NCBI GenBank assembly: GCA_011033025.1
Contig: WFMF01000003.1
Location: 1,705,483-1,769,482 of the forward strand
DNA from: Beroe forskalii
Taxonomy: Eukaryota; Ctenophora; Nuda; Beroida; Beroidae
Direction: 5' to 3'
DNA length: 64,000 nt
Position numbers and translations under genes: made by a program. Position 1 is the first letter of the stretch. Every line of letters starts with the position of its first letter. Positions 1-64,000 of the stretch are shown piece by piece. The notes under the pieces are model-generated. The model saw only the letters and a list, made by a program, of their open reading frames with translations, did no database searches and had not been told where the DNA came from.

Positions 1-2860
1 GAGCATGTTAGTCATACCAGCTGAAAATAAAACCTGAAATAAAACAAATTCACATCCCACATTTCGCAAATTGGAAGGAATAACTGAGCGTACACTACGA
101 GTTTCGTGACCACGTCATCTTACGAAGCAAAAAACAGGGCAACTTAGCCAGTCCAGATCAAACATTGACATTCAAATATTAGAAGACATATTGCGCATCT
201 GTGGTCCTGTGGTGGGCTTGCAATATCTTGACCACGTGAAAAGCCAGAAGCCGCCAAAAACTGACCAATGGAAGCAACTGTTTACAAAACATCCCGCCAA
301 CTCACACACAATGCTTAAATTGTGTACTTTACATTACCGCGCGCGCGAACTAAATGTTGACATTGGGCGCGTCTCATTGCGTTTGAGCGGTAAAAATTTG
401 GCCAAATTTTCGCGTATAAGAAGACCCTTACAAAAGCGATGCATAATTGACTGTTGTTGCAGTTGTAGGCCTTCTGATTGAACACAAACTATAGCTGCAC
501 GACAACAAATCTCTGTAAAAAATAGCGCCTTGAAAAATGAAGATTTCTGTCGAAATATCAGCGATGGGCGACGATGGAATAAAATGGCGATAAATCGGTG
601 AAAAGAAAGAATTCCTTCGATCGTTACAGATAGAATACCAGATAGCAAATATTAAGCTTTAATTCGGAATTACGGAAGGCTCTTTGGGGCAAGTAATGTA
701 ACACCATTGATAAGAATTCAGAAGAACTGGAAAAGGTGCAATATTTCAAGTTTAGAAATCCGGTTTACAAGAAACTAAGGATCAAGGAGGCTCAGTTTGA
801 CCTTCATTTTCAGGGAAAAGTGCAAAATAAATGAATACCTACAGCCTTGCTAATCACTGAAGCAGATCCTAAAATTAATTTCGGTTGCTTGCATGCGATG
901 CCATGAATAAATTTTATGATAAGAAAATAGCGAATTTTTGTTATCAAGTTATCGAAGGGAAAGGGGACAAAAATCTTCAAGCCTCCATCTTCAACTAACT
1001 GCCAATAAAAATTTCTCCAACTTTTAATCTCGCAGGGACATTGAGGTTTTGCTAAAATATGAAGACTCGCTGCCAAAGAAAGTACATTTTTCTAGTGCAG
1101 GACTCGTCTGTAGAACAAATTAAATTACTAACCACGAGTCAGTGTGCAGTACAGTAATTAGTGATGAGCTAATCAGGTGACTTCACACACCATGTACACA
1201 ATACACATGTATAACTGTGTGTATTATAAAGGAGCACTGATAACACGAAACTACAACATAACATGCTAAACTAAAGTCAATGACTGTGTACTGTACATTA
1301 AACCATGTGGTAAATGTATTATCATTAACTCATGTCTAGTGCATGTGAGTACTACATTTGAGAACCTGCTAGACGTAAAAACACGGTAAAAACACTGAGA
1401 GTTATTGTAGAGTAAGCTTGGAATAATTAGTCGCGTCTTAAATGAGACATTACACTTAAAATCTGTTAATGCATACAAACAAAACACGTTGAATTTTGAT
1501 CTAGGATCATAGCAAGAGTATAGAATGTGCTGTGTATATGTATTAATGGTATGTAGTGTACATTACAACTAGTAATACAAGCTCAACTATACACACAATA
1601 CCATAGCAACACTGTGCGTTACCATGGCAACAAGGAACAGTAGTGCATCATGCTCAAACCATCCACTACCATGACACTACGTCAAGGTGCCACATTATAC
1701 CATACTACTATCAAACACGTGCTGTCCATGTCACGTGACTATCATGAAACCTTTCCAAGATTAATAAAATCGGTTGGGGATCGGTTACCATGGCTACCAT
1801 GAAAACTTCTGGTACAGGCAGGCTGAAATGGTGCAATTAAAAACCAATCACAATACAAAATATAAAGGAGGGACCTTTCTCCTGAAACAATTACACTTCA
1901 AATCGCGATTCTAATTACAATTCTATTCACAACTTGGTGTTTGAAAATCAAATCTAATCTAATAGTGTAGTTTCCACAATGTCAGCGTTAAGAAGGTTAC
2001 AAATGCAAATAGCATCCGAATTGACAGCCTCGCCAATGACCTCAATAGGATGGCAACAGTAGACATAGTTTCCAGATACAAAAGTACAACGCAAATTGAA
2101 GAGAGCAGATAGGTTAACGGGAATTCGCATTGATAAACCTCCATTAGCAAGCATGAATCACTGGTAAATCTCAGCTGTTTCTAAAAATAGACACGCGATA
2201 ATTCACTGGAAGAAAAAAAGCAGAAATAAGGGACCACTCAATTGTGAGTTTTACTTCCAAGGGATTCTCAAAATGCACATCGCTTTGCGTTGAGATGCCA
2301 TCGCTGTTTTTCAGGAGCACTTCTACGCACTCAGAGGAAAATATGATTTAAAACGGAAGCTACAGTACATCATGCGACTTATAAACATTGCCCCAATCCA
2401 TTATCTCACTACTACGCACAAGCTGTTATTTGGTCTTTGGACTTCAGAAGTTCAGATCAATGATAAATCTGTTGCAACGATAACGCGCCTTCGCTTGCTC
2501 ATCACTTCAAGCAACTTGTAGTAAGTTAGAATGCAAACCGGAGGACAAGTTGTACTTTTCTATTAATCTTGATGGGTTGGGACGACAATAAAAACATATC
2601 TCCAAAAGTCTTATCTTGGCTTCCTTTACACTAAGCGTTTTCAAAGTTACTGCCCTTTTGATGAGTTGCTTTTGGCTGATGAGCACAAGTCATTATGCTG
2701 TTTTCAAACAATTAATGTGGGAAACAGATTATGAAACACATGAATTCCCTTATTACATTAAAATGACTTGTATTGTACAGCAGTATTTGAAAAGTTGCAC
2801 TGAAATGTAGACTTGGAGGATGAGATCATAGGACGCAGGCTATCGTATTACCTCAGCCTT
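1..2860. other. Intergenic sequence, no gene seen
   Basis: Only short open frames without recognisable domains or conserved motifs occur here, on both strands. Base composition is mixed and AT-leaning with short TACACT/GTACAC-like simple stretches around 1140-1620. I see no RNA gene, splice-supported exon chain or mobile-element coding sequence. It may hold regulatory sequence for a gene outside the left edge, which the sequence alone does not show. Confidence 0.5.
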
Positions 2861-2861
2861 C

Positions 2862-3113
2862 CTATTGGTTGGAATGTGCACGTGGTTAGCAGGAAGGCCT
2901 CTGATTGGTTGGGATGTGCACGTGGTTAGCAGGAAGGCCTCTGATTGGCTGGGATGTGCACGTGGTTAGCAGGAAGGCCTCTGATTGGCTGGAGTGTGCA
3001 CGTGGTTAGCAGGAAGGCCTCTGATTGATTGTTATGTGCACGTGGTTAGCAGGAAGGCCTCTGATTGGCTGTAATGTGCACGTGGTTAGCAGGAAGACCG
3101 GTGATTGGTAGAA
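2862..3113. repeat. 40-bp tandem array carrying E-box and CCAAT-type motifs
   Basis: Six copies of a 40-bp unit. Each unit holds the palindromic E-box CACGTG (starting at 2879, 2919, 2959, 2999, 3039 and 3079) inside GTGCACGTGGTTAGCAGGAA. Most units also hold ATTGG (2864, 2904, 2944, 2984, 3064, 3104), the reverse of a CCAAT box. Copies differ at only a few positions, so the array is young or homogenised. CACGTG is a known target of MYC/MAX/USF-type bHLH-ZIP factors. Whether this array is an enhancer is an inference. Confidence 0.85.
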
Positions 3114-6100
3114 ATCAGGGATAGGAAGTGAGAGAGCCCCTGCGAATTTGCAACGTGTAAAATGATATTCAGCAACGCTCATAGTTATCTGATTTGAGGA
3201 ACTGATAAGCCTAGAATTCATGAATCGCCCTGCATTAAAACAAGAGGCGTTTAGAAGATAGATCCCTGTTGTGGATATTCAGACCAATGTGATGTCTTTT
3301 GTGGCCTAAAGCCTGAAAAGGCTACCCTTGGGGCGCAAAATTGGTATAATCTCCACTATTCCAGTTACAAGGAGTAGACTGTAGTTTTGCTAAGCGATTC
3401 TAAGGCGTTCTAAGTTATTGAGCAAATGAAAGGAGCCAAACAAGAGAATTGCAGTGCGTTTAAATCGCGTTAAGCTGGTTTAATGGCTGTGTGTCGGAGT
3501 AGGATTAGATCATTTGGCCACCTTACACCTTACCCTGCATTGCCCCCTACAGGATCTAGAACCAATGACCTGATACCGCATACCCCCGCATTACAGCTAT
3601 ATGCGGTATATACATGCGGTATATGCGGTGTATATGCGGCCCTGACTGACAGGAGTACTCTGGAGTAAGTCTAACACAAACTATCCTGCTAGCCACACTC
3701 CACAGTCCTAGCCACACTCCACACTCCACAGCCCTAGCCACACTCCACACTGATATAGGGGATGTAATGATATAATTACTAATCCATGGGACTGAGGAAT
3801 GCGTAACGTCATAATACTCTCAGAACGCAGGGCCCTGTCACGACGTCATTATGACGCCATTACACTCAGAATCCAGGGCCATGTCATGGCTATTATTAGC
3901 CCGACCCACCATCCAGTGACATTCACAAGAAGAGAATTTTACTGGCCTGCTACTTCACCAAACTTCACAGAAGCGGGAGCTTTTGGCGGGAAAATAAGAG
4001 GGTTACACAGCCGTGTAGTAGAGTGAAGGAAGTCTAGGGAAGTGCAAAGCTCAGGGTGTACGATTTCAAACACGTCTGAGCTTTAATTCGATTAGCATGT
4101 TGCGAAGGCTTATTCACACTGAGAGTAAATTTATTTCCACATAAGGAAATGCAATGAAATACATTACACACAGTACATTATACACTATACATAATACACT
4201 ATATCAAACACTGTATATGGTACACTGTACACAATACACTTACACACTACATAATACATTATACATTTGTGAAGTGTATTGTGTACATGCTTGTGTAGGG
4301 GAGGGGGTAAGGCAAACTTTGGCAAACTATGGCAAACACTGCTTTTGGCAAACTCCAAAAGAAGTGGAAGCATTTGCCAAAGTTTGCCTTACACTGTACA
4401 CTGTACAGAGTATTGACCACTGAAAACTGTACGGAGTATTAACCACTGTACACTGTACGGAGTATTTACCTCTGTACAGTGTACACTGTACAGAGTACAG
4501 AGTATTGTTCTCAGGCGATAGTGAACCATGCCCATATAAGGCAATATTGAGAGCACATAACAACGTGTTACTGTGTCGCAGTTTGTTGTGAAAGAGAAAG
4601 GTGCGAGGATACAGAAATTATCTACTTGATACACAGATTTCAAGTTACTGACGTACTCTTCATACACTTATAGTTTTACGCAGTATAATTATCTAGTACC
4701 TAACGACAAGCCCCACCCTTTTACAATTGCGCAATACCAAGAGCTCCCCAAGTGAGAGCAGAGAATTATGCGAATAATGCCTCCAGGAGGGGGGCCTCCA
4801 GGAGGGGGCCTCCAGTAAGCGGCTATCTGCAGGAAAATCATTTCTCTTTCAAAAGTGCCGCTGAAATTCCCTCGTCCTAAGTCCAATGGATATGTTCGAT
4901 GAAGGAGTAAATGGTAAATCATGTTAACAATTGGAGATTTCAAGGAATTCTCGGTATGCTGAAAGAAACAGATCGGACCACGCCCCTTTTCTCTTACACT
5001 TGAGTAATACCCCGCCCCTTTTCACTTACATTGGTTCCATGTTGTGTACTGAACAACGTCATAACACTAACATGATGCAATGATACCAACCACGGCACAT
5101 TTCAATGAGAAAACGTGCAATCAACACAGTATACAGTACACGTAATACATAGTATACAGTGAATAAAATCTATACACTATACAAAATACACTCATTAAAA
5201 ACCCAGAAAACTCACAGGTGACTCCTGACGGACCAGGAATTTCTTCTTTAGACATCGAAATATCACTGATTTACTTCCTATTTACTTCCTACAATTTATA
5301 CTCGGTAATTTGACAGGGCAAGTTTAGAGATGAACTGTACACTGCAATATCACTAAATGAGAAAGTGACATAACGAAATGCGTATGGCGAGAGAGTCAAA
5401 TAACGTTAGGTACAATCTGGCAAGCAAGTTTCGTGTTTTAAGAACAGTAGAAAGAGCGCGTGTAAAATGGCAAGCAGCTCGCAAGTAGAACGGACTAAAC
5501 GGCTTCCTCGACAGTGATTTCTATGTGTATTGTGTAATGTGTATTGTGTAATGTGCGTGTAATGTGTAATGTGTATTGTGTTATGTGTAATGTGTATTGT
5601 GTAATGTTTTGTATGTGTAATTATTGTGTAATGTGTGTATGTGTAACTAGGTCCAGCACTTTGTTCCCAGAAGCAAACAAAGCTTATTCCTGAGCTCAAC
5701 AGATCGAAGATTTGAAATACCATGCACCAAAGTGTCATAAGACGCGCGAACCTTATCCAAGAGATGTGATTTCAAATGAATATGAAGGTCCATCAGTGAA
5801 ATCATCCAACCTGGTCTCCAATGGGTTCTAAAGGTTTTCTAGTTGCCACAGAACTACCTTAAGATGCTGTTTACTTCACAGTTCAGGTTCACACGTTCAC
5901 CGAGATAGGCCCACATAAGACTGTAAACAAATAACTGACCCTTTCCTGCTCAAGAAAACAGACGAACAAAACAGACAAACAAACAGGACAGACCTCTAAA
6001 ATCTATGAAGTACTGACCTGCATGCCCTCTATAGAATGTATGATTATGAAGAACTGACCTGCATGCCCTCTATAGAATGTATGATTATGAAGTACTGACC

Positions 6101-7580
6101 TGCATGACCAGCTAAGTTCTCTACATAACCACTGATATCAATCTAAAGTTACCCCAGATTATGGTACTGACCTGCATGACCACTATTGATTCTATGAAAC
6201 CTACTGACCTGCATGACCAGCTAAGTTCTCGAACTTTCGGCGTTTGTTGTCCCGCGCGGTCCCTAGTCCGCTCCCTTCGGCTGCGGGAGATCCCAAAGTG
6301 AGCGCGTCTGAGCCAAACACTTCCACGACTTGGCTACTGCAGAAGTGGGAGCGTGAGTAAAGTGGGAGTTAAGTGGAAGTTAAGTGGGAGTAAAGAAGGA
6401 GTAAAGTGGGAGTAGTGGGAGTAAAGAGGGAGTAAAGAGGGAATGTGAAATAAGAGGGAGTGAAGAGAGTGTGAGTAAAGTTGAGTGAAAGAGTAAAGAG
6501 GGATGTAAGTTAGTGGTCATAACAAGAATTTATAAGAATTTACAAGAATTTTGTGATATAATTTGTGACAAAAGCAATGTCATTCAAATCGCACACAAGT
6601 CTGTAACATTATGTTAATCGGGGATGATAGTGTGATTTGGTGATGTATTTTGGTGATTAGAATTGATTTGGTGAAAAGTCATCATATAAGTAAGAGGAAA
6701 TGCATGTAAAGTGGAAAGTTAGTCAAGGAAATTTAAGTTAAGGGGTTGTAAGTAAAGGGGATGAAGGAATTTAAGTAAAGGGGATGAAGGAATTTAAGTA
6801 AAGGGGGTTGTAAGTAAAGGGGATGAAGGAATTAAAGTGAAGGGGGTTGTAATTAAAGGGGTTAAGAGGAATGTAGGCAAAGACAATACATGATACTTGA
6901 GCTACAGGGTGCTTGATGTACGCTAATCAATAATGCAAAAAAATTCAAATTCTAAACCAGTAAAACTTTATTAAAGTATTGGTTTAACAAACTAACACAA
7001 ATCATGATATATACTGCACAATTATCAAGTAAAAAGTAAGCACTACACAGTGGCATAGCGTTTAGGGTAAATGTTAACAAGGATTAATGAATGCAAATGG
7101 TCGCCCCAAAGAGACAATTTCCACACAAATCTATTTCATCTCATTAAAATCAAACTAATTTAACTTTAGGAATAACTTTATGAAGCATAATGTTCAAAAC
7201 ATATGCAGTGCAGGTAAAATGAGCCTATAAACAATTCATCAAAGTAATCAAAGTCTCAAAGTAATTTTTACGAAGACGATGTCGAGTTACAAGGTATGAT
7301 TCAAACTGCCCGCCATTGAATAGGCTATGTCACCATGGCAACCTTAGAATCATACACATGTTCAGAGGCAGTGAATTGGGACGCCACGTGCGTAACATGC
7401 ACCAGCCAATGAGAGCTAAGAAGCTGTGCAACATCAGCCAATCAGAGCTCGAGAAATGGCAGAAGGTGGCGAAGTGAGTCATTGGTTTAAGGTTACAATA
7501 TTCCAGATAAATGCAGGCCCTGTAATTGCCTGATGAAATATATACAAATATGTAGCATTTAAGATTTGAATATCTGCGAC
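3114..7580. other. Intergenic sequence with many simple tandem repeats
   Basis: No convincing gene. Visible structure: CCACACTCCACA repeats at 3690-3752; TACACTATACATAATACACT-like sequence at 4160-4265; a roughly 30-bp unit containing GTACACTGTAC at 4384-4505; a GTGTAATGTGTATT repeat at 5520-5650; a roughly 46-bp unit containing ACTGACCTGCATG at 6010-6215; purine-rich AGTGGGAGTAAAG repeats at 6340-6500; and a roughly 30-bp GTAAAGGGGATGAAGGAATT repeat at 6720-6860. The right part (about 6967-7582) is probably the 3' untranslated region of the adjacent minus-strand phosphatase gene. Confidence 0.6.
6967..6972 (-). promoter_or_regulatory. Candidate polyadenylation signal of the PPP6C-like gene
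   Basis: TTTATT on the plus strand gives AATAAA on the minus strand, about 610 bases past the stop codon of the phosphatase. The hexamer is the standard animal signal. The assignment by distance is an inference, since such hexamers occur by chance in AT-rich DNA. Confidence 0.4.
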
Positions 7581-7582
7581 TG

Positions 7583-8491
7583 TTATAAGAAGTAAGGAGT
7601 TACCACTCTGCTAGGGACTACTCGTTTGTCATCAGGGACAGCGTCAAACAGTTTGGGTTCGTAGTTGGAGGCATCTGTGAAGGAAATAACTGCAGCAATG
7701 TTACCGCAGCGGTAGCAGTAGTTGGGGGCGGACCAAATGGTGACGAGTCTGTCATCGAACATGAACTTGTAACCGTCCTGCACTAATTGGTGAGCTCTGC
7801 ATATCAGCGACAAGTCGTTGATGTGGTTAAAAGCGTCAGTGATTTTTCTGCCAAACAACCACCCAGCCCCACGGGGACTGATCGTCCAGTTCTCCACCTC
7901 CTCGGGATCTGACCAAACCAAGTCGCAGAACGCACCTTCAGGCGGGATTTCCATGTCTCTGGGAATCAGACGGATTTGATCGATGGTTTTGATTTCGGGA
8001 GACAGTCCCCCGTGAACACATAGCACCTCTTCGTCAATGAGGGCTGCTATCGCGAGCAAATCAAACACTTTGCAGCAGTACTTCCACGCATTGCAGTTTC
8101 CGTACTTCGACTGACATTCGTCGTAAAACCCATAGGCCTGGGTGACAGTTCGTGACTCGTGGTTGCCCCGCAACAGTATCACCTTTCCAGGGTACTTTAC
8201 CTTCATGACCAGCAATCGAGTGAGCGTCTCCAGGGAGTAGTAGCCCCGATCTACGAAATCACCGATGAAAATGTAGTTGGTGTCGGGCAACTCGCCACCC
8301 ACCCTGAACAACTCCATCAAGTCGTAATACTGGCCGTGGATGTCCCCGCAAACAGTGACTGGGCTGGACACTGGCTGAACGTTCGATTCCTCTAAAAGAA
8401 TGTCACACACCATGTCACACAGCTGCTTGAGGTCTTTCTCAGGCAGATACTTGCATTCTTTCGTGAGTTCCACCCACTCGTCGACCTTCAT
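7583..8491 (-). CDS. PPP6C: Serine/threonine protein phosphatase 6 catalytic subunit, intronless
   Basis: A 302-residue PPP-family phosphatase, three residues shorter at the N terminus than human PPP6C (305). The three metal-site signatures are intact: GDIHGQ (49-54), GDFVDRG (77-83) and RGNHE (108-112). The later motifs [16 protein letters not shown] and the C-terminal TPYFL are also present. [19 protein letters not shown] and the [20 protein letters not shown] region fit PP6 better than PP2A or PP4. The family removes phosphate from Ser/Thr in a heterotrimer with SAPS-domain and ankyrin subunits and acts in mitosis (Aurora A) and NF-kB-type signalling. The terminal Leu is the conserved carboxymethylation site of PP2A-like enzymes. 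The reading frame runs from ATG to TAA without an intron or a damaged motif. In many animals this gene has introns, so a retrocopy that replaced the parent is possible, but nothing shows loss of function. Confidence 0.95.
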
Positions 8492-8790
8492 ACTGAGTCA
8501 AAGCAGTCTTAGGTACGGACCTAATCCGATACGGCAACACAATAAACTATACAGGCAAACACACTAATGTACAACACTAATACATTTTATGGAATGTACA
8601 TAGCAGCATATGTAATGACAACAAATATTCAGCGCCGTGCAAACATCGTGTAATTAAAATTGCGTGCGGAGTAAAAAAGTTATCAATCCAACTTGTTATA
8701 CTGCGCGGCTCAGTAAATTGCGCGGCGTTCCGTCCTGGAAGGGCACTATTTGTTTAAGTCGACGGACGTTGCCCCGTCTATTTCTTCTGA
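8492..8790 (-). promoter_or_regulatory. Probable 5' region of the PPP6C-like gene
   Basis: Sequence directly upstream of the phosphatase ATG. I see no certain TATA box or initiator. AT-rich sequence (8540-8660) is followed by CpG-bearing sequence (8690-8790). A 5' untranslated exon cannot be excluded. The call rests on position alone. Confidence 0.25.
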
Positions 8791-8796
8791 CTGAAT

Positions 8797-9330
8797 GGCT
8801 AGGTTGCAAAGTGACGTCCAAATGTGGAACGTTGCGCCGCGCGCAAGGGTAGGGTAACATCCTACGATTGTTTAAGTCGTTTATTTCCTTTTTTGAGAAT
8901 AATGTGATACCTATTGTTATTTTTCATAAATTTTGCGGCAGCAATAACGAAAACTGATAATTCCAAAAGGTGGCCAGTTGAAAATGAAAAAATTGCAACT
9001 GGTTTTGCTTTAACCAGATCCTTAGGTTTGCGCGCGCGCCGCGCGTCACGACATCCCTGGCTAGGCAGGGGAACATGAACATCTGGTCATTGCGTAAACA
9101 GGCGTGGCCTACGGCTATTCTGAGAAAGAACGACGGCGCGCCGCGCGTGTAATATTTCCAAACATTGCTTCCCCCTAGTCTTCGCGCGCGCGCCGCCCAG
9201 ACTCTGAAAATATGGAGCAGACATAAGGTCTCTGGCAACGTAGTATAAGGCGCCGGTTAGGGCAAGTGACCGTCCAAATGTGAAACGCGGTTGCGCGCGC
9301 ACGGGAAAGAGTAACATCCTACGAAACTTT
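8797..9330. repeat. GC-rich dispersed repeat, two direct copies
   Basis: Two related segments of about 65-70 bp, at 8797-8866 and 9257-9327, share GTCCAAATGTG, a GCGCGCGC-rich core and AGTAACATCCTACGA or GGTAACATCCTACGA. Between them are further GCGCGC tracts (9030-9052, 9135-9150, 9184-9200). GGTTAGGGCAAGTG at 9257 recurs in the palindrome cluster near 25.5-26.5 kb, so these look like members of one CpG-rich non-coding element family. No transposase is present. Confidence 0.6.
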
Positions 9331-10040
9331 GTCAGGCGTTGCCTGACTCCCTGTCGACGTCAGACAAACGAAGCTTATCATAGCCGTGAGAACAAAAAAT
9401 TGGACGTTTGAAGGTTCCGGTCATTCAGTTCTGAGAGGTATTGATGTGTTAATCAAAATTTTATTTCGTCTCATCTTTCTTTACTCATTTTTGGGCTCAA
9501 ATATCAAAAAAGAAAACAAAAATAGATTTAGTGAATAACAGTGAAACAAAAAATATTACATTTTAAATATGTTAATTCTATTTTTCTAAAATTATATTGT
9601 GAATTAATTCAGTGACTTGAAAATAAAAACCTTATACCTTCAGTAACATTCCTACATTTTAACACACTATGTAGATAAATGTGAATTTAGAATTGTTAGC
9701 AGTCAAATTATATCATCTACCATTTTTTTAATTTAAAGTTTTGCACATGACATGGCAGTTCATTTTCAAAAATGTATTCTGATCAACAATTCATTCAGAC
9801 ATATGATTATGATGGACATATCACAAGAAACCTGATGTTTTATTTAAGGAATGCTTATTTATGCACTGCAAGTCCTCTCCCTCTTGAAGATGACAAAGAT
9901 AAGGTTGGTAATAACAGACAATTCATGTGTGCATTTACCATTAATCTTAATATAACCATTTTTATATGACTGGTTAATGGTTAATGGTTTCATTTTTAAA
10001 CTTTTAAGTGTTACATGAACCTCTTGGCAATGTAACTTGT
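9331..10040. other. AT-rich intergenic sequence
   Basis: No gene seen. The sequence is strongly AT-rich with simple poly-A/T stretches. The right edge is probably the 3' untranslated region of the minus-strand protease. Confidence 0.45.
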
Positions 10041-10046
10041 TTTATT
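10041..10046 (-). promoter_or_regulatory. Candidate polyadenylation signal of the protease gene
   Basis: TTTATT on the plus strand reads AATAAA on the minus strand, about 225 bases past the protease stop codon. It is the nearest well-placed standard hexamer. Confidence 0.4.
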
Positions 10047-10270
10047 GATAAAACAGCAATTGGTTATTGAGCTTGCATGCAAATCTTCCTATTAAATTCA
10101 TTGGTAAAAAGATAATAGGTGTCAATAAACTAGATCTGCAAAAAATCCCCGAGGCTTCGAAAAGGACCAATTCTCCCTAATTTCCTGAAACTGCCTGTTT
10201 ACAAAACTTTCTCACATGCACTATATATCATATCTTGATAGATTTTCACAGGCATTGATTTGCTTCACGA

Positions 10271-13249
10271 TCAACACAGCCCACATGCTGCCCTGCAGGC
10301 TCTACTCATGTAGCTCACAAACTGGCTTTGTCCACAATAACCCAAGCTTGCCCATTGCCCACACATAAAGTTGGTATTGTGACAGTGAGGATCTTTGCAC
10401 TTTCCACATGAAGCTGCACAGTGCTGGACCATGAACCCTTGGAACCGATCCTGCTTGCAATAGCCAGATGCTGCCCAAGTAGAGCAAGATCCAATGTGTT
10501 CCACTGAATCCCTGCAAGGTTTGGTTGTGTCACAGAACCCACAGGATTCTCTGCAGTGTTCTGCCATGAATTCTTTATATTCCTCTGCCAAACAGAAAGA
10601 ATTAGCCCATGTTGGACAACTCTGAGCATGCATGTCCGTGTCCTTGCAGTCTGGTGCCTCAGTTAATTCTGGAGTTGGAGTGGTTGGTTCATGTTGGAAG
10701 CAGGATCGGGAAGCTGCTGTCCATCCAATCATATCTGACATGAGATCATCACCCATCAGGAAACATTCTCTTTTCTTTGACTTCCAAGCCATCCAAGCTA
10801 CTGGGCTGACCATCACGCCCTTGCACTGTGAGTGGCTCTTACACTGTTCAATACAATGCTCAGGAGAGACCAGGGTGGCATGGTGGAGTACATTGGTGAG
10901 TGACATGACCACATCACTCACCCAGCATTCCTGGTCTAAGGAAGTGGTGGGCTGAGGGGGCTGGGTTGTGGTGAGACTGGTGTTGCACCTGCCACATGAC
11001 ATAGCACAGTTGTTCAGCATGAATGCAGCGTATTTCTGACTGCTGCAGTAACCTGTTGCAGCCCACCCCGGACAATCCTCTTCAAACCTCTCTTCATCAA
11101 AGCAATCAGTAGGGTCAGCTTCACTCCGACAAGTGCCACATGTTTTGCCACACAGCATTGTCATCAGGTGCTCAGTTTGAGAATCATAACAAAATCCTGA
11201 CTTTCTCCACCATTTGCAAGAAGTATCTGTTATCAAGTTTCTGCATTGCTTGTCATTTTCTTCTTCTTCACAAAAACCACAGCTCTTAGCACACTTATTC
11301 TTCATCTTATGCTCTCTCTTCTGGCAGCGACCGAGTTGAGCATTTGCACTGCACCATGCATCTGGCAGTTTGTTGACACACGGTTTACGTCTCTTGACAC
11401 AAGCCGAGACATCAGTGGATCCCTTGGGGGAGAAAGTGTCAGCAGGGCAGGGACTGCACTCCTGGTTCCTGTATTCACTGTAGGTGTTGACAGGACACAT
11501 CTGACACCTGCCTTTACTATTCATCCCAAAACCTGCCTCGCAGAACTCCGAACAAAACCCACAAGATCTCCTGCACTCAGTCTCCATGAAGGAGATGTGT
11601 TCAGGCACAGAACAGAAGCCTCTAGCAGCCCACTTGACGCACTTTCTCCTCACCAGGGCTGCATCCTGACACTCTTCCGCTGACTCCACACAGTCGTCGA
11701 TAGAGGTGGACCCAGGCTGTGAAGTGGTCCCTTCAGGGCAGGAGGTACAGGTGGAGGACCCATAGCCACTGTAATGTCCTTCTGGACACATGTCACAGGA
11801 GACTCCGCTCCAGAAGTAGCCTGGCACACAGCTGGTTGTGAAGGGCGTCGTGAGTTGCTCTGTCAGCGCCATTGTGGACTCTGAGGTCAGCTCTTGTGTG
11901 GGTTGTTCAGTGGTCAGGTGGTCTGTTTCTGTTTCTGAAGTTGTGTGTTCTTTTGTAGTTACCATGGTGACAACAGTTGTACTTTCTATTTCTTCAATAG
12001 TCGTTGCTAAAGCACTCTCTGTACTCTCCACATTGTTAGCAGTGGTTTCCAAAACTACAGCAGTGGTTTCCAAGGCTGCAGCAGTGGTTTCCACGACTTC
12101 CTCTGATGCGGTGGTTTGTAATGCCTCCTTAGTGGGTGTCGGCTTTTCATCCCTCAAACTCTTGAAGGTGATGTAAGCAGCATAGTCGAGCAGCAGGCAC
12201 AAGTTAGCCTTCTCCCCCCTGTAGAACCTGAAGAAGCCGTTGAGTCCCCAGTCCGGCCCCCAACTGTTCCTCATTTCCCAGAAATCAGGTCCGTACCCCG
12301 TGAGAAGGACAGCATGGTCTGGATCAGAGTACTCCGCTTTGCAGCCGTCGTATTGTCCCCTGTCGTAGGCCTTCAGTTCTTCCTCAGCTTTGATAGCCAC
12401 TGCTAGGGGCGAAGTCTGGATAGCAGCCATCACAGCATCGTGACCCTCCACGAACCTGTACCCTGTGATCTGCAGGGTGTCTTGGAGGGCGTTAGCGTAC
12501 CTATCATACTCACACTTCCTGTCGTACCCCCAGTACTTGTACTTGGCTAGAGGAGCCAAGTGCTGAGTCTCTATCACCAGATCCCACCCGTGCTCGTACA
12601 ACCCCCCGTCACAGCCGTCGTGGTCTGGTCCCACGTGCTCGTAGAACAGTTCGTAAGTGCAGTCGAGGAGTTGCTGGTTAGAAAGCTGGATAAGTTGTCC
12701 TGTCGCCTTCTTCAGGGCGAACTCTATGAGTCCCACTGCAGGGAATGTCCAGCAAGACCCACAGTGTTTCCCCTGGTTAAAGGAACCCGTCACGTAGCCC
12801 CTGCTGTCCCAGCTCAGAGAGGCGGGGCTGCTTCTTCTTAGGAGATTTCCTTGTGTTTGACTTGGTCTCCGACTTGGTCATGTTCTGCAGGCCGAGGAAC
12901 CAACTCTCTCCTCGTCTGACATGGCAGAGAACGTGTTCACAGTCATTCGGTAGAAGGAGCGGCCTGTGTCGTACAGGCGGTTGTGGGCTCGTATCTTCTT
13001 CAGCGCCTTCACAAAGTTATTCTTCCTCTGCCTGTCATCTGAACGCTGTGATCCTGGGTCCTTAGCCATGAGCAGTGCAGGGCCCTCCCTGGTTCCGTAC
13101 AGAGCAGAGTACTTCCTGTAGGCTTCAGCGAAGCTCCCAGCCCTGAGAACAGCTTCCTTCTCCTCATCCGACACGCGGTAGTTCCTCACTCGGGAGAACG
13201 AAAACACCCCCGGGAGAGAGGCGAACAGAAGCAAAAGTATAAACAACAT
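10271..13249 (-). CDS. Secreted papain-family (C1A) cysteine protease with Cys-rich modules, a PAN-like domain and seven ShKT domains; contains two frameshifts
   Basis: Starts at ATG 13249 with a signal peptide (MLFILLLLFASLPGVFS) and an I29-type inhibitor propeptide (about residues 20-115). The frame then shifts twice before the C1A domain. Residues below are counted from the Val preceding TGSFNQGKH (12793). C1A: oxyanion Gln7, catalytic Cys14 in CGSCW, His160 in DPDHAVLLTGYG, Asn176 in RNSWG, to about 210. Then a Thr/Glu-rich linker (215-320), two Cys-rich ephrin-receptor-like modules (322-368, 418-465), four ShKT domains (375-414, 472-508, 517-555, 564-603), a PAN/apple-like domain (621-700) and three more ShKT (716-754, 760-799, 804-840). 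The last ShKT ends at the stop. Family knowledge predicts a secreted or lysosomal endopeptidase; the Thr-rich stalk is probably O-glycosylated. ShKT modules occur in ion-channel toxins but here are more likely binding modules. No intron is visible. Confidence 0.85.
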
Positions 13250-13760
13250 TTCACAAAAAGGGTGCTACTCTCAGAGCTACAACATTTTCCATTTTACATC
13301 CGACATGTAAATTAAATTACATATAACCTAGGCCCTGGACTCCGTTATTTTTAGGCTACTATGTCATGGTGTTGGAGATTTATTGATTTGAAGAATTGAC
13401 TTAGTTAAAACAAATGATACGAAAACTTTAAATCAGTTTCGAAAATCATTATTATCTTTTGTAATATTACAGCTCATAGCAATCAATAAATTAGTCTTTC
13501 TTTCTATTATAATAGTCAATCGATGATTAGTTTCAACTTTTAATAATATCGGCAAAAGTATCTACTTTCAATAATGAAATTTCATACTAAACTAATGGAT
13601 TTCAATTTGTTCGATGGGGGGGGGGGCGATAATAATTAATTTTCCTACACAATATTTTATAAAGAAAAATATAGCAATATGGAAAATAACCCAACTGTTT
13701 TTATAATCACGAAAATGAGCGCATTGTTAATGATTAGCCCCCAGGGATTTCTCATTTACT
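13250..13760. other. AT-rich spacer upstream of the protease gene
   Basis: No gene seen. Contains an 11-base G run (13616-13626). The first few hundred bases should include the promoter of the minus-strand protease, but I cannot point to a clear TATA box. Confidence 0.4.
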
Positions 13761-13762
13761 CA

Positions 13763-13768
13763 TTTATT
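13763..13768 (-). promoter_or_regulatory. Candidate polyadenylation signal of the bHLH gene
   Basis: TTTATT on the plus strand (AATAAA on the minus strand) about 300 bases past the bHLH stop codon. Assigned by position. Confidence 0.35.
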
Positions 13769-13807
13769 TTACCACAGGTTAATAACCACAAAAAACTGTC
13801 GTGTTAT

Positions 13808-13860
13808 TTTCATCCTCTACCAATGAGTGAGCTCAGCTCACTCATTGGTAGAGGATGAAA
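13808..13860. repeat. Perfect 25-bp inverted repeat (hairpin)
   Basis: Arms 13808-13832 and 13836-13860 are exact reverse complements separated by three bases. The core reads CCAATGAGTGAGCTCAGCTC and continues symmetrically. It lies between the protease promoter and the bHLH 3' end. It could be a folded transcript end or a small mobile-element remnant. Confidence 0.85.
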
Positions 13861-14065
13861 GTGTGAAAATCGTACAGAAACATCGAGTGCTGTACTGAGT
13901 CAAAAAGTTTTATGCTGCGTTCATTAGATGTACCTTCGGCTGAAAGTAGCACGCCCTAAAGTAATCATTTCTTAAAATCTCTATACTTGAAATTTCCATC
14001 CTTGAAATCTCCATTCTGAAATCTGCATTCTGAAAGTTCCGATCAGAAATCTGCATGAAGGACTT

Positions 14066-14649
14066 TCAGTAGAAGTCGAAGGAGTCCTCGAAGTAATTCG
14101 TGGTCGTGTCGGCCCCGCTGTTGAGTGTGACATCAGGTGTTAGGTACCCCGGGAACTCCACAACATTGGTTGGGAGGAGGACTGAACAGGACTCATTCTC
14201 ATTGATTGGGAGGCGGGTTGAGAAAGACTCATTGGGGCAGGACTCCCTTTCATTTGTTTGGGGCAGAGCTGAGCAGGAAACAGTTGGGCAGGGCTGTTCA
14301 AAGAAATCTGTTGTGCTGGAGACCATTGCTTCTTCTTTTTCCTGAATTCATTCTGACATTAGTGGATCAGCGGTAATTTTAGAGTTAAATTTATAGTTAA
14401 ATTTATAGTTAAATTGGGTGAATTCCTGAATTCTGTGTCCAACCAATGTCGGACCTCCATCATAGTTGGTATCACAGAATGCATCCAGAAAATGTAGATG
14501 AAAATGAAAAAATATCCCACCTTTTCCTTCACATCCTTTTCTTCTCTTAATATTTGAGACAAAAAGTCGATGTATCTTGCAGCAGACTTGAGGATTTGCA
14601 GCTTCGACATTTTCTTCTCAGGACGACGGGTGGGAACTGTGTCTCTCAG
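14066..14649 (-). CDS. Class A bHLH transcription factor (Twist/TAL-like), last two exons
   Basis: Exon 14649-14521 starts after a CAG acceptor and ends before GTGGGA. It encodes the loop and second helix: LRDTVPTRRPEKK followed by MSKLQILKSAARYIDFLSQI. The KLSK..TL..A.RYIDFL pattern is typical of Twist, with TAL-like features as well. The next exon, 14341-14066, starts with EKEEA and carries a Ser/Pro/Glu-rich tail ending in an acidic aromatic FEDSFDFY, possibly an activation or partner-binding motif. The phases agree (AAG|GAA). The basic DNA-binding segment and first helix should lie in an upstream exon (above 14650), but I did not find them. The protein is expected to be nuclear and to dimerise with E-proteins. 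A shorter, Id-like protein lacking the basic region is an alternative. Confidence 0.7.
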
Positions 14650-14734
14650 CTGAAATTCAAAATTAATTTAGTTTACCTAATAGATGATAAATCAGTCAAA
14701 TTTATACTAGCTGCTGGTTATAATTGAAACTACC

Positions 14735-15352
14735 ACTCTAATTTACTCTGACACCGCTACATTTTACTCTGACAACACTCCACTCTATTCTGACACCAGT
14801 TCATTCTGACATGACACCACTCTACTTTACTCTGACAACACTATCCTGACACCAGTTCATTCTGACACCACTCTACTTTACTCTGACAACACTATCCTGA
14901 CACCAGTTCATTCTGACAGCACTCTACTTTACTCTGACAACACTCCACTCTATTCTGACACCAGTTCATTCTGACACCACTCTACTTCACTCTGACACCA
15001 CTCCACTCTATTCTGACACCACTTCATTCTGACATCACTCTACTTTACTCTGACACCACTCTACTTAATTTTGACACCAGTTCATTCTGACACCAATCTA
15101 CTTTACTCTGACACCACTCTACTTCATTTTGAAACGAGCGCATTCAGACACCACTCCACTTGATTCTGAAACCATGAAAACATTCTGACATCACTCCACT
15201 TTACTCTGACAATACTCCACTCTATTCTGAGACCAGTTCATTCTTACACCACTCTACTTCACTCTGACACCACTCCAATCCATTTTGACGCCAGTTCATC
15301 CTGACAACACTCTTTTTCACCCTGACAATACTCTATTCTGACATCACTCCAT
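14735..15352. repeat. Minisatellite in the bHLH upstream region (CATTCTGACACCACTCTACT-type units)
   Basis: Irregular tandem units of about 14-16 bases, such as CACTCTACTTTACTCTGACA and CAGTTCATTCTGACAC, grouped into higher-order blocks of about 60 bp. If the bHLH gene has upstream exons this array is intronic. No splice signal is clearly part of the unit. Confidence 0.8.
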
Positions 15353-15559
15353 TTTCCACTGAACTGATTTGGTACATTGTTTGCTGGTTCTCTGTAATGA
15401 AGCGATGAAGAATGAGGAATGTTACTACTCTCAGTTCTCAGATGTAACTTTGGATGGCGTATTTCATCAGTGGAAGTATTCTTAAAACAGTATAGTTTTT
15501 GGCGAATGAATGGTTGTGATCTAAGCAGTATAATGAAATGTTATGAAGGGCTCGCAAGT

Positions 15560-15842
15560 GCAGAAAGGATCACTGCCTAAACATGGAAAGTACGTTTAAT
15601 TCACTTGAAAACGGTTGACAATCTTCAGACTCTAGTTGGCAGGATGGTGACAGCTCTGATTTCCTGGAAATGGGGCTTTCTCCCGACTGTGTGAATCCTA
15701 GCACCTCCCATGTTGGCACCTTGCCACCTTGAAGTGTCAAGTCACACCTGAGTCAAGGTAATTCAGGGTTTACCTTTCACTGTTGTTCTGATGGAGAACT
15801 GGTCAATATAAGACGTGTTCTCTTGTTCCTGCTCTTCATTCC
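15560..15842 (-). other. Possible 5' exons of the bHLH gene (weak)
   Basis: On the minus strand, 15842-15775 has a candidate acceptor (TTTCCAAAG), an open frame beginning NEEQEQENTSYIDQF, and ends before GTAAAC. A second open stretch (about 15720-15570) has Ser/Pro/Glu-rich residues such as SPISRKSELSPSCQ. Both resemble disordered N-terminal regions of bHLH proteins but contain no basic domain. They may be coincidental open frames. Confidence 0.2.
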
Positions 15843-16031
15843 TTTGGAAACAGGAAACAAACTGTTTTAGATCGTTTGATTGAAGTTTTCTAGTGCCTTA
15901 GTGTGTGTCTGTACTCTCAAATCTGACTTTGTATTATAATTTCCTATAACTATAGAGACCTGAGACATGTACTATGGTAGATTAAGATAAGAAAATAGAT
16001 ACCAATCATTCTAGATAAGACTGTATTCAGA

Positions 16032-19000
16032 ATGATGTTTGCATTGGTGGTTCTCTCACTGCTTGGTTACCATGGTAACAGTGCACCACCGCACCGTAAC
16101 CAAGAAAACGATATACATGCTTATTGCGACATGAAGCTAAATAACGTTGGAGAATATTTAGGTGGGTCTGATAATGAGACACTGAGTTTAAAACCACCCC
16201 TTCTTACATCGGTAATGGTTTATGGTATCATTTAACTCGAGCTGGATTAATTGATGATTATTAGTCAGTGACTTTAGACTAAGGTTATTTGGAACTCTGG
16301 AGTTAGATAGGTCCAGGGACTGTAATCTCCTTCTTTCAATGGGGTTTACTGATTTCTCTGACATCTTGTTATGGCAGGTCCCGTGTATTTGTTCTCTGAC
16401 ATCTTGTTATGGGGATTCCGTGTATTTGTTCTCTGACATCTTGTAAAAGCGATCAAAGTGGGAAAACACGGCTTCCACATCCATGAGAATGCAGTATCTG
16501 GACGTAAGATTTAGAAACAAATAAAGTACAAACTGGCTTTTTATTTCCATTGTAGAATTGCAGTATCTGGACGTAAGATTTAAGAAAGAAAATATAAATC
16601 ATAAACTTTCCCCAAGCATTACTTTGTTCCCCTAGAATTGCTGAGACTCCACTAGATCCAAATTATTTGTAAATGTATCTGTCCCTACAGTGGACTGTTC
16701 CACGGCTGGAGGACACTACAACCCCACCAACATGACCCACGGGAGCGTCTTTGGAAAGGACGGGGATTTAAATAACCGACACACCGGGGACTTGGGAAAC
16801 GTGATGGCTGGCGACGGTGGGAACCTTTCTTTAAATTAAACAAACTTCAAGAGATTATTTAATGTTACCAGTAAATTTAAATTATACAAACTTCAAGAGA
16901 TTATTTAATGTTACTTGTAAATTTAAATTATACAAACTTCAAGAGATTATTTAATGTTACCAGTAAATTTAAATTATACAAACTTCAAGAGATTATTTAA
17001 TGTTACTTGTAAATTTGATGCTACTAAGAATATAATAAGAGATTATTTACTATTGATAAGGAAACTTTCAAGAGTTTCCGAATTGACCAGTGGAAACACA
17101 TTTTATAATGGTCTTGAAATCAGACCATAATTTCATGGACTGAATCAACCTGTTCTTTGTCATTGCGCTTTTAATCAAATAGAAATGTGCATAACCAGAC
17201 GGCATTCTGATATCAGTTCGATAAGTTGATAGCCTGTTCAGACATTGATATCCTCTATTGTATCAAGAGAGGTCGAGGGGTTTTCTAAGATTGGTAACCC
17301 TCAGAAACGATCTACATGGAGGTTCACTTTGACACGGGCAAGAATTGGCCAGCCCCCTTCACAATTTACGGAGAAAACTCCGTTATTGGACGCTCAGTCG
17401 TGCTTCACGCGGGGGAGGACGACCTCGGAGTCGGAAACCATTCAGGTAAATAGTTTCACTGTAATAACCGGGGCAACCATTCAGGTAAATAGTTTCACTG
17501 TAATCACCGTGGCAACCATTCAGGTTAATAGTTTCACTGTAATCACCGTGGCAATAGTTTCACTGTAACCGGGGCAACCATTCAGGTAAATAGTTTCACT
17601 GTAATCACCGTGGCAACCATTCAGGTAAATAGTTTCACTGTAATCACCGTGGCAACCATTCAGGTAAATAGTTTCACTGTAATCACCGTGACAACCATTC
17701 AGGTAAATAGTTTCACTGTAATCACTCGGGCAAGCATTAGGTAAATAGTTTCACTGTAATCACCGGGGCAACCATTCAGGTAAATAGTTTCACTGTAATC
17801 ACCGTGGCAACCATTCAGGTAAATAGTTTCACTGTAATCACCGTGGCAACCATTCAGGTAAGTAGTTTCACTGTTATGACCGTGGCAACCATTCAGGTAA
17901 ATAGTTTCACTGTAATCACCGTGGCAAATACTTGATAGGGTCCCCTGTTAGTGATAGGGACCTCTGTTTACTTGATAGGGTCCCCTGTTAGTGATAGGGA
18001 CCTCTGTTAACTTGATAGGGTCCCCTGTTAGTGATAGGGTCCTAAGTTAACTTGATAGGGTCCCCTGTTTGTGATAGGGACCTCTGTTAACTTGATAGGG
18101 TCCCCTGTTAGTGGTAGGGACCTCTGTTTACTTGATAGGGTCCCCTGTTAGTGATAGGGGCCTCTGTTAGTGATAGGGACCTCTGTTAACTTGATAGGGT
18201 CCCCTGTTAGTGATAGGGACCTCTGTTAACTTGATAGGGTCCCCTGTTAGTGATAGGGTCATATGTTAACTTGATAGGGTCCCCTGTTAGTGATAGGGAC
18301 CTCTGTTAACTTGATAGGGTCCCCTGTTAGTGATAGGGACCTCTGTTAACTTGATAGGGTCCCCTGTTAGTGATAGGGTCCTCTGTTAACTTGATAGGGT
18401 CCCCTGTTAGTGATAGGGACCTCTGTTAACTTGATAGGGTCCCCTGTTAGTGATAGGGACCTCTGTTTACTTGATAGGGTCCCCTGTTAGTGATAGGGAC
18501 CTCTGTTAACTTGATAGGGTCCCCTGTTAGTGATAGGGTCCTATGTTAACTTGATAGGGTCCCCTGTTAGTGATAGGGACCTCTGTTAACTTGATAGGGT
18601 CCCCTGTTAGTGATAGGGACCTCTGTTAACTTGATAGGGTCCCCTGTTAGTGATAGGGACCTCTGTTAACTTGATAGGGTCCCCTGTTAGTGATAGGGTC
18701 CTATGTTAACTTGATAGGGTCCCCTGTTAGTGATAGGGACCTCTGTTAACTTGATAGGGTCCCCTGTTAGTGATAGGGACCTCTGTTTAATTGATAGGGT
18801 CCCCTGTTAGTGATAGGGACCTCTGTTTAACTTGATAGGGTCCCCTGTTAGTGATAGGGACCTCTGTTAACTTGATAGGGTCCCCTGTTAGTGATAGGGA
18901 CCTCTGTTAACTTGATAGGGTCCTCTGTTAGTGATAGGGACCTCTGTTTACTTGATAGGGTCCCCTGTTAGTGATAGGGACCTCTGTTTACTTGATAGGG

Positions 19001-20238
19001 TCCCCTGTTAGTGATAGGGACCTCTGTTTACTTGATAGGGTCCCCTGTTAGTGATAGGGACCTCTGTTTACTTGATAGGGTCCCCTGTTAGTGATAGGGA
19101 CCTCTGTTAACTTGATAGGGTCCCCTGTTAGTGATAGGGACCTCTGTTTACTTGATAGGGTCCCCTGTTAGTGATAGGGACCTCTGTTTAACTTGATAGG
19201 GTCCCCTGTTAGTGATAGGGACCTCTGTTTACTTGATCGGGTCCCCTGTTAGTGATAGGGACCTCTGTTTACTTGATAGGGTCCCCTGTTAGTGATAGGG
19301 ACCTCTGTTTACTTGATAGGGTCCCCTGTTAGTGATAGGGACCTCTGTTAGTGATAGGGTCCTATGTTAACTTGATAGGGTCCCCTGTTAGTGATAGGGA
19401 CCTCTGTTAACTTGATAGGGTCCCCTGTTAGTGATAGGGACCTCTGTTAACTTGATAGGGTCCCCTGTTAGTGATAGGTCCTCTTAACTTGATAGGGTCC
19501 CCTGTCAGTGATAGGGACCTCTGTTAACTTGATAGGGTCCCCTGTTAGTGATAGGGACCTCTGTTAACTTGATAGGGTCCCCTGTTAGTGATAGGGACCT
19601 CTGTTTACTTGATAGGGTCCCCTGTTAGTGATAGGGACCTCTGTTTACTTGATAGGGTCCCCTGTTAGTGATAGGGACCTCTGTTTACTTGATAGGTCCC
19701 CTGTTAGTGATAGGGACCTCTGTTTGACTTGATAGGTCCCTGTTGGTGATGGGGTCCTATGTTAACTTGATAGGGTCCCCTGTAAGTGATAGGGACCTCT
19801 GTTAATTTGATAGGGTCCCCTGTTAGTGATAGGGACCTCTGTTTACTTGATAGGGTCCCCTGTTAGTGATAGGGACCTCTGTTATCTCTATAGGGTCCCT
19901 TGTTAGTAATAGGGGCCTTTGTTTTGAGATAGGTCCCCCTGTTAGTGATAGGGTCCTATGTTAACTTGATAGGGTCCCCTGTTAGTTATAGGGTCCTATG
20001 TTAACTTGATAGGGTCCCCTGTTAGTGATAGGGTCCTATGTTAACTTGATAGGGTCCCCTGTCAGTGATAGGGACCTCTGTTAACTTTATAGGGTCCCAT
20101 GTGAGTGATAGGGACCTCTGTTAACTTGATAGGGTCCCCTGTTCCAGGTTCTGATGATTCGGGCACCATACCGTTAAATCAGAACATCGGTGAGATTCCC
20201 TGGAACGGAGCTTCGTTGCTGCTCCCGAGGCCGTAGTC
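16032..20238 (+). CDS. Extracellular-type Cu/Zn superoxide dismutase, six exons, C terminus unresolved
   Basis: Exons: 16032-16161, 16311-16343, 16450-16503, 16691-16816, 17305-17445 and 20148-about 20238; each junction is phase 1. Exon 1 encodes a signal peptide (MMFALVVLSLLG) and the mature start. Exon 2 gives PGTVISFFQ, a typical SOD strand. Exon 3 has GKHGFHIHE (two Cu-ligand His). Exon 4 has CSTAGGHYNPTNMTHG and RHTGDLGN (bridging and Zn-ligand His and Asp, and the disulfide Cys). Exon 5 has IGRSVVLHAGEDDLG (final Cu-ligand His). All seven metal ligands are present. SOD dismutates superoxide to O2 and H2O2. Missing are about 12 residues before GKHG and the usual C-terminal GNAG.R.AC segment, with its active-site Arg and second disulfide Cys. 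Exon 6 instead reads SDDSGTIPLNQNIGE and stops at TAG, so the true end may be in another exon or altered. Confidence 0.8.
16354..16449 (+). repeat. Triplicated acceptor region before SOD exon 3
   Basis: TTCTCTGACATCTTGT starts at 16354, 16392 and 16429, a unit of 37-38 bp. The third copy runs directly into the AG acceptor of exon 3. The first copy carries its own CAG (TTATGGCAG), a potential alternative acceptor. Confidence 0.8.
16485..16590 (+). repeat. Duplicated donor of SOD exon 3
   Basis: GCAGTATCTGGACGTAAGAT, the exon 3 end with its donor, occurs at 16491 and again at 16560, a 69-bp offset. The second copy lies in the intron and is preceded by its own TAG. One junction has therefore been copied. 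Confidence 0.85.
16842..17038 (+). repeat. 46-bp tandem repeat in SOD intron 4
   Basis: Four copies of an AT-rich 46-bp unit containing CTTCAAGAGATTATTTAATG. They alternate between ACCAGT and ACTTGT variants, so the evolving block may be 92 bp. The array starts just after the exon 4 donor but does not contain it. Confidence 0.85.
17432..17930 (+). repeat. 39-bp array that repeats the SOD exon 5 donor
   Basis: About a dozen copies of a 39-bp unit built on ACCATTCAGGTAAATAGTTT. The first copy is the real exon end (CATTCAG at 17445) with its GTAAAT donor; later copies lie in the intron. Most keep AG|GTAA. Extending the exon by one unit reads GGT AAA TAG, so use of a later donor would stop translation at once. 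Confidence 0.9.
17931..20147 (+). repeat. 40-bp array filling the rest of SOD intron 5 up to the acceptor
   Basis: About 55 copies of a 40-bp unit, including GTCCCCTGTTAGTGATAGGG and ACCTCTGTTAACTTGATAGG. Some copies are truncated or differ in register. The final copy becomes GGGTCCCCTGTTCCAG, which is the acceptor of exon 6. With the preceding 39-bp array, nearly all of the 2.7-kb intron is tandem repeat. The same unit reappears at 30.4-35.4 kb. Confidence 0.95.
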
Positions 20239-21170
20239 TGTAGATTAGCTTGCTAATACTACAGCGATGGTGCGTTAAGACTAAGAAACAAGTAGGCTGC
20301 CAACTTTCTTATGCTCTTGTAGTATAAGATCGCGTGCAACCTAACAGACTAGCGCTGTATCAGCCATTAGTCTTTCTCTTACAGTCAGTTCTTTGTGCTT
20401 TTTAGCCGGATGAGAACTAAAAAATCCTCCAGATCTACCAGTGAGGTCCCAGTCTCTTAAAGCTTTCAGCTGTTGTGTACTTTCTCTTAAAAAATGCAAA
20501 CTGATCCATAAACCCCCAGGAGATCAGGAACTGTCTCGAACGTTAACCGTGTATAGAGACAGTTCACCGGCCCTTCTTCCCGAGGAGGAAAAAGGACCGG
20601 TAGCAATACCAGGATGACAATTTTTCAACCAAATCATACAAAGTAACTAAACAACAAAAGACGACGATAATCAAGTTTAATCAAGAAAATAATGGAAGGA
20701 GAGCAGGAGGTCCTGACATTTCGATAATCACCACTCAAAATGAAATCCGTACCACTTTTTAAATACACTTATGTTACCGAAGGCAACCCAGCTCACGCCT
20801 TCAAAACTACACTTACCTTTTATGACTTTTGACCGACCCATGGCAATGTGGACAGAGAGCAAATCTATTTTCACGCTTTGGACAACTACACTTGCCTTTA
20901 ACTGTAGTGTTTGCAAAAGGCGGCCATGGCCTAACACCCGGACCCCATTGCTCAGTGAAGTTCACCAAGCCAATGTCACTGGAAATGCTGTTCAATATAG
21001 CCAGAGCACCCAGTGGTACCAGTGGCAACTTGTGCAGTAGCAGTGGTGTCCTGTGGCCCCCTAACACCTGACCCCTGGTTGCTCAGTGAGTTTCCCCTGT
21101 TAATGGTCATGAAATAAACAGTCCCCTGCCCAACAGAGCTCTGTTAGTAGGGTCCCACCTCTGTTAGAAA
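20239..21170. other. Sequence between SOD exon 6 and the decayed array
   Basis: No convincing gene. 20230-20400 has short partly inverted segments (TAGATTAGCTTGCTAATACT; a repeated GTAGTATAAG-like region) that could be a small element. 20540-20600 has an inverted CCGG..GGACCGG segment. 20770-21110 is open for short distances on both strands, without a recognisable domain. Confidence 0.35.
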
Positions 21171-22980
21171 CTTTGCCAAGGGTCCCCTGTTAGTGATAGG
21201 GACCTCTGTTTACTTGATAGGTCCCCTGTTAGTGATAGGACCCTTGTTTGATAGTCCCCTGGGAACCTAGGACCTCTGTTTACTTGATAGGGTCCCCTGT
21301 TAGCGATGGGGTCCTATGTTAACTTGATAGGGTCCCCTGTTAGTGATAGGGACCTCTGTTAATTTGATAGGGTCCCCTGTTAGTGATAGGGACCTCTGTT
21401 AACTTGATAGGGTCCCCTGTTAGTGATAGGTCCTATGTTAACTTGATAGGTCCCCTGTTAGTCGATAGGGTCCTATGTTAACTTGACAGGGTCCCCTGTT
21501 AGTGAAAGGACCTCACAACTCTGATAGATCCCCTGTTAGTGATAGACCTCTGTTTACTCTGGACAGTCCCCAAGTTAAGATAGAACTCTGTTTATTTTGG
21601 GATAGGTCCCTGCTAGTATAGACCTCTGCCAATCCTTGGACAGTCCCCTCAGCGATAGAATCCCTCAGCAACTTTGGACAGGGTCCCCGTTAAAGTATTG
21701 GAAAATCCTCGTTAACCCTGACAGTCCCCAGCCAGTGATAGGGTCCTAAGTGTTTTACTTGACAGTCCCCCTGTCAAAGCATAGACCTCTGCCAACTCTG
21801 ACAGTCCCTGTTAAAGTATGCACCTCTGCCAACTGAGGTCCCCTGCCAAAGCATAGACCCTGCCTACTCTGACAGCCCCCTGCCAGCAGTAACCTCTGCC
21901 TGCTCGACAGTCCCTCAAGTTAAAGTATGCACCTCTGCCAACTTGACAGGGTCCTGCCAAAGTGACAGTCCCATGTTAATGACAGTCCCCGTTAAAGTAT
22001 GGTCCTATACAATCCTGACAGGGTCCCCCAAAGTGATAGACCCTGCCAAATCCTTTACAGGTCCCATGGCGACAGTAACTCTGTTGACAGGGTCCCCAAG
22101 CCAAAGTATAAAAATCCTGCCTACTTGATAGGCCCCTCGTCAGTGACAGGACCCTGCCTACTTGACAGTCCCCTGAGCCACCCAGCAGCCCCCTGCTTTT
22201 CATTGACAGCCCCCGGGGGAAAAAGACCCCCAAAAAACTTGAAGTCCCCCGCGATGGTCCTAAAGGCCCTGACAGGGTCCCCTGAGATAACCCCGAACTT
22301 AAAGGGGTCCCCAAAGACCCTGCCCCTGACAGGCCCCTGAAAGGAACCCCAAACCCCCTGAATCCAGTGCCCCTGCCACCCTAAAAAGCCCCTGCAAAAA
22401 ATTAGACCTGAACCCCCGGGGAAAGGGCCCTGAAGAAGCCCCGTTAACCCTTGAAACCGGCCCCTTTTAGGAGCCTCCAATTTAAAGGGGCCCCCCGAAA
22501 GAAGGGACCCTTTTTATTTGAAGTCCCCGTTAAATATAACCCTTTACTGAACCCCCGTTAGGAAGGACCTCTGAATTTGGGAATCCCCTTTTAAAAGTAT
22601 TTCCTTTGAATTTGACGGGGCCCCCCCAAGAACCTGCCACTTAAAGTCCCCTGCAGTAAGCCCCTTGAAAAATTGACCCCCCCTTATATAGGCCTTTGAA
22701 CTTAAAGCCCCCTGAAAAGGAAAATTTCTTTAGCCCCCCCGGGACAGCCCCGTTTTGAACCCCCTGGCTACCCCCCAACCAACCCCAGTAAGCCCAGAAA
22801 CTTGATAGCCCCTGAAATGGCCCTTTTAAACTGAAGTCCCCAAAGATAAAACCTGCCCCCCTGACACCCCCTTGCAAAAACCTTGTTTGAAGCCCTTTTG
22901 GGATGGACCCTTCTTTTTGACGGGGTCCCCGAAAGATAGACCTCTGTTACTGACAGTCCCCGGGAGAAAAAATTTTTCAT
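21170..22980 (+). repeat. Decayed 40-bp array grading into noisy sequence
   Basis: Begins with clear 40-bp units (CCCCTGTTAGTGATAGGGAC) to about 21500, then becomes increasingly irregular. From about 22000 it is dominated by fragments such as GACAGTCCCC and by C, A and T homopolymer runs. This may be real decay of the array, but the homopolymer pattern also fits unpolished long-read consensus in a collapsed repeat. Confidence 0.7.
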
Positions 22981-23480
22981 TTTAAAACCCCGCCCAAGTA
23001 ATTTGAGAATTTTATGAAGTTGAGAATTTTATGAAAATTTAAATTTTGAGATTTGAGATTTGTGAAACTTTGAATAATTGAGTGCAATTTAATTTGGAGA
23101 TTTTATTGAAATTTTGTGAATTTGAAATTGGAAATTTTATGAAAATTTGGAAATTTTGTGAAAAATTGGAAATTTGGGAATTTTGTGAAAATTTGGAAAT
23201 TTGTGAAAATTTGGAAATTTTATGAAAATTTGGAAATTTTATGAAAATTTGGGAATTTTATGAAAATTTGGAAATTTTGTGAAAATTTGGAAATTTTGTG
23301 AAAATTTGGAAATTTGAAAGTTTCAAATATTGGGAAATTAGAAATAAGAAAAACAAAAGTGAAAAAACAAAAGTGAAAAAACGAAACCAAAAACAAAACT
23401 AATTTTGGAAATTTTGAAATAAGATAAACAAAACTAACTGAAAAAACAAAAGTGAAAAAACGAAACTGAAAAAACAAAAC
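22981..23480. repeat. GAAAATTTGGAAATTTT low-complexity repeat
   Basis: Tandem, slightly varying units of 17-19 bases (TGAAAATTTGGAAATTTTGT) from about 22990 to 23310. AAAACAAAAGTGAAAAAAC repeats follow to about 23480. No coding potential. Confidence 0.8.
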
Positions 23481-24240
23481 TAATATTGGAAAATTTGAAC
23501 TTGAATCAAAATTTAACTGACAAACTGACAAATCAATTTATTCATCCTGTAACATTTTCTATTTATACATTCTATTATGATTTTCATATTTTTATTTTAA
23601 ATGTAATTTTAACTTCCTATCAAAGTACTTACGTTCTTTTCTGGTTAAGATAGTGAGCAGGTACAGATAGAGACTAAGGTTAACATTAGGAATTGATGGG
23701 TGATGTTGACTGACGGGTTTTTAATCGTAGTCATGATGAGGATGTGTTCAGTGTTTCACTTTGGCGGGTGTCATTAAATACTGTGGGTTAAATACTGTGA
23801 GTGGGCTATGGATTAGAAAGTAACGATATAATGAAATCTTAAAATTTGCATATTTGTAGACGGGTTTATTAATTTAACTTGATAATCAATGATACTGCCG
23901 ATAATTATCTCTTCAGGTCGAGGGAGATACAAGAGAGTGTTCTGAACGGGACGGCTTATCTCCAGCTCAAGTCTTCAGAGGATGGCTTAGTGGAGACGGC
24001 TTAGAAATGCCGCGCAGATGGGACAGTTTTGTTAGCATTTTCAGTTTTACTGACTTTTGGACCAAGTTTCCAAAACATTTTCATTTTCCAGGTTATTTTT
24101 TGTTGATTTTAGATTTCATGGATCTGAAGTTAAGATTATTTCTTATTTTTGTTAGCCTAACAGTAAAATTTGGTCAAGTTTCAAACAATTTTCATTTGAA
24201 TTTAAAATTTGATTCCCTTTTACTTAAGTTTAAAATAATG
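23481..24240. other. Intergenic sequence with one possible exon
   Basis: Mostly AT-rich. After a CAG at about 23914 an open stretch begins VEGDTRECSERDGLSPAQVF and could be an exon on the plus strand. The frame then runs into AT-rich low-complexity sequence, and no matching donor or homology is evident. It might be a 3' exon of the SOD gene, but the phase-compatible reading stops quickly. Confidence 0.2.
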
Positions 24241-24276
24241 TGTCAGCGTATTTTTCTCAAATGTAGAATTTTTCTA

Positions 24277-24950
24277 GTTTTTGATGCAATTTTCCAGAAT
24301 AAACAGTTTTGTAAGCCTGTTCAATGACCGCTGCAGGTCAAGTTTTCAATTAATTTCCGTTTTCGGGTTAAATTAATTCCCTTATTTTGTCGGGCGTTAA
24401 GATTTGAATTTGAGATTATTTCTTTTCAGATTTTTATTTTACTTCAATTAAGAATTTAGGCTGATTTTGATGCTCTTTCCAGATTGAGTATAATTATAAG
24501 TCACTGATTATTTCTCTAGTTTTTGATGCAATTTTCCAGAATAAACAGTTTTGTAAGCCTGTTCAATGACCGCTGCAGGTCAAGTTTTCAATTAATTTCC
24601 GTTTTCGGGTTAAATTAATTCCCTTATTTTGTCGGGCGTTAAGATTTGAATTTAAGATTATTTCTTTTCAGATTTTTATTTTACTTCAATTAAGAATTTA
24701 GGCTGATTTTGATGCTCTTTCCAGATTGAGTATAATTATAAGTCACTGATTATTTCTCTAGTTTTTGATGCAATTAATTTCCGTTTTCGGGTTAAATTAA
24801 TTCCGCCACAGTCAGGCGTTAAGATTTGAATTTAAGATTATTTCTTTTCAGATATTTATTTTACTTCAATTAAGAATTTAGGCTGATTTTGATGCTCTTT
24901 CTAGATTGAGTATAATTATAAATCACTGATTATTTCTTTTGACTCGACTT
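24277..24950 (+). repeat. 242-bp direct repeat, three copies
   Basis: GTTTTTGATGCAATT starts at 24277, 24519 and 24761, an exact 242-bp period. The third copy lacks an internal segment of about 70 bp. The copies are nearly identical, showing recent tandem duplication. No reading frame spans them. Confidence 0.9.
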
Positions 24951-24975
24951 CCAGCGTTAAGTTTCTGTGATCCGA

Positions 24976-25177
24976 CCCAAAAAGCTGAAGTCAACTGAGA
25001 TTTGTTTGGGTGAAACGAACACAAATTTCTAACTTGTTCCACTGTGACTGATCCAGTTTCACATTGTGAAACTGAATCAGTTTCACAATTGTGAAACTGG
25101 ATCAGTCACAGTAAAACAAGTTAGAAATTTGTGTTGTTATCACCCAAACAAATCTCAGTTGATTTCGGCTTTTTGGG
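24976..25177. repeat. Long imperfect palindrome 1
   Basis: About 100-bp arms centred near 25076. The left arm has CCCAAAAAGCTGAAGTCAAC and CTAACTTGTT; the right arm has the matching AACAAGTTAG and CGGCTTTTTGGG. The centre alternates GTGAAACTG and CAGTTTCAC. A fold-back element with no coding capacity. Confidence 0.85.
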
Positions 25178-25188
25178 CTTACTTACAG

Positions 25189-25445
25189 GGCGTGTCGAAC
25201 TCATATGTGCGCGGCTTTTTCATGCGCGGCGTAATCCTGCGCAGCTCACTGCCTGTTAATGACAGGCAGTGAGCTGCGCACGATTACGCTGCGAATGGTG
25301 AAGCCGCGGTCGTTCGACACGCCACCGTTACGGTGGCGTGTCGAACTCATATATGCGCGGCGTAATAGTGCGCGGCTCGCTGCCTGTAATTAACAGGCAA
25401 CGAGCCGCGCATGGAAAAGCCGCGCACATATGAGTTCGACACGCC
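25189..25445. repeat. Two adjacent CpG-rich palindromes
   Basis: Palindromes at 25189-25322 and 25335-25445 both start with GGCGTGTCGAACTCATAT and end in GTTCGACACGCC (with a variant in the first). They are joined by a small GCCACCGTTACGGTGGC hairpin. Their centres share GCTCGCTGCCTGT-type sequence. They look like two copies of one hairpin element. Confidence 0.9.
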
Positions 25446-25454
25446 CCTGTTACT

Positions 25455-25652
25455 TTGCATTGACGCGCGTGTTCAGAGAACACGCGCGCTTTTCGAAGAA
25501 AAGGCGCGCGCGAACTTGCCCTAACCAGCCCCCTGTTGTGCGCGGCCTCTGAGGAGGAACGGCGCGCACAACAGGGGGCTGGTTAGGGCAAGTTCGCGCG
25601 CGCCTTTTCTTCGAAAAGCGCGCGTGTTCTCTGAACACGCGCGTTAATGCAA
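25455..25652. repeat. Near-perfect 198-bp palindrome
   Basis: Arms of about 90 bp: the left starts TTGCATTGACGCGCG and the right ends CGCGCGTTAATGCAA. Internal matching blocks include GAACACGCGCG and AACTTGCCCTAACCAGCCCC against its complement. A small loop around CCTCTGAGGAGGAACGG forms the centre. Arm identity is high, which suggests a recent origin. Confidence 0.93.
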
Positions 25653-25661
25653 GGTGATGGG

Positions 25662-25870
25662 GGCCGCGTAGCCGTAGGTCGCGCGCACATAAGCATGCTT
25701 ACGCGCGCGCGCGGCGCGGTCTACAGCTACGCGGCCTCCTCTGAGGAGGAACGGCGCGCAGAACTTTGCTAAACACGTATATCCCTGTGTGGGTGGCGCG
25801 CGGCGCACTTCCCCAGCACAGTGTGTCCCGTAGGGAAGTGCGCGGCGCGTACACACACCTATGCGGGTTT
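25662..25870. repeat. Two further CpG-rich fold-back elements
   Basis: 25662-25736 pairs GGCCGCGTAGC with GCTACGCGGCC around AAGCATGCTT. 25772-25870 pairs GGCGCGCGGCGCACTTCCC with GGGAAGTGCGCGGCGCG. The same CCTCTGAGGAGGAACGGCGC piece occurs in this and the previous palindrome, tying the cluster to one family. Confidence 0.8.
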
Positions 25871-26128
25871 AGGAACGCAGAACTGGGCGCTGGTCAGGGC
25901 AAGTTCGTGCGCACCTTTCGTTTCATCAAAAACCGCGCGTGTTCCCTGAACACCCGCGCGTGCGCGCAAAATAGGTCCTACAACGCAGGACAAGTCTTAC
26001 AACAAAGCCGCGCATTCCCCTAACCACAGGCGTCGCGCGCGTGCGTAAAAAGGGGTCTTAGGGCCATCCAGACGAGTTGCCTTAACCAAGATCCTAGTTT
26101 CGGGACGCCCTTCCCCAAACCAGGGTCA

Positions 26129-26367
26129 GTCTCCCATATAAACGGGAGCCTTCATTATCTATGACAATGACGTCACTCAGAAAAATAAAATTAAGCGCAT
26201 CTAGCGCTTTAAGCAGTAAGGTTAGGGTTCTGGTTAGGGTCAGGATTTGTTAGGTTTAGGATAAGGATTAAGGTTAGGGTTTTGGTTAGGGCAATGGTTA
26301 GGTTTAGGATACAGAAAAATTGACGTTTAGATCTGTGACGTCACTCAGAGCCGTTTATATGGGAGAC
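26129..26367. mobile_element. MITE-like element with 17-bp terminal inverted repeats
   Basis: Exact 17-bp inverted termini, GTCTCCCATATAAACGG (26129) and CCGTTTATATGGGAGAC (26351). An 11-bp direct repeat, CCAAACCAGGG, lies close to the termini on both sides and may be a target-site duplication or older flanking repeat. TGACGTCACTCAGA occurs inside both ends. The interior is rich in GGTTAGGG, a telomere-like motif. No transposase: a non-autonomous element. Confidence 0.75.
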
Positions 26368-26599
26368 ATACCCAAACCAGGGGCGTTGCAAGCGGCTTGC
26401 CGCACCGCGCACTCCGTGCGCGCGAAACCAGGGCGCGGCGCTGGTTAGGGCAAGCGACGCCCCAAGGTTAGGGGAAATCAGGTTTGTGTCGCATAATCAC
26501 ATGTAACTCTTGATGACTTGTTCACCTAACCACGTACTAACTCCTTTTGAGGAGTGAAACCACGGCGCGCGCAAAAGAGGGTTCTGGTTAGAGTGATAA

Positions 26600-26800
26600 C
26601 TCTGGCTGAGTGACGTCACAGACCTATAAAGGTCAATATTTTTGTTTCCTAAGCCTAACTATGGCCCTAACCAAAACCCTAACCTTAATCTTGACTCTAA
26701 ACTTAATAAATCCTGGCTCTAATCCTGATCCTAACCTTTAAAGTGCTAGATAGATGCGCTTTACTATATTTTTCTGACTGACGTCATTATTTTAGATAAT
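26600..26800. mobile_element. Related MITE-like element in reverse orientation
   Basis: Carries TCTGGCTGAGTGACGTCA at the left, CCCTAACC repeats inside and TTTTTCTGACTGACGTCATT at the right, which is the reverse-complement organisation of the element at 26129-26367. The outer inverted termini are not preserved. Confidence 0.65.
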
Positions 26801-27900
26801 GAAGAACCCAAAGTTATTTGGGATACTAGCCTGGAAATCAGCCACTTTGATCAAAATGGTTAAAAGTATTTCAAATCATTTATTTGATTAATCTCCTTGG
26901 CCCTCTCCCTTTAATTTGAAATTACCCATATTTGCACCCATATTTGTTGCTCCTTTCAACCATTTGCAGTAATCTTATTTTAAATTGCCATAATATCCCT
27001 AACAATGCCCTGATATTTCTAATGATATTGAAGAGCGCTAGATGATGCCATTATTTTCTTAGTGAGGTCATAATATATTTTGAAAATATGGCATTCTAAG
27101 GCAAAATACGACATTGATTTGATTAAAGATTTGGTTATGCCATAACTTTGCCATAATTCTTCTATCAACACCATAAACTGATGCACAGATGCACTATTTT
27201 TCTTTGCTTTGCCAGAGCTGTTGTGAAAAGGGGACTGTAGTATAATATTCATGACTCCAATGTCAACCTTCAGATGGGGTAAGGTGACAGGTCAGATGGT
27301 GAAGCTTAGGGTAGTGAGAAAGTGTCATCAGGGTAGCAATTACTGTTGAAAGCGTGCACATGGACCTAATAAAGCTCAAATTTGATTGTATAAATTTGTA
27401 TCAACTTTCAAGAATCACAACAAAGCGAAACACTTTTATAACTTTTGAAAGAGATATGGAGTAAAGTATTCAACAAGTATATTCTTATAGTATTATCAAA
27501 TCACTGAACTTCCACTGTGATCTGGGTGTGTGATTGTGTCTTGGTGATCTCAGTGAACTCAACTGTGAATCTATAATATCAATATGAATAGTTCAATTCA
27601 ATTCACCCTTTAATATCAATTCAATTTGGCACACGAATTGCGCTCACCTCACACTTCTATTCACTCGCACTTAAATTCACAAATGATGAAATTTACACTG
27701 ATGACTTCTGATGATTCTCGGAAGATGTAGATGTATTGAAGGATTCCTTATTTCCACGTTACTAGGATGGGATCGTACAAACTGTATTCTTCAAAGGATA
27801 ACCGAAACCGAATCTGAACTGAATAGAACGGAACTGAATCGTCAACTCCCGACAGACTTCTCCTTGACAGTCCTCCAAACGATGCCAGTACCTCACAGCT
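26801..27900. other. Intergenic AT-rich sequence
   Basis: No gene seen. Short partial repeats such as CCATATTTG occur near 26925-26950. Open frames here have no recognisable features. Confidence 0.4.
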
Positions 27901-28610
27901 CCCTCTGGCTGCTTCACTCAGCTACAGCAGCAAGTTCCTCGCACTCTCCTGCTTCACTTCGCTTCTAAGGTGTCAGTACCTCGCAGCTTGTCTCTCACTG
28001 CTTCACTCGACTTCACTAGTGTCAGTACCTCACAGCCTGTCTCCTGCTGCTTCACTCGACTTCAACCAGCTGCCCTTCACTGGTGCTCTCACAACTGTAT
28101 TGTCAGAGTTCGATGGTTCCTCATCATCATGTCATTAGACTTAGCTAAGGAGTAATAGGTTAAGTATCATTAATATTACAGGACATATTCTTCAGATCAT
28201 CACAAATCATAAATTACATTTCACTTGATATCATCAGAAATATCGTAACAATTACAAGACATGCAATACAGTGGTGCTATTGTGGCTTCACAGTGGCTTT
28301 ACTGTGGCTTTACTGTGGCATTTCCAGGTCAGCATCATGTTGGCCTTCTTGTTGGCCTTCTTGTGGCATCACGATGGCTTCACCATGGCACTTCCCTGGG
28401 GCCTTGGTAGCTTCCTTGTGGCTCCACAGTGGCATTATCATGGCTTTTTGTGGCATCACCATTGTGTCACTGTGGCACTGCATGGCGTTTTGGTGACTTT
28501 TTCATGGTGCCACAGTGGCCTCCTTGTGGCTTCACCATGGCACAGCCATGGTCTCACCGTGGCGTTACTGTGGTGCTGCTGTGGTGACCTTGTGGCGCTG
28601 CTGTTCTAAT
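27900..28610. repeat. Degenerate repeats: CTGCTTCACT units, then GTGGCTTCAC units
   Basis: 27900-28085 has about three copies of a roughly 45-bp unit containing GTCAGTACCTCACAGC and CTGCTTCACTCGACTTCA. 28270-28605 is built of short irregular units such as TGTGGCTTCACCATGGCA. The open frame through the latter is a repeat artefact (WLHSGFTVAL-type peptides). Confidence 0.7.
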
Positions 28611-29073
28611 CTATGCCTGAATATTCAAAAGAAATATTTTATAAATCTTTTTCTATATGATTTGAATAAATTTTATTTATCTCCATATGAAGCAAATACT
28701 GCAATCAAACTTTCACTCACAAACAAATGTAAAAGTTTGAAAGCTAAAAGATATGACTTGTGTAAGGTTAGACAAATTATTAATTTTAAAGATAGATGAA
28801 GTTTGGATGAAGTTTCCTAAGCCTGCATAGGGGTATGAACGCGCCACGTGTTTCCCTGTTTTGAGGAAGCGCACCACAGGACAATAACAGGGGTATACGT
28901 GTTTAGCAAGGATGAAATAATTACAATCAATAACCTAAATACTAATATTGTACTGATATTACACATATTCTAACTAACTCACACTCTAATGGTTGGCAGG
29001 AACCTATTCTAGCAATAATTAATCATCATCAGTTGCCAGTTTAAAATGGATTATTTGAAGAAATGATGCAGTG
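28611..29073 (+). promoter_or_regulatory. Probable 5' region of the 25-exon coiled-coil gene
   Basis: AT-rich sequence directly upstream of the ATG at 29074. No definite TATA box can be assigned. A short inverted relation between GGGGTATGAACGCG (28829) and a later GGGGTATACGTGTTTAG (28893) suggests another small repeat. Confidence 0.25.
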
Positions 29074-30427
29074 ATGTCTAACAGTCAGACTTGTGTGGAT
29101 CTCTTCAATTTCAAAGAGTCTGGTTCAGGTAATTTGCACTAATTCATTCTCTGTTAGTTCCTACATTAGCGGGGGTGTAACTGTCCATTTTTTCAATCAA
29201 AGAAACAACTGTCCCTTAAACAAGCTTTTGATGGGTATAGTTGTTTTTAAATTTCATGGAAATATCCATAAACTGTCCCATGAAACAGCTTCTCTCTGGT
29301 GTTAGCAAGTGCATATCACACCACTGATTAATACCCATAAACCTATTCTAAGAACCTGCAGGTGCTAATGTCGATATCATAACAATTGAAGATGGGCAGC
29401 AGGAGAACAGTGCATTAGTTGCAGATAGCAGGAACAGATCTTCCAATAGGAATACCTCGCCTTTCCGAGACAGAGTTCAAGAGAGGTCAGAGAACTTCAG
29501 ATTACTCATCGGCTGATATATTTGTTATTTGGCCCATTTTTGTTATCAACTATTGTGCGAAAGTCAAAAGTTTCATTTTCATATCATGAAAAAAGGATTG
29601 GAAAATTCTATTTATAGGTACATATTGAATATCACAATTTCAGGTACAACCGTTCTCTGTCTCCAACAGGATCGCCCCGTTTAAAAAGAAGGTAGCTGCC
29701 TATTTTCAGTGCTTCCAAAGTGGCATTAGGCAATAGGCATCTGTGTATAATTCTATAGTTGCTGCTCTGCTTCCCATAAACTTTAAGAATTAGCTTTAAT
29801 ACCTCTGTTGAACTATTTAACACCATCTCTCAGCAGCACTGCTGGGCACCCCCTGAGCCCACTGCCCCGCAGTCTCTCCCCCTCTGCCAGAACACAGCCC
29901 CGGACCCCTCACACTCCCCGGAGCGTGTCTCCAGGGGTCCTACAGAGCAACAGGGCCAAGGTAAATAACATGGGGCTCTACAGAGCAACAGGGCCAAGGT
30001 AAATAACAAGGTGGTCCTACAGAGCAACAGGGCCAAGGTAAATAACAAGGGGGTCCTACAGAGCAACAGGGCCAAGGTAAATAACCAGGTGGTCCTACAG
30101 AGCAACAGGGCCAAGGTAAATAACCAGGTGGTCCTACAGAGCAACAGGGCCAAGGTAAATAACAAGGGGGCTCTACAGAGCAACAGGGCCAAGGTTGGCA
30201 AATAACAACTTGATATTCTTAGTAATAGGTATAGGACCTGTTATCCTTAAAGTTATTGGAGAATATTATATTCATACATCAATACATGGCTTTACGAAAT
30301 TTAAGAAATTATCGATTCTCTATTTAAACCACTATGCAGCTTTTCTTAGCCCATTAACCAATTAACCCTGTATCAACCAATTAAGCCTGTTTTCTGCAGG
30401 TGAGCAGCACCTCGGTGTCCCCTGTTA
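29074..30427 (+). CDS. Gene B exons 1-4 (N-terminal Ser/Pro-rich region)
   Basis: Exon 1 29074-29128 ends GGTTCAG|GTAATT, phase 1. Exon 2 29362-29485 encodes GANVDIITIEDGQQENSAL onward, phase 2. Exon 3 29834-29960 is rich in S-P and T-P pairs (RTPHTPRSVSPGV), suggesting proline-directed phosphorylation, phase 0. Exon 4 30400-30427 is a 28-base microexon (VSSTSVSPV), phase 1. Its last bases are the beginning of the 40-bp array, so its donor lies inside the first repeat unit. Confidence 0.7.
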
Positions 30428-33400
30428 GTGATAGGGTCCTCTGTTAACTTGATAGTGTCCCCTGTTAGTGATAGGGTCCTCTGTTAACTTGATAGTGTCC
30501 CCTGTTAGTGATAGGGTCCTCTGTTAACTTGATAGTGTCCCCTGTTAGTGATAGGGTCCTCTGTTAACTTGATAGTGTCCCCTGTTAGTGATAGGGTCCT
30601 CTGTTAACTTGATAGTGTCCCCTGTTAGTGATAGGGTCCTCTGTTAACTTGATAGTGTCCCCTGTTAGTGATAGGGTCCTCTGTTAACTTGATAGTGTCC
30701 CCTGTTAGTGATAGGGTCCTCTGTTAACTTGATAGTGTCCCCTGTTAGTGATAGGGTCCTCTGTTAACTTGATAGTGTCCCCTGTTAGTGATAGGGTCCT
30801 CTGTTAACTTGATAGTGTCCCCTGTTAGTGATAGGGTCCTCTGTTAACTTGATAGTGTCCCCTGTTAGTGATAGGGTCCTCTGTTAACTTGATAGTGTCC
30901 CCTGTTAGTGATAGGGTCCTCTGTTAACTTGATAGTGTCCCCTGTTAGTGATAGGGTCCTCTGTTAACTTGATAGTGTCCCCTGTTAGTGATAGGGTCCT
31001 CTGTTAACTTGATAGTGTCCCCTGTTAGTGATAGGGTCCTCTGTTAACTTGATAGTGTCCCCTGTTAGTGATAGGGTCCTCTGTTAACTTGATAGTGTCC
31101 CCTGTTAGTGATACGGTCCTCTGTTAACTTGATAGTGTCCCCTGTTAGTGATAGGGTCCTCTGTTAACTTGATAGTGTCCCCTGTTAGTGATAGGGTCCT
31201 CTGTTAACTTGATAGTGTCCCCTGTTAGTGATAGGGTCCTCTGTTAACTTGATAGTGTCCCCTGTTAGTGATGGGGTCCTCTGTTAACTTGATAGTGTCC
31301 CCTGTTAGTGATAGGGTCCTCTGTTAACTTGATAGTGTCCCCTGTTAGTGATAGGGTCCTCTGTTACTTTGATAGTGTCCCCTGTTAGTGATAGGGTCCT
31401 CTGTTAACTTGATAGTGTCCCCTGTTAGTGATAGGGTCCTCTGTTAACTTGATAGTGTCCCCTGTTAGTGATAGGGTCCTCTGTTAACTTGATAGTGTCC
31501 CCTGTTAGTGATAGGGTCCTCTGTTAACTTGATAGTGTCCCCTGTTAGTGATAGGGTCCTCTGTTAACTTGATAGTGTCCCCTGTTAGTGATAGGGTCCT
31601 CTGTTAACTTGATAGTGTCCCCTGTTAGTGATAGGGTCCTCTGTTAACTTGATAGTGTCCCCTGTTAGTGATACGGTCCTCTGTTAACTTGATAGTGTCC
31701 CTGTTAGTGATAGGGTCCTCTGTTAACTTGATAGTGTCCCCTGTAGTGATAGGGTCCTCTGTTAACTTGATAGTGTCCCCTGTTAGTGAGGTCCTCTGTT
31801 AACTTGATAGTGTCCCCTGTTAGTGATAGGGTCCTCTGTTAACTTGATAGTGTCCCCTGTTAGTGATAGGGTCCTCTGTTAACTTGATAGTGTCCCTCTG
31901 TTAAACATAGGTCCTCTGTTAACTTGATAGTGTCCCCTGTTAGTTGATAGGGTCCTCTGTTAAAACTTGATAGTGTCCCTGTTAGTGATGAGGTCCTCTG
32001 TTAACTTGATAGTGTCCCCTGTTAGTGATAGGGTCCTCTGTTAACTTGATAGTCCCCTGTTAGTGAACCTCTGTTAACTTGATAGTGTCCCCTGTTAGTG
32101 ATGAGGTCGCTCTGTTAACTTGATAGTGTCCCCTGTTAGTGATAGGGTCTCTGTTAACTTGATAGTGTCCCCTGTTAGTGATAGGGGATCCTGGGTACCC
32201 TGTTAAAACCTCTGTTAATTGATAGTGTCCCCTGTTAGATAGGGTCCTCTGTTAACTTGATAATGTCCCCTGTTAGTGATAGGTCCTCTGTTAACTTGAT
32301 AGTGTCCCCTGTTAGTGAAGGGTCCTCTGTTAATTGAGGAGTGTCCCCTGTTTGATAGGTCCTTGTTAACTTGATAGTGTCCCCTGTTAGTGATAGGGTC
32401 CTGTTAACTTGATAGTGTCCCCTGTTAGTGATAGGGGTCTCTGTTAACTTGATAGTGTCCCCTGTTAGTGATAGGGTCCTCTGTTAACTTGATAGTGTCC
32501 CCTGTTAGTGATAGGTCCTCTCCCTTGATTAGTTAAACTTGATAGTGTCCCATTAGTCCTGGTTAACTTGATAGTGTCCCCTGTTAGTGATAGGGTCCTC
32601 TGTTAACTTGATAGTGTCCCCTGTTAGTGATAGGGTCCTCGGTTAACTTGATAGTGTCCCCTGTTAGTGATAGGGTCCTCTGTTAACTTGATAGCGTCCC
32701 TGTTAGTGATAGGGTCCTCTGTTAACTTGATAGTGTCCCCTGTTAGTGATAGGGTCCTCTGTTAACTTGATAGTGTCCCCTGTTAGTGATAGGGTCCTCT
32801 GTTAACTTGATAGTGTCCCCTGTTAGTGATAGGGTCCTCTGTTAACTTGATAGTGTCCCCTGTTAGTGATAGGGTCCTCTGTTAACTTGATAGTGTCCCC
32901 TGTTAGTGATAGGGTCCTCTGTTAACTTGATAGTGTCCCCTGTTAGTGATAGGGTCCTCTGTTAACTTGATAGTGTCCCCTGTTAGTGATAGGGTCCTCT
33001 GTTAACTTGATAGTGTCCCCTGTTAGTGATAGGGTCCTCTGTTAACTTGATAGTGTCCCCTGTTAGTGATAGGTCCTCTGTTAACTTGATAGTGTCCCCT
33101 GTTAGTGATAGGGTCCTCTGTTAACTTGATAGTGTCCCCTGTTAGTGATAGGGTCCTCTGTTAACTTGATAGTGTCCCCTGTTAGTGATAGGGTCCTCTG
33201 TTAACTTGATAGTGTCCCCTGTTAGTGATAGGGTCCTCTGTTAACTTGATAGTGTCCCCTGTTAGTGATAGGGTCCTCTGTTAACTTGATAGTGTCCCCT
33301 GTTAGTGATAGGGTCCTCTGTTAACTTGATAGTGTCCCCTGTTAGTGATAGGGTCCTCTGTTAACTTGATAGTGTCCCCTGTTAGTGATAGGGTCCTCTG

Positions 33401-36400
33401 TTAAATTGATAGTGTCCCCTGTTAGTGATAGGGTCCTCTGTTAACTTGATAGTGTCCCCTGTTAGCGATAGGGTCCTCTGTTAACTTGATAGTGTCCCCT
33501 GTTAGTGATAGGGTCCTCTGTTAACTTGATAGTGTCCCCTGTTAGTGATAGGGTCCTCTGTTAACTTGATAGTGTCCCCTGTTAGTGATAGGGTCCTCTG
33601 TTAACTTGATAGTGTCCCCTGTTAGTGATAGGGTCCTCTGTTAACTTGATAGTGTCCCCTGTTAGTGATAGGGTCCTCTGTTAACTTGATAGTGTCCCCC
33701 GTTAGTGATAGGGTCTCTGTTAACTTGATAGTGTCCCCTGTTAGTGATAGGGTCCTCTGTTAACTTGATAGTGTCCCCTGTTAGTGATAGGGTCCTCTGT
33801 TAACTTGATAGTGTCCCCTGTTAGTGATAGGGTCCTCTGTTAACTTGATAGTGTCCCCTGTTAGTGATAGGGTCCTCTGTTAACTTGATAGTGTCCCCTG
33901 TTAGTGATAGGGTCCTCTGTTAACTTGATAGTGTCCCCTGTTAGTGATAGGGTCCTCTGTTAACTTGATAGTGTCCCCTGTTAGTGATAGGGTCCTCTGT
34001 TAACTTGATAGTGTCCCCTGTTAGTGATAGGGTCCTCTGTTAACTTGATAGTGTCCCCTGTTAGTGATAGGGTCCTCTGTTAACTTGATAGTGTCCCCTG
34101 TTAGTGATAGGGTCCTCTGTTAACTTGATAGTGTCCCCTGTTAGTGATAGGGTCCTCTGTTAACTTGATAGTGTCCCCTGTTAGTGATAGGGTCTCTGTT
34201 AACTTGATAGTGTCCCCTGTTAGTGATAGGTCCTCTGTTAACTTGATAGTGTCCCCTGTTAGTGATAGGGTCCTCTGTTAACTTGATAGTGTCCCCTGTT
34301 AGTGATAGGGTCCTCTGTTAACTTGATAGTGTCCCCTGTTAGTGATAGGGTCCTCTGTTAACTTGATAGTGTCCCCTGTTAGTGATAGGGTCCTCTGTTA
34401 ACTTGATAGTGTCCCCTGTTAGTGATAGGGTCCTCTGTTAACTTGATAGTGTCCCCTGTTAGTGATAGGGTCCTCTGTTACTTTGATAGTGTCCCCTGTT
34501 AGTGATAGGTTCCTCTGACTCCTCTGTTAACTTGATAGTGTCCCCTGTTAGTGTAGGGATCCTCTGTTAACTTGATAGTGTCCCCTGTTAGTGATAGGGT
34601 CCTCTGTTAACTTGATAGTGTCCCCTGTTAGTGATAGGGTCCTCTGTTAACTTGATAGTGTCCCCTGTTAGTGATAGGGTCCTCTGTTAACTTGATAGTG
34701 TCCCCTGTTAGTGATAGGGTCCTCTGTTAACTTGATAGTGTCCCCTGTTAGTGATAGGTCCTCTGTTAACTTGATAGTGTCCCCTGTTAGTGATAGGGTC
34801 CTCTGTTAACTTGATAGTGTCCCCTGTTAGTGATAGGGTCCTCTGTTAACTTGATAGTGTCCCCTGTTAGTGATAGGGTCCTCTGTTAACTTGATAGTGT
34901 CCCCTGTTAGTGATAGGGTCCTCTGTTAACTTGATAGTGTCCCCTGTTAGTGATAGGGTCCTCTGTTAACTTGATAGTGTCCCCTGTTAGTGATAGGGTC
35001 CTCTGTTAACTTGATAGTGTCCCCTGTTAGTGATAGGGACCCCCTGTTAGTGATAGGGTCCTAACTTGATAGTGTCCCCTGTTAGTGATAGGGTCCTCTG
35101 TTAACTTGATAGGGTCCCCTGTTAGTGATACGGTCCTCTGTTAACTTGATAGTGTCCCCTGTTAGTGATAGGGTCCTCTGTTAACTTGATAGGGTCCCCT
35201 GTTAGTGATAGGGTCCTCTGTTAACTTGATAGTGTCCCCTGTTACTGATAGGGTCCTCTGTTAACTTGATAGTGTTAACTTGATAGTGTCCCCTGTTAGT
35301 GATAGGGTCCTCTGTTAACTTGATAGTGTCCCCTGTTAGTGATAGGGTCCTCTGTTAACTTGATAGTGTCCCCTGTTAGTGATAGGGTCCTCTGTTAACT
35401 TGATATGTCCCCTGTTTGACCCCCTACTGAACCCCTCCTGATCCCCTACTGATCCCCTACTGATCCCCTACTGATCCCCTACTGATCCCCTGCTGACCCT
35501 TGCTGACCTCCTACTGAACCCCTCCTGATCCCCTACTGACCCCCTACTGAACACCTACTGACCCCCTCCTGATCCCTTGCTGACCCCCTACTGAACCCCT
35601 CCTGATCCCTTGCTGACCCCCTACTGAACCCCTCCTGATCCCCTACTGATCCCCTACTGACCCCCTACTGACCCCCTACTGAACCCCTCTTGATCCCCTA
35701 CTGATCCCCTACTGACCCCTTGCCGACCCCGTACTGACCCCCTCCTGATCCCCTACCTCCTGATCCCCTACTGACCCCCTCCTGATCCCCTACTGACCCC
35801 CTCCTGACCCCCTACTGAACCTCTCCTGATCCCTTGCTGAACACCTACTGACCCCCTGCTGACCCCTACTGACCCCCTCCTGATCCCCTACCTACTTACC
35901 CCCTCCTGATCCCCTGCTGATCCCCTACTGACCCCCTACTGACCCCCTGCTGACCCCCTGCTGACCCCTACTGATCCCCTGCTGACCCCCTGCTGATCCC
36001 CTACTGACCAGTGTCCCCCTGTAGCAGGACTGAACGGGTCCCTCAACAACGAATCCATTGGTGATGAAGTGAGGAGGCTCAGGTTTGAGAACCTCATTCT
36101 CCAAAGTAAAGTCGACACCTTGGAGGCGGAGAATAAATCTCTCAAAGAGGTTGATTTTATTGATCATTTAATTCAATGAAGAACAAGAATTGGTTATTCA
36201 CAATTATGGTATTTAGTTATTTACCAAATTTCGTAATTTGGTAAAGCCACTAATAATTAGTGACTTCTATTCGGATAGTATACCATTGCTCCTTTTTTAA
36301 ATAATTTACGATTTTTTACTCAGCAGCTCACTATAATAATTCCAATGCACACCATGTAGTAGCATTTAAAACTCCTCTCATCCAGCCAATACACAGCGTC

Positions 36401-39400
36401 AGCACCAGCAATAAGCAGTACAAGCAATGATATGTATATCTCTCACTGCACACCAATCCTCATCATGCGAAACTCTGGCATTTCGAGCCCTCTGATCGCC
36501 ACTAAATGTCGCAAATGAGAATAGGTCAGCTGACTTCATCAACTTAACGTGTTCAAGCAGGAAGATGACGTCACTCTCAAAGTGTCTGTGATTCGAGCGC
36601 GACCAGAATTTCGTATAGCAAGCAATTAAGTTAAGCGTGTTTGAGTAGCTGTTGGTGGGTGGTTCGTTCAAAAAGAGAAAGAAGAGAGATGGTGATACAG
36701 TGTGTGATGATCAGTTGCACGTCAATAGAATGCTACAATTGATAGGAAACTGTGATCACTGAAAAGATGGAATTTCAGATAGCGACAATCGTTGGGAGAA
36801 GTTAATTAATTGTTTGAGGGAAGAGATGTAATTTTTTTCATTTCAAGAGTTTGCGATAAGTAATACCTCAACAACCTTTACTGTTTTTAATATCAGTTGC
36901 TGCTAGATTTCTCTCAATAGCGTAGAATCCAGCAATGTTACTCAAGAGGTATATATGCGAGCTGGCGTAATCCCAATATCCCGCAATGATAGATTAGTTG
37001 TTCAGTTTGCCTTGTTCGGATATTTACAAGAATCAGAGCCCCCGCAACCAGAAATACAGTAGATTTCCTGGTCACGTGACCAGGTCCTGATCACGTGATA
37101 CCCACCAGTTTCCTAGTTGCCCCACGGTTGCCATGACAACCAACTACCCTCCGCGAGGAGTCCCTAATTAACGCATTGTCATCGAACTAGGTCCCCCATT
37201 AGGTGTACAAAGCTGAGAGTATGCGATGGAGATGATGGCATCGTGAGGGCTGAGAGTGGTGGGTTGATGAGGTTTAACAGTCCATGTGTCGTATGGAACA
37301 ATCCTAGGGCAGAGTAATTTCCTTTCTTCAGATATCACCCATTGTCTCCGAACCCAGAAATATTATCTCTAGTATAATGGGGCCATTAGAAGCCTGAGAT
37401 TGGTTTGAACTCATTGCAAGAGAAGTCTGCTGCCTCCTCAATTCACCTCTCTAACCTATGATGATGACGTCACTCAGTGAGTATAATGTGAGCAGGAGCT
37501 TTCACCCGGAAATGGGTGTTTTGCTGCCCCACTCTGACTTGCGTAACCATGGTAACCTACACGGAATATGCCATTTGATTGTAGGAATGCCTGGTAAGGA
37601 ATGCCATCATTTCTATTGCTTAAGATGCACTATTGACGACACCAATAGAATATTCAGGATAAACTTGTAATTGTGTATACGGAAAGAGTTAGTGTAATTA
37701 AAGGGACATGGCAGTGTTTAGGATAGGTTGGAATGTAGTCGGTGCATTGGATGAAACATTTAAGATTTAGAAGGTTCCACTTAAGACTCTGACTCTGACC
37801 AGTCACTGGTTCTCTCCATGGTCGCTTGTCCCTTAAATCCCAGGGTACAAGGGATGGGATTGGGCTCAGCTTTGGGGGCAGGATTCTTCCTTCATTTCAA
37901 GAGGAAAGGATTGGCCTTGCAATTGAGGGGGCAGGGTTCGTTTTGCATTTCAACATCAAATGCAAAGGATTGGGGGATAGCTCATGGTTTTATCAGTCAT
38001 ATTGTCCCTACTTTCCTAGATGTATGCAGAACATGAGAACAGGCCCAAACTTCAAAATGAAAAGCTGAAATGTAGCGGCTGACCAATGATTGGAGCCACA
38101 TGATCTAGCTGTAAACCTTCCAGTGTATCTAATGAGAACTAATGCAAATCTAATGAAAACTCCTTCCTCATTGTTCGAATGCTGGAGTTGCGAGTTTATA
38201 TACCAACAAATTCCAATTTATTTGTCAGGATGAACTATTTGAATGCACTCTGAATAAGTGTTGGTATTTTGTTTGGGGGGGGTTGGGTTTATTTTTTTTG
38301 GGACAAAAAATTTAAAGGGGGGGGGAAAATTTTTTTAAGGGGTTCCCAAAAAGGGCAGGGCAGGAAAAAAAAAAAGGGGGGTTTTAAAAAATTTTTAAAA
38401 ATTTTTTTTTTTAAAAAAGGGGGGGTTTTTAAATAAAGAAAAATTTTTTTTGAACTTTTTTTGGAAAAAAAAAATTTTAAATTTTTTTAAAATTTTTTTC
38501 CCCTTTTGGGGTTTTTTTAAAACAAAAAACCCCAAATTTTTATCAAATTATTTTTTTTTAAAATTTTTTTGGCAAATTTTTTAATTTTAAAACAGTTTTT
38601 TTTAAATTTTAACCCTTTTAACGAAAAATTAAAAAGGTGTAATTTTTTTTGGTTTCCAATTTACCCTTTTTTAATTTTTTAAATTAAATTGTTTTAAATT
38701 TTTTCAAATTCCGTTTTTTTCCCTTGTTTTAAATTTAGTGAATTTTTATTTAAATTTGGTACTCTTTGTTTTTTAAAAACCGTTCATTCAAAAAACCCTT
38801 TTTAATAAAAAAATTTTTTCTTTTTAGCCCCAAAGGTTTAAAAAACTAAACGAAAAATTTATTCCCCCCGGGCTAAGCTCATTTAAAAATTTTAAATCGG
38901 GAAATAAACCCCAAATTAAAATCCCGTGAACCCAAAATAAAACCCCCGGGATAAAACCCAAATCCCCTTTTAACCTCCAGGAAAATTCCCCCCGGTAAAA
39001 AACCCCCCTTAAAAAATTTGCCCCGGGAAACCCAAGGCCACCCATAAAAACAAAAAAAAATTTTTTCCCCAAAAAATTTTTGCTAAACTGACTTTCCCTC
39101 AACTGAATTTTGAAAAAAAAAAATTTTTTGGGGAAATAAAAGCCCCAAAAAAAAAATTCCAAAGGGGCTAAATTAAAAATGGTTTCATTAAAAAATTTTT
39201 AAATCTTTCAAAATTCTTTATTTTTTTAAATTTTATATCCGGGGAAAAATAAAAATTTAAATTTTTTGAAACCATAACCATCTGTTAGTCTACGAGATCT
39301 GATCTACACTGTTATTGTAATCTAGTGATTTATCTACATAGTGTGGAATTTTATACTTCCAGTCATCAAAGACTCAATCTCTATTCCAGATAAATAGCTG

Positions 39401-42400
39401 CTAAACCGATCACTCTATTTCAGATAGCAGCTAAACCAATCACTCTATTTCAGATAGCAGCTAAACCAATCACTCTATTTCAGATAGCAGCTAAACCGAT
39501 CTCTCTATTTCAGATAGCAGCTAAACCGATCACTCTATTTCAGATAGCAGCTAAACCGATCTCTCTATTTCAGATAACTGCTAAACCGAGTCCGGTTACC
39601 TCGACTGATAACCGGATATTATCCCGGCAAATCACGCAGCTGACTCAGGACCTTAACACTGCAACCAGACAGATAGACAAGCTCAAGAAGGACAACGACG
39701 ACCTTACCTCCCAGGTGAAATATACCTCCCAGGTGAAATATACCTCCCAGGTGAAATATACCTCCCAGGTGAATACCTGAATGTACTATGCAGGCAAATA
39801 ACTACATTGCAAAATCGCCGATCGGCTCCGGTCAGCACCGATCGGCCCCGCGTCGGCGATTTTGCAATTTAGTCATTCGCCGGTACCTCTACCGACTGAG
39901 CCAACTTTCTTAGCTCAATAGCTGACTATTTTGACATCGAAAAAAATAAAGATCTTGATAAGTTGAAACTGTCAACATCACAAAGGTTTTTATCTCGACA
40001 GGAAGATGGAGCCACCAGGCCGTTACCTTGAATTGCTAAATCCTAAAAGTGTGGTCGCTTCATTAAAACAGAAGATTCAATATTAGAATTTTCCAGTTTC
40101 CTATCTGCTAGCTTCAGTCTATCTATTGCCGGCCCTGTGTATGTAATGTATAATCTGTCCTGTATAACTATGTGCTGTATTTCACAGTGGCTGTTTCCCG
40201 CGCGTTTGAAACTCAATCAGAGATGTGCGTTGTAACTCTATCACCCTCATACATCCAGGGTGACAGTGTCACCACTGTAGAGTGTGATGATGTCATCAAC
40301 TCACCACTTTAAAGTGTGATGATGTCATCAACTCACCACTTTAAAGTGTGATGATGTCATCAACTCACCACTTTAAAGTGTGACGATGACTTCATCTCTA
40401 CACTGATAATATAGGTTTATGTGACGTAGTAATGATACGTCACAGTAGCATGTCACCCACATGGTCCTGAAAGAAGGAGACTGCACGTGCTATGAAGCTC
40501 CTGGAGGAACGTCAAAAGGAAAATTAGGAGTAATAGGTGAACAAAAGAATCGTGCACATGTGTTCTGCGCGCTATCATCCTATATCAGAATCAGTAAGAA
40601 CCTCATAATACTTTTATGAGATTATGCTTGATTATGCTATGTCAGAATCATTAATAACCTCATAATATCACTTTCTTACTTTTTACCTCGTCGAGCTTCC
40701 GTTCACCGACAGATTGAAGTCCGACAGCCTTAATGCTCGACCTTGTCGAACTTCCAGCCAATTTTTGCTCTTTTTGATACCACATTACTCTAATTGAAAT
40801 CAATTACCTCATCCGACCACTTAAGTCTTGACACCACTTCACTCTTGACACCACTTCTAGATACTCTGACGCTACTTAACTTGAAGTAATTCTTATTGAT
40901 ACTAAAACAGAAATTGTCCTGAAATTCACCTTCTTTAGAGTTAAATCAATCAATAAAACACGAATCAATAGCTCGAAAAAGTGTGTAATGGCTTAATGGC
41001 ATGATAAAGCGTCACATTCCTGAAGAAAACGGTTCATCACGTGGACCCACTGTTCATTGCCAACCTCCTCCCTTGTATTGTACCATAGTGTATATCTACT
41101 CGTATAATACTACCACACAGTGCTTGTAGTGGGTCCGATTATAAACAGGTCATATTCCATATTCATATTATAGTATTTAATACCTACTTATCGTTAACTA
41201 CCTTCAACGTTTGCCTTTCTGTTTACTGTTATGAAGTGAGTATGCCCACTTGTGGTCGCATGTCAAAACTCTAACATGTAAAATGCTTTCCATCTTTTTC
41301 CAAATCACATCGCTCTGGTGATATCCCTCATTCCGGTTGTAGTTGTGCATTATTAATTACAGTTGAGACTAATGAAAACCAGGAAAAAGCTGAATCAACT
41401 CAAATTCACTTCATTCGGCTTCACTTGGGTTGATTCGCCTTGAATCTTGATTTGGACCGATTCGTCTTGCTTTGTGTTGATTTGTGTTGATTCGCCTTGA
41501 TTCGGAGTAGATTTGCTACATTTCATTGAAATGCCGACTAACCCCCTTACTCCCACCAAGGATGGCAGGGTTGAATATTTTCGGTGCTTTGGTGAATGCC
41601 GGTGCTACATTCGCACTTTTCCTCACCGTCTGTATCTACGGAAATATCGACCTCATTCCGTCTTTCGGCCACGGCTCCTTCCCGATTACCAACCTGATCG
41701 CGTTCTTCTTCGCAGGGGGCGCCACCCTTCTGTCAATAGCAGTGGTTCTCATTGACGCTGGAAAACTGGAGGGTCTGCGATCGATGAAAAAATTGTTGAG
41801 AATTGGGATATGTTTCGGTATTCTATTGGGTGGATTTCTCACTCTTCTTTCTTGTATTGATTGGATCATCTTAATTGTTGAATGGTTAAATGGTTTTAAC
41901 TTAGGTCCGAGATTCAATGCTATATTTGCATTTGATATTTTGGCTGGGCTCGGCTTGGCTTTGGGCTTATTAATTCAATTCGCCCTTTTGGAAAAGATGG
42001 GGAGGAGCAACCAGAAGCTTAGCTAATGTCTTACTACGTGATAGAACACCAGGGATTATGTCTACAAGTGATAGAACACCAGGAATTATGTAGAGGCTAC
42101 ATCGAACAATCATCGGACTTGCTCAACGCCCTACATAAACTGCTGTACAACAAACCTTTATAAATCATACTTTATAAATCATACTTTATCTGTTCATATT
42201 ATTGAAGAAAAATAATTCAGTGAAAGAGTTAGTTATATAACAGTTATATAGTTAAACTAAAAAATTATTGTTTTAGATTCGATAAGAAGTTTTTGGTTCA
42301 AATGGTGCCAAATATCACACAAGCTGGTGAAATCCATGATTTATACTTTTTCTTTAATTAGGTGCTTAAAATTTAAGAAAACTCGTATCAACTGTTTCCT

Positions 42401-45400
42401 CTAAAGAACTATACCGATGTTTCTTTCCGATGTGCGTGCGTTTGAATACCACATGTTGCGTGAAAGTGCAATTGAAAATACCGCCCACGTCCGTGGTCGA
42501 GTGCATGTTGCACTACATGTTGTGTACAAAATAGTGGTGCTGCTTGCGGGAAATAGGCGCTGTGACGTCGACAACTGCCCACGTTGAGCTATGATGATGA
42601 CGTCATCGGCACTACGCTTTATTCGCTATGTAAGTATGTGTATGTGTGATGGTGTTCGTATGTAACGAGTGTTTTATAGTAAGGCTCGGTGATGAATTGT
42701 AACGGTCAAAAGAAGGAGTATGTTTAGTTATTTCAATTATTTAGCATTCTAAAAAAGTAATTAATTTGATTAAAATGATTCATAATTCATGTCTCGATTA
42801 AGTCAATGAACCATGAATGCAGTGAAAACGGCTGTAGGTACTATGTATATTTTTGGTGCCAATCTTTCCATCCGAAGTTTTCAATAATGCTAATATGAAT
42901 CCTGTTTTGCGTAATACAAATCGGACAATGCTTTGAGCTATTTCAATCGATGAATCAGATATGTTTAAACCAGTAATTGCTGTGCGTGCCAACTGTTAAC
43001 ATGCTACTTATAGCTTTTTACATGATTACCTAAACTTGATGAAACACTTATTTGTTGGCTTTATCCAGTTATCCAGTTATTCGTCATTCGCTGGATCTAT
43101 GTTTAAAATAATCAATAGAGTGTGCATTGTTCTTCGTATTACTGTTTTACAGTATTAAGTTGATGAGCCTGATTAAGATTGTTAGGCAGCTTTTATTTTC
43201 GATTTTGTGCTATGAGAAACAACTGTGAGTAGGTATCTTATTGGTATACTTCATTCTCCCTTTTATCGTCTGATTCACTATTTCATGTTCATACCACTTC
43301 ACCCTGCAACTTATGCCCTAATGGCCCCCGAAACCATTTCATTTCGACTCTTTTTTCTTGGTTTCTTAGTAGCTTGCTCAAGAATCAAGAATGACGTAAG
43401 TTGAAGGCTTGCATTGTCCCAAACTCAAGAAAAGTGAATCGGGACAAATAGGACATCTGGGACAGAGAAAATAAGACAAATGGGACTCAAAAAGTGAATT
43501 GGGACAGGGACTTTGAGATATTTGGGACAAAAGTGACAAAGAAAAATGGGGCAAATGGACAGTTATGACAGCGACACTCCCCCTAATTAGTTTATGTACC
43601 TAGAAAAGAGGTAATGTTCTGCACTGCATCGTTCTTTAATTCTCAGCTATGTTCTGGTGACCTGGTGGTGAATTGCAAGTCTGTAGTATTCGTTATCGGT
43701 TAAAGTCCCCAGAGGATTTGAGTGTTTCTGATCTAATTGATATCTTGTTACAAGTGTGCAAAATTCAAATTTTTGCAAACTTAGCTGAGCGCGCGGCGAC
43801 ATTTTCTTGACCAAAATTAGAAATCATCCCTGTACATAAACGCCGCGCAATATATTTGCGCGCGCAGAAGTTAGTAGAATCTGTTCAAATTTGCTTGAAA
43901 ATGTTCCCCTTTTTGAGTCCTATTTAGATGCTTGTTAGGTACGCATAGTTTCTAGTGTTTTATAACCCCAATGTTCGCAGCTCTACTCTCTGAAAGTGGA
44001 CCGGTTGGAGAAGCCCAAGCGACCGGAGGATCTACAGAAAGATGGGCGAGAAGACTGGACTGGATGCCAAGCTGACGCTATCGAACATCTCTGTTCAGAG
44101 GTATGAGTTATGCAGGACAAATGCACACGCCTGGTTTGTTATTAACGCCAGGGAACTAAAATTTGAAAAGTTAAGACGCTAACAGACTTCGGCACTCCAT
44201 AATATGTCCCTCAATTACAGAACCACAGATGGGGATACGGCATTTCAAGACCTAACCTTAACCTGGCCCTAACCTTAACCCAGCCCTGACCCCAACCTTT
44301 GCTCGGAGTTGGAATATTACGAGATGAAATGCCGTGAAATGTCCTGAGATCAAATGTCCGTTCTCTAAAAGACGTACCACGAAAAACTATTCGACTTTAC
44401 CCTCTTCAGAACCAGAGACTCCGTGAGACAATATTCGACATGAATGAGCAGAAACTTCACGTCCATAAGCTGTTGGAAGCTGACCAGGGCGCCCAGGGCA
44501 AACAACCCACTCGCAAGAGACTAGATAGTTGTCAGCTCGAGAACGAGCAGTTGTCAGAGGAAAAGAAACGACTCCTGGCGAGACTGGTGGGTTTTCTCTC
44601 ATTCTCGTATTCCAGTGGCGATTCTTGTCTCACTTAGAGTGCACTGGCAGTTCCAAAACTAAAATATTTGAGAGGCTCTTCCATTATCATCTCACGGTAT
44701 GTCCCCCACCCAGGCTACTGAGACAGAAGAAGCAAAGAAAGCGAATGAGCGGTACAGCAAAATGAAGGAGGATTACACCAACGCACTATCACAGGTTATA
44801 GAATTCTAACGATTTGAAACGTTATGTGAGATTCCACAAAGTGAGAGACTACTTACAAAGAATTGAAATGTTCCATTGCATCATCAGAATTCTAAAATTT
44901 GAGTGCCAGTGTCTAAACGTAACGCAGTGAATCTATCGAAGTCGAGAAAAGGCGTCTTTTGAATCCTAAATATCATGCTGCGATTATTGAAAAAAGTAAA
45001 TAAGAGTGTGCTGTGTCTGACTTCCTGTCTTTTTATTTCAGATTTCTAGCTTGCAGTCTCAACTTATCAAATATGAACAGGAAGGCTCCAACAAAATCGG
45101 GATGGAGAACAACACCATACGGAGTAAGATTCTAGCACATTGATCACAATGAAAATATCAAAGTAGCACCCACCATTTTACCAGGAGAAAAAGTCATAAT
45201 GTTGTTGGAAGATACCAGGGTGTTATGAGATATACTGATATGGTATTATAAGTTCTCTGTCATCCCCCAGATCTGTCTGAGAAGTGCACGGAGCTACAGG
45301 AAAGCATGCAGGCGCGGGAGCAGGAGTTTGAGAAGCAACTCAAAGACAAAGACCAGGAGCTCCAAGACCAAGTGGACTTCCACGTCAAGAAGGTACACTG

Positions 45401-48400
45401 AAAGATGAATGCGTTGTTTGCCTCCTTGTTTCGTGCGTCTGTTTGTTCCCAGTGTGTCTGACTGCACTATTTTCTCATAGCGCCGTAACTCTGCTCCTTG
45501 CCCCAGCTACAAGACATAGAGCGTGAAGTAAAACGAGTCAGCAATGTCTGTGACTTGCTTTGTCAAGAGAAGGATAACGCCATCAATACCCTTCAGAAAC
45601 AGATTGATACAAATGCTATTCTCTCAAAGTGAGTCCCTCTAATCGTTTTCGAGTCTGGCCGATTTTTAAAGACTTATTGATACATTTAAAGTGGTTGATT
45701 TTGTGTACATATTTTGGCTGTAATGCGCGCGCGTCAAGGAATTTGCTGTACGCATGTTTGATGAGTTACCTTCAGAGCGCGCAGCTACCAAAAACAATAA
45801 AATCGCGCGCTCCAAATATCACAGTAAATTTGTGGTACCAGTGGCAAATCTAGTCGAATTATCTAAAACGTGTGCCGAGATAAGAATACTGAATATCATG
45901 AGTCTTCATTCGTTTCTTGTTATGAAATGTTTAGAGTGCTTACCCCCTGTTTCTCTTACAACGACAGTTTACTCATTCTGCGTAGTCTTTCTTGTTCTGT
46001 CGTTCGTAATATCAGTTTCTTCCCCCGTAGGTCTAACGAGCAGCTGCAAAACACAGTAACTGAGCAGTCAGACCGTATCAGAGACTTGGTTTACCGACAG
46101 ATGAGGGATACCGAGATCATTAATGAACTTAAAACCGATGTGAGTTATACAATGATAGCTTGATTGGAGAATAATAATTCCTGGATAACCCTTGTAGCGT
46201 GGAATCCGGTTAATTAACAATGTTACGAACACTCGCCTGCTGAGTCCCCATTCCTCCCTTATGTTATAGTGCTTGCTAAACTGCAGAACAGCCAATGATC
46301 GGATGGTTTGTTGAATGTTTTGCCACCTGTTGAACTCTATTGGGGATCCTCCAAGAATATTGTAAATTCAATGTTCCCTAAATAAACTGGGTCTTATTAA
46401 GACATACGCCTTTGCACTAACGTTACAAGTTTGCTCTGACTCGCGAGTTTAGATCGGTCTCGTTGTAACGAAGATGAATGAAGTTATAGTGAGTTATTTC
46501 TTATCTCCCCTTGATACTTGGATCAACCATGCTGATTTCCGATGATTTGAATCTCTAGCTTAAACTCTCTAATAATAACGATTGAAGTTTGACTGTGAAT
46601 CTCATACTAAAACTCTCTAATAATAACGATTACAGTTTGACTGTGAATCTCGTACTAAAACTCTCTAATAATAACGATTACAGTTTGACTGTGAATCTCG
46701 TACTAAAACTCTCTAATAATAACGATTGTAGTTCGAGTGTGAATCTCGCGTAAAACTCTCTGATAATAACGATTGTAGTTCGAGTGTGTGTTGCGGGAAC
46801 GCAACGAGCTAGAAGACCGACTGAAACACGAGAAACAGCTGCATTTGCAACGCCTTGCAACGCTCAAAGAACAAATCCACATCGCTCGACTATCCTTCGC
46901 TAGTTTAGTGGGAATGATACAGGAGGATACGGGCATAGATAACGAGGTGATTTGATTGGTTAATCAGCATCTCAATGCGTTGTCATTGGAGTAAGACAGT
47001 ATACTACTGAACACGTGAATTTGAATTGTTACTTTGTTAATTTGTTACTTGACAGTCTGAGAATTTGGTTAACTGTATTTCATCACTGAAGTGAACACTG
47101 AATATATATTTTGATCTCACATGGTATTTAATCTCTTATCAATCACAAATGTAATCTCTTATCTAATCTATTAAACCTCATCTCATCTCCAGAAACAAAC
47201 ATTAAACCTCTCATCTCAAATGTAATCTCTTATCTAATCTCCTATCTAACCTCATCTCCTTCCCAGAAACGGGAGGAGCTTCTGAGACAGTTAGCGGAGA
47301 TAGACGCGCAGTTGGGGGCGCTGCAGCGCGAGATTCTGGATATAGAGAGGATGGAGGCTGAGAATACAAGGGTGGAACTGGACGATATCACTATACAAGT
47401 TAGTGTACATACTGTACTAATGTATAGTGTACTATTGTGACATAATGAATACTGTACATATTGTACACTGCACTATACAAGTTAGTGTACTCTGTACATA
47501 TTGTACACTGCACTATACAAGTTAGTGAACTCTGTACATATTGTACACTGTACGGTATAAGACGTGAATGGTTGACTTTCACACACTTATTTCTGTGTTA
47601 TCCTTGCAACCCACCTTTTTCCTTCTTCCAGTTTTTGAAAAAGTCAGAGCAGTGTGAAGCCTTGCAGACCCAACTAAGTGCTATCGAACTGGACAAGTCT
47701 CGTCTCAGCAAGTAAACTCGAGTCCTTTTCACTCATATTTCTTATTGTTTTATTTCGAAATGCAGTTATTTGAAGCGATAGAGCTTTGAAATGGGGTAAT
47801 AAAGTACGTGCTATTAATTGACTCAGGTTTGGGTCATTGATCATTGCTACTTTCCCAGGAAGCAAGGAGACCTGGAGACGTCGCTCAATGAGACGAGGAA
47901 CACTGCTGTGAACTACGAGGCAAAGTGCGACGAGCTGAGACAGGCTCTACACAAGAAACAGGTGAAAAGTCTTGATTAATTATTACTCTGGCACTGAATA
48001 ATCATGAGAAGTCTGGATATTCCCACAAACCACATGTCCAATAAGATACTCAGATTTATTCTGTTTTATTAGGCCCGCAATAATTGAAATTTCCATTGTG
48101 CAGGAAAATATCACACCACTTTTTATTTCATGGCTGAAATTTCAATATTCTCACCACATCCATTTTCAGATAGAGAATGATACATACAAGGCTCAGCTGG
48201 ACAAAGTTAAGATTAAGCTGGGTATCCTGGAAGGTGATAAGGAAACTGTGGAGGCTAAATCACGTGACCTTAAGGTAGGGAATCCTGACATCTGACACCA
48301 CACTACATACACCCCCACACATCATACATCTCTTGGCTGAAAGCTTCAAAGTAGGGAATCTACTTCTGGAAATTTGTAGTCAGAAGTTCATAGCTTATCT

Positions 48401-51400
48401 TTGAAATGCTTCAATCAAATTCAAAATATCGTGTTAATGTAACCAACTATTATTTTATTTTCGTCTATTTTTGGATGAGCGTTGTTGATTCAATTGATAA
48501 TGTTGATCACCTCTTTGTGTAAATTTGTAACTTTTAAAATTCGGATTTCTCTTTGAAATATTTTTACTTTATTGCTTCCCGATTCTGATGATCTGTGTGA
48601 GTTTGTGAGGTAGCCGACATGGCCTTGTCGGTGACTTGTACTTTTTCTTCTATGATTTTTATCAGAGCAAATAGAAACAATATTGCTACAAAGTTGAAAG
48701 TTATTATGAACTTTATTAAAGTAATCAATAATCATCATGGGAAATCATGCAATCCAACATGCTAAGATAACAACGATTTTTATTCACGAAAAATCTAAGA
48801 ATCTAGATAGCCAAAGAAAAGCTTTCATTGCTGCTACGAATATAGTTCCTTGTGGTTGTTATATAACGACGGCACCTTAGCTTACCCACCACAAGATTAA
48901 ACTTGACATTGACCATTCAGCGAGCGAGTTGGCTGTAAACGCGCTCACTGATTGGTCAATGTCTTGACGATTTTATACGATCCTATGGTATGCTAATACG
49001 CTGCCGAGTTCAGGTCTGAAACTTTACCGTGCTCCCCCGGCAGGCTAAGAATGAACAGCTATGTGACAACGCTGCCGAATTAGACGTAGGGTTGAAAGAA
49101 ACGAAGAAAAAGCTGCATCAGAGAGAAGTAAGTACAATAACAATGGTTTCTTTATTTAATCGTGTGGCAAGGAAAAAGTGATCCAGAGTATATTTTTCAC
49201 GAATTGTCAAAGATATGACTTCCGAAAAAAACATTCCCTTGTGTTTGAGAGGGTTTTTTGTGCAAAATCCACAGACCATCATTATCCCTTTCGGGGGAAA
49301 AGCCTATTGTAGTAGAGTCTCAAAACATTTCCTTGTGTTTGAAAAAGCTAATCGTAGTAGAGTCTCAAAACATTTCCTTGTTTTTGAAAAGGCTAATTGT
49401 AGTAGAGTCTCAGTTTAGACCTAAAAAAACAAAGCGATGAGTGGGAAGAAAGGTACCAGCAGTTGTCTCAGCAGGTAACCATGGAAACAGTGGAGTGTCC
49501 GTATTGTGTGTGTTTCATGTGCCACGTCATTATCTTGATTTAACATTTAAAGTGGTTAATTAGTGCTTTAAAAAGGTAAATTGAAGTAAAATGGTAACAA
49601 TCATCAAGAAAAATTAACGTTTGAGTTGCAAATAGAAGATGGAAGGTAATGTGTTTCACCATTTCCCCCATATACATTTTGAACAGCTGAAAAAATTAAA
49701 ATTGTTTCCCTTAGAACTTCTTTCTGCTTGATTTTGACAATATTCCAGTTTTCTAAGACTATGTCGGCTGCTGAGTTCTGTAACAAACGAATAAATATGT
49801 AATCCAAGCCTAGGATACTAAAACCCGTCTTTTATTATAAAATGTAAACACGTTTGCTCCAAGCACCCTTACGATAATATTTAGATGAACCTGAATGGGC
49901 TTGCACGACATTGTATTTTAATTTAGATAATTCGCTGCATGTTGCATGAACATCAATAACACGTTTTAAAAGATAAAAGCTTGTGTTTTAAAAGTTCGTT
50001 GTCGAAACCACCGCTTGGGACAATAGAATCTTAGTTCTTGCTATGAAGGAATATTTTCAGCATTTAATTGTAATTTGTTTGCTTGATCTGATATCAGAAA
50101 ACTTAACTTAAATCTTTCGTTGACAAGTACAGTAAAATCTTAAAATGCTAATTGCAACTGCGGTTGTGAGGTTAAGTAAATTAAGTGGCTATTGTGGTTG
50201 TAGCTTAAAGTTTGCGATTAATACATAGTTAAAACACACCTTCAGCTGAAAAATGTAACATTTTTTCAGAATGTGACTGTGAATCCAATCTACTTATTTC
50301 TTAATCATAGGACGATTCTTTCCATATAATTCTTCTGGATCTGAGGCATTTTACCATCCTCTCTTCACTGACGCACTAAAGTAGATATCCCAGCTATCTT
50401 CTCTTCTCCAACTAACACTAAAATAGATATCCCAGCTATCTTCTCTTCTCCAACTAACACTAAAGTAGATATCCCAGCTATCTTCTCTTCTCCAACTAAC
50501 ACTAAAATAGATATCCCAGCTATCTTCTCTTCTCCAACTAACACTAAAGTAGATATCCCAGCTATCTTCTCTTCTCCAACTAACACTAAAGTAGATATCC
50601 CAGCTATCTTCTCTTCTCCAACTAACACTAAAATAGATATCTCAGCTTCAGAAGAGTTTGTCTCGCGGAACCATCCAGATAGGTCTCCTCAATGAGGAGC
50701 TCAAGGTGGCCCTCAGCACCCTCTTCGAGCTGAACGGAAAACTGGACTCTGAGGAAGTCGAGGAAAATGTGAGTTTTATTTCTCATGGGCGCCCCTCAAA
50801 GCCACAATAAATTTCTCATGGGCGAGTGGGGCTACGCTATGGTTGTGATCAATATGATTCCTAGCATGATTCACGAGCTATTTAATACTTTCAGCTGGAA
50901 ACCCTGGAGGATATCTCACGACAGTTAAACGAACTGGAACTTGCTCTTGAGAGAACCATGGGAAACGACCCTGCCCTGCTCGACTTACCTTGTAAGAACA
51001 ATGCCGAATTCTTAAGTTTAATATTATGAAGTCAATAACCATTGGTATCTGCCAGAAGTTTCACATGGTGCTGATTTGTATACTTTGTATGATGTTTGCT
51101 TCTAGTAACCTATACAAGTAATTATGTGGTAAATTAACGTGATATCTTTTCAGTGCGAGGCACCAGTGGAGAGAAGATCTCCCAACTCCTTTCAGAGCTC
51201 GACTTCTACAAGGAAAACGCCCCCAAACCACAGGTGCGATACTGCAAATACACTTACAGTTCATTGGAAACATGAATTAATGAATTTCTATATCAATCAT
51301 GAATTAATGAGATTCTATCTCAATCATGAATTAATGAGATTCTATCTCAAATCAGAGATTCTTTGATCCGTTGCGTTAGTTTTTGCTCCATAAAACATCC

Positions 51401-52713
51401 TCAGGACGTTGTCAAAGGGAGGAAAGGTGAGTGAACAGCAGTTAATTACCGTACCATTAATAAGCTGTAATGAGTGGCATTATCCCTGATCAAAGCCGTC
51501 AGATGTGTTATTTATAGCCGCCTGTTTCCTGTGCAACTCCTTTAATTATTAATTAGTGAGGCACTTTTAAAGAAGAGAAGTATTCAGCTGAATTTAGATT
51601 TTAAAACAGTTAGTGACGTTTGATTTGATGCAGCATGTCGTTACACAAGCATGATGTTTGTTCAGTGTTCCAAAGTGTTGTGATTAAAGCCCCGCTAAAT
51701 GAAACTAGCCAAAGAATATATCCCAATTATTGAAGACATATTTTGGCCCAGGCGTTCAGAACATATAGATTTAGATTATAAGTTCGTAACGAAACAAAAA
51801 AGATCACCCAAAACAACTGCCTTTAAATTAAGCTTTAAAAACTCTCAAAACTCCACCGTTCGATCCACCTACACACTATAATATCGAGATACATTTGTTA
51901 CTCGATTACATATCCCTCCTGCATCTCAGCCATGCCACCTAGTTCCCAGAGCATCTGCCATTTGAGATCATCAATTCTCCACTCTGACTCATGATAATGA
52001 CGTCATTCCCACCCGCCCTCTGCATTGGTGGAGAGTCACTGCCACCTGATTAGAGTGCCTCCCTCCTTCACATTCAACTCCAAGCGATCAAATTGTTAGA
52101 AAGCTGGATTAGATGATGGCAAAGGTATCATATGAATTCGGAAAGTAGAGTTTCAATATTTACCGTTCAAATATTTGAATTTGTGTGTCATTTGCAGCAT
52201 GGCGAGTGTCTGTTGTACATACCGCAGAGTTTTGTATTTTGTGTTCTAACTTATTAAACTTTTTATTGGATTCATGGTTTTGTGAAGCATGATTTTTGTT
52301 GTGGTGATAGTTTTGACACCGCTGCCGTTTTCGAATTTCCTACGAAAAAAAAATCATTCTTGAGATTGTTAAAAATCGCACAGTTTTTCACAGTTGCCTG
52401 TGTGATATTCTCGGTATAGCATCACAATTTAATCCGATGGTGATACCAAATAGTACATGCAGCTCCGAGACAAGCCCGACTGAGCGGCGACCAACCACCC
52501 AACACACCCAGCACACCCCCCGGATCTTCCAGCCTTCCCGGGGCGGGCTCCCCATCAAATCCCGGGGCGGGCTCCCCATCCCCTCATCCCCCCGCCGGGG
52601 GTAGGACTTCTGACTTAGGATCGGTGTACGGGAGCAGCAGTGACGAATACAGGACTCCTGACTCCCCTTGCAACGTGTTCCCCAACAGTGCTTCCTCCAG
52701 TCAAGACTTCTAA
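29074..52713 (+). CDS. Coiled-coil protein of about 908 residues, 25 exons (gene B)
   Basis: I joined 25 exons by GT..AG borders and matching phases; the total is 2727 bases including the stop, exactly 909 codons, which supports the model. Protein order: short N terminus (MSNSQTCVDLFNFKESGSG), Ser/Pro/Arg-rich region with SPLPRSLSPSAR (about residues 60-110), a long heptad-rich coiled coil (about 120-800), and a Pro/Ser-rich tail with PGAGSPSN/PGAGSPSP and GSSSDEYRTPDSP before TAA. No enzymatic motif, signal peptide or membrane segment is visible. The composition resembles centrosomal, ciliary or scaffold coiled-coil proteins, but I do not recognise a specific family. Exon coordinates are in the following entries. 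Two exons are microexons (28 and 22 bases). Several introns carry arrays that copy the exon's own splice site. Confidence 0.75.
29946..30195 (+). repeat. 38/39-bp array that repeats the donor of gene B exon 3
   Basis: Seven copies of AGCAACAGGGCCAAGGTAAA with flanks. The first is the exon end (AAG at 29960) and its GTAAATAAC donor. The first spacing is 38 bases (next junction at 29998), the later ones 39. Splicing at later donors would therefore shift the frame and meet TAA soon after. Confidence 0.9.
30413..35415 (+). repeat. 5-kb array of a 40-bp unit in gene B intron 4
   Basis: About 125 copies containing GTCCCCTGTTAGTGATAGGG and TCCTCTGTTAACTTGATAGT. Most copies are identical; irregular copies cluster at 31.7-32.7 kb and near 34.5-35.3 kb. 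Homogeneity is higher than in the SOD array, from which it differs at fixed positions (GATAGTGTCC against GATAGGGTCC). The array starts inside exon 4, whose end TGTCCCCTGTTA|GTGATAGG is the repeat itself. Confidence 0.95.
35416..36007 (+). repeat. 11-bp CCCCTACTGAT array
   Basis: About 54 units of CCCCTACTGAT with variants CCCCCTACTGA, CCCCTCCTGAT and CCTTGCTGACC. It occupies the end of intron 4, close to the acceptor of exon 5, and supplies a long pyrimidine-rich tract. Confidence 0.9.
36025..36149 (+). CDS. Gene B exon 5, NAGNAG acceptor
   Basis: Encodes LNGSLNNESIGDEVRRLRFE and the first heptads (LILQSKVDTLEAENKSLKE), ending AAAGAG|GTTGAT. The acceptor reads CTGTAGCAG, so splicing can start at 36025 or 36028 and include or omit one codon, with the downstream frame kept. 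The sequence before it (AGTGTCCCCCTGTAG) resembles the 40-bp repeat that fills the intron. Confidence 0.8.
36150..38265. other. Intron 5 of gene B, left part
   Basis: Unique-looking sequence without a supported exon. 37820-38000 has two imperfect short repeats (GGGGGCAGG, AAAGGATTGG). Nothing suggests a nested gene on either strand. Confidence 0.4.
38266..39270. other. Noisy homopolymer-rich segment, probably unpolished sequence
   Basis: Abrupt change to long runs of T, A, G and C (for example GGGGGGGGTTGGG, TTTTTTTT, AAAAAAAAAA), then an abrupt return to normal sequence near 39270. Word composition differs from every neighbouring region. This fits raw long-read or gap-fill sequence rather than biology. 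Any open frame here should be ignored. Confidence 0.7.
39389..39573 (+). repeat. 30-bp array that repeats the acceptor of gene B exon 6
   Basis: TCTATTTCAGATAGCAGCTA repeats every 30 bases. AG borders occur at 39389 (variant), 39423, 39453, 39483, 39513, 39543 and 39573, the last being the most 3' acceptor. Each extra unit encodes IAAKPITLFQ or a close variant in the exon frame without a stop; only the variant first copy runs into TAA. Confidence 0.93.
39574..39714 (+). CDS. Gene B exon 6 with in-frame alternative borders on both sides
   Basis: Core exon of 47 codons: ITAKPSPVTSTDNRILSRQ, then heptads ITQLTQDLNTATRQIDKLKK, ending TSQ|GTGAAA. Phase 0 on both sides. It is flanked by acceptor copies upstream and donor copies downstream, all in frame. 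The shortest form is given here; the real transcript may use outer sites. Confidence 0.8.
39706..39772 (+). repeat. 18-bp array that repeats the donor of gene B exon 6
   Basis: ACCTCCCAGGTGAAATAT repeated, giving donors after 39714, 39732, 39750 and 39768. Each unit adds VKYTSQ in frame. Beyond the last copy the frame reads into TGA (39778-39780). Confidence 0.93.
39806..39868. repeat. Small inverted repeat
   Basis: ATTGCAAAATCGCCGA at the left pairs with TCGGCGATTTTGCAAT at the right, with CCGATCGGC-like sequence between. CpG-rich, and similar in style to the hairpin elements elsewhere in the window. Confidence 0.8.
40283..40384. repeat. 32-bp array built of two palindromes
   Basis: Three copies of a 32-bp unit. 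Each holds TGATGTCATCA (symmetric, CRE/AP-1-like) and CACTTTAAAGTG (perfect palindrome). It lies in gene B intron 6, about 1.2 kb upstream of the nested membrane-protein gene. Confidence 0.85.
40385..41561 (+). other. Intron 6 sequence upstream of the nested gene
   Basis: No exon of gene B is supported here. 41395-41515 contains short repeats of TTGATTCGCCTTGATT type. It should include the promoter of the nested gene, but no core motif is certain. Confidence 0.3.
41562..42026 (+). CDS. Four-helix membrane protein, intronless, nested in gene B intron 6
   Basis: ATG at 41562 in good context (AAGGATGG), 154 codons to TAA. Four hydrophobic segments: about residues 4-26, 43-65 (LIAFFFAGGATLLSIAVVLI), 79-104 (IGICFGILLGGFLTLLSCI) and 118-140 (FAFDILAGLGLALGLLIQFA). 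The short ends and polar, Lys/Arg-bearing cytosolic loop (KLEGLRSMKKLLR) give a MARVEL- or tetraspan-like layout, but I see no diagnostic signature, so the family is unknown. Same strand as the host gene. Codon use looks normal and no frame is broken. Confidence 0.7.
   Translation: MAGLNIFGALVNAGATFALFLTVCIYGNIDLIPSFGHGSFPITNLIAFFFAGGATLLSIAVVLIDAGKLEGLRSMKKLLRIGICFGILLGGFLTLLSCIDWIILIVEWLNGFNLGPRFNAIFAFDILAGLGLALGLLIQFALLEKMGRSNQKLS
42037..43980. other. Right part of gene B intron 6
   Basis: 42037-42095 has GTGATAGAACACCAGG(G/A)ATTATGT twice. 43420-43560 is rich in GGGACAAAT/GGGACAG words. 43785-43870 has GCGCGCGGCG and TTTGCGCGCGC, akin to the GC-rich hairpin elements. No exon is supported. 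Confidence 0.5.
43981..49474 (+). CDS. Gene B exons 7-20 (central coiled coil)
   Basis: Exons: 43981-44100, 44410-44586, 44714-44794, 45042-45123, 45271-45392, 45507-45628, 46031-46139, 46779-46946, 47267-47398, 47632-47711, 47859-47961, 48170-48274, 49044-49127 and 49406-49474. All have AG acceptors and GT donors with agreeing phases, and encode uninterrupted heptad-rich protein, for example LQDIEREVKRVSNVCDLLCQ and KREELLRQLAEIDAQLGALQ. Exon 14 (46779), exon 15 (47267) and exon 20 (49406) are bordered by repeats that copy their own splice site. The exon 20 acceptor is TAGTAG|AGTCTCAG; the other nearby AG sites would break the frame. Confidence 0.8.
44237..44335. mobile_element. Small MITE-like element in gene B intron 7
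   Basis: Inverted ends ACGGCATTTCA (44237-44247) and TGAAATGCCGT (44325-44335). The interior has CCTAACCTTAACC repeats like those in the 26.1-26.8 kb elements. It is 99 bp long with no coding capacity. Confidence 0.6.
46556..46778 (+). repeat. 48-bp array that repeats the acceptor of gene B exon 14
   Basis: Five copies of a 48-bp unit with TAATAATAACGATTACAGTT. Three of the five carry AG after a CGATTACAG or CGATTGTAG core at the equivalent place; the last is TTGTAG|TTCGAG, the assigned acceptor (46778). Exon-side bases (TTTGACTGTGAATCTC) are copied too. Upstream acceptors would read into TAA within one unit. Confidence 0.88.
47146..47266 (+). repeat. Duplicated acceptor region of gene B exon 15
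   Basis: ATGTAATCTCTTATCTAATC occurs twice about 72 bases apart. Each copy is followed by ACCTCATCTC and then CCAG|AAAC: the first as TCTCCAGAAACAAAC, the second as the real acceptor TTCCCAG|AAACGGG. Confidence 0.75.
47388..47555 (+). repeat. 40-bp array that repeats the donor of gene B exon 15
   Basis: CACTATACAAGTTAGTG is the exon end (CAA at 47398) plus its GTTAGT donor. It recurs twice downstream, inside a 40-bp unit with TCTGTACATATTGTACACTG. Confidence 0.85.
48275..49043. other. Gene B intron 18, with a small inverted repeat
   Basis: No exon is supported. 48907-48964 contains GACATTGACCATTCAG at the left against CTGATTGGTCAATGTC at the right, an imperfect inverted repeat around CGAGCGAGTTGG. 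Confidence 0.5.
49303..49413 (+). repeat. 45-bp array that repeats the acceptor of gene B exon 20
   Basis: Three copies (the last partial) of a 45-bp unit. Each contains GTAGTAGAGTCTCA, in which GTAGTAG|AGTCTCA is the exon 20 acceptor and exon start. Copies upstream continue AAACATTTCCTTG and would stop at TGA. Confidence 0.85.
49475..50374. other. Gene B intron 20
   Basis: AT-rich sequence without a supported exon, RNA gene or notable repeat until the 42-bp array starts. Confidence 0.4.
50375..50650 (+). repeat. 42-bp array that repeats the acceptor of gene B exon 21
   Basis: Six or more copies of a 42-bp unit with AGATATCCCAGCTATCTTCT and TCTCCAACTAACACTAAA. The last copy reads AGATATCTCAG|CTTCAG, the acceptor at 50645. 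Earlier copies hold CCCAG|CTATC but would meet TAG within the unit. Confidence 0.9.
50646..52713 (+). CDS. Gene B exons 21-25 (C-terminal end)
   Basis: Exons: 50646-50768, 50895-50991, 51154-51233, 51405-51426 (22-base microexon DVVKGRK) and 52463-52713. Exons 21-23 are coiled coil (LNEELKVALSTLFELNGKL; LEDISRQLNELELALERTMG; KISQLLSELDFYKEN). Exon 25 is Pro/Ser-rich with an 8-residue direct repeat (PGAGSPSN, PGAGSPSP), then acidic Ser-rich sequence, and ends SSQDF-TAA. An internal GGGG|GTAGGA donor in exon 25 is phase-compatible with the giant exon at 54396, so a read-through isoform is conceivable. Confidence 0.72.
51427..52462. other. Gene B intron 24
   Basis: Just over 1 kb without a supported exon. 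AT-rich, with a small ATGACGTCATT palindrome near 51995. Nothing else is evident. Confidence 0.4.
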
Positions 52714-53170
52714 CCCTAACTCAAGACTTCTTACTCAAGACTTCTAACTCTAGACTTCTAACTCAAGACTTCTAACTCAAGACTTCTAACTCAAGACTTC
52801 TAACTCAAGACTTCTAACTCAAGACTTCTAACTCAAGACTTCTAACTCAAGACTTCTAACTCAACACTTCTAACTCAACACTTCTAACTCAACACTTCTA
52901 ACTCAACACTTCTTAGTCTAGACTTCTAACTCTAGACTTCGAACTCAAGACTTCTATAACTCATATCAAGACTTCTAACTCAAGACTTTTTACTCAAGAC
53001 TTTTTACTCAAGACTTCTATCTCTAGTCAAGACTTCTAACTCAAGACTTTTAACTCAGGACTTCTAACTCTAGGCTTCGCTTCTAACTCTAATCAAGAAT
53101 TCTAACTCAAGACGTCTATAACTCTAGTCAAGACTTTTTACTCAAGGCTTCTTTCTCTAGTCAATACTTC
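52700..53170 (+). repeat. 14-bp array containing the gene B stop codon
   Basis: CAAGACTTCTAACT repeated about 25-30 times with variants. The first copy is the coding end: GTCAAGACTTCTAA, whose TAA is the stop (52711-52713). The coding end itself therefore is the seed or edge of the array. The period is not a multiple of three, so copies read in all frames. Confidence 0.88.
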
Positions 53171-53882
53171 TGGCTTTACTCAAGACTTGTAACACTAGTC
53201 AAACCTCCTAACTCTAGTCAAGACGTCTAACTTTAGTCAAAACTTCTTACTCTAGTCATGATATGTAACATTCTACTTTATTATTCTAGTCAGGACTAAT
53301 TCTTGTCAATATTTTTAATTCTTGTCGAGATAACTTAGCTTTTAAAGTAGCTTTTAACGTTGATTGCTGACGGCAAGTCTTAAACTTTAAACCATCATTG
53401 GCAAATAGATGCGCTTATTACCTCCGATTAAAACATTTTATTAGCATCTTAGCGCACATCAGATACCTTGTTATGAACAATTCTACGGCTGGAAACTGAC
53501 CACAAAAAGTCGTATAATATTAAGCATAAAACGTTAAAACGTTCAGAAGATTTTCAAATATAAATAATGCAGTATGTTAGAACGGGACATAACAATTAGT
53601 TCTGTGATGGAATTTGTACTTGTTGACGAACGTCACATCAATTCCGGCTTACTGTCCGGCTGTTATTTGTCATGAAGTGATGATACGCTGAGTAAGAGTG
53701 ACGTCATCATCATAGTTTAGAACAGAGAACTGATGACATATTGCTGCTTTGTGTGGTACACATACCCCGCATAATGGGATATACTCTTATAGTTTAGTCA
53801 ATGAATCATCGATTCAACAATTTCGAATTTTATAAGTAAAACTATCATTAGATCTGACGATTTTGCTTACTGTTTGTAGATA
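53171..53882 (+). promoter_or_regulatory. Intergenic region between gene B and gene C
   Basis: Contains further decayed ACTTCTAACTCTAGTC units to about 53310, then AT-rich unique sequence. It should hold the 3' end of gene B and the promoter of gene C. No firm poly(A) signal or TATA box could be chosen. Confidence 0.3.
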
Positions 53883-56800
53883 ATGTTTACGAGTAAACTT
53901 GTTAGCGTTTTGAGTGGTTCTGGTGAGTTATTGTAGCAATATAAACGGTACTTTTGACAGTGGAACGCCGGAATAAAAGAATTTTTCCGAAAAACAGCAC
54001 CCTATTTCGTGTATAATATTGGGATGAATTGGACTGGTGTTCTGCTGTCTTCACACTCTTGTGATTCTGAAGATAACAAACATTATTGATTAACTGAGGG
54101 CAACACTTTGGAACACAGTTCAAATGTTATGATCTACTTTGAACTTCTGCTATCCGCTGTTTACTTGGAAGCACGTTTTGGTTTGCCTAACAAACTTTAG
54201 AACTTTTGATTGAAATGGGAATAATTCCTGCCAGCTGAAATTGTATTATTTTATCGATGATTGAGAGCATATTTAAACATTGAAATCGAATTGGTTGCTA
54301 ACTGCAAGTGCTGAACTAAGCCCATTTTGTGATCACAACATTTTGTGATCACAATTCGTAATTCCTTATTATTGGATTTACTCACCGTGTTTCAGATCAT
54401 GGAACCATGAAAGCAGCAGTCGACTCCAGCAGTGCCTTCAAACGACTCCAGCACCAACTAGAATGCGCTTACCAGGAACGTCTCCACCTAACGTCCCAAA
54501 TAAAGCTCGTCAACGAACAATGCCAAATGTACAAGGACACTCTCAGAGGAGAAGGAGAAGCAGCTGTTCGAGGCTGAGGAGATCTTGGCAAACGTCCAAC
54601 ATCAGTTCGAGCCGGTTTCAGCGCCGAGTAAAACGCGGCACAAACCCATCTACCCAGTGACGATGTCAGCTGAGAACATGAGATCCATTATCGGGGAAAG
54701 AGATGAGCTGATAAGGACGCTGAAGGGGGAACTGAAGAAGTGCTCTGCTCAGACCAAGGCAGTCATCAACCAGAACATTCACTGTAACGGTGTCATTAAA
54801 ACTCACAAAGATGTGATTGCCGGCTTACAGAAGTGCCTCCGAGAGACGGAGGTGCAGCATTCGCTCCTCCTGGCATCGTATAAGACTGCTTGCGGAGAAA
54901 AGATCAGACAAATCTACGATAATAAGTGCGAGCAAACTGATGTCGACCCTCTTTTTGAAGCACTTGTTGATACCAAGGATATCAGGGATCCTAACAAGCA
55001 ACATTACACCGAAGCCGACAGGTTGAAGAAAGTTGTGAAAGCTCTCAAGAGAGCTCTCGATGACGAAGTCGAGAAACGGAAGAATTCCTCACTTGAGTAC
55101 GAAAAGCTGAAATCTGACATCAAGAAACTTGCTGTGAGATTGCAGAATGATAGCCAACTTTACATTGCTACCGCTGATGCTGATATCCAGGCTGGCGTTT
55201 CTCAGAGAGATGGCATCGCTCAGACCTACCTGCCTGGCCAGACCCCGAGCAAGAAGCCCAGGCACTCCAAGCCAAAGACTACTTCTGCTAAAGAGGTGGA
55301 TGTGCAGACTGAAGGATCAGATGAGATTGAGGAGGCGTCCCCCACGGCTGTTGAAGACACGACGGAAGCAACCCCAGCTCCAGAAGACATTGCCGACCCA
55401 GTTGCTCTCTGGCGGTCTCATAAGGTGGCTCAGCGCAACCTCAAGAAGCTCATGAAAGAAAACATGAAGTTAAAGGATGCCTTGCAGTCGGCTTACGATG
55501 ACAATCGTCAGGTGAAAGAAAAGGTCAAAATGCTCCTCCAAGGAGATGCTTCTGTGATTGCAGCAGAATTGGAGAAAACTCTTGATTCAAATGCAGAGAG
55601 CAGAAAGGTCATCACAGACTTGCTCAATGACAAGGAAAACCTCTCTGAGAAGATCAACTCTGATCTGCAACCAAAAGTGGCTGCTATGACAGCTGAAATT
55701 GAGCAGTATAAAGCTCAGATAGCAACTCTCAGAAGAGAATGCGATGTAGCCCAAGCTGAGAATAAGAAGCTCAATGAGGAGCTTCATGCCTTCAAGCCTG
55801 AACAACCTGGCAGCACAACTGGCGGTGATGTGATCAAAGAGAATATCCGACTGCAGACAAAGGTACACAATCTCTATCAGGATAATCTCAAACTCAAGTT
55901 CAAAAACAAAGCAGCCAAAGAATCTTCCGGTGCTTATGGTGGTAATTCGACCACAGAAGATTGTACTGCTAAAGAGAGAATCAGTACATTGGAAGAAATG
56001 TCAGAGAAAATAGAGAACTCGCTGAGTACCTCATATGAGCGAGAAGATGTCGATGCGTTGAAGGAGCAAGTCCTTGAACTTCAAAATGCTCTGCAGGATG
56101 CCCTCGATACCATCAAGGACTACGAAGAAGGTATCAAAGGAATCCCAGCTGAAGCCATGCTTCCACCCCCTGCAGAAGCAGCTGCCGCGACTAAACAGGA
56201 AGAAGAGAAGTCCGATGGTGCTGCACACTCGCTAAAGGATCAGGAGAGCAGAACCACCCAGACTGATGTTCCTGCTGGGCCCACGAGAGTGCAGCTTTTA
56301 GTGAAAATTGCTATCATTGGTACGAAGCTCACACACCGTACTAAACAGATTGAGTCTCTTGAAACATCAATTAAGGACAAGGAGCGCTTTGTGACAGAGA
56401 AGAATGAAGAACTCAAGGAGAAAGACGATGCCATAGCTGAGATGAACGAAAAATTGAAAATCAAGGAGGCTGAGTGTGTTGAAAATCGTGCTGAGATTGC
56501 GACATTCCAGGAAAAGATGGACGAATTCGAGAAAGTGCTTGCCGCAAAACAAAAGGAAATTGAGGATCTTGTATTCCAGGCTGAAGAAGAGGCCAGTAAG
56601 ACTGCTTCAGCTGGAGCAAATCTTGAGGATCTTGCCGCATGGAAGAACAAGTATGCAGAAGTGAAGGCCCAAAAGAAGAAACTGCAGGGTGCCATCAACT
56701 TCGCTAACAAGACGTTGGAAGAATACAAAGTCAATATTGACATGTTGACAAGCAAGGTGGTGCAGTATGATGAGGATATGAACACCTTCTTCGCTACGAT

Positions 56801-59800
56801 TTCTGATGCAGTCAAGAACGATCCTATCTGCTGTAACAAGAACTTTGGGTACATATCAGAAAAGGATAAATTGCAGTCGGCAAAGAATATCATTCTGAAG
56901 TTCATTGAGTTCACAGCGCAATACAGTACTAAGCAGGATGAACTGAATAAAGATTTGAAAGCAACCAAAGAGAAACTCACTAAGGCAACTGATAAAGCTG
57001 ATGATCTCTTCAAGAAACATGAGAATGTGAGTGGAGACTTGGAAAGAACCAAGAACATTCTGGAAACGTCTCAGCTTGAATTATCATCAAAATCATCTGA
57101 GCTGGCAAAACTGAAAACAGAGCACGACAAGTTGGTGCTGGAACATGACAATTTGAACAATAATCATAACCTTCTACAAACAGAAAATACCAAAAACAAA
57201 GCCACTGTCTCGAAATTGGAGGATGATATCAGTAATTTGCAACTCAAACTTGAAGAAGCTGAACAAGCCATTGCCAACAAAGACAAGACACTTGCTGAAA
57301 AGGACAGGCACCTAGCAGAATTAGACAAAACTCTTGCAGAAAAGGAACTATCCCTTGCTGAGAAGGAGAAAGATTTCGAGGAGGCAAAGTCGCAACTCAA
57401 GACATTCTCGGAAGCAGCATCAAAAGATGGCGGAATTGAGCCACCACTTTCTCCCACCCCCGTGTCCCCGGCACCACCACCAGTTGAGGAAGAAGAGGCC
57501 GTTGCTAAAGAGAAAGAGAAGGAGCATGAGACTGAGGAAGAAACAGAAGACCAGCCACCAGCAGCAGAGGCTGTAGAGGAAGGCGGGGAAACTAAGGAAA
57601 AATCAATCAAGTCTGTCTCTAAGTCTTCTAGCAAATCCAAATCAGAATCTCTGAAGATACCTTCCATTCAAATACAAGAGCCAACTGCTCAGCAAAAGGA
57701 TCCTTCTCTGAGAGATTTTGCAGATGAGAAATCGATAAACATCATCAATAAGCTGATCTCTATTGAAAAAGAAGTCGGTGATATTAATAAGGAATTGCTG
57801 AAAACTAGAACTGCATTGGGCAATCTAATAGATGCAGAGGATGACGACCCAGATAACGACATCAAGAAGAATGACTGTTATCATGAGCTAGAAAAGCTGA
57901 TGGACCGTCTGGCTTCCAAGAACAGAGCACTGATCCAGCTTTGTGCTGACAATGGAGTGAAAAGCAGGGCTCGTAAATCTCGGGGTGCTCAATCGAATTG
58001 TACCATTCCTCCGCAATTCTCTGGAGCCATGCCAGGCACGGTGTATGATACTATATCTGATGAAGACAGTTCAACTGACACCCTTTCTGCTGTTTCAGAA
58101 ATCACTGATAAATCTAGTCCAATCAATCATATTTTGGAAACCAAAGTAAAGGAACTTGAAGATATGATTACCGAGAAAGATATGGAAATCGCTAATCTAA
58201 ACGAACAGGTTGAGAGGCTCGAAGCTCTTAGAAAGATGAGTCCATCTCCCCCACCATCTGAACCAGTACAAGAGGATGACCCCGAATCCCATGACATTAA
58301 CTACTGGAAGGAAAAGGCCACTCGAAATGAAGCGTACAAGAAGAGGTGCACTGTTCTTGAGAAAGATCTGAAGGTGTCAACACAGGAGCTGAGCAACTTG
58401 AGGAAACAAATGATCAAGGACAAGAACACACGTGCAAGGGAGAACCGAGAACGGGAGAGAGAAGCTTCCATCTCAGCCCAAGGAGACTTAGATGAACAAC
58501 TGAGGATACTCACACGCCAACTTGAAGCAGACAGGCAAAAACAGAAGGAGATTGAAGAAAGCATAAAAACGTGTCAGTCTGAACAGAGGCAAGACCAGGA
58601 GAACTTGAATCAGCAACTGTTGGCAAAGATTGATAGTAAGGAAAATGCTGTTGCACAGATCAAAGCCAAGATACGTGAAAAGAAGGGCCAGGTTTCAGAG
58701 GCAGAAAAAGAGAGAACAGATGTTAAGGCTGAAATCAAGAAGACCATCACAGAGTCTGCTCAGACATATGCTGACCTTGAGGAGAAGTTCACTAACCAGG
58801 TGACACAACGAGATGAAGAGATTTTGAACATCAAGAGTCTTTTGCGGGATGCAGACAAGGTCAAAGCAGATTTGCAGGGTGAGGTTGAAGAAAAGACACT
58901 TGCCATCGAACGCCTGGAACACAAAGTCAAACTGCTTGAACAAGACCTGGATGACGACAGTCAAACGTATAAAGCTTATAAACAAGAAATTTATGAGCTG
59001 AAGGACATCATTGATGAGCGAAGAAAGCGTGAGAAGGGCTTGGAAAACGAACTCCATGCATTGAAGAATTCCGTGCAGAAGAGTGAGGACAATGCTGAAC
59101 TTGCCATTAAACGCATGAGGGAAGCAGAACTTGCAAGGCATGAAATATCAGAGAAGTCCCTTGAAAAGCAGCGTGCACTTGAGAAAGCTGCCAAAGAAAA
59201 GGAGAAATACTACAAGGACTCAGCTGCCAAGGTCAAGGCGATGGAGGCTCAGGTAGAAGCCTTGAAAAATGTGCTCGTGAAGAAACATGACATAGAAGAT
59301 CATGATAACAAACTCTTGGAGCTCGATATTGATCCAGAAGTTGCTCAGACAATGAACAACGAGGACCTTATCTTGAAACTAAAGAAGGTCAATGAACAAC
59401 TTTTGATAACTGATAAGAAACGTATTGATCTCAAAGTTGACTTCAAGGCAGCTCTCTGCGAACTTGAAGCTCTGAATAACCTTCTTGAACAGAAAGAAAC
59501 TGATCGAGATAAGCTTGTGAAGCTAGTAGCCCAGCTTAGGAAAGAGCTGACTCACTTCCAGGCTGATGAAAGTGCTCAGTCAGTCAAGTCAGATCCAAGT
59601 CAGTATCACTTCTATACAGAGGAGGAGTACAATGATCTGCAAGATGAACTCAAAAAGATGACTGAAGAGTTGAAGGTTGCTGATGGGGAAAAGAGGTCTC
59701 TCCACAAGGAGCGAAAGCAAGAGAAATATCAGTTTGATCGAATGAGATCAGAGCTCACCAGGAGGATTGAAGAGTATGCATGTCTCCTTGCTGTACACAA

Positions 59801-62800
59801 CAAACTTGAGAATTCCATTGCCAATCTGGAAGATCAGTGCTTGCAAAAAGGCCTCGAAGCAGAGCAACACAGGGTCGACATTCTGGGTCTCAAAGACAGT
59901 TTGGCACAAGCTCAATATAACTATGATAAAATTGACCAGCAGTGCCACACTAAGAACTGTGAAATAGAAAGTCTCAAATCTGAGATCATGGAATCAGGCA
60001 ACGAGATTCGGTCTTTGAATAATGATATCGAGAGACTCCAAAATGAACACAACACTGAGAAATCGATCTGGACTAGATCACTGCAAGATATGGAAGCTGA
60101 TCGAAACAACCTCCTAAAGAAGATTGAATCCATCTCAACAGCTGCGATGAACCAAACCAGTCAAAGAAGCAGCAATGTGGACCATGCTAAACGCTTTGTC
60201 AACATCCTCAAAGATCTAAACCAAGAACGCATCACATCAGCTTCAGCCACTCAGAGGTTAGAGCACACTGCCCAACAAAACGAGATTATTGACTTGCGTC
60301 GAAAGCTTGAACTTACCGATAACAAGAGATCACACCTTGTCCATGAACTCAAGAGATGCGAATGTGAGTTGCAAGAAATTAGAGATATGTTTGATATCAA
60401 GAATGAGGAAAATAAGAACTTTGTCAATCAAATGACTGTTCTAAATGGCAAACTTGCAAAGTCTGAAAGGAAGCTACAAGATGCTGTGACAACAATGAAA
60501 CATGAACGGCAGTGTGGTGAGCTTCTTCTGGAAGAAAACAGGCATCTTTACGCCGACAAGGAAAAGGCAGAACTCAACATTGAAGAACTCAATTCCAGTC
60601 TAAAGAGTCTTGTAATGGATGTGGACGTATCCAACTCGCGAGTTCATGTGCTATCTGAAAAGCTGACTCACTGTGAGAACTTGGTTAAGAATCTTCATAA
60701 GGTGAACAAGCTGAAGACTGGTGATAACTTTGAACTCGCAGAGCTCAATGCTCATCTGATAGAAAAGCTCCATGTTCATGAGCCTGTCGAAGTGATCTCA
60801 GAGGAGCTAAATGACCTCCGTGACCAAATTCAGCCAGATCGAGGATTGACTGAAATGATGTATGAGATTGAAATTCTTCAGAATGAAAAGGCTAAACTTG
60901 AAAATGAACTTAACTTGATTAAGTGTAAAGAAGCCGATCTTATAAAGGCAGAGCAAAACAAACAAGAGCTAAGATTTGCTGAACTGAAGAACAAGATGAA
61001 GATCATTCAATCAAACAATGAAGGGACAAAAGAATTCATTGTGAATCTAAATGCTGAAAACAATGAGCTGAAGAACAAGATCTATGACATGCAGTATCAA
61101 GTGGAGAAGTCAGAAGATGCTATTTCTGCCAAAGAAAAGGAAATTTCTGATCTCAAGTCAAGGTATAATCATCAGAAATCACTGCATTCCAAGCCTAAGA
61201 GTCCTGAACCAGATCGCAAGAGCTTGAAGAAGATTGAGGAACTGAAGAATGAACTATCAGATATCAACCAGGAACTGAGACGTGTTGAAAAGCAGAAACG
61301 TGATATGGAAGATTCTTTGTCTCGCCAAGATCAAGCCCACGCTAACGCTGTTGAGCAAAACAAGTACTATGAACAAGTAATAAACGAGCTGAATGCTGAA
61401 ATTGGTAATCACGAGAGAATTGCAGCTGAAAACCAGCGAGGCAATCAAAAATGTAGCTCAGAACTTCATGACACTCAAAAACAACTAACTGCTTTGACGG
61501 AAGAAAATTGGGATCTTACTGACAGACTCTCAGAAGCAGTTGAGTCAAATGCAAACAAGGAAGCCATCAATGCTGAGTTGAAGAAGAAGTGTGAAATGCT
61601 GGAAAACAAACTTTCTGTTCTCAATTTAGAGCACAATACACTCATCAATGAGATGAATGAAGTGGCAGGAGAGTTGGAAAAGGTGGGAGAAGACAATGAT
61701 CGTCGAAAAGAACTCGATGAAACTGTGAAGGAAGTTATAGAACAAAATGAGCGTCTTTCAGATGAAAATTCACGACTAGAAGCTGAAATGAGGAGTAAAG
61801 AGGAAGCTTATAAAGCACTTAAGAGGACACAGTCGACAGATGCAGATCTGAAGCGTCAGATCAAGTTACTGAAAGAAGAAAATGAAGCCATCCAGGGGGA
61901 ACTTGTAAATGTGCAAGACAGCTGCACAAAGCTTTCTCAGGAGAATAGCAGACTTTCTGAGACAAGTGCTGCTCTTCAAATGGCAACGGCAAGAGTAAAT
62001 GATTTGAAGAACAGCAATGAACAGTTGAAGAAAGCACTGAAGAAGGAACTTGCCAGGGATGAAGCACGGTACCTAACTTCCTCCTGTATCGACAGAATCA
62101 TCAAAAAACTGAACGAGAATGTGCCTGAAGAGATCAACAGGTTACAGGGTCTTCTGTCAAGTAAAGAGCTGGATATCCAGCGACTAGAAGTTGAAGTCAG
62201 CAGTCTTCACAGTGAATTGGTGGAAGCTGATCGACTCCTTATTGCTCACGATCTGAAGAACACTACTCCAAACAGAATTGACAACAGAGACTTCTATGAT
62301 GCCATGAAGGACGCTGCCGTTGCTGGTCGAAAGGTGAAAGTCCTTGAGAACCAACTTGAAGACTACAAAGTTACACTTCAAGAAGTCTTTGAGGAGAATA
62401 AGAAGTTGGCAAACCTCCTTAAGGAAGCTGAGCAAGTCCAAGAAGACCTCTCCATCCTCCACACCCCACCCTCAGCCCTTTCAGGTGGTTCAGCCCATGT
62501 GACCCCTGAGAAAGAGTTGGATCTACACCACCGAGTCTTAGAACTCCAGGATCAACTAGAGGAGACTCATGAAGAGTTAACACGAACCAAGAGTTTCCTT
62601 TCTAAACAAGATCCTAATGGTAAATTCGTGTGTGCTCGATGTAAGAACTTGATATCTTCCATGTACGATGTGGATGAAGCAGAGTTGCAGGAAATGGTTG
62701 ACAAGAAGGACAAGGAAATTGTGGAAACTGAAGGACTGATAAGCCAACTCAAGGCAGACATATCGGATCTGGAACACAAAATGAGGAACACTCACCATGG

Positions 62801-64000
62801 CCCTGGTTCCTCTATGGTCTCTCTATCTAGGGTTAGTCTCATTCGACAACTCATGGTGTTAGTATATCATCTTAATTTCCAATGTTCTTTTTGATGAACT
62901 ATGTATATCACCTACAACTGCCGGATTTTACATAATATTGCTGCTTTTCAATTCTATTTGTAACTTGTCCGAGTTATTCACTACTACATAATATAAGAGT
63001 AAAAGTATTTATGAAACACCCTGTACAATATTCAGCCTAAGTCTAAATGCGGGTTTACCCCAGGAAACGTATGCCCTGAAGAGGAAGCTCCGACAGAACG
63101 AGAGCAAGTTGAAGGAGCTGTGGAAGGATCGAGAAGAGTGCTGCAAACAGCTGCGTGTGGTGGACCCTCACCGACTCTCGACCCCTCAGAGCAAGTTCAG
63201 CAAGACTGACGTGATGAAGGAGCTCAAGTGGGTGAGTGTTAGTGGCTGCAGGAGTCATCTGGCATCTAAACTTCCTCCTGACGGTACCAGACTCTGATTT
63301 TGCGTAATCATTGACAATTTAAAGCTGGAATTTGATGCTGAACATTTCAATATTTCCTCAGAAATTAGAAGGAGGGTCACCTCCGAGTGATATAAAAGCT
63401 CTCAAGAAGGAAAACGACGAGCTGAGAGAGCACATCTTAGAGATAACTGAGTTTGTCTGTGAACAGGTTCGAAATCCAGGAACTTATTTTAATGGAATCA
63501 TGAATTTGTGATAAATTTGTATCCTCATTTCATTTATCCCTTTTTACCACCCTGCTATAATTGATATAATTGGAGATGTTCCTGTCCACTTTTACACATT
63601 TTAAGATTTTACAAATTTTAAAATTTAACCACTTCAGAAGTGGCACGAGGATCTGAATTTCCTGAGAAACGAGAACAGCGAATTAAAACAACAGCTGCAA
63701 GAGATTACGGAGTATTTGGATGAGCAGGTTTGATTGTACTTCATAATTGCTAATTACTATTAGGACAGTGCTTCTTACTCAGGAGCCCTGGGGACGATAA
63801 AATCTTGTAGCCATTTGATTTAGCTTCTAACTTCATTTCTTACTAAGTATGATTTTCCATTTCACATTCATAGTCAATACCAATCAATGAACACATCTCC
63901 TTTCCACCCGTTAAAGGCCCCCTCTAGCGTCTCCTGCAGGTGTCACCAGATAACGACGCTAAAGCGGCAGTGAACAAGATAGTGGATTCCCTGCAGAGTG
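53883..64000 (+). CDS. Giant coiled-coil protein (gene C), 3' end beyond the window
   Basis: Proposed exons: 53883-53922 (MFTSKLVSVLSGS, donor TCTG|GTGAGT, phase 1), 54396-62831, 63064-63231, 63362-63466, 63638-63727 and from 63940 on. Exon 2 alone encodes over 2,700 residues of almost continuous coiled coil, broken by Pro/Glu-rich linkers (PLSPTPVSPAPPPVEEEEA; SPSPPPSEPVQEDDPESHD) and a Cys pair (FVCARCKNLI) near its end. No motor, kinase, signal peptide or membrane segment is visible. Length and composition fit centrosomal/ciliary proteins (CEP290-, centriolin- or CEP250-like), kinetochore proteins or golgins, but I cannot decide without a search. Within exon 2 the frame changes near 54540 (see findings). 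The start at 53883 rests on phase agreement alone; ATG 54407 is the alternative. Confidence 0.75.
54396..62831 (+). CDS. Gene C exon 2, 8.4 kb without an intron
   Basis: Acceptor TTTCAG at 54395; donor AGG|GTTAGT at 62831/62832. From 54396 the coiled-coil frame reads HGTMKAAVDSSSAFKRLQ and LECAYQERLHLTSQIKLVN to about 54540. The frame from there to 62831 is offset by one base and starts with SEEKEKQLFEAEEILANVQH. Heptads dominate throughout, for example LEKTLDSNAESRKVITDLL and LEDISNLQLKLEEAEQ. Codon use is even, with no internal stop after the shift. Such a long exon next to a 25-exon neighbour suggests past intron loss or a retroposed block. Confidence 0.8.
63064..64000 (+). CDS. Gene C exons 3-6, last one cut by the window edge
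   Basis: 63064-63231 (ETYALKRKLRQNESKLKELW onward), 63362-63466 (KALKKENDELREHILEITEF onward), 63638-63727 (LNFLRNENSELKQQLQEITE onward) and 63940-64000 (VSPDNDAKAAVNKIVDSLQS). All junctions are phase 0 with good AG/GT borders. The second and third exons encode related sequence. The last exon has no donor before the window end. Confidence 0.78.

Follow-up and report, generated by a model that had tools for sequence, protein, structure and literature searches.

The window, a stretch of 64,000 nt from Beroe forskalii, carries an SOD gene and a CEP290-like gene (gene B), with tandem arrays at or near exon borders of both. The features are listed below, with a slash marking the splice junction in sequences.

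16354..16444, plus strand: 37-bp array near the likely SOD exon-3 acceptor at about 16450 (TRF, raw sequence)
17325..17445, plus strand: 3' part of a Cu/Zn-SOD exon, ending ...GNHS at donor CAG/GTAAAT (phmmer against PDB SODs)
17436..17927, plus strand: 39-bp donor array at SOD exon-5 donor 17445 (TRF, raw sequence)
36045..63996, plus strand: gene B, a CEP290-like coiled-coil gene, its extent aligned to the Mnemiopsis ortholog; the giant exon ends at 62831
39394..39589, plus strand: 30-bp acceptor array, 16 exonic nt, exon starting at 39574 (TRF and protein-guided border)
39705..39773, plus strand: 18-bp donor array, 10 exonic nt, exon ending at 39714 (TRF and protein-guided border)
46548..46788, plus strand: 48-bp acceptor array, 10 exonic nt, exon starting at 46779 (TRF and protein-guided border)
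47190..47275, plus strand: weak, diverged second copy of acceptor 47267, placed by eye about 74 nt upstream of it (score 29, z 7.2)
47389..47550, plus strand: 40-bp donor array, CACTATACAA/GTTAGTG, 10 exonic nt, exon ending at 47398 (TRF and protein-guided border)
49298..49412, plus strand: 45-bp acceptor array, 7 exonic nt (AGTCTCA), exon starting at 49406 (TRF and protein-guided border)
50374..50647, plus strand: 42-bp array, units with ATATCCCAG, extending just 2 nt into the exon starting at 50646; borderline

PDB SODs matched residues 13-38 of a 40-aa SOD exon query (phmmer, E 7.7e-8), and the match stops two residues before the exon end. The unit of the array at this donor, AACCATTCAG/GTAAATAG..., includes 10 exonic nt and recurs in 11 decoy copies, all of which hold GT. 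The SOD exon-3 array adjoins its acceptor without crossing it and ends about 5 nt before the junction, which lies outside the array; in the junction-copy probe this border was placed 2-3 nt away from the likely acceptor. A query from the giant exon of gene B matched Mnemiopsis P0122 (66%) and Bolinopsis P0123 (67%) over 60-61% of its length. We rejected P0121 as transcript evidence because it resembles an ORF taken from the genomic contig of a relative. The unit of the acceptor array at 39574 reads ...CTATTTCAG/ATAGCAGCTAAACCGA. At donor 39714 the unit is TACCTCCCAG/GTGAAATA, which codes TSQ up to the junction, and the Mnemiopsis protein at this border reads DDLTSQLYSL, without the repeat.

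Six borders in the window are spanned in this way, with units that include the splice site together with 7-16 exonic bases. These arrays and the exonic bases within their units were observed directly. The sequence-only reading had placed splice junctions inside repeat units at ten or more exon borders of the two genes. Such arrays are real but fewer: those at 16450 and 50646 abut the border, the copy at 47267 is weak, and donor 48274 has no supported array (junction-copy probe score 21). The exon numbers of that reading could not be mapped one to one onto ours.

Border counts were made on four genes, namely the window gene and three dynein genes that were not picked for their arrays, with 94 introns and 188 borders in total. 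All borders derive from protein-guided spliced alignment rather than RNA, in one assembly, and the models on C248 and C822 were built on a paralogous reference. Introns in the analysed sequences themselves provided the training set for the splice matrices, and the HMM gene finder was trained with repeat masking; C174 (10 kb) was used in training and lies outside the border counts. Raising the intron penalty of the spliced aligner removed most zero-length exons inside arrays, and the counts leave out exons shorter than 25 nt and introns shorter than 40 nt. Regions omitted by hand were 14000-16200, 11186-11201, 17930-17960, 19240-19700 and 21220-21292 in c790 (where intron 13739-15023 was restored by hand), the small exons at 51300-52200 and the introns from 51091 into the giant exon in the window, and 1440-1460, 13700-13995, 17000-17800, 19900-20050 and 29600-29700 in c248rc. 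For C822, 19 exons were hand-picked from the aligner and HMM output with the TRF list in view, and two introns were dropped. Here donor 3153 (HMM) was preferred to 3172 (aligner), a choice that a PDB match later confirmed, and acceptor 4136 may be misplaced by about a dozen bases, judging from known dynein sequence. In the unit statistics the exonic overlap at c790 acceptor 8357 was set by hand to 22 (the TRF edge gives 4).

Across the four genes, 21 of 56 arrays span a border, 13 at donors and 8 at acceptors. Random placement within introns, allowing up to 25 nt of exon overlap, gave an expectation of 7.2 ± 2.3 spanning arrays (0 of 5000 placements reached 21); with up to 40 nt allowed, the expectation was 10.1 (P=0.0002). 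The three dynein genes taken together had 16 spanning arrays out of 43, against 5.9 expected (0 of 5000 placements), an excess that shrinks when up to 40 nt of overlap is allowed (8.5 expected, P=0.0032), and the window gene had 5 against 1.2 (P=0.0022). Array outer edges were likewise concentrated in the exon ends: 19 edges fell within positions -25 to 0 nt (4,700 bp in the four genes), which is 4.5x the deep-intron rate, and the pooled peak just inside exon ends exceeds the level just inside introns. In the three dynein genes, 13 outer edges lay in exon ends where 3.5 were expected (P=8e-5), with a density of 0.0036/bp in the last 25 exonic nt and 0.0016/bp in the first 25 intronic nt. This excess of array edges at exon ends is a direct observation for the pooled sample and is uneven across genes. 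DNAH1 has arrays at 10 of its 54 borders, in one gene the junction-copy probe found copied junctions at 16 of 54 borders, and the pattern repeats in genes on different contigs.

The borders themselves agree with homologous proteins, and in the cases checked it is the outermost copy that agrees with the exon edge of relatives. Protein-supported cases include PPIELIRQWLDHK/ (73 bp x2), ELPDNLK/ (26-bp unit, 12 decoys) and DAILNP/ (cytoplasmic dynein 1), and an exon of C822 is matched right to its end by PDB sequences. In three DNAH1 arrays the exon edges align with the Bolinopsis residues DNLK/, QWLDHK/ and GDFM/, so that these coding ends appear to predate the arrays. Counting the 21 spanning arrays, the SOD donor array and the borderline array at 50646, the 23 border arrays have a median unit of 39 bp (range 18-166) and a median of 10 exonic bases per copied junction. 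Microhomology past the TRF edge was 0-1 nt in these 23 arrays, which tells us little, as TRF already counts any such homology as part of the array. Introns with a border array were longer, with a median of 424 nt (n=19) against 209 nt without one (n=75; P=7e-5), and subtracting the array left a median of 178 nt. These measurements support an excess length in the affected introns that is roughly equal to the length of the arrays.

We considered whether, in a genome rich in repeats, these are ordinary intronic minisatellites that meet borders by chance and are tolerated since the outermost splice site still works. Several results are of the kind that this account predicts. The C248 dynein had 1 border-spanning array against 1.2 expected, and of 86 HMM-predicted borders in an unselected 200 kb of C358, 1 was spanned by an array and 3 were scored as copied by the junction probe; array edges in C358 peaked within the first 25 nt of the intron (6 in 2,150 bp), with 1 in 2,150 bp of exon ends. 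Junctions were copied no more often than intron interiors, at 31 of 122 borders against 27 of 122 for a position lying 60 nt into those introns. A coverage test on 78 introns found border-centred windows copied in 9 (donor) and 7 (acceptor), and interior windows in about 13-35% depending on offset; we kept the edge test alongside it because founding breakpoints are the quantity of interest. A gene-model-free test, which compared strong motifs inside the outer edge with those in the far half of the first unit, found no enrichment in C358 (72 edges each; donors 2 vs 2, acceptors 5 vs 4). The same test gave donors 4 vs 4 and acceptors 2 vs 0 in the window (60 edges), donors 8 vs 4 and acceptors 3 vs 1 in c790 (48 edges), donors 0 vs 0 and acceptors 1 vs 0 in c248 (16 edges), and none in c174 (2 edges). 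Border arrays were also commonest where arrays are dense in general, with 24 arrays overall in 13.7 kb of intron in c790 and 12 in 16.8 kb in c248. Nevertheless, ordinary minisatellites placed at random do not yield the count in dynein genes that were not picked for arrays, nor an edge density higher in the last exonic than in the first intronic bases, and we consider this account unlikely. The earlier expectation that arrays and their edges would meet exon borders more often than ordinary minisatellites or random positions do was borne out in the four pooled genes and in the dyneins together, but not in C248 or C358, and with those two lacking an excess, border copying as a genome-wide habit of intron growth is not upheld.

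Selection for redundant splice sites, which would retain or favour the arrays, had been put forward as one possible cause, and the evidence on it is weak and mixed. GT or AG is kept in 136 of 141 decoys (12 arrays). In the same 12 arrays, conservation is slightly higher in the splice core than in the remaining columns of the unit (P=0.027; for the dinucleotide, P=0.013), in a test that is weak and in which unit ends may align less well than centres. Used sites with arrays were not significantly weaker (donor 5.63 vs 4.77, P=0.12; acceptor 3.97 vs 5.26, P=0.20). Only 9 of 23 border arrays had a unit length divisible by 3, showing no frame preference, so splicing at an inner copy would disrupt the reading frame in most cases. 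We regard such selection as a distinctly improbable explanation.

Intron gain by tandem duplication of AG/GT exon sequence (the Rogers model), or borders moved into a pre-existing array, would fit the many donor units that hold AG/GT, such as CTCAAG/GTACGG and CATTCAG/GTAAAT. However, not one of the 56 arrays spans both borders of an intron, and two DNAH1 introns with arrays at each end have unlike units (38 and 47 bp in one, 34 and 25 bp in the other), which indicates that existing introns grow; together with the matching Bolinopsis edges, this makes intron gain highly improbable, and the suggestion that the process creates introns is not sustained. An assembly or gene-model artefact, for which the protein-guided borders, the paralogous reference for C248 and C822 and the single assembly might speak, deserves next to no credence given that copies differ by substitutions, that the pattern recurs across contigs, and that PDB matches reach the C822 exon end and come within two residues of the SOD exon end.

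We conclude that the arrays are probably border minisatellites of the mirage type. A local duplication of a short DNA segment, with a unit typically of 25-50 bp, would begin or end a few bases inside an exon and thereby copy the splice junction plus some exonic bases. The copy could then multiply head to tail within the intron, up to about 45 decoys, by slippage or unequal recombination, with a bias of breakpoint or retention at borders. The outermost copy would remain in use in RNA and the inner copies would be spliced out as intron, so that the intron lengthens and the protein is unchanged. Part of the sequence-only reading survives here, since the excess over random placement in the pooled sample and the longer introns bear out a local DNA process that copies exon borders into introns. 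We offer more tentatively, and with doubts that outweigh our confidence, that splice junctions are preferred start points or survivors of tandem duplication and that introns in some regions grow mainly by border copying; if this is true, the edge peak inside exon ends would be a sign of a process linked to the splice junction as such. Border arrays offer a concrete route to intron lengthening, and the ctenophore genomes and transcripts already available make it possible to test how splice junctions relate to the breakpoints of tandem duplication. For one 3-kb DNAH1 stretch, 40 of 910 candidates were scored, nearly all of them taken up by a dispersed repeat, and among these 40 we found neither a second haplotype nor a dispersed match to border arrays (simple repeats and very common words skipped). 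Introner elements are intron sequence present as dispersed copies, forming introns in many genes.

The sequence-only reading regarded a genome-wide habit of multi-copy junction arrays as something that would be new, but the kind itself is known: amphioxus mirages are already in print (PMC3087553), and it is from amphioxus that this source describes them. They occur in Adh3, the globins BflGb6 and BflGb9, TnC and PGBD5, with units from 10-72 bp (Adh3) to 150-160 bp (globins) and AG/GT in many units (PMC3087553, PMC3902484); regular splicing is reported, with RT-PCR (PMC3087553). Like these, the ctenophore arrays are minisatellite-like tandem duplications across the intron-exon boundary (21 of 56, plus the SOD donor), affect both 5' and 3' intron borders (13 donor, 8 acceptor) and have units of comparable size (18-166 bp, median 39, against about 10 to 160 bp). 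They differ in coming from a ctenophore, in occurring several to a gene, and in having a measured edge bias and intron-length difference. Regular mRNA splicing is reported for the amphioxus mirages; here homologous proteins agree with the outermost site in the cases checked. In human IFI6 (6-16/G1P3) a minisatellite supplies many splice donors at an exon end and the extra donors are used, but this concerns one gene, whereas the ctenophore arrays lie at many borders. Variable internal tandem repeats at exon-intron boundaries in human segmental duplications change exon and intron lengths (PMC2812944). Those repeats are found inside recent paralogs, where they can give rise to novel introns, whereas existing introns appear extended in the ctenophore. 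Intron gain by tandem genomic duplication also ties tandem duplication to intron borders, but there one unit gives both donor and acceptor, as in 0 of 56 arrays here. The presence of mirages in a ctenophore suggests a more widespread animal phenomenon: the arrays are of the known amphioxus kind in a new phylum, to which a pooled edge bias and longer introns are added.

Tandem arrays whose unit includes a splice junction and some exonic bases (border arrays) were more frequent in a pool of four genes than random placement predicts. Arrays were detected with Tandem Repeats Finder (TRF; period at least 14, score at least 50, calls merged), and exon borders were set by a purpose-written protein-to-genome spliced aligner with orthologs as references for C790 and the CEP290-like coiled-coil gene of the window (gene B), a paralog for C248, and a paralog plus HMM for C822. 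The dynein genes (C248, C174, C790 and later C822) were chosen because short ORFs implied introns, before any array in them had been seen; C174 was left out of the border counts. The DNAH1-like dynein of C790 matched Bolinopsis microptera DNAH1 at 86% identity over the full 2504-aa query, and the other 119 matches listed of 4628 at 61-67%. For the giant coiled-coil exon, three homologs were found among the candidates scored, each over ~60% of the query (Mnemiopsis leidyi, 66%; Bolinopsis, named CEP290-like, 67%; a third sequence, 91%). These matches mark the organism as a ctenophore, apparently distinct from both M. leidyi and B. microptera. Dynein heavy chains differ in that some lie in very long ORFs and others are broken into short exons.

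C358:1705483-1769482, the window, in a 216-Mb assembly
G000:C1024:1419525, long dynein ORF, 3715 aa
C534:86665, long dynein ORF, 3010 aa

An array was counted as border-spanning if it held at least 3 exonic and at least 10 intronic bases. The 94 introns (188 borders) of gene B, C790, C822 and C248 contained 56 TRF arrays, 21 of them border-spanning. When each array was placed at random inside its own intron with exon overlap limited to 25 bases, 7.2 ± 2.3 spanning arrays were expected, and none of 5000 placements reached 21; with a limit of 40 bases the expectation was 10.1 (P=0.0002). The three dynein genes alone gave 16 spanning arrays against 5.9 expected (0/5000) or, at 40 bases, 8.5 (P=0.0032). 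Across the four genes, the density of outer array edges was 0.0040 per bp in the last 25 exonic bases (19 in 4,700), 0.0015 in the first 25 intronic bases (7 in 4,700) and 0.0008-0.0011 deeper in introns.

Borders spanned by arrays, with random expectation, and borders positive by the junction probe, which sought the 30-base junction as a second copy in the adjoining 600 intronic bases
C790 (DNAH1-like): spanned 10/54, expected 3.5; probe 16/54
C822 (cytoplasmic dynein 1): spanned 5/32, expected 1.1; probe 7/32
Window gene: spanned 5/42, expected 1.2; probe 7/44, including two SOD borders
C248 (another dynein): spanned 1/60, expected 1.2; probe 2/60

Several lines of evidence limit this excess. 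The probe was positive at 32/190 borders, and in introns of at least 200 nt an interior point 60 bases in was copied much like the junctions (27/122 vs 31/122). C248 taken alone showed no excess of spanning arrays. In a 200-kb stretch of C358, chosen irrespective of arrays, 3/86 HMM-predicted borders were probe-positive and one was array-spanned; array edges there were densest within 25 bases of the border on the intronic side (6 in 2,150 bp, against 1 in 2,150 bp of exon ends), on HMM borders that are perhaps imprecise. Independently of gene models, strong splice motifs in this stretch were not enriched just inside array edges (donors 2 vs 2, acceptors 5 vs 4, of 72 each). Since neither this stretch nor C248 shows an excess, border arrays are strong in some genes and regions and faint in others, roughly tracking local array density. 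The overlap of arrays with borders thus exceeds random placement in the four-gene pool, but the genome-wide habit suggested by the sequence-only reading is not established.

Within the window, that reading had placed junction arrays at many borders of the Cu/Zn-SOD gene and gene B. The SOD donor at 17445 and five gene B borders held up (39574, 39714, 46779, 47398 and 49406, with 7-16 exonic bases per unit), but the arrays at SOD exon 3 and acceptor 50646 only adjoin the border, acceptor 47267 has a weak copy only, and border 48274 was unsupported by the junction probe. Clearest of all is SOD donor 17445, which follows an exon that ends in ...GNHS. Its 39-bp unit contains 10 bases of exon (AACCATTCAG), the donor and 29 bases of intron, and GT is intact in all 11 inner copies (decoys). 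At 39714 the Mnemiopsis protein reads ...DDLTSQLYSL straight through without a repeat. Another 39-bp array lies at 29936-30195 (unit ...GGGCCAAG/GTAAATAAC, slash marking the putative border), with the HMM-predicted exon end 29960 in its first unit.

Among the arrays, those of the dyneins give the cleanest homology cases. In one, the donor together with 43 exonic bases (coding ...PPIELIRQWLDHK) underwent a single duplication at 73 bp; the donor GACAACCTCAAG/GT (DNLK/) has a 26-bp array with 12 decoys; an acceptor array counts 33 decoys, its 25-bp units carrying the exonic bases GTGCCTAAC (VPN); and at the cytoplasmic dynein 1 exon end DAILNP/ the unit carries 40 exonic bases. Two further copies of DNAH1 acceptor 3329, with ~22 exonic bases, lie 126 and 653 bases upstream of it. 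These copies are embedded in another array, and a second, higher-order array can therefore spread border copies.

L034 (stretch holding DNAH1) 2676-2697 and 3203-3224, isolated exon-start copies CTGCAG/GATCATGAACTGGGAGAGCAAG in an CCCCCTCAGTA-type array
L034 ~5867-6054, 188-bp element in a DNAH1 intron, probably a small transposon, with at least 39 other genomic copies at 84-95% identity

Across 23 border arrays (the 21 spanning, SOD and borderline 50646), units had a median length of 39 bp and carried a median of 10 exonic bases. As a fraction of the unit, overlap lay towards the low end (KS P=0.012; the value for one array was hand-set), and 9/23 units were multiples of three. The canonical dinucleotide was kept in 136/141 decoys from 12 arrays (two of 14 had too few copies). 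In these 12, splice cores were slightly better conserved than the remaining unit (P=0.027; dinucleotide, P=0.013), which is suggestive at best of extra conservation.

Because decoys were found by whole-unit matching, exonic bases included, the founding duplication most likely crossed the splice junction itself. Slippage or unequal recombination would then have multiplied the unit within the intron; in the cases checked, relatives' proteins are consistent with the outermost copy as the exon edge. The preference of breakpoints for exon ends could stem either from a bias in breakpoint position or from duplications across the junction surviving better. The further proposal that arrays create new introns is neither needed nor supported, since none of the 56 arrays spans both borders of one intron. 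Introns with a border array were longer (median 424 nt, n=19) than the others (209 nt, n=75; P=7e-5), and the same 19 minus the array had a median of 178 nt, so that the arrays suffice to explain the extra length. Splice strength at used sites did not differ significantly between introns with and without border arrays.

The window holds further features. Inside a 4266-nt intron of the CEP290-like gene, on the same strand, sits an ORF of 154 aa that is hydrophobic and lacks any Pfam match. It may be a nested intronic gene; such genes are reported as frequent in Hormiphora (PMC8527503). A similar ~40-bp minisatellite, TTGATAGGGTCCCCTGTTA..., was called by TRF at three places.

10271-12877 (-), papain-family protease ORF with six ShK and two ephrin-receptor-like matches
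17933-20143, TTGATAGGGTCCCCTGTTA... array, 55 copies
21273-21545, the same, 7 copies
30415-35416, the same, 126 copies
39715-43980, the 4266-nt intron
41561-42026 (+), the 154-aa ORF

Tandem duplications across exon-intron borders are known from amphioxus as mirages, reportedly described by Ebner et al. in 2010. In the open-licence literature we found no paper on a ctenophore genome and minisatellites, and no genome-wide border-array survey except a human segmental-duplication study (PMC2812944, accessible sections). The Hormiphora genome is 13% tandem repeat, and border arrays are unmentioned in the accessible sections of that report (PMC8527503). To the amphioxus mirages (PMC3087553), PMC3902484 adds TnC and PGBD5, and we class the Beroe border arrays as a further case of this already known phenomenon.
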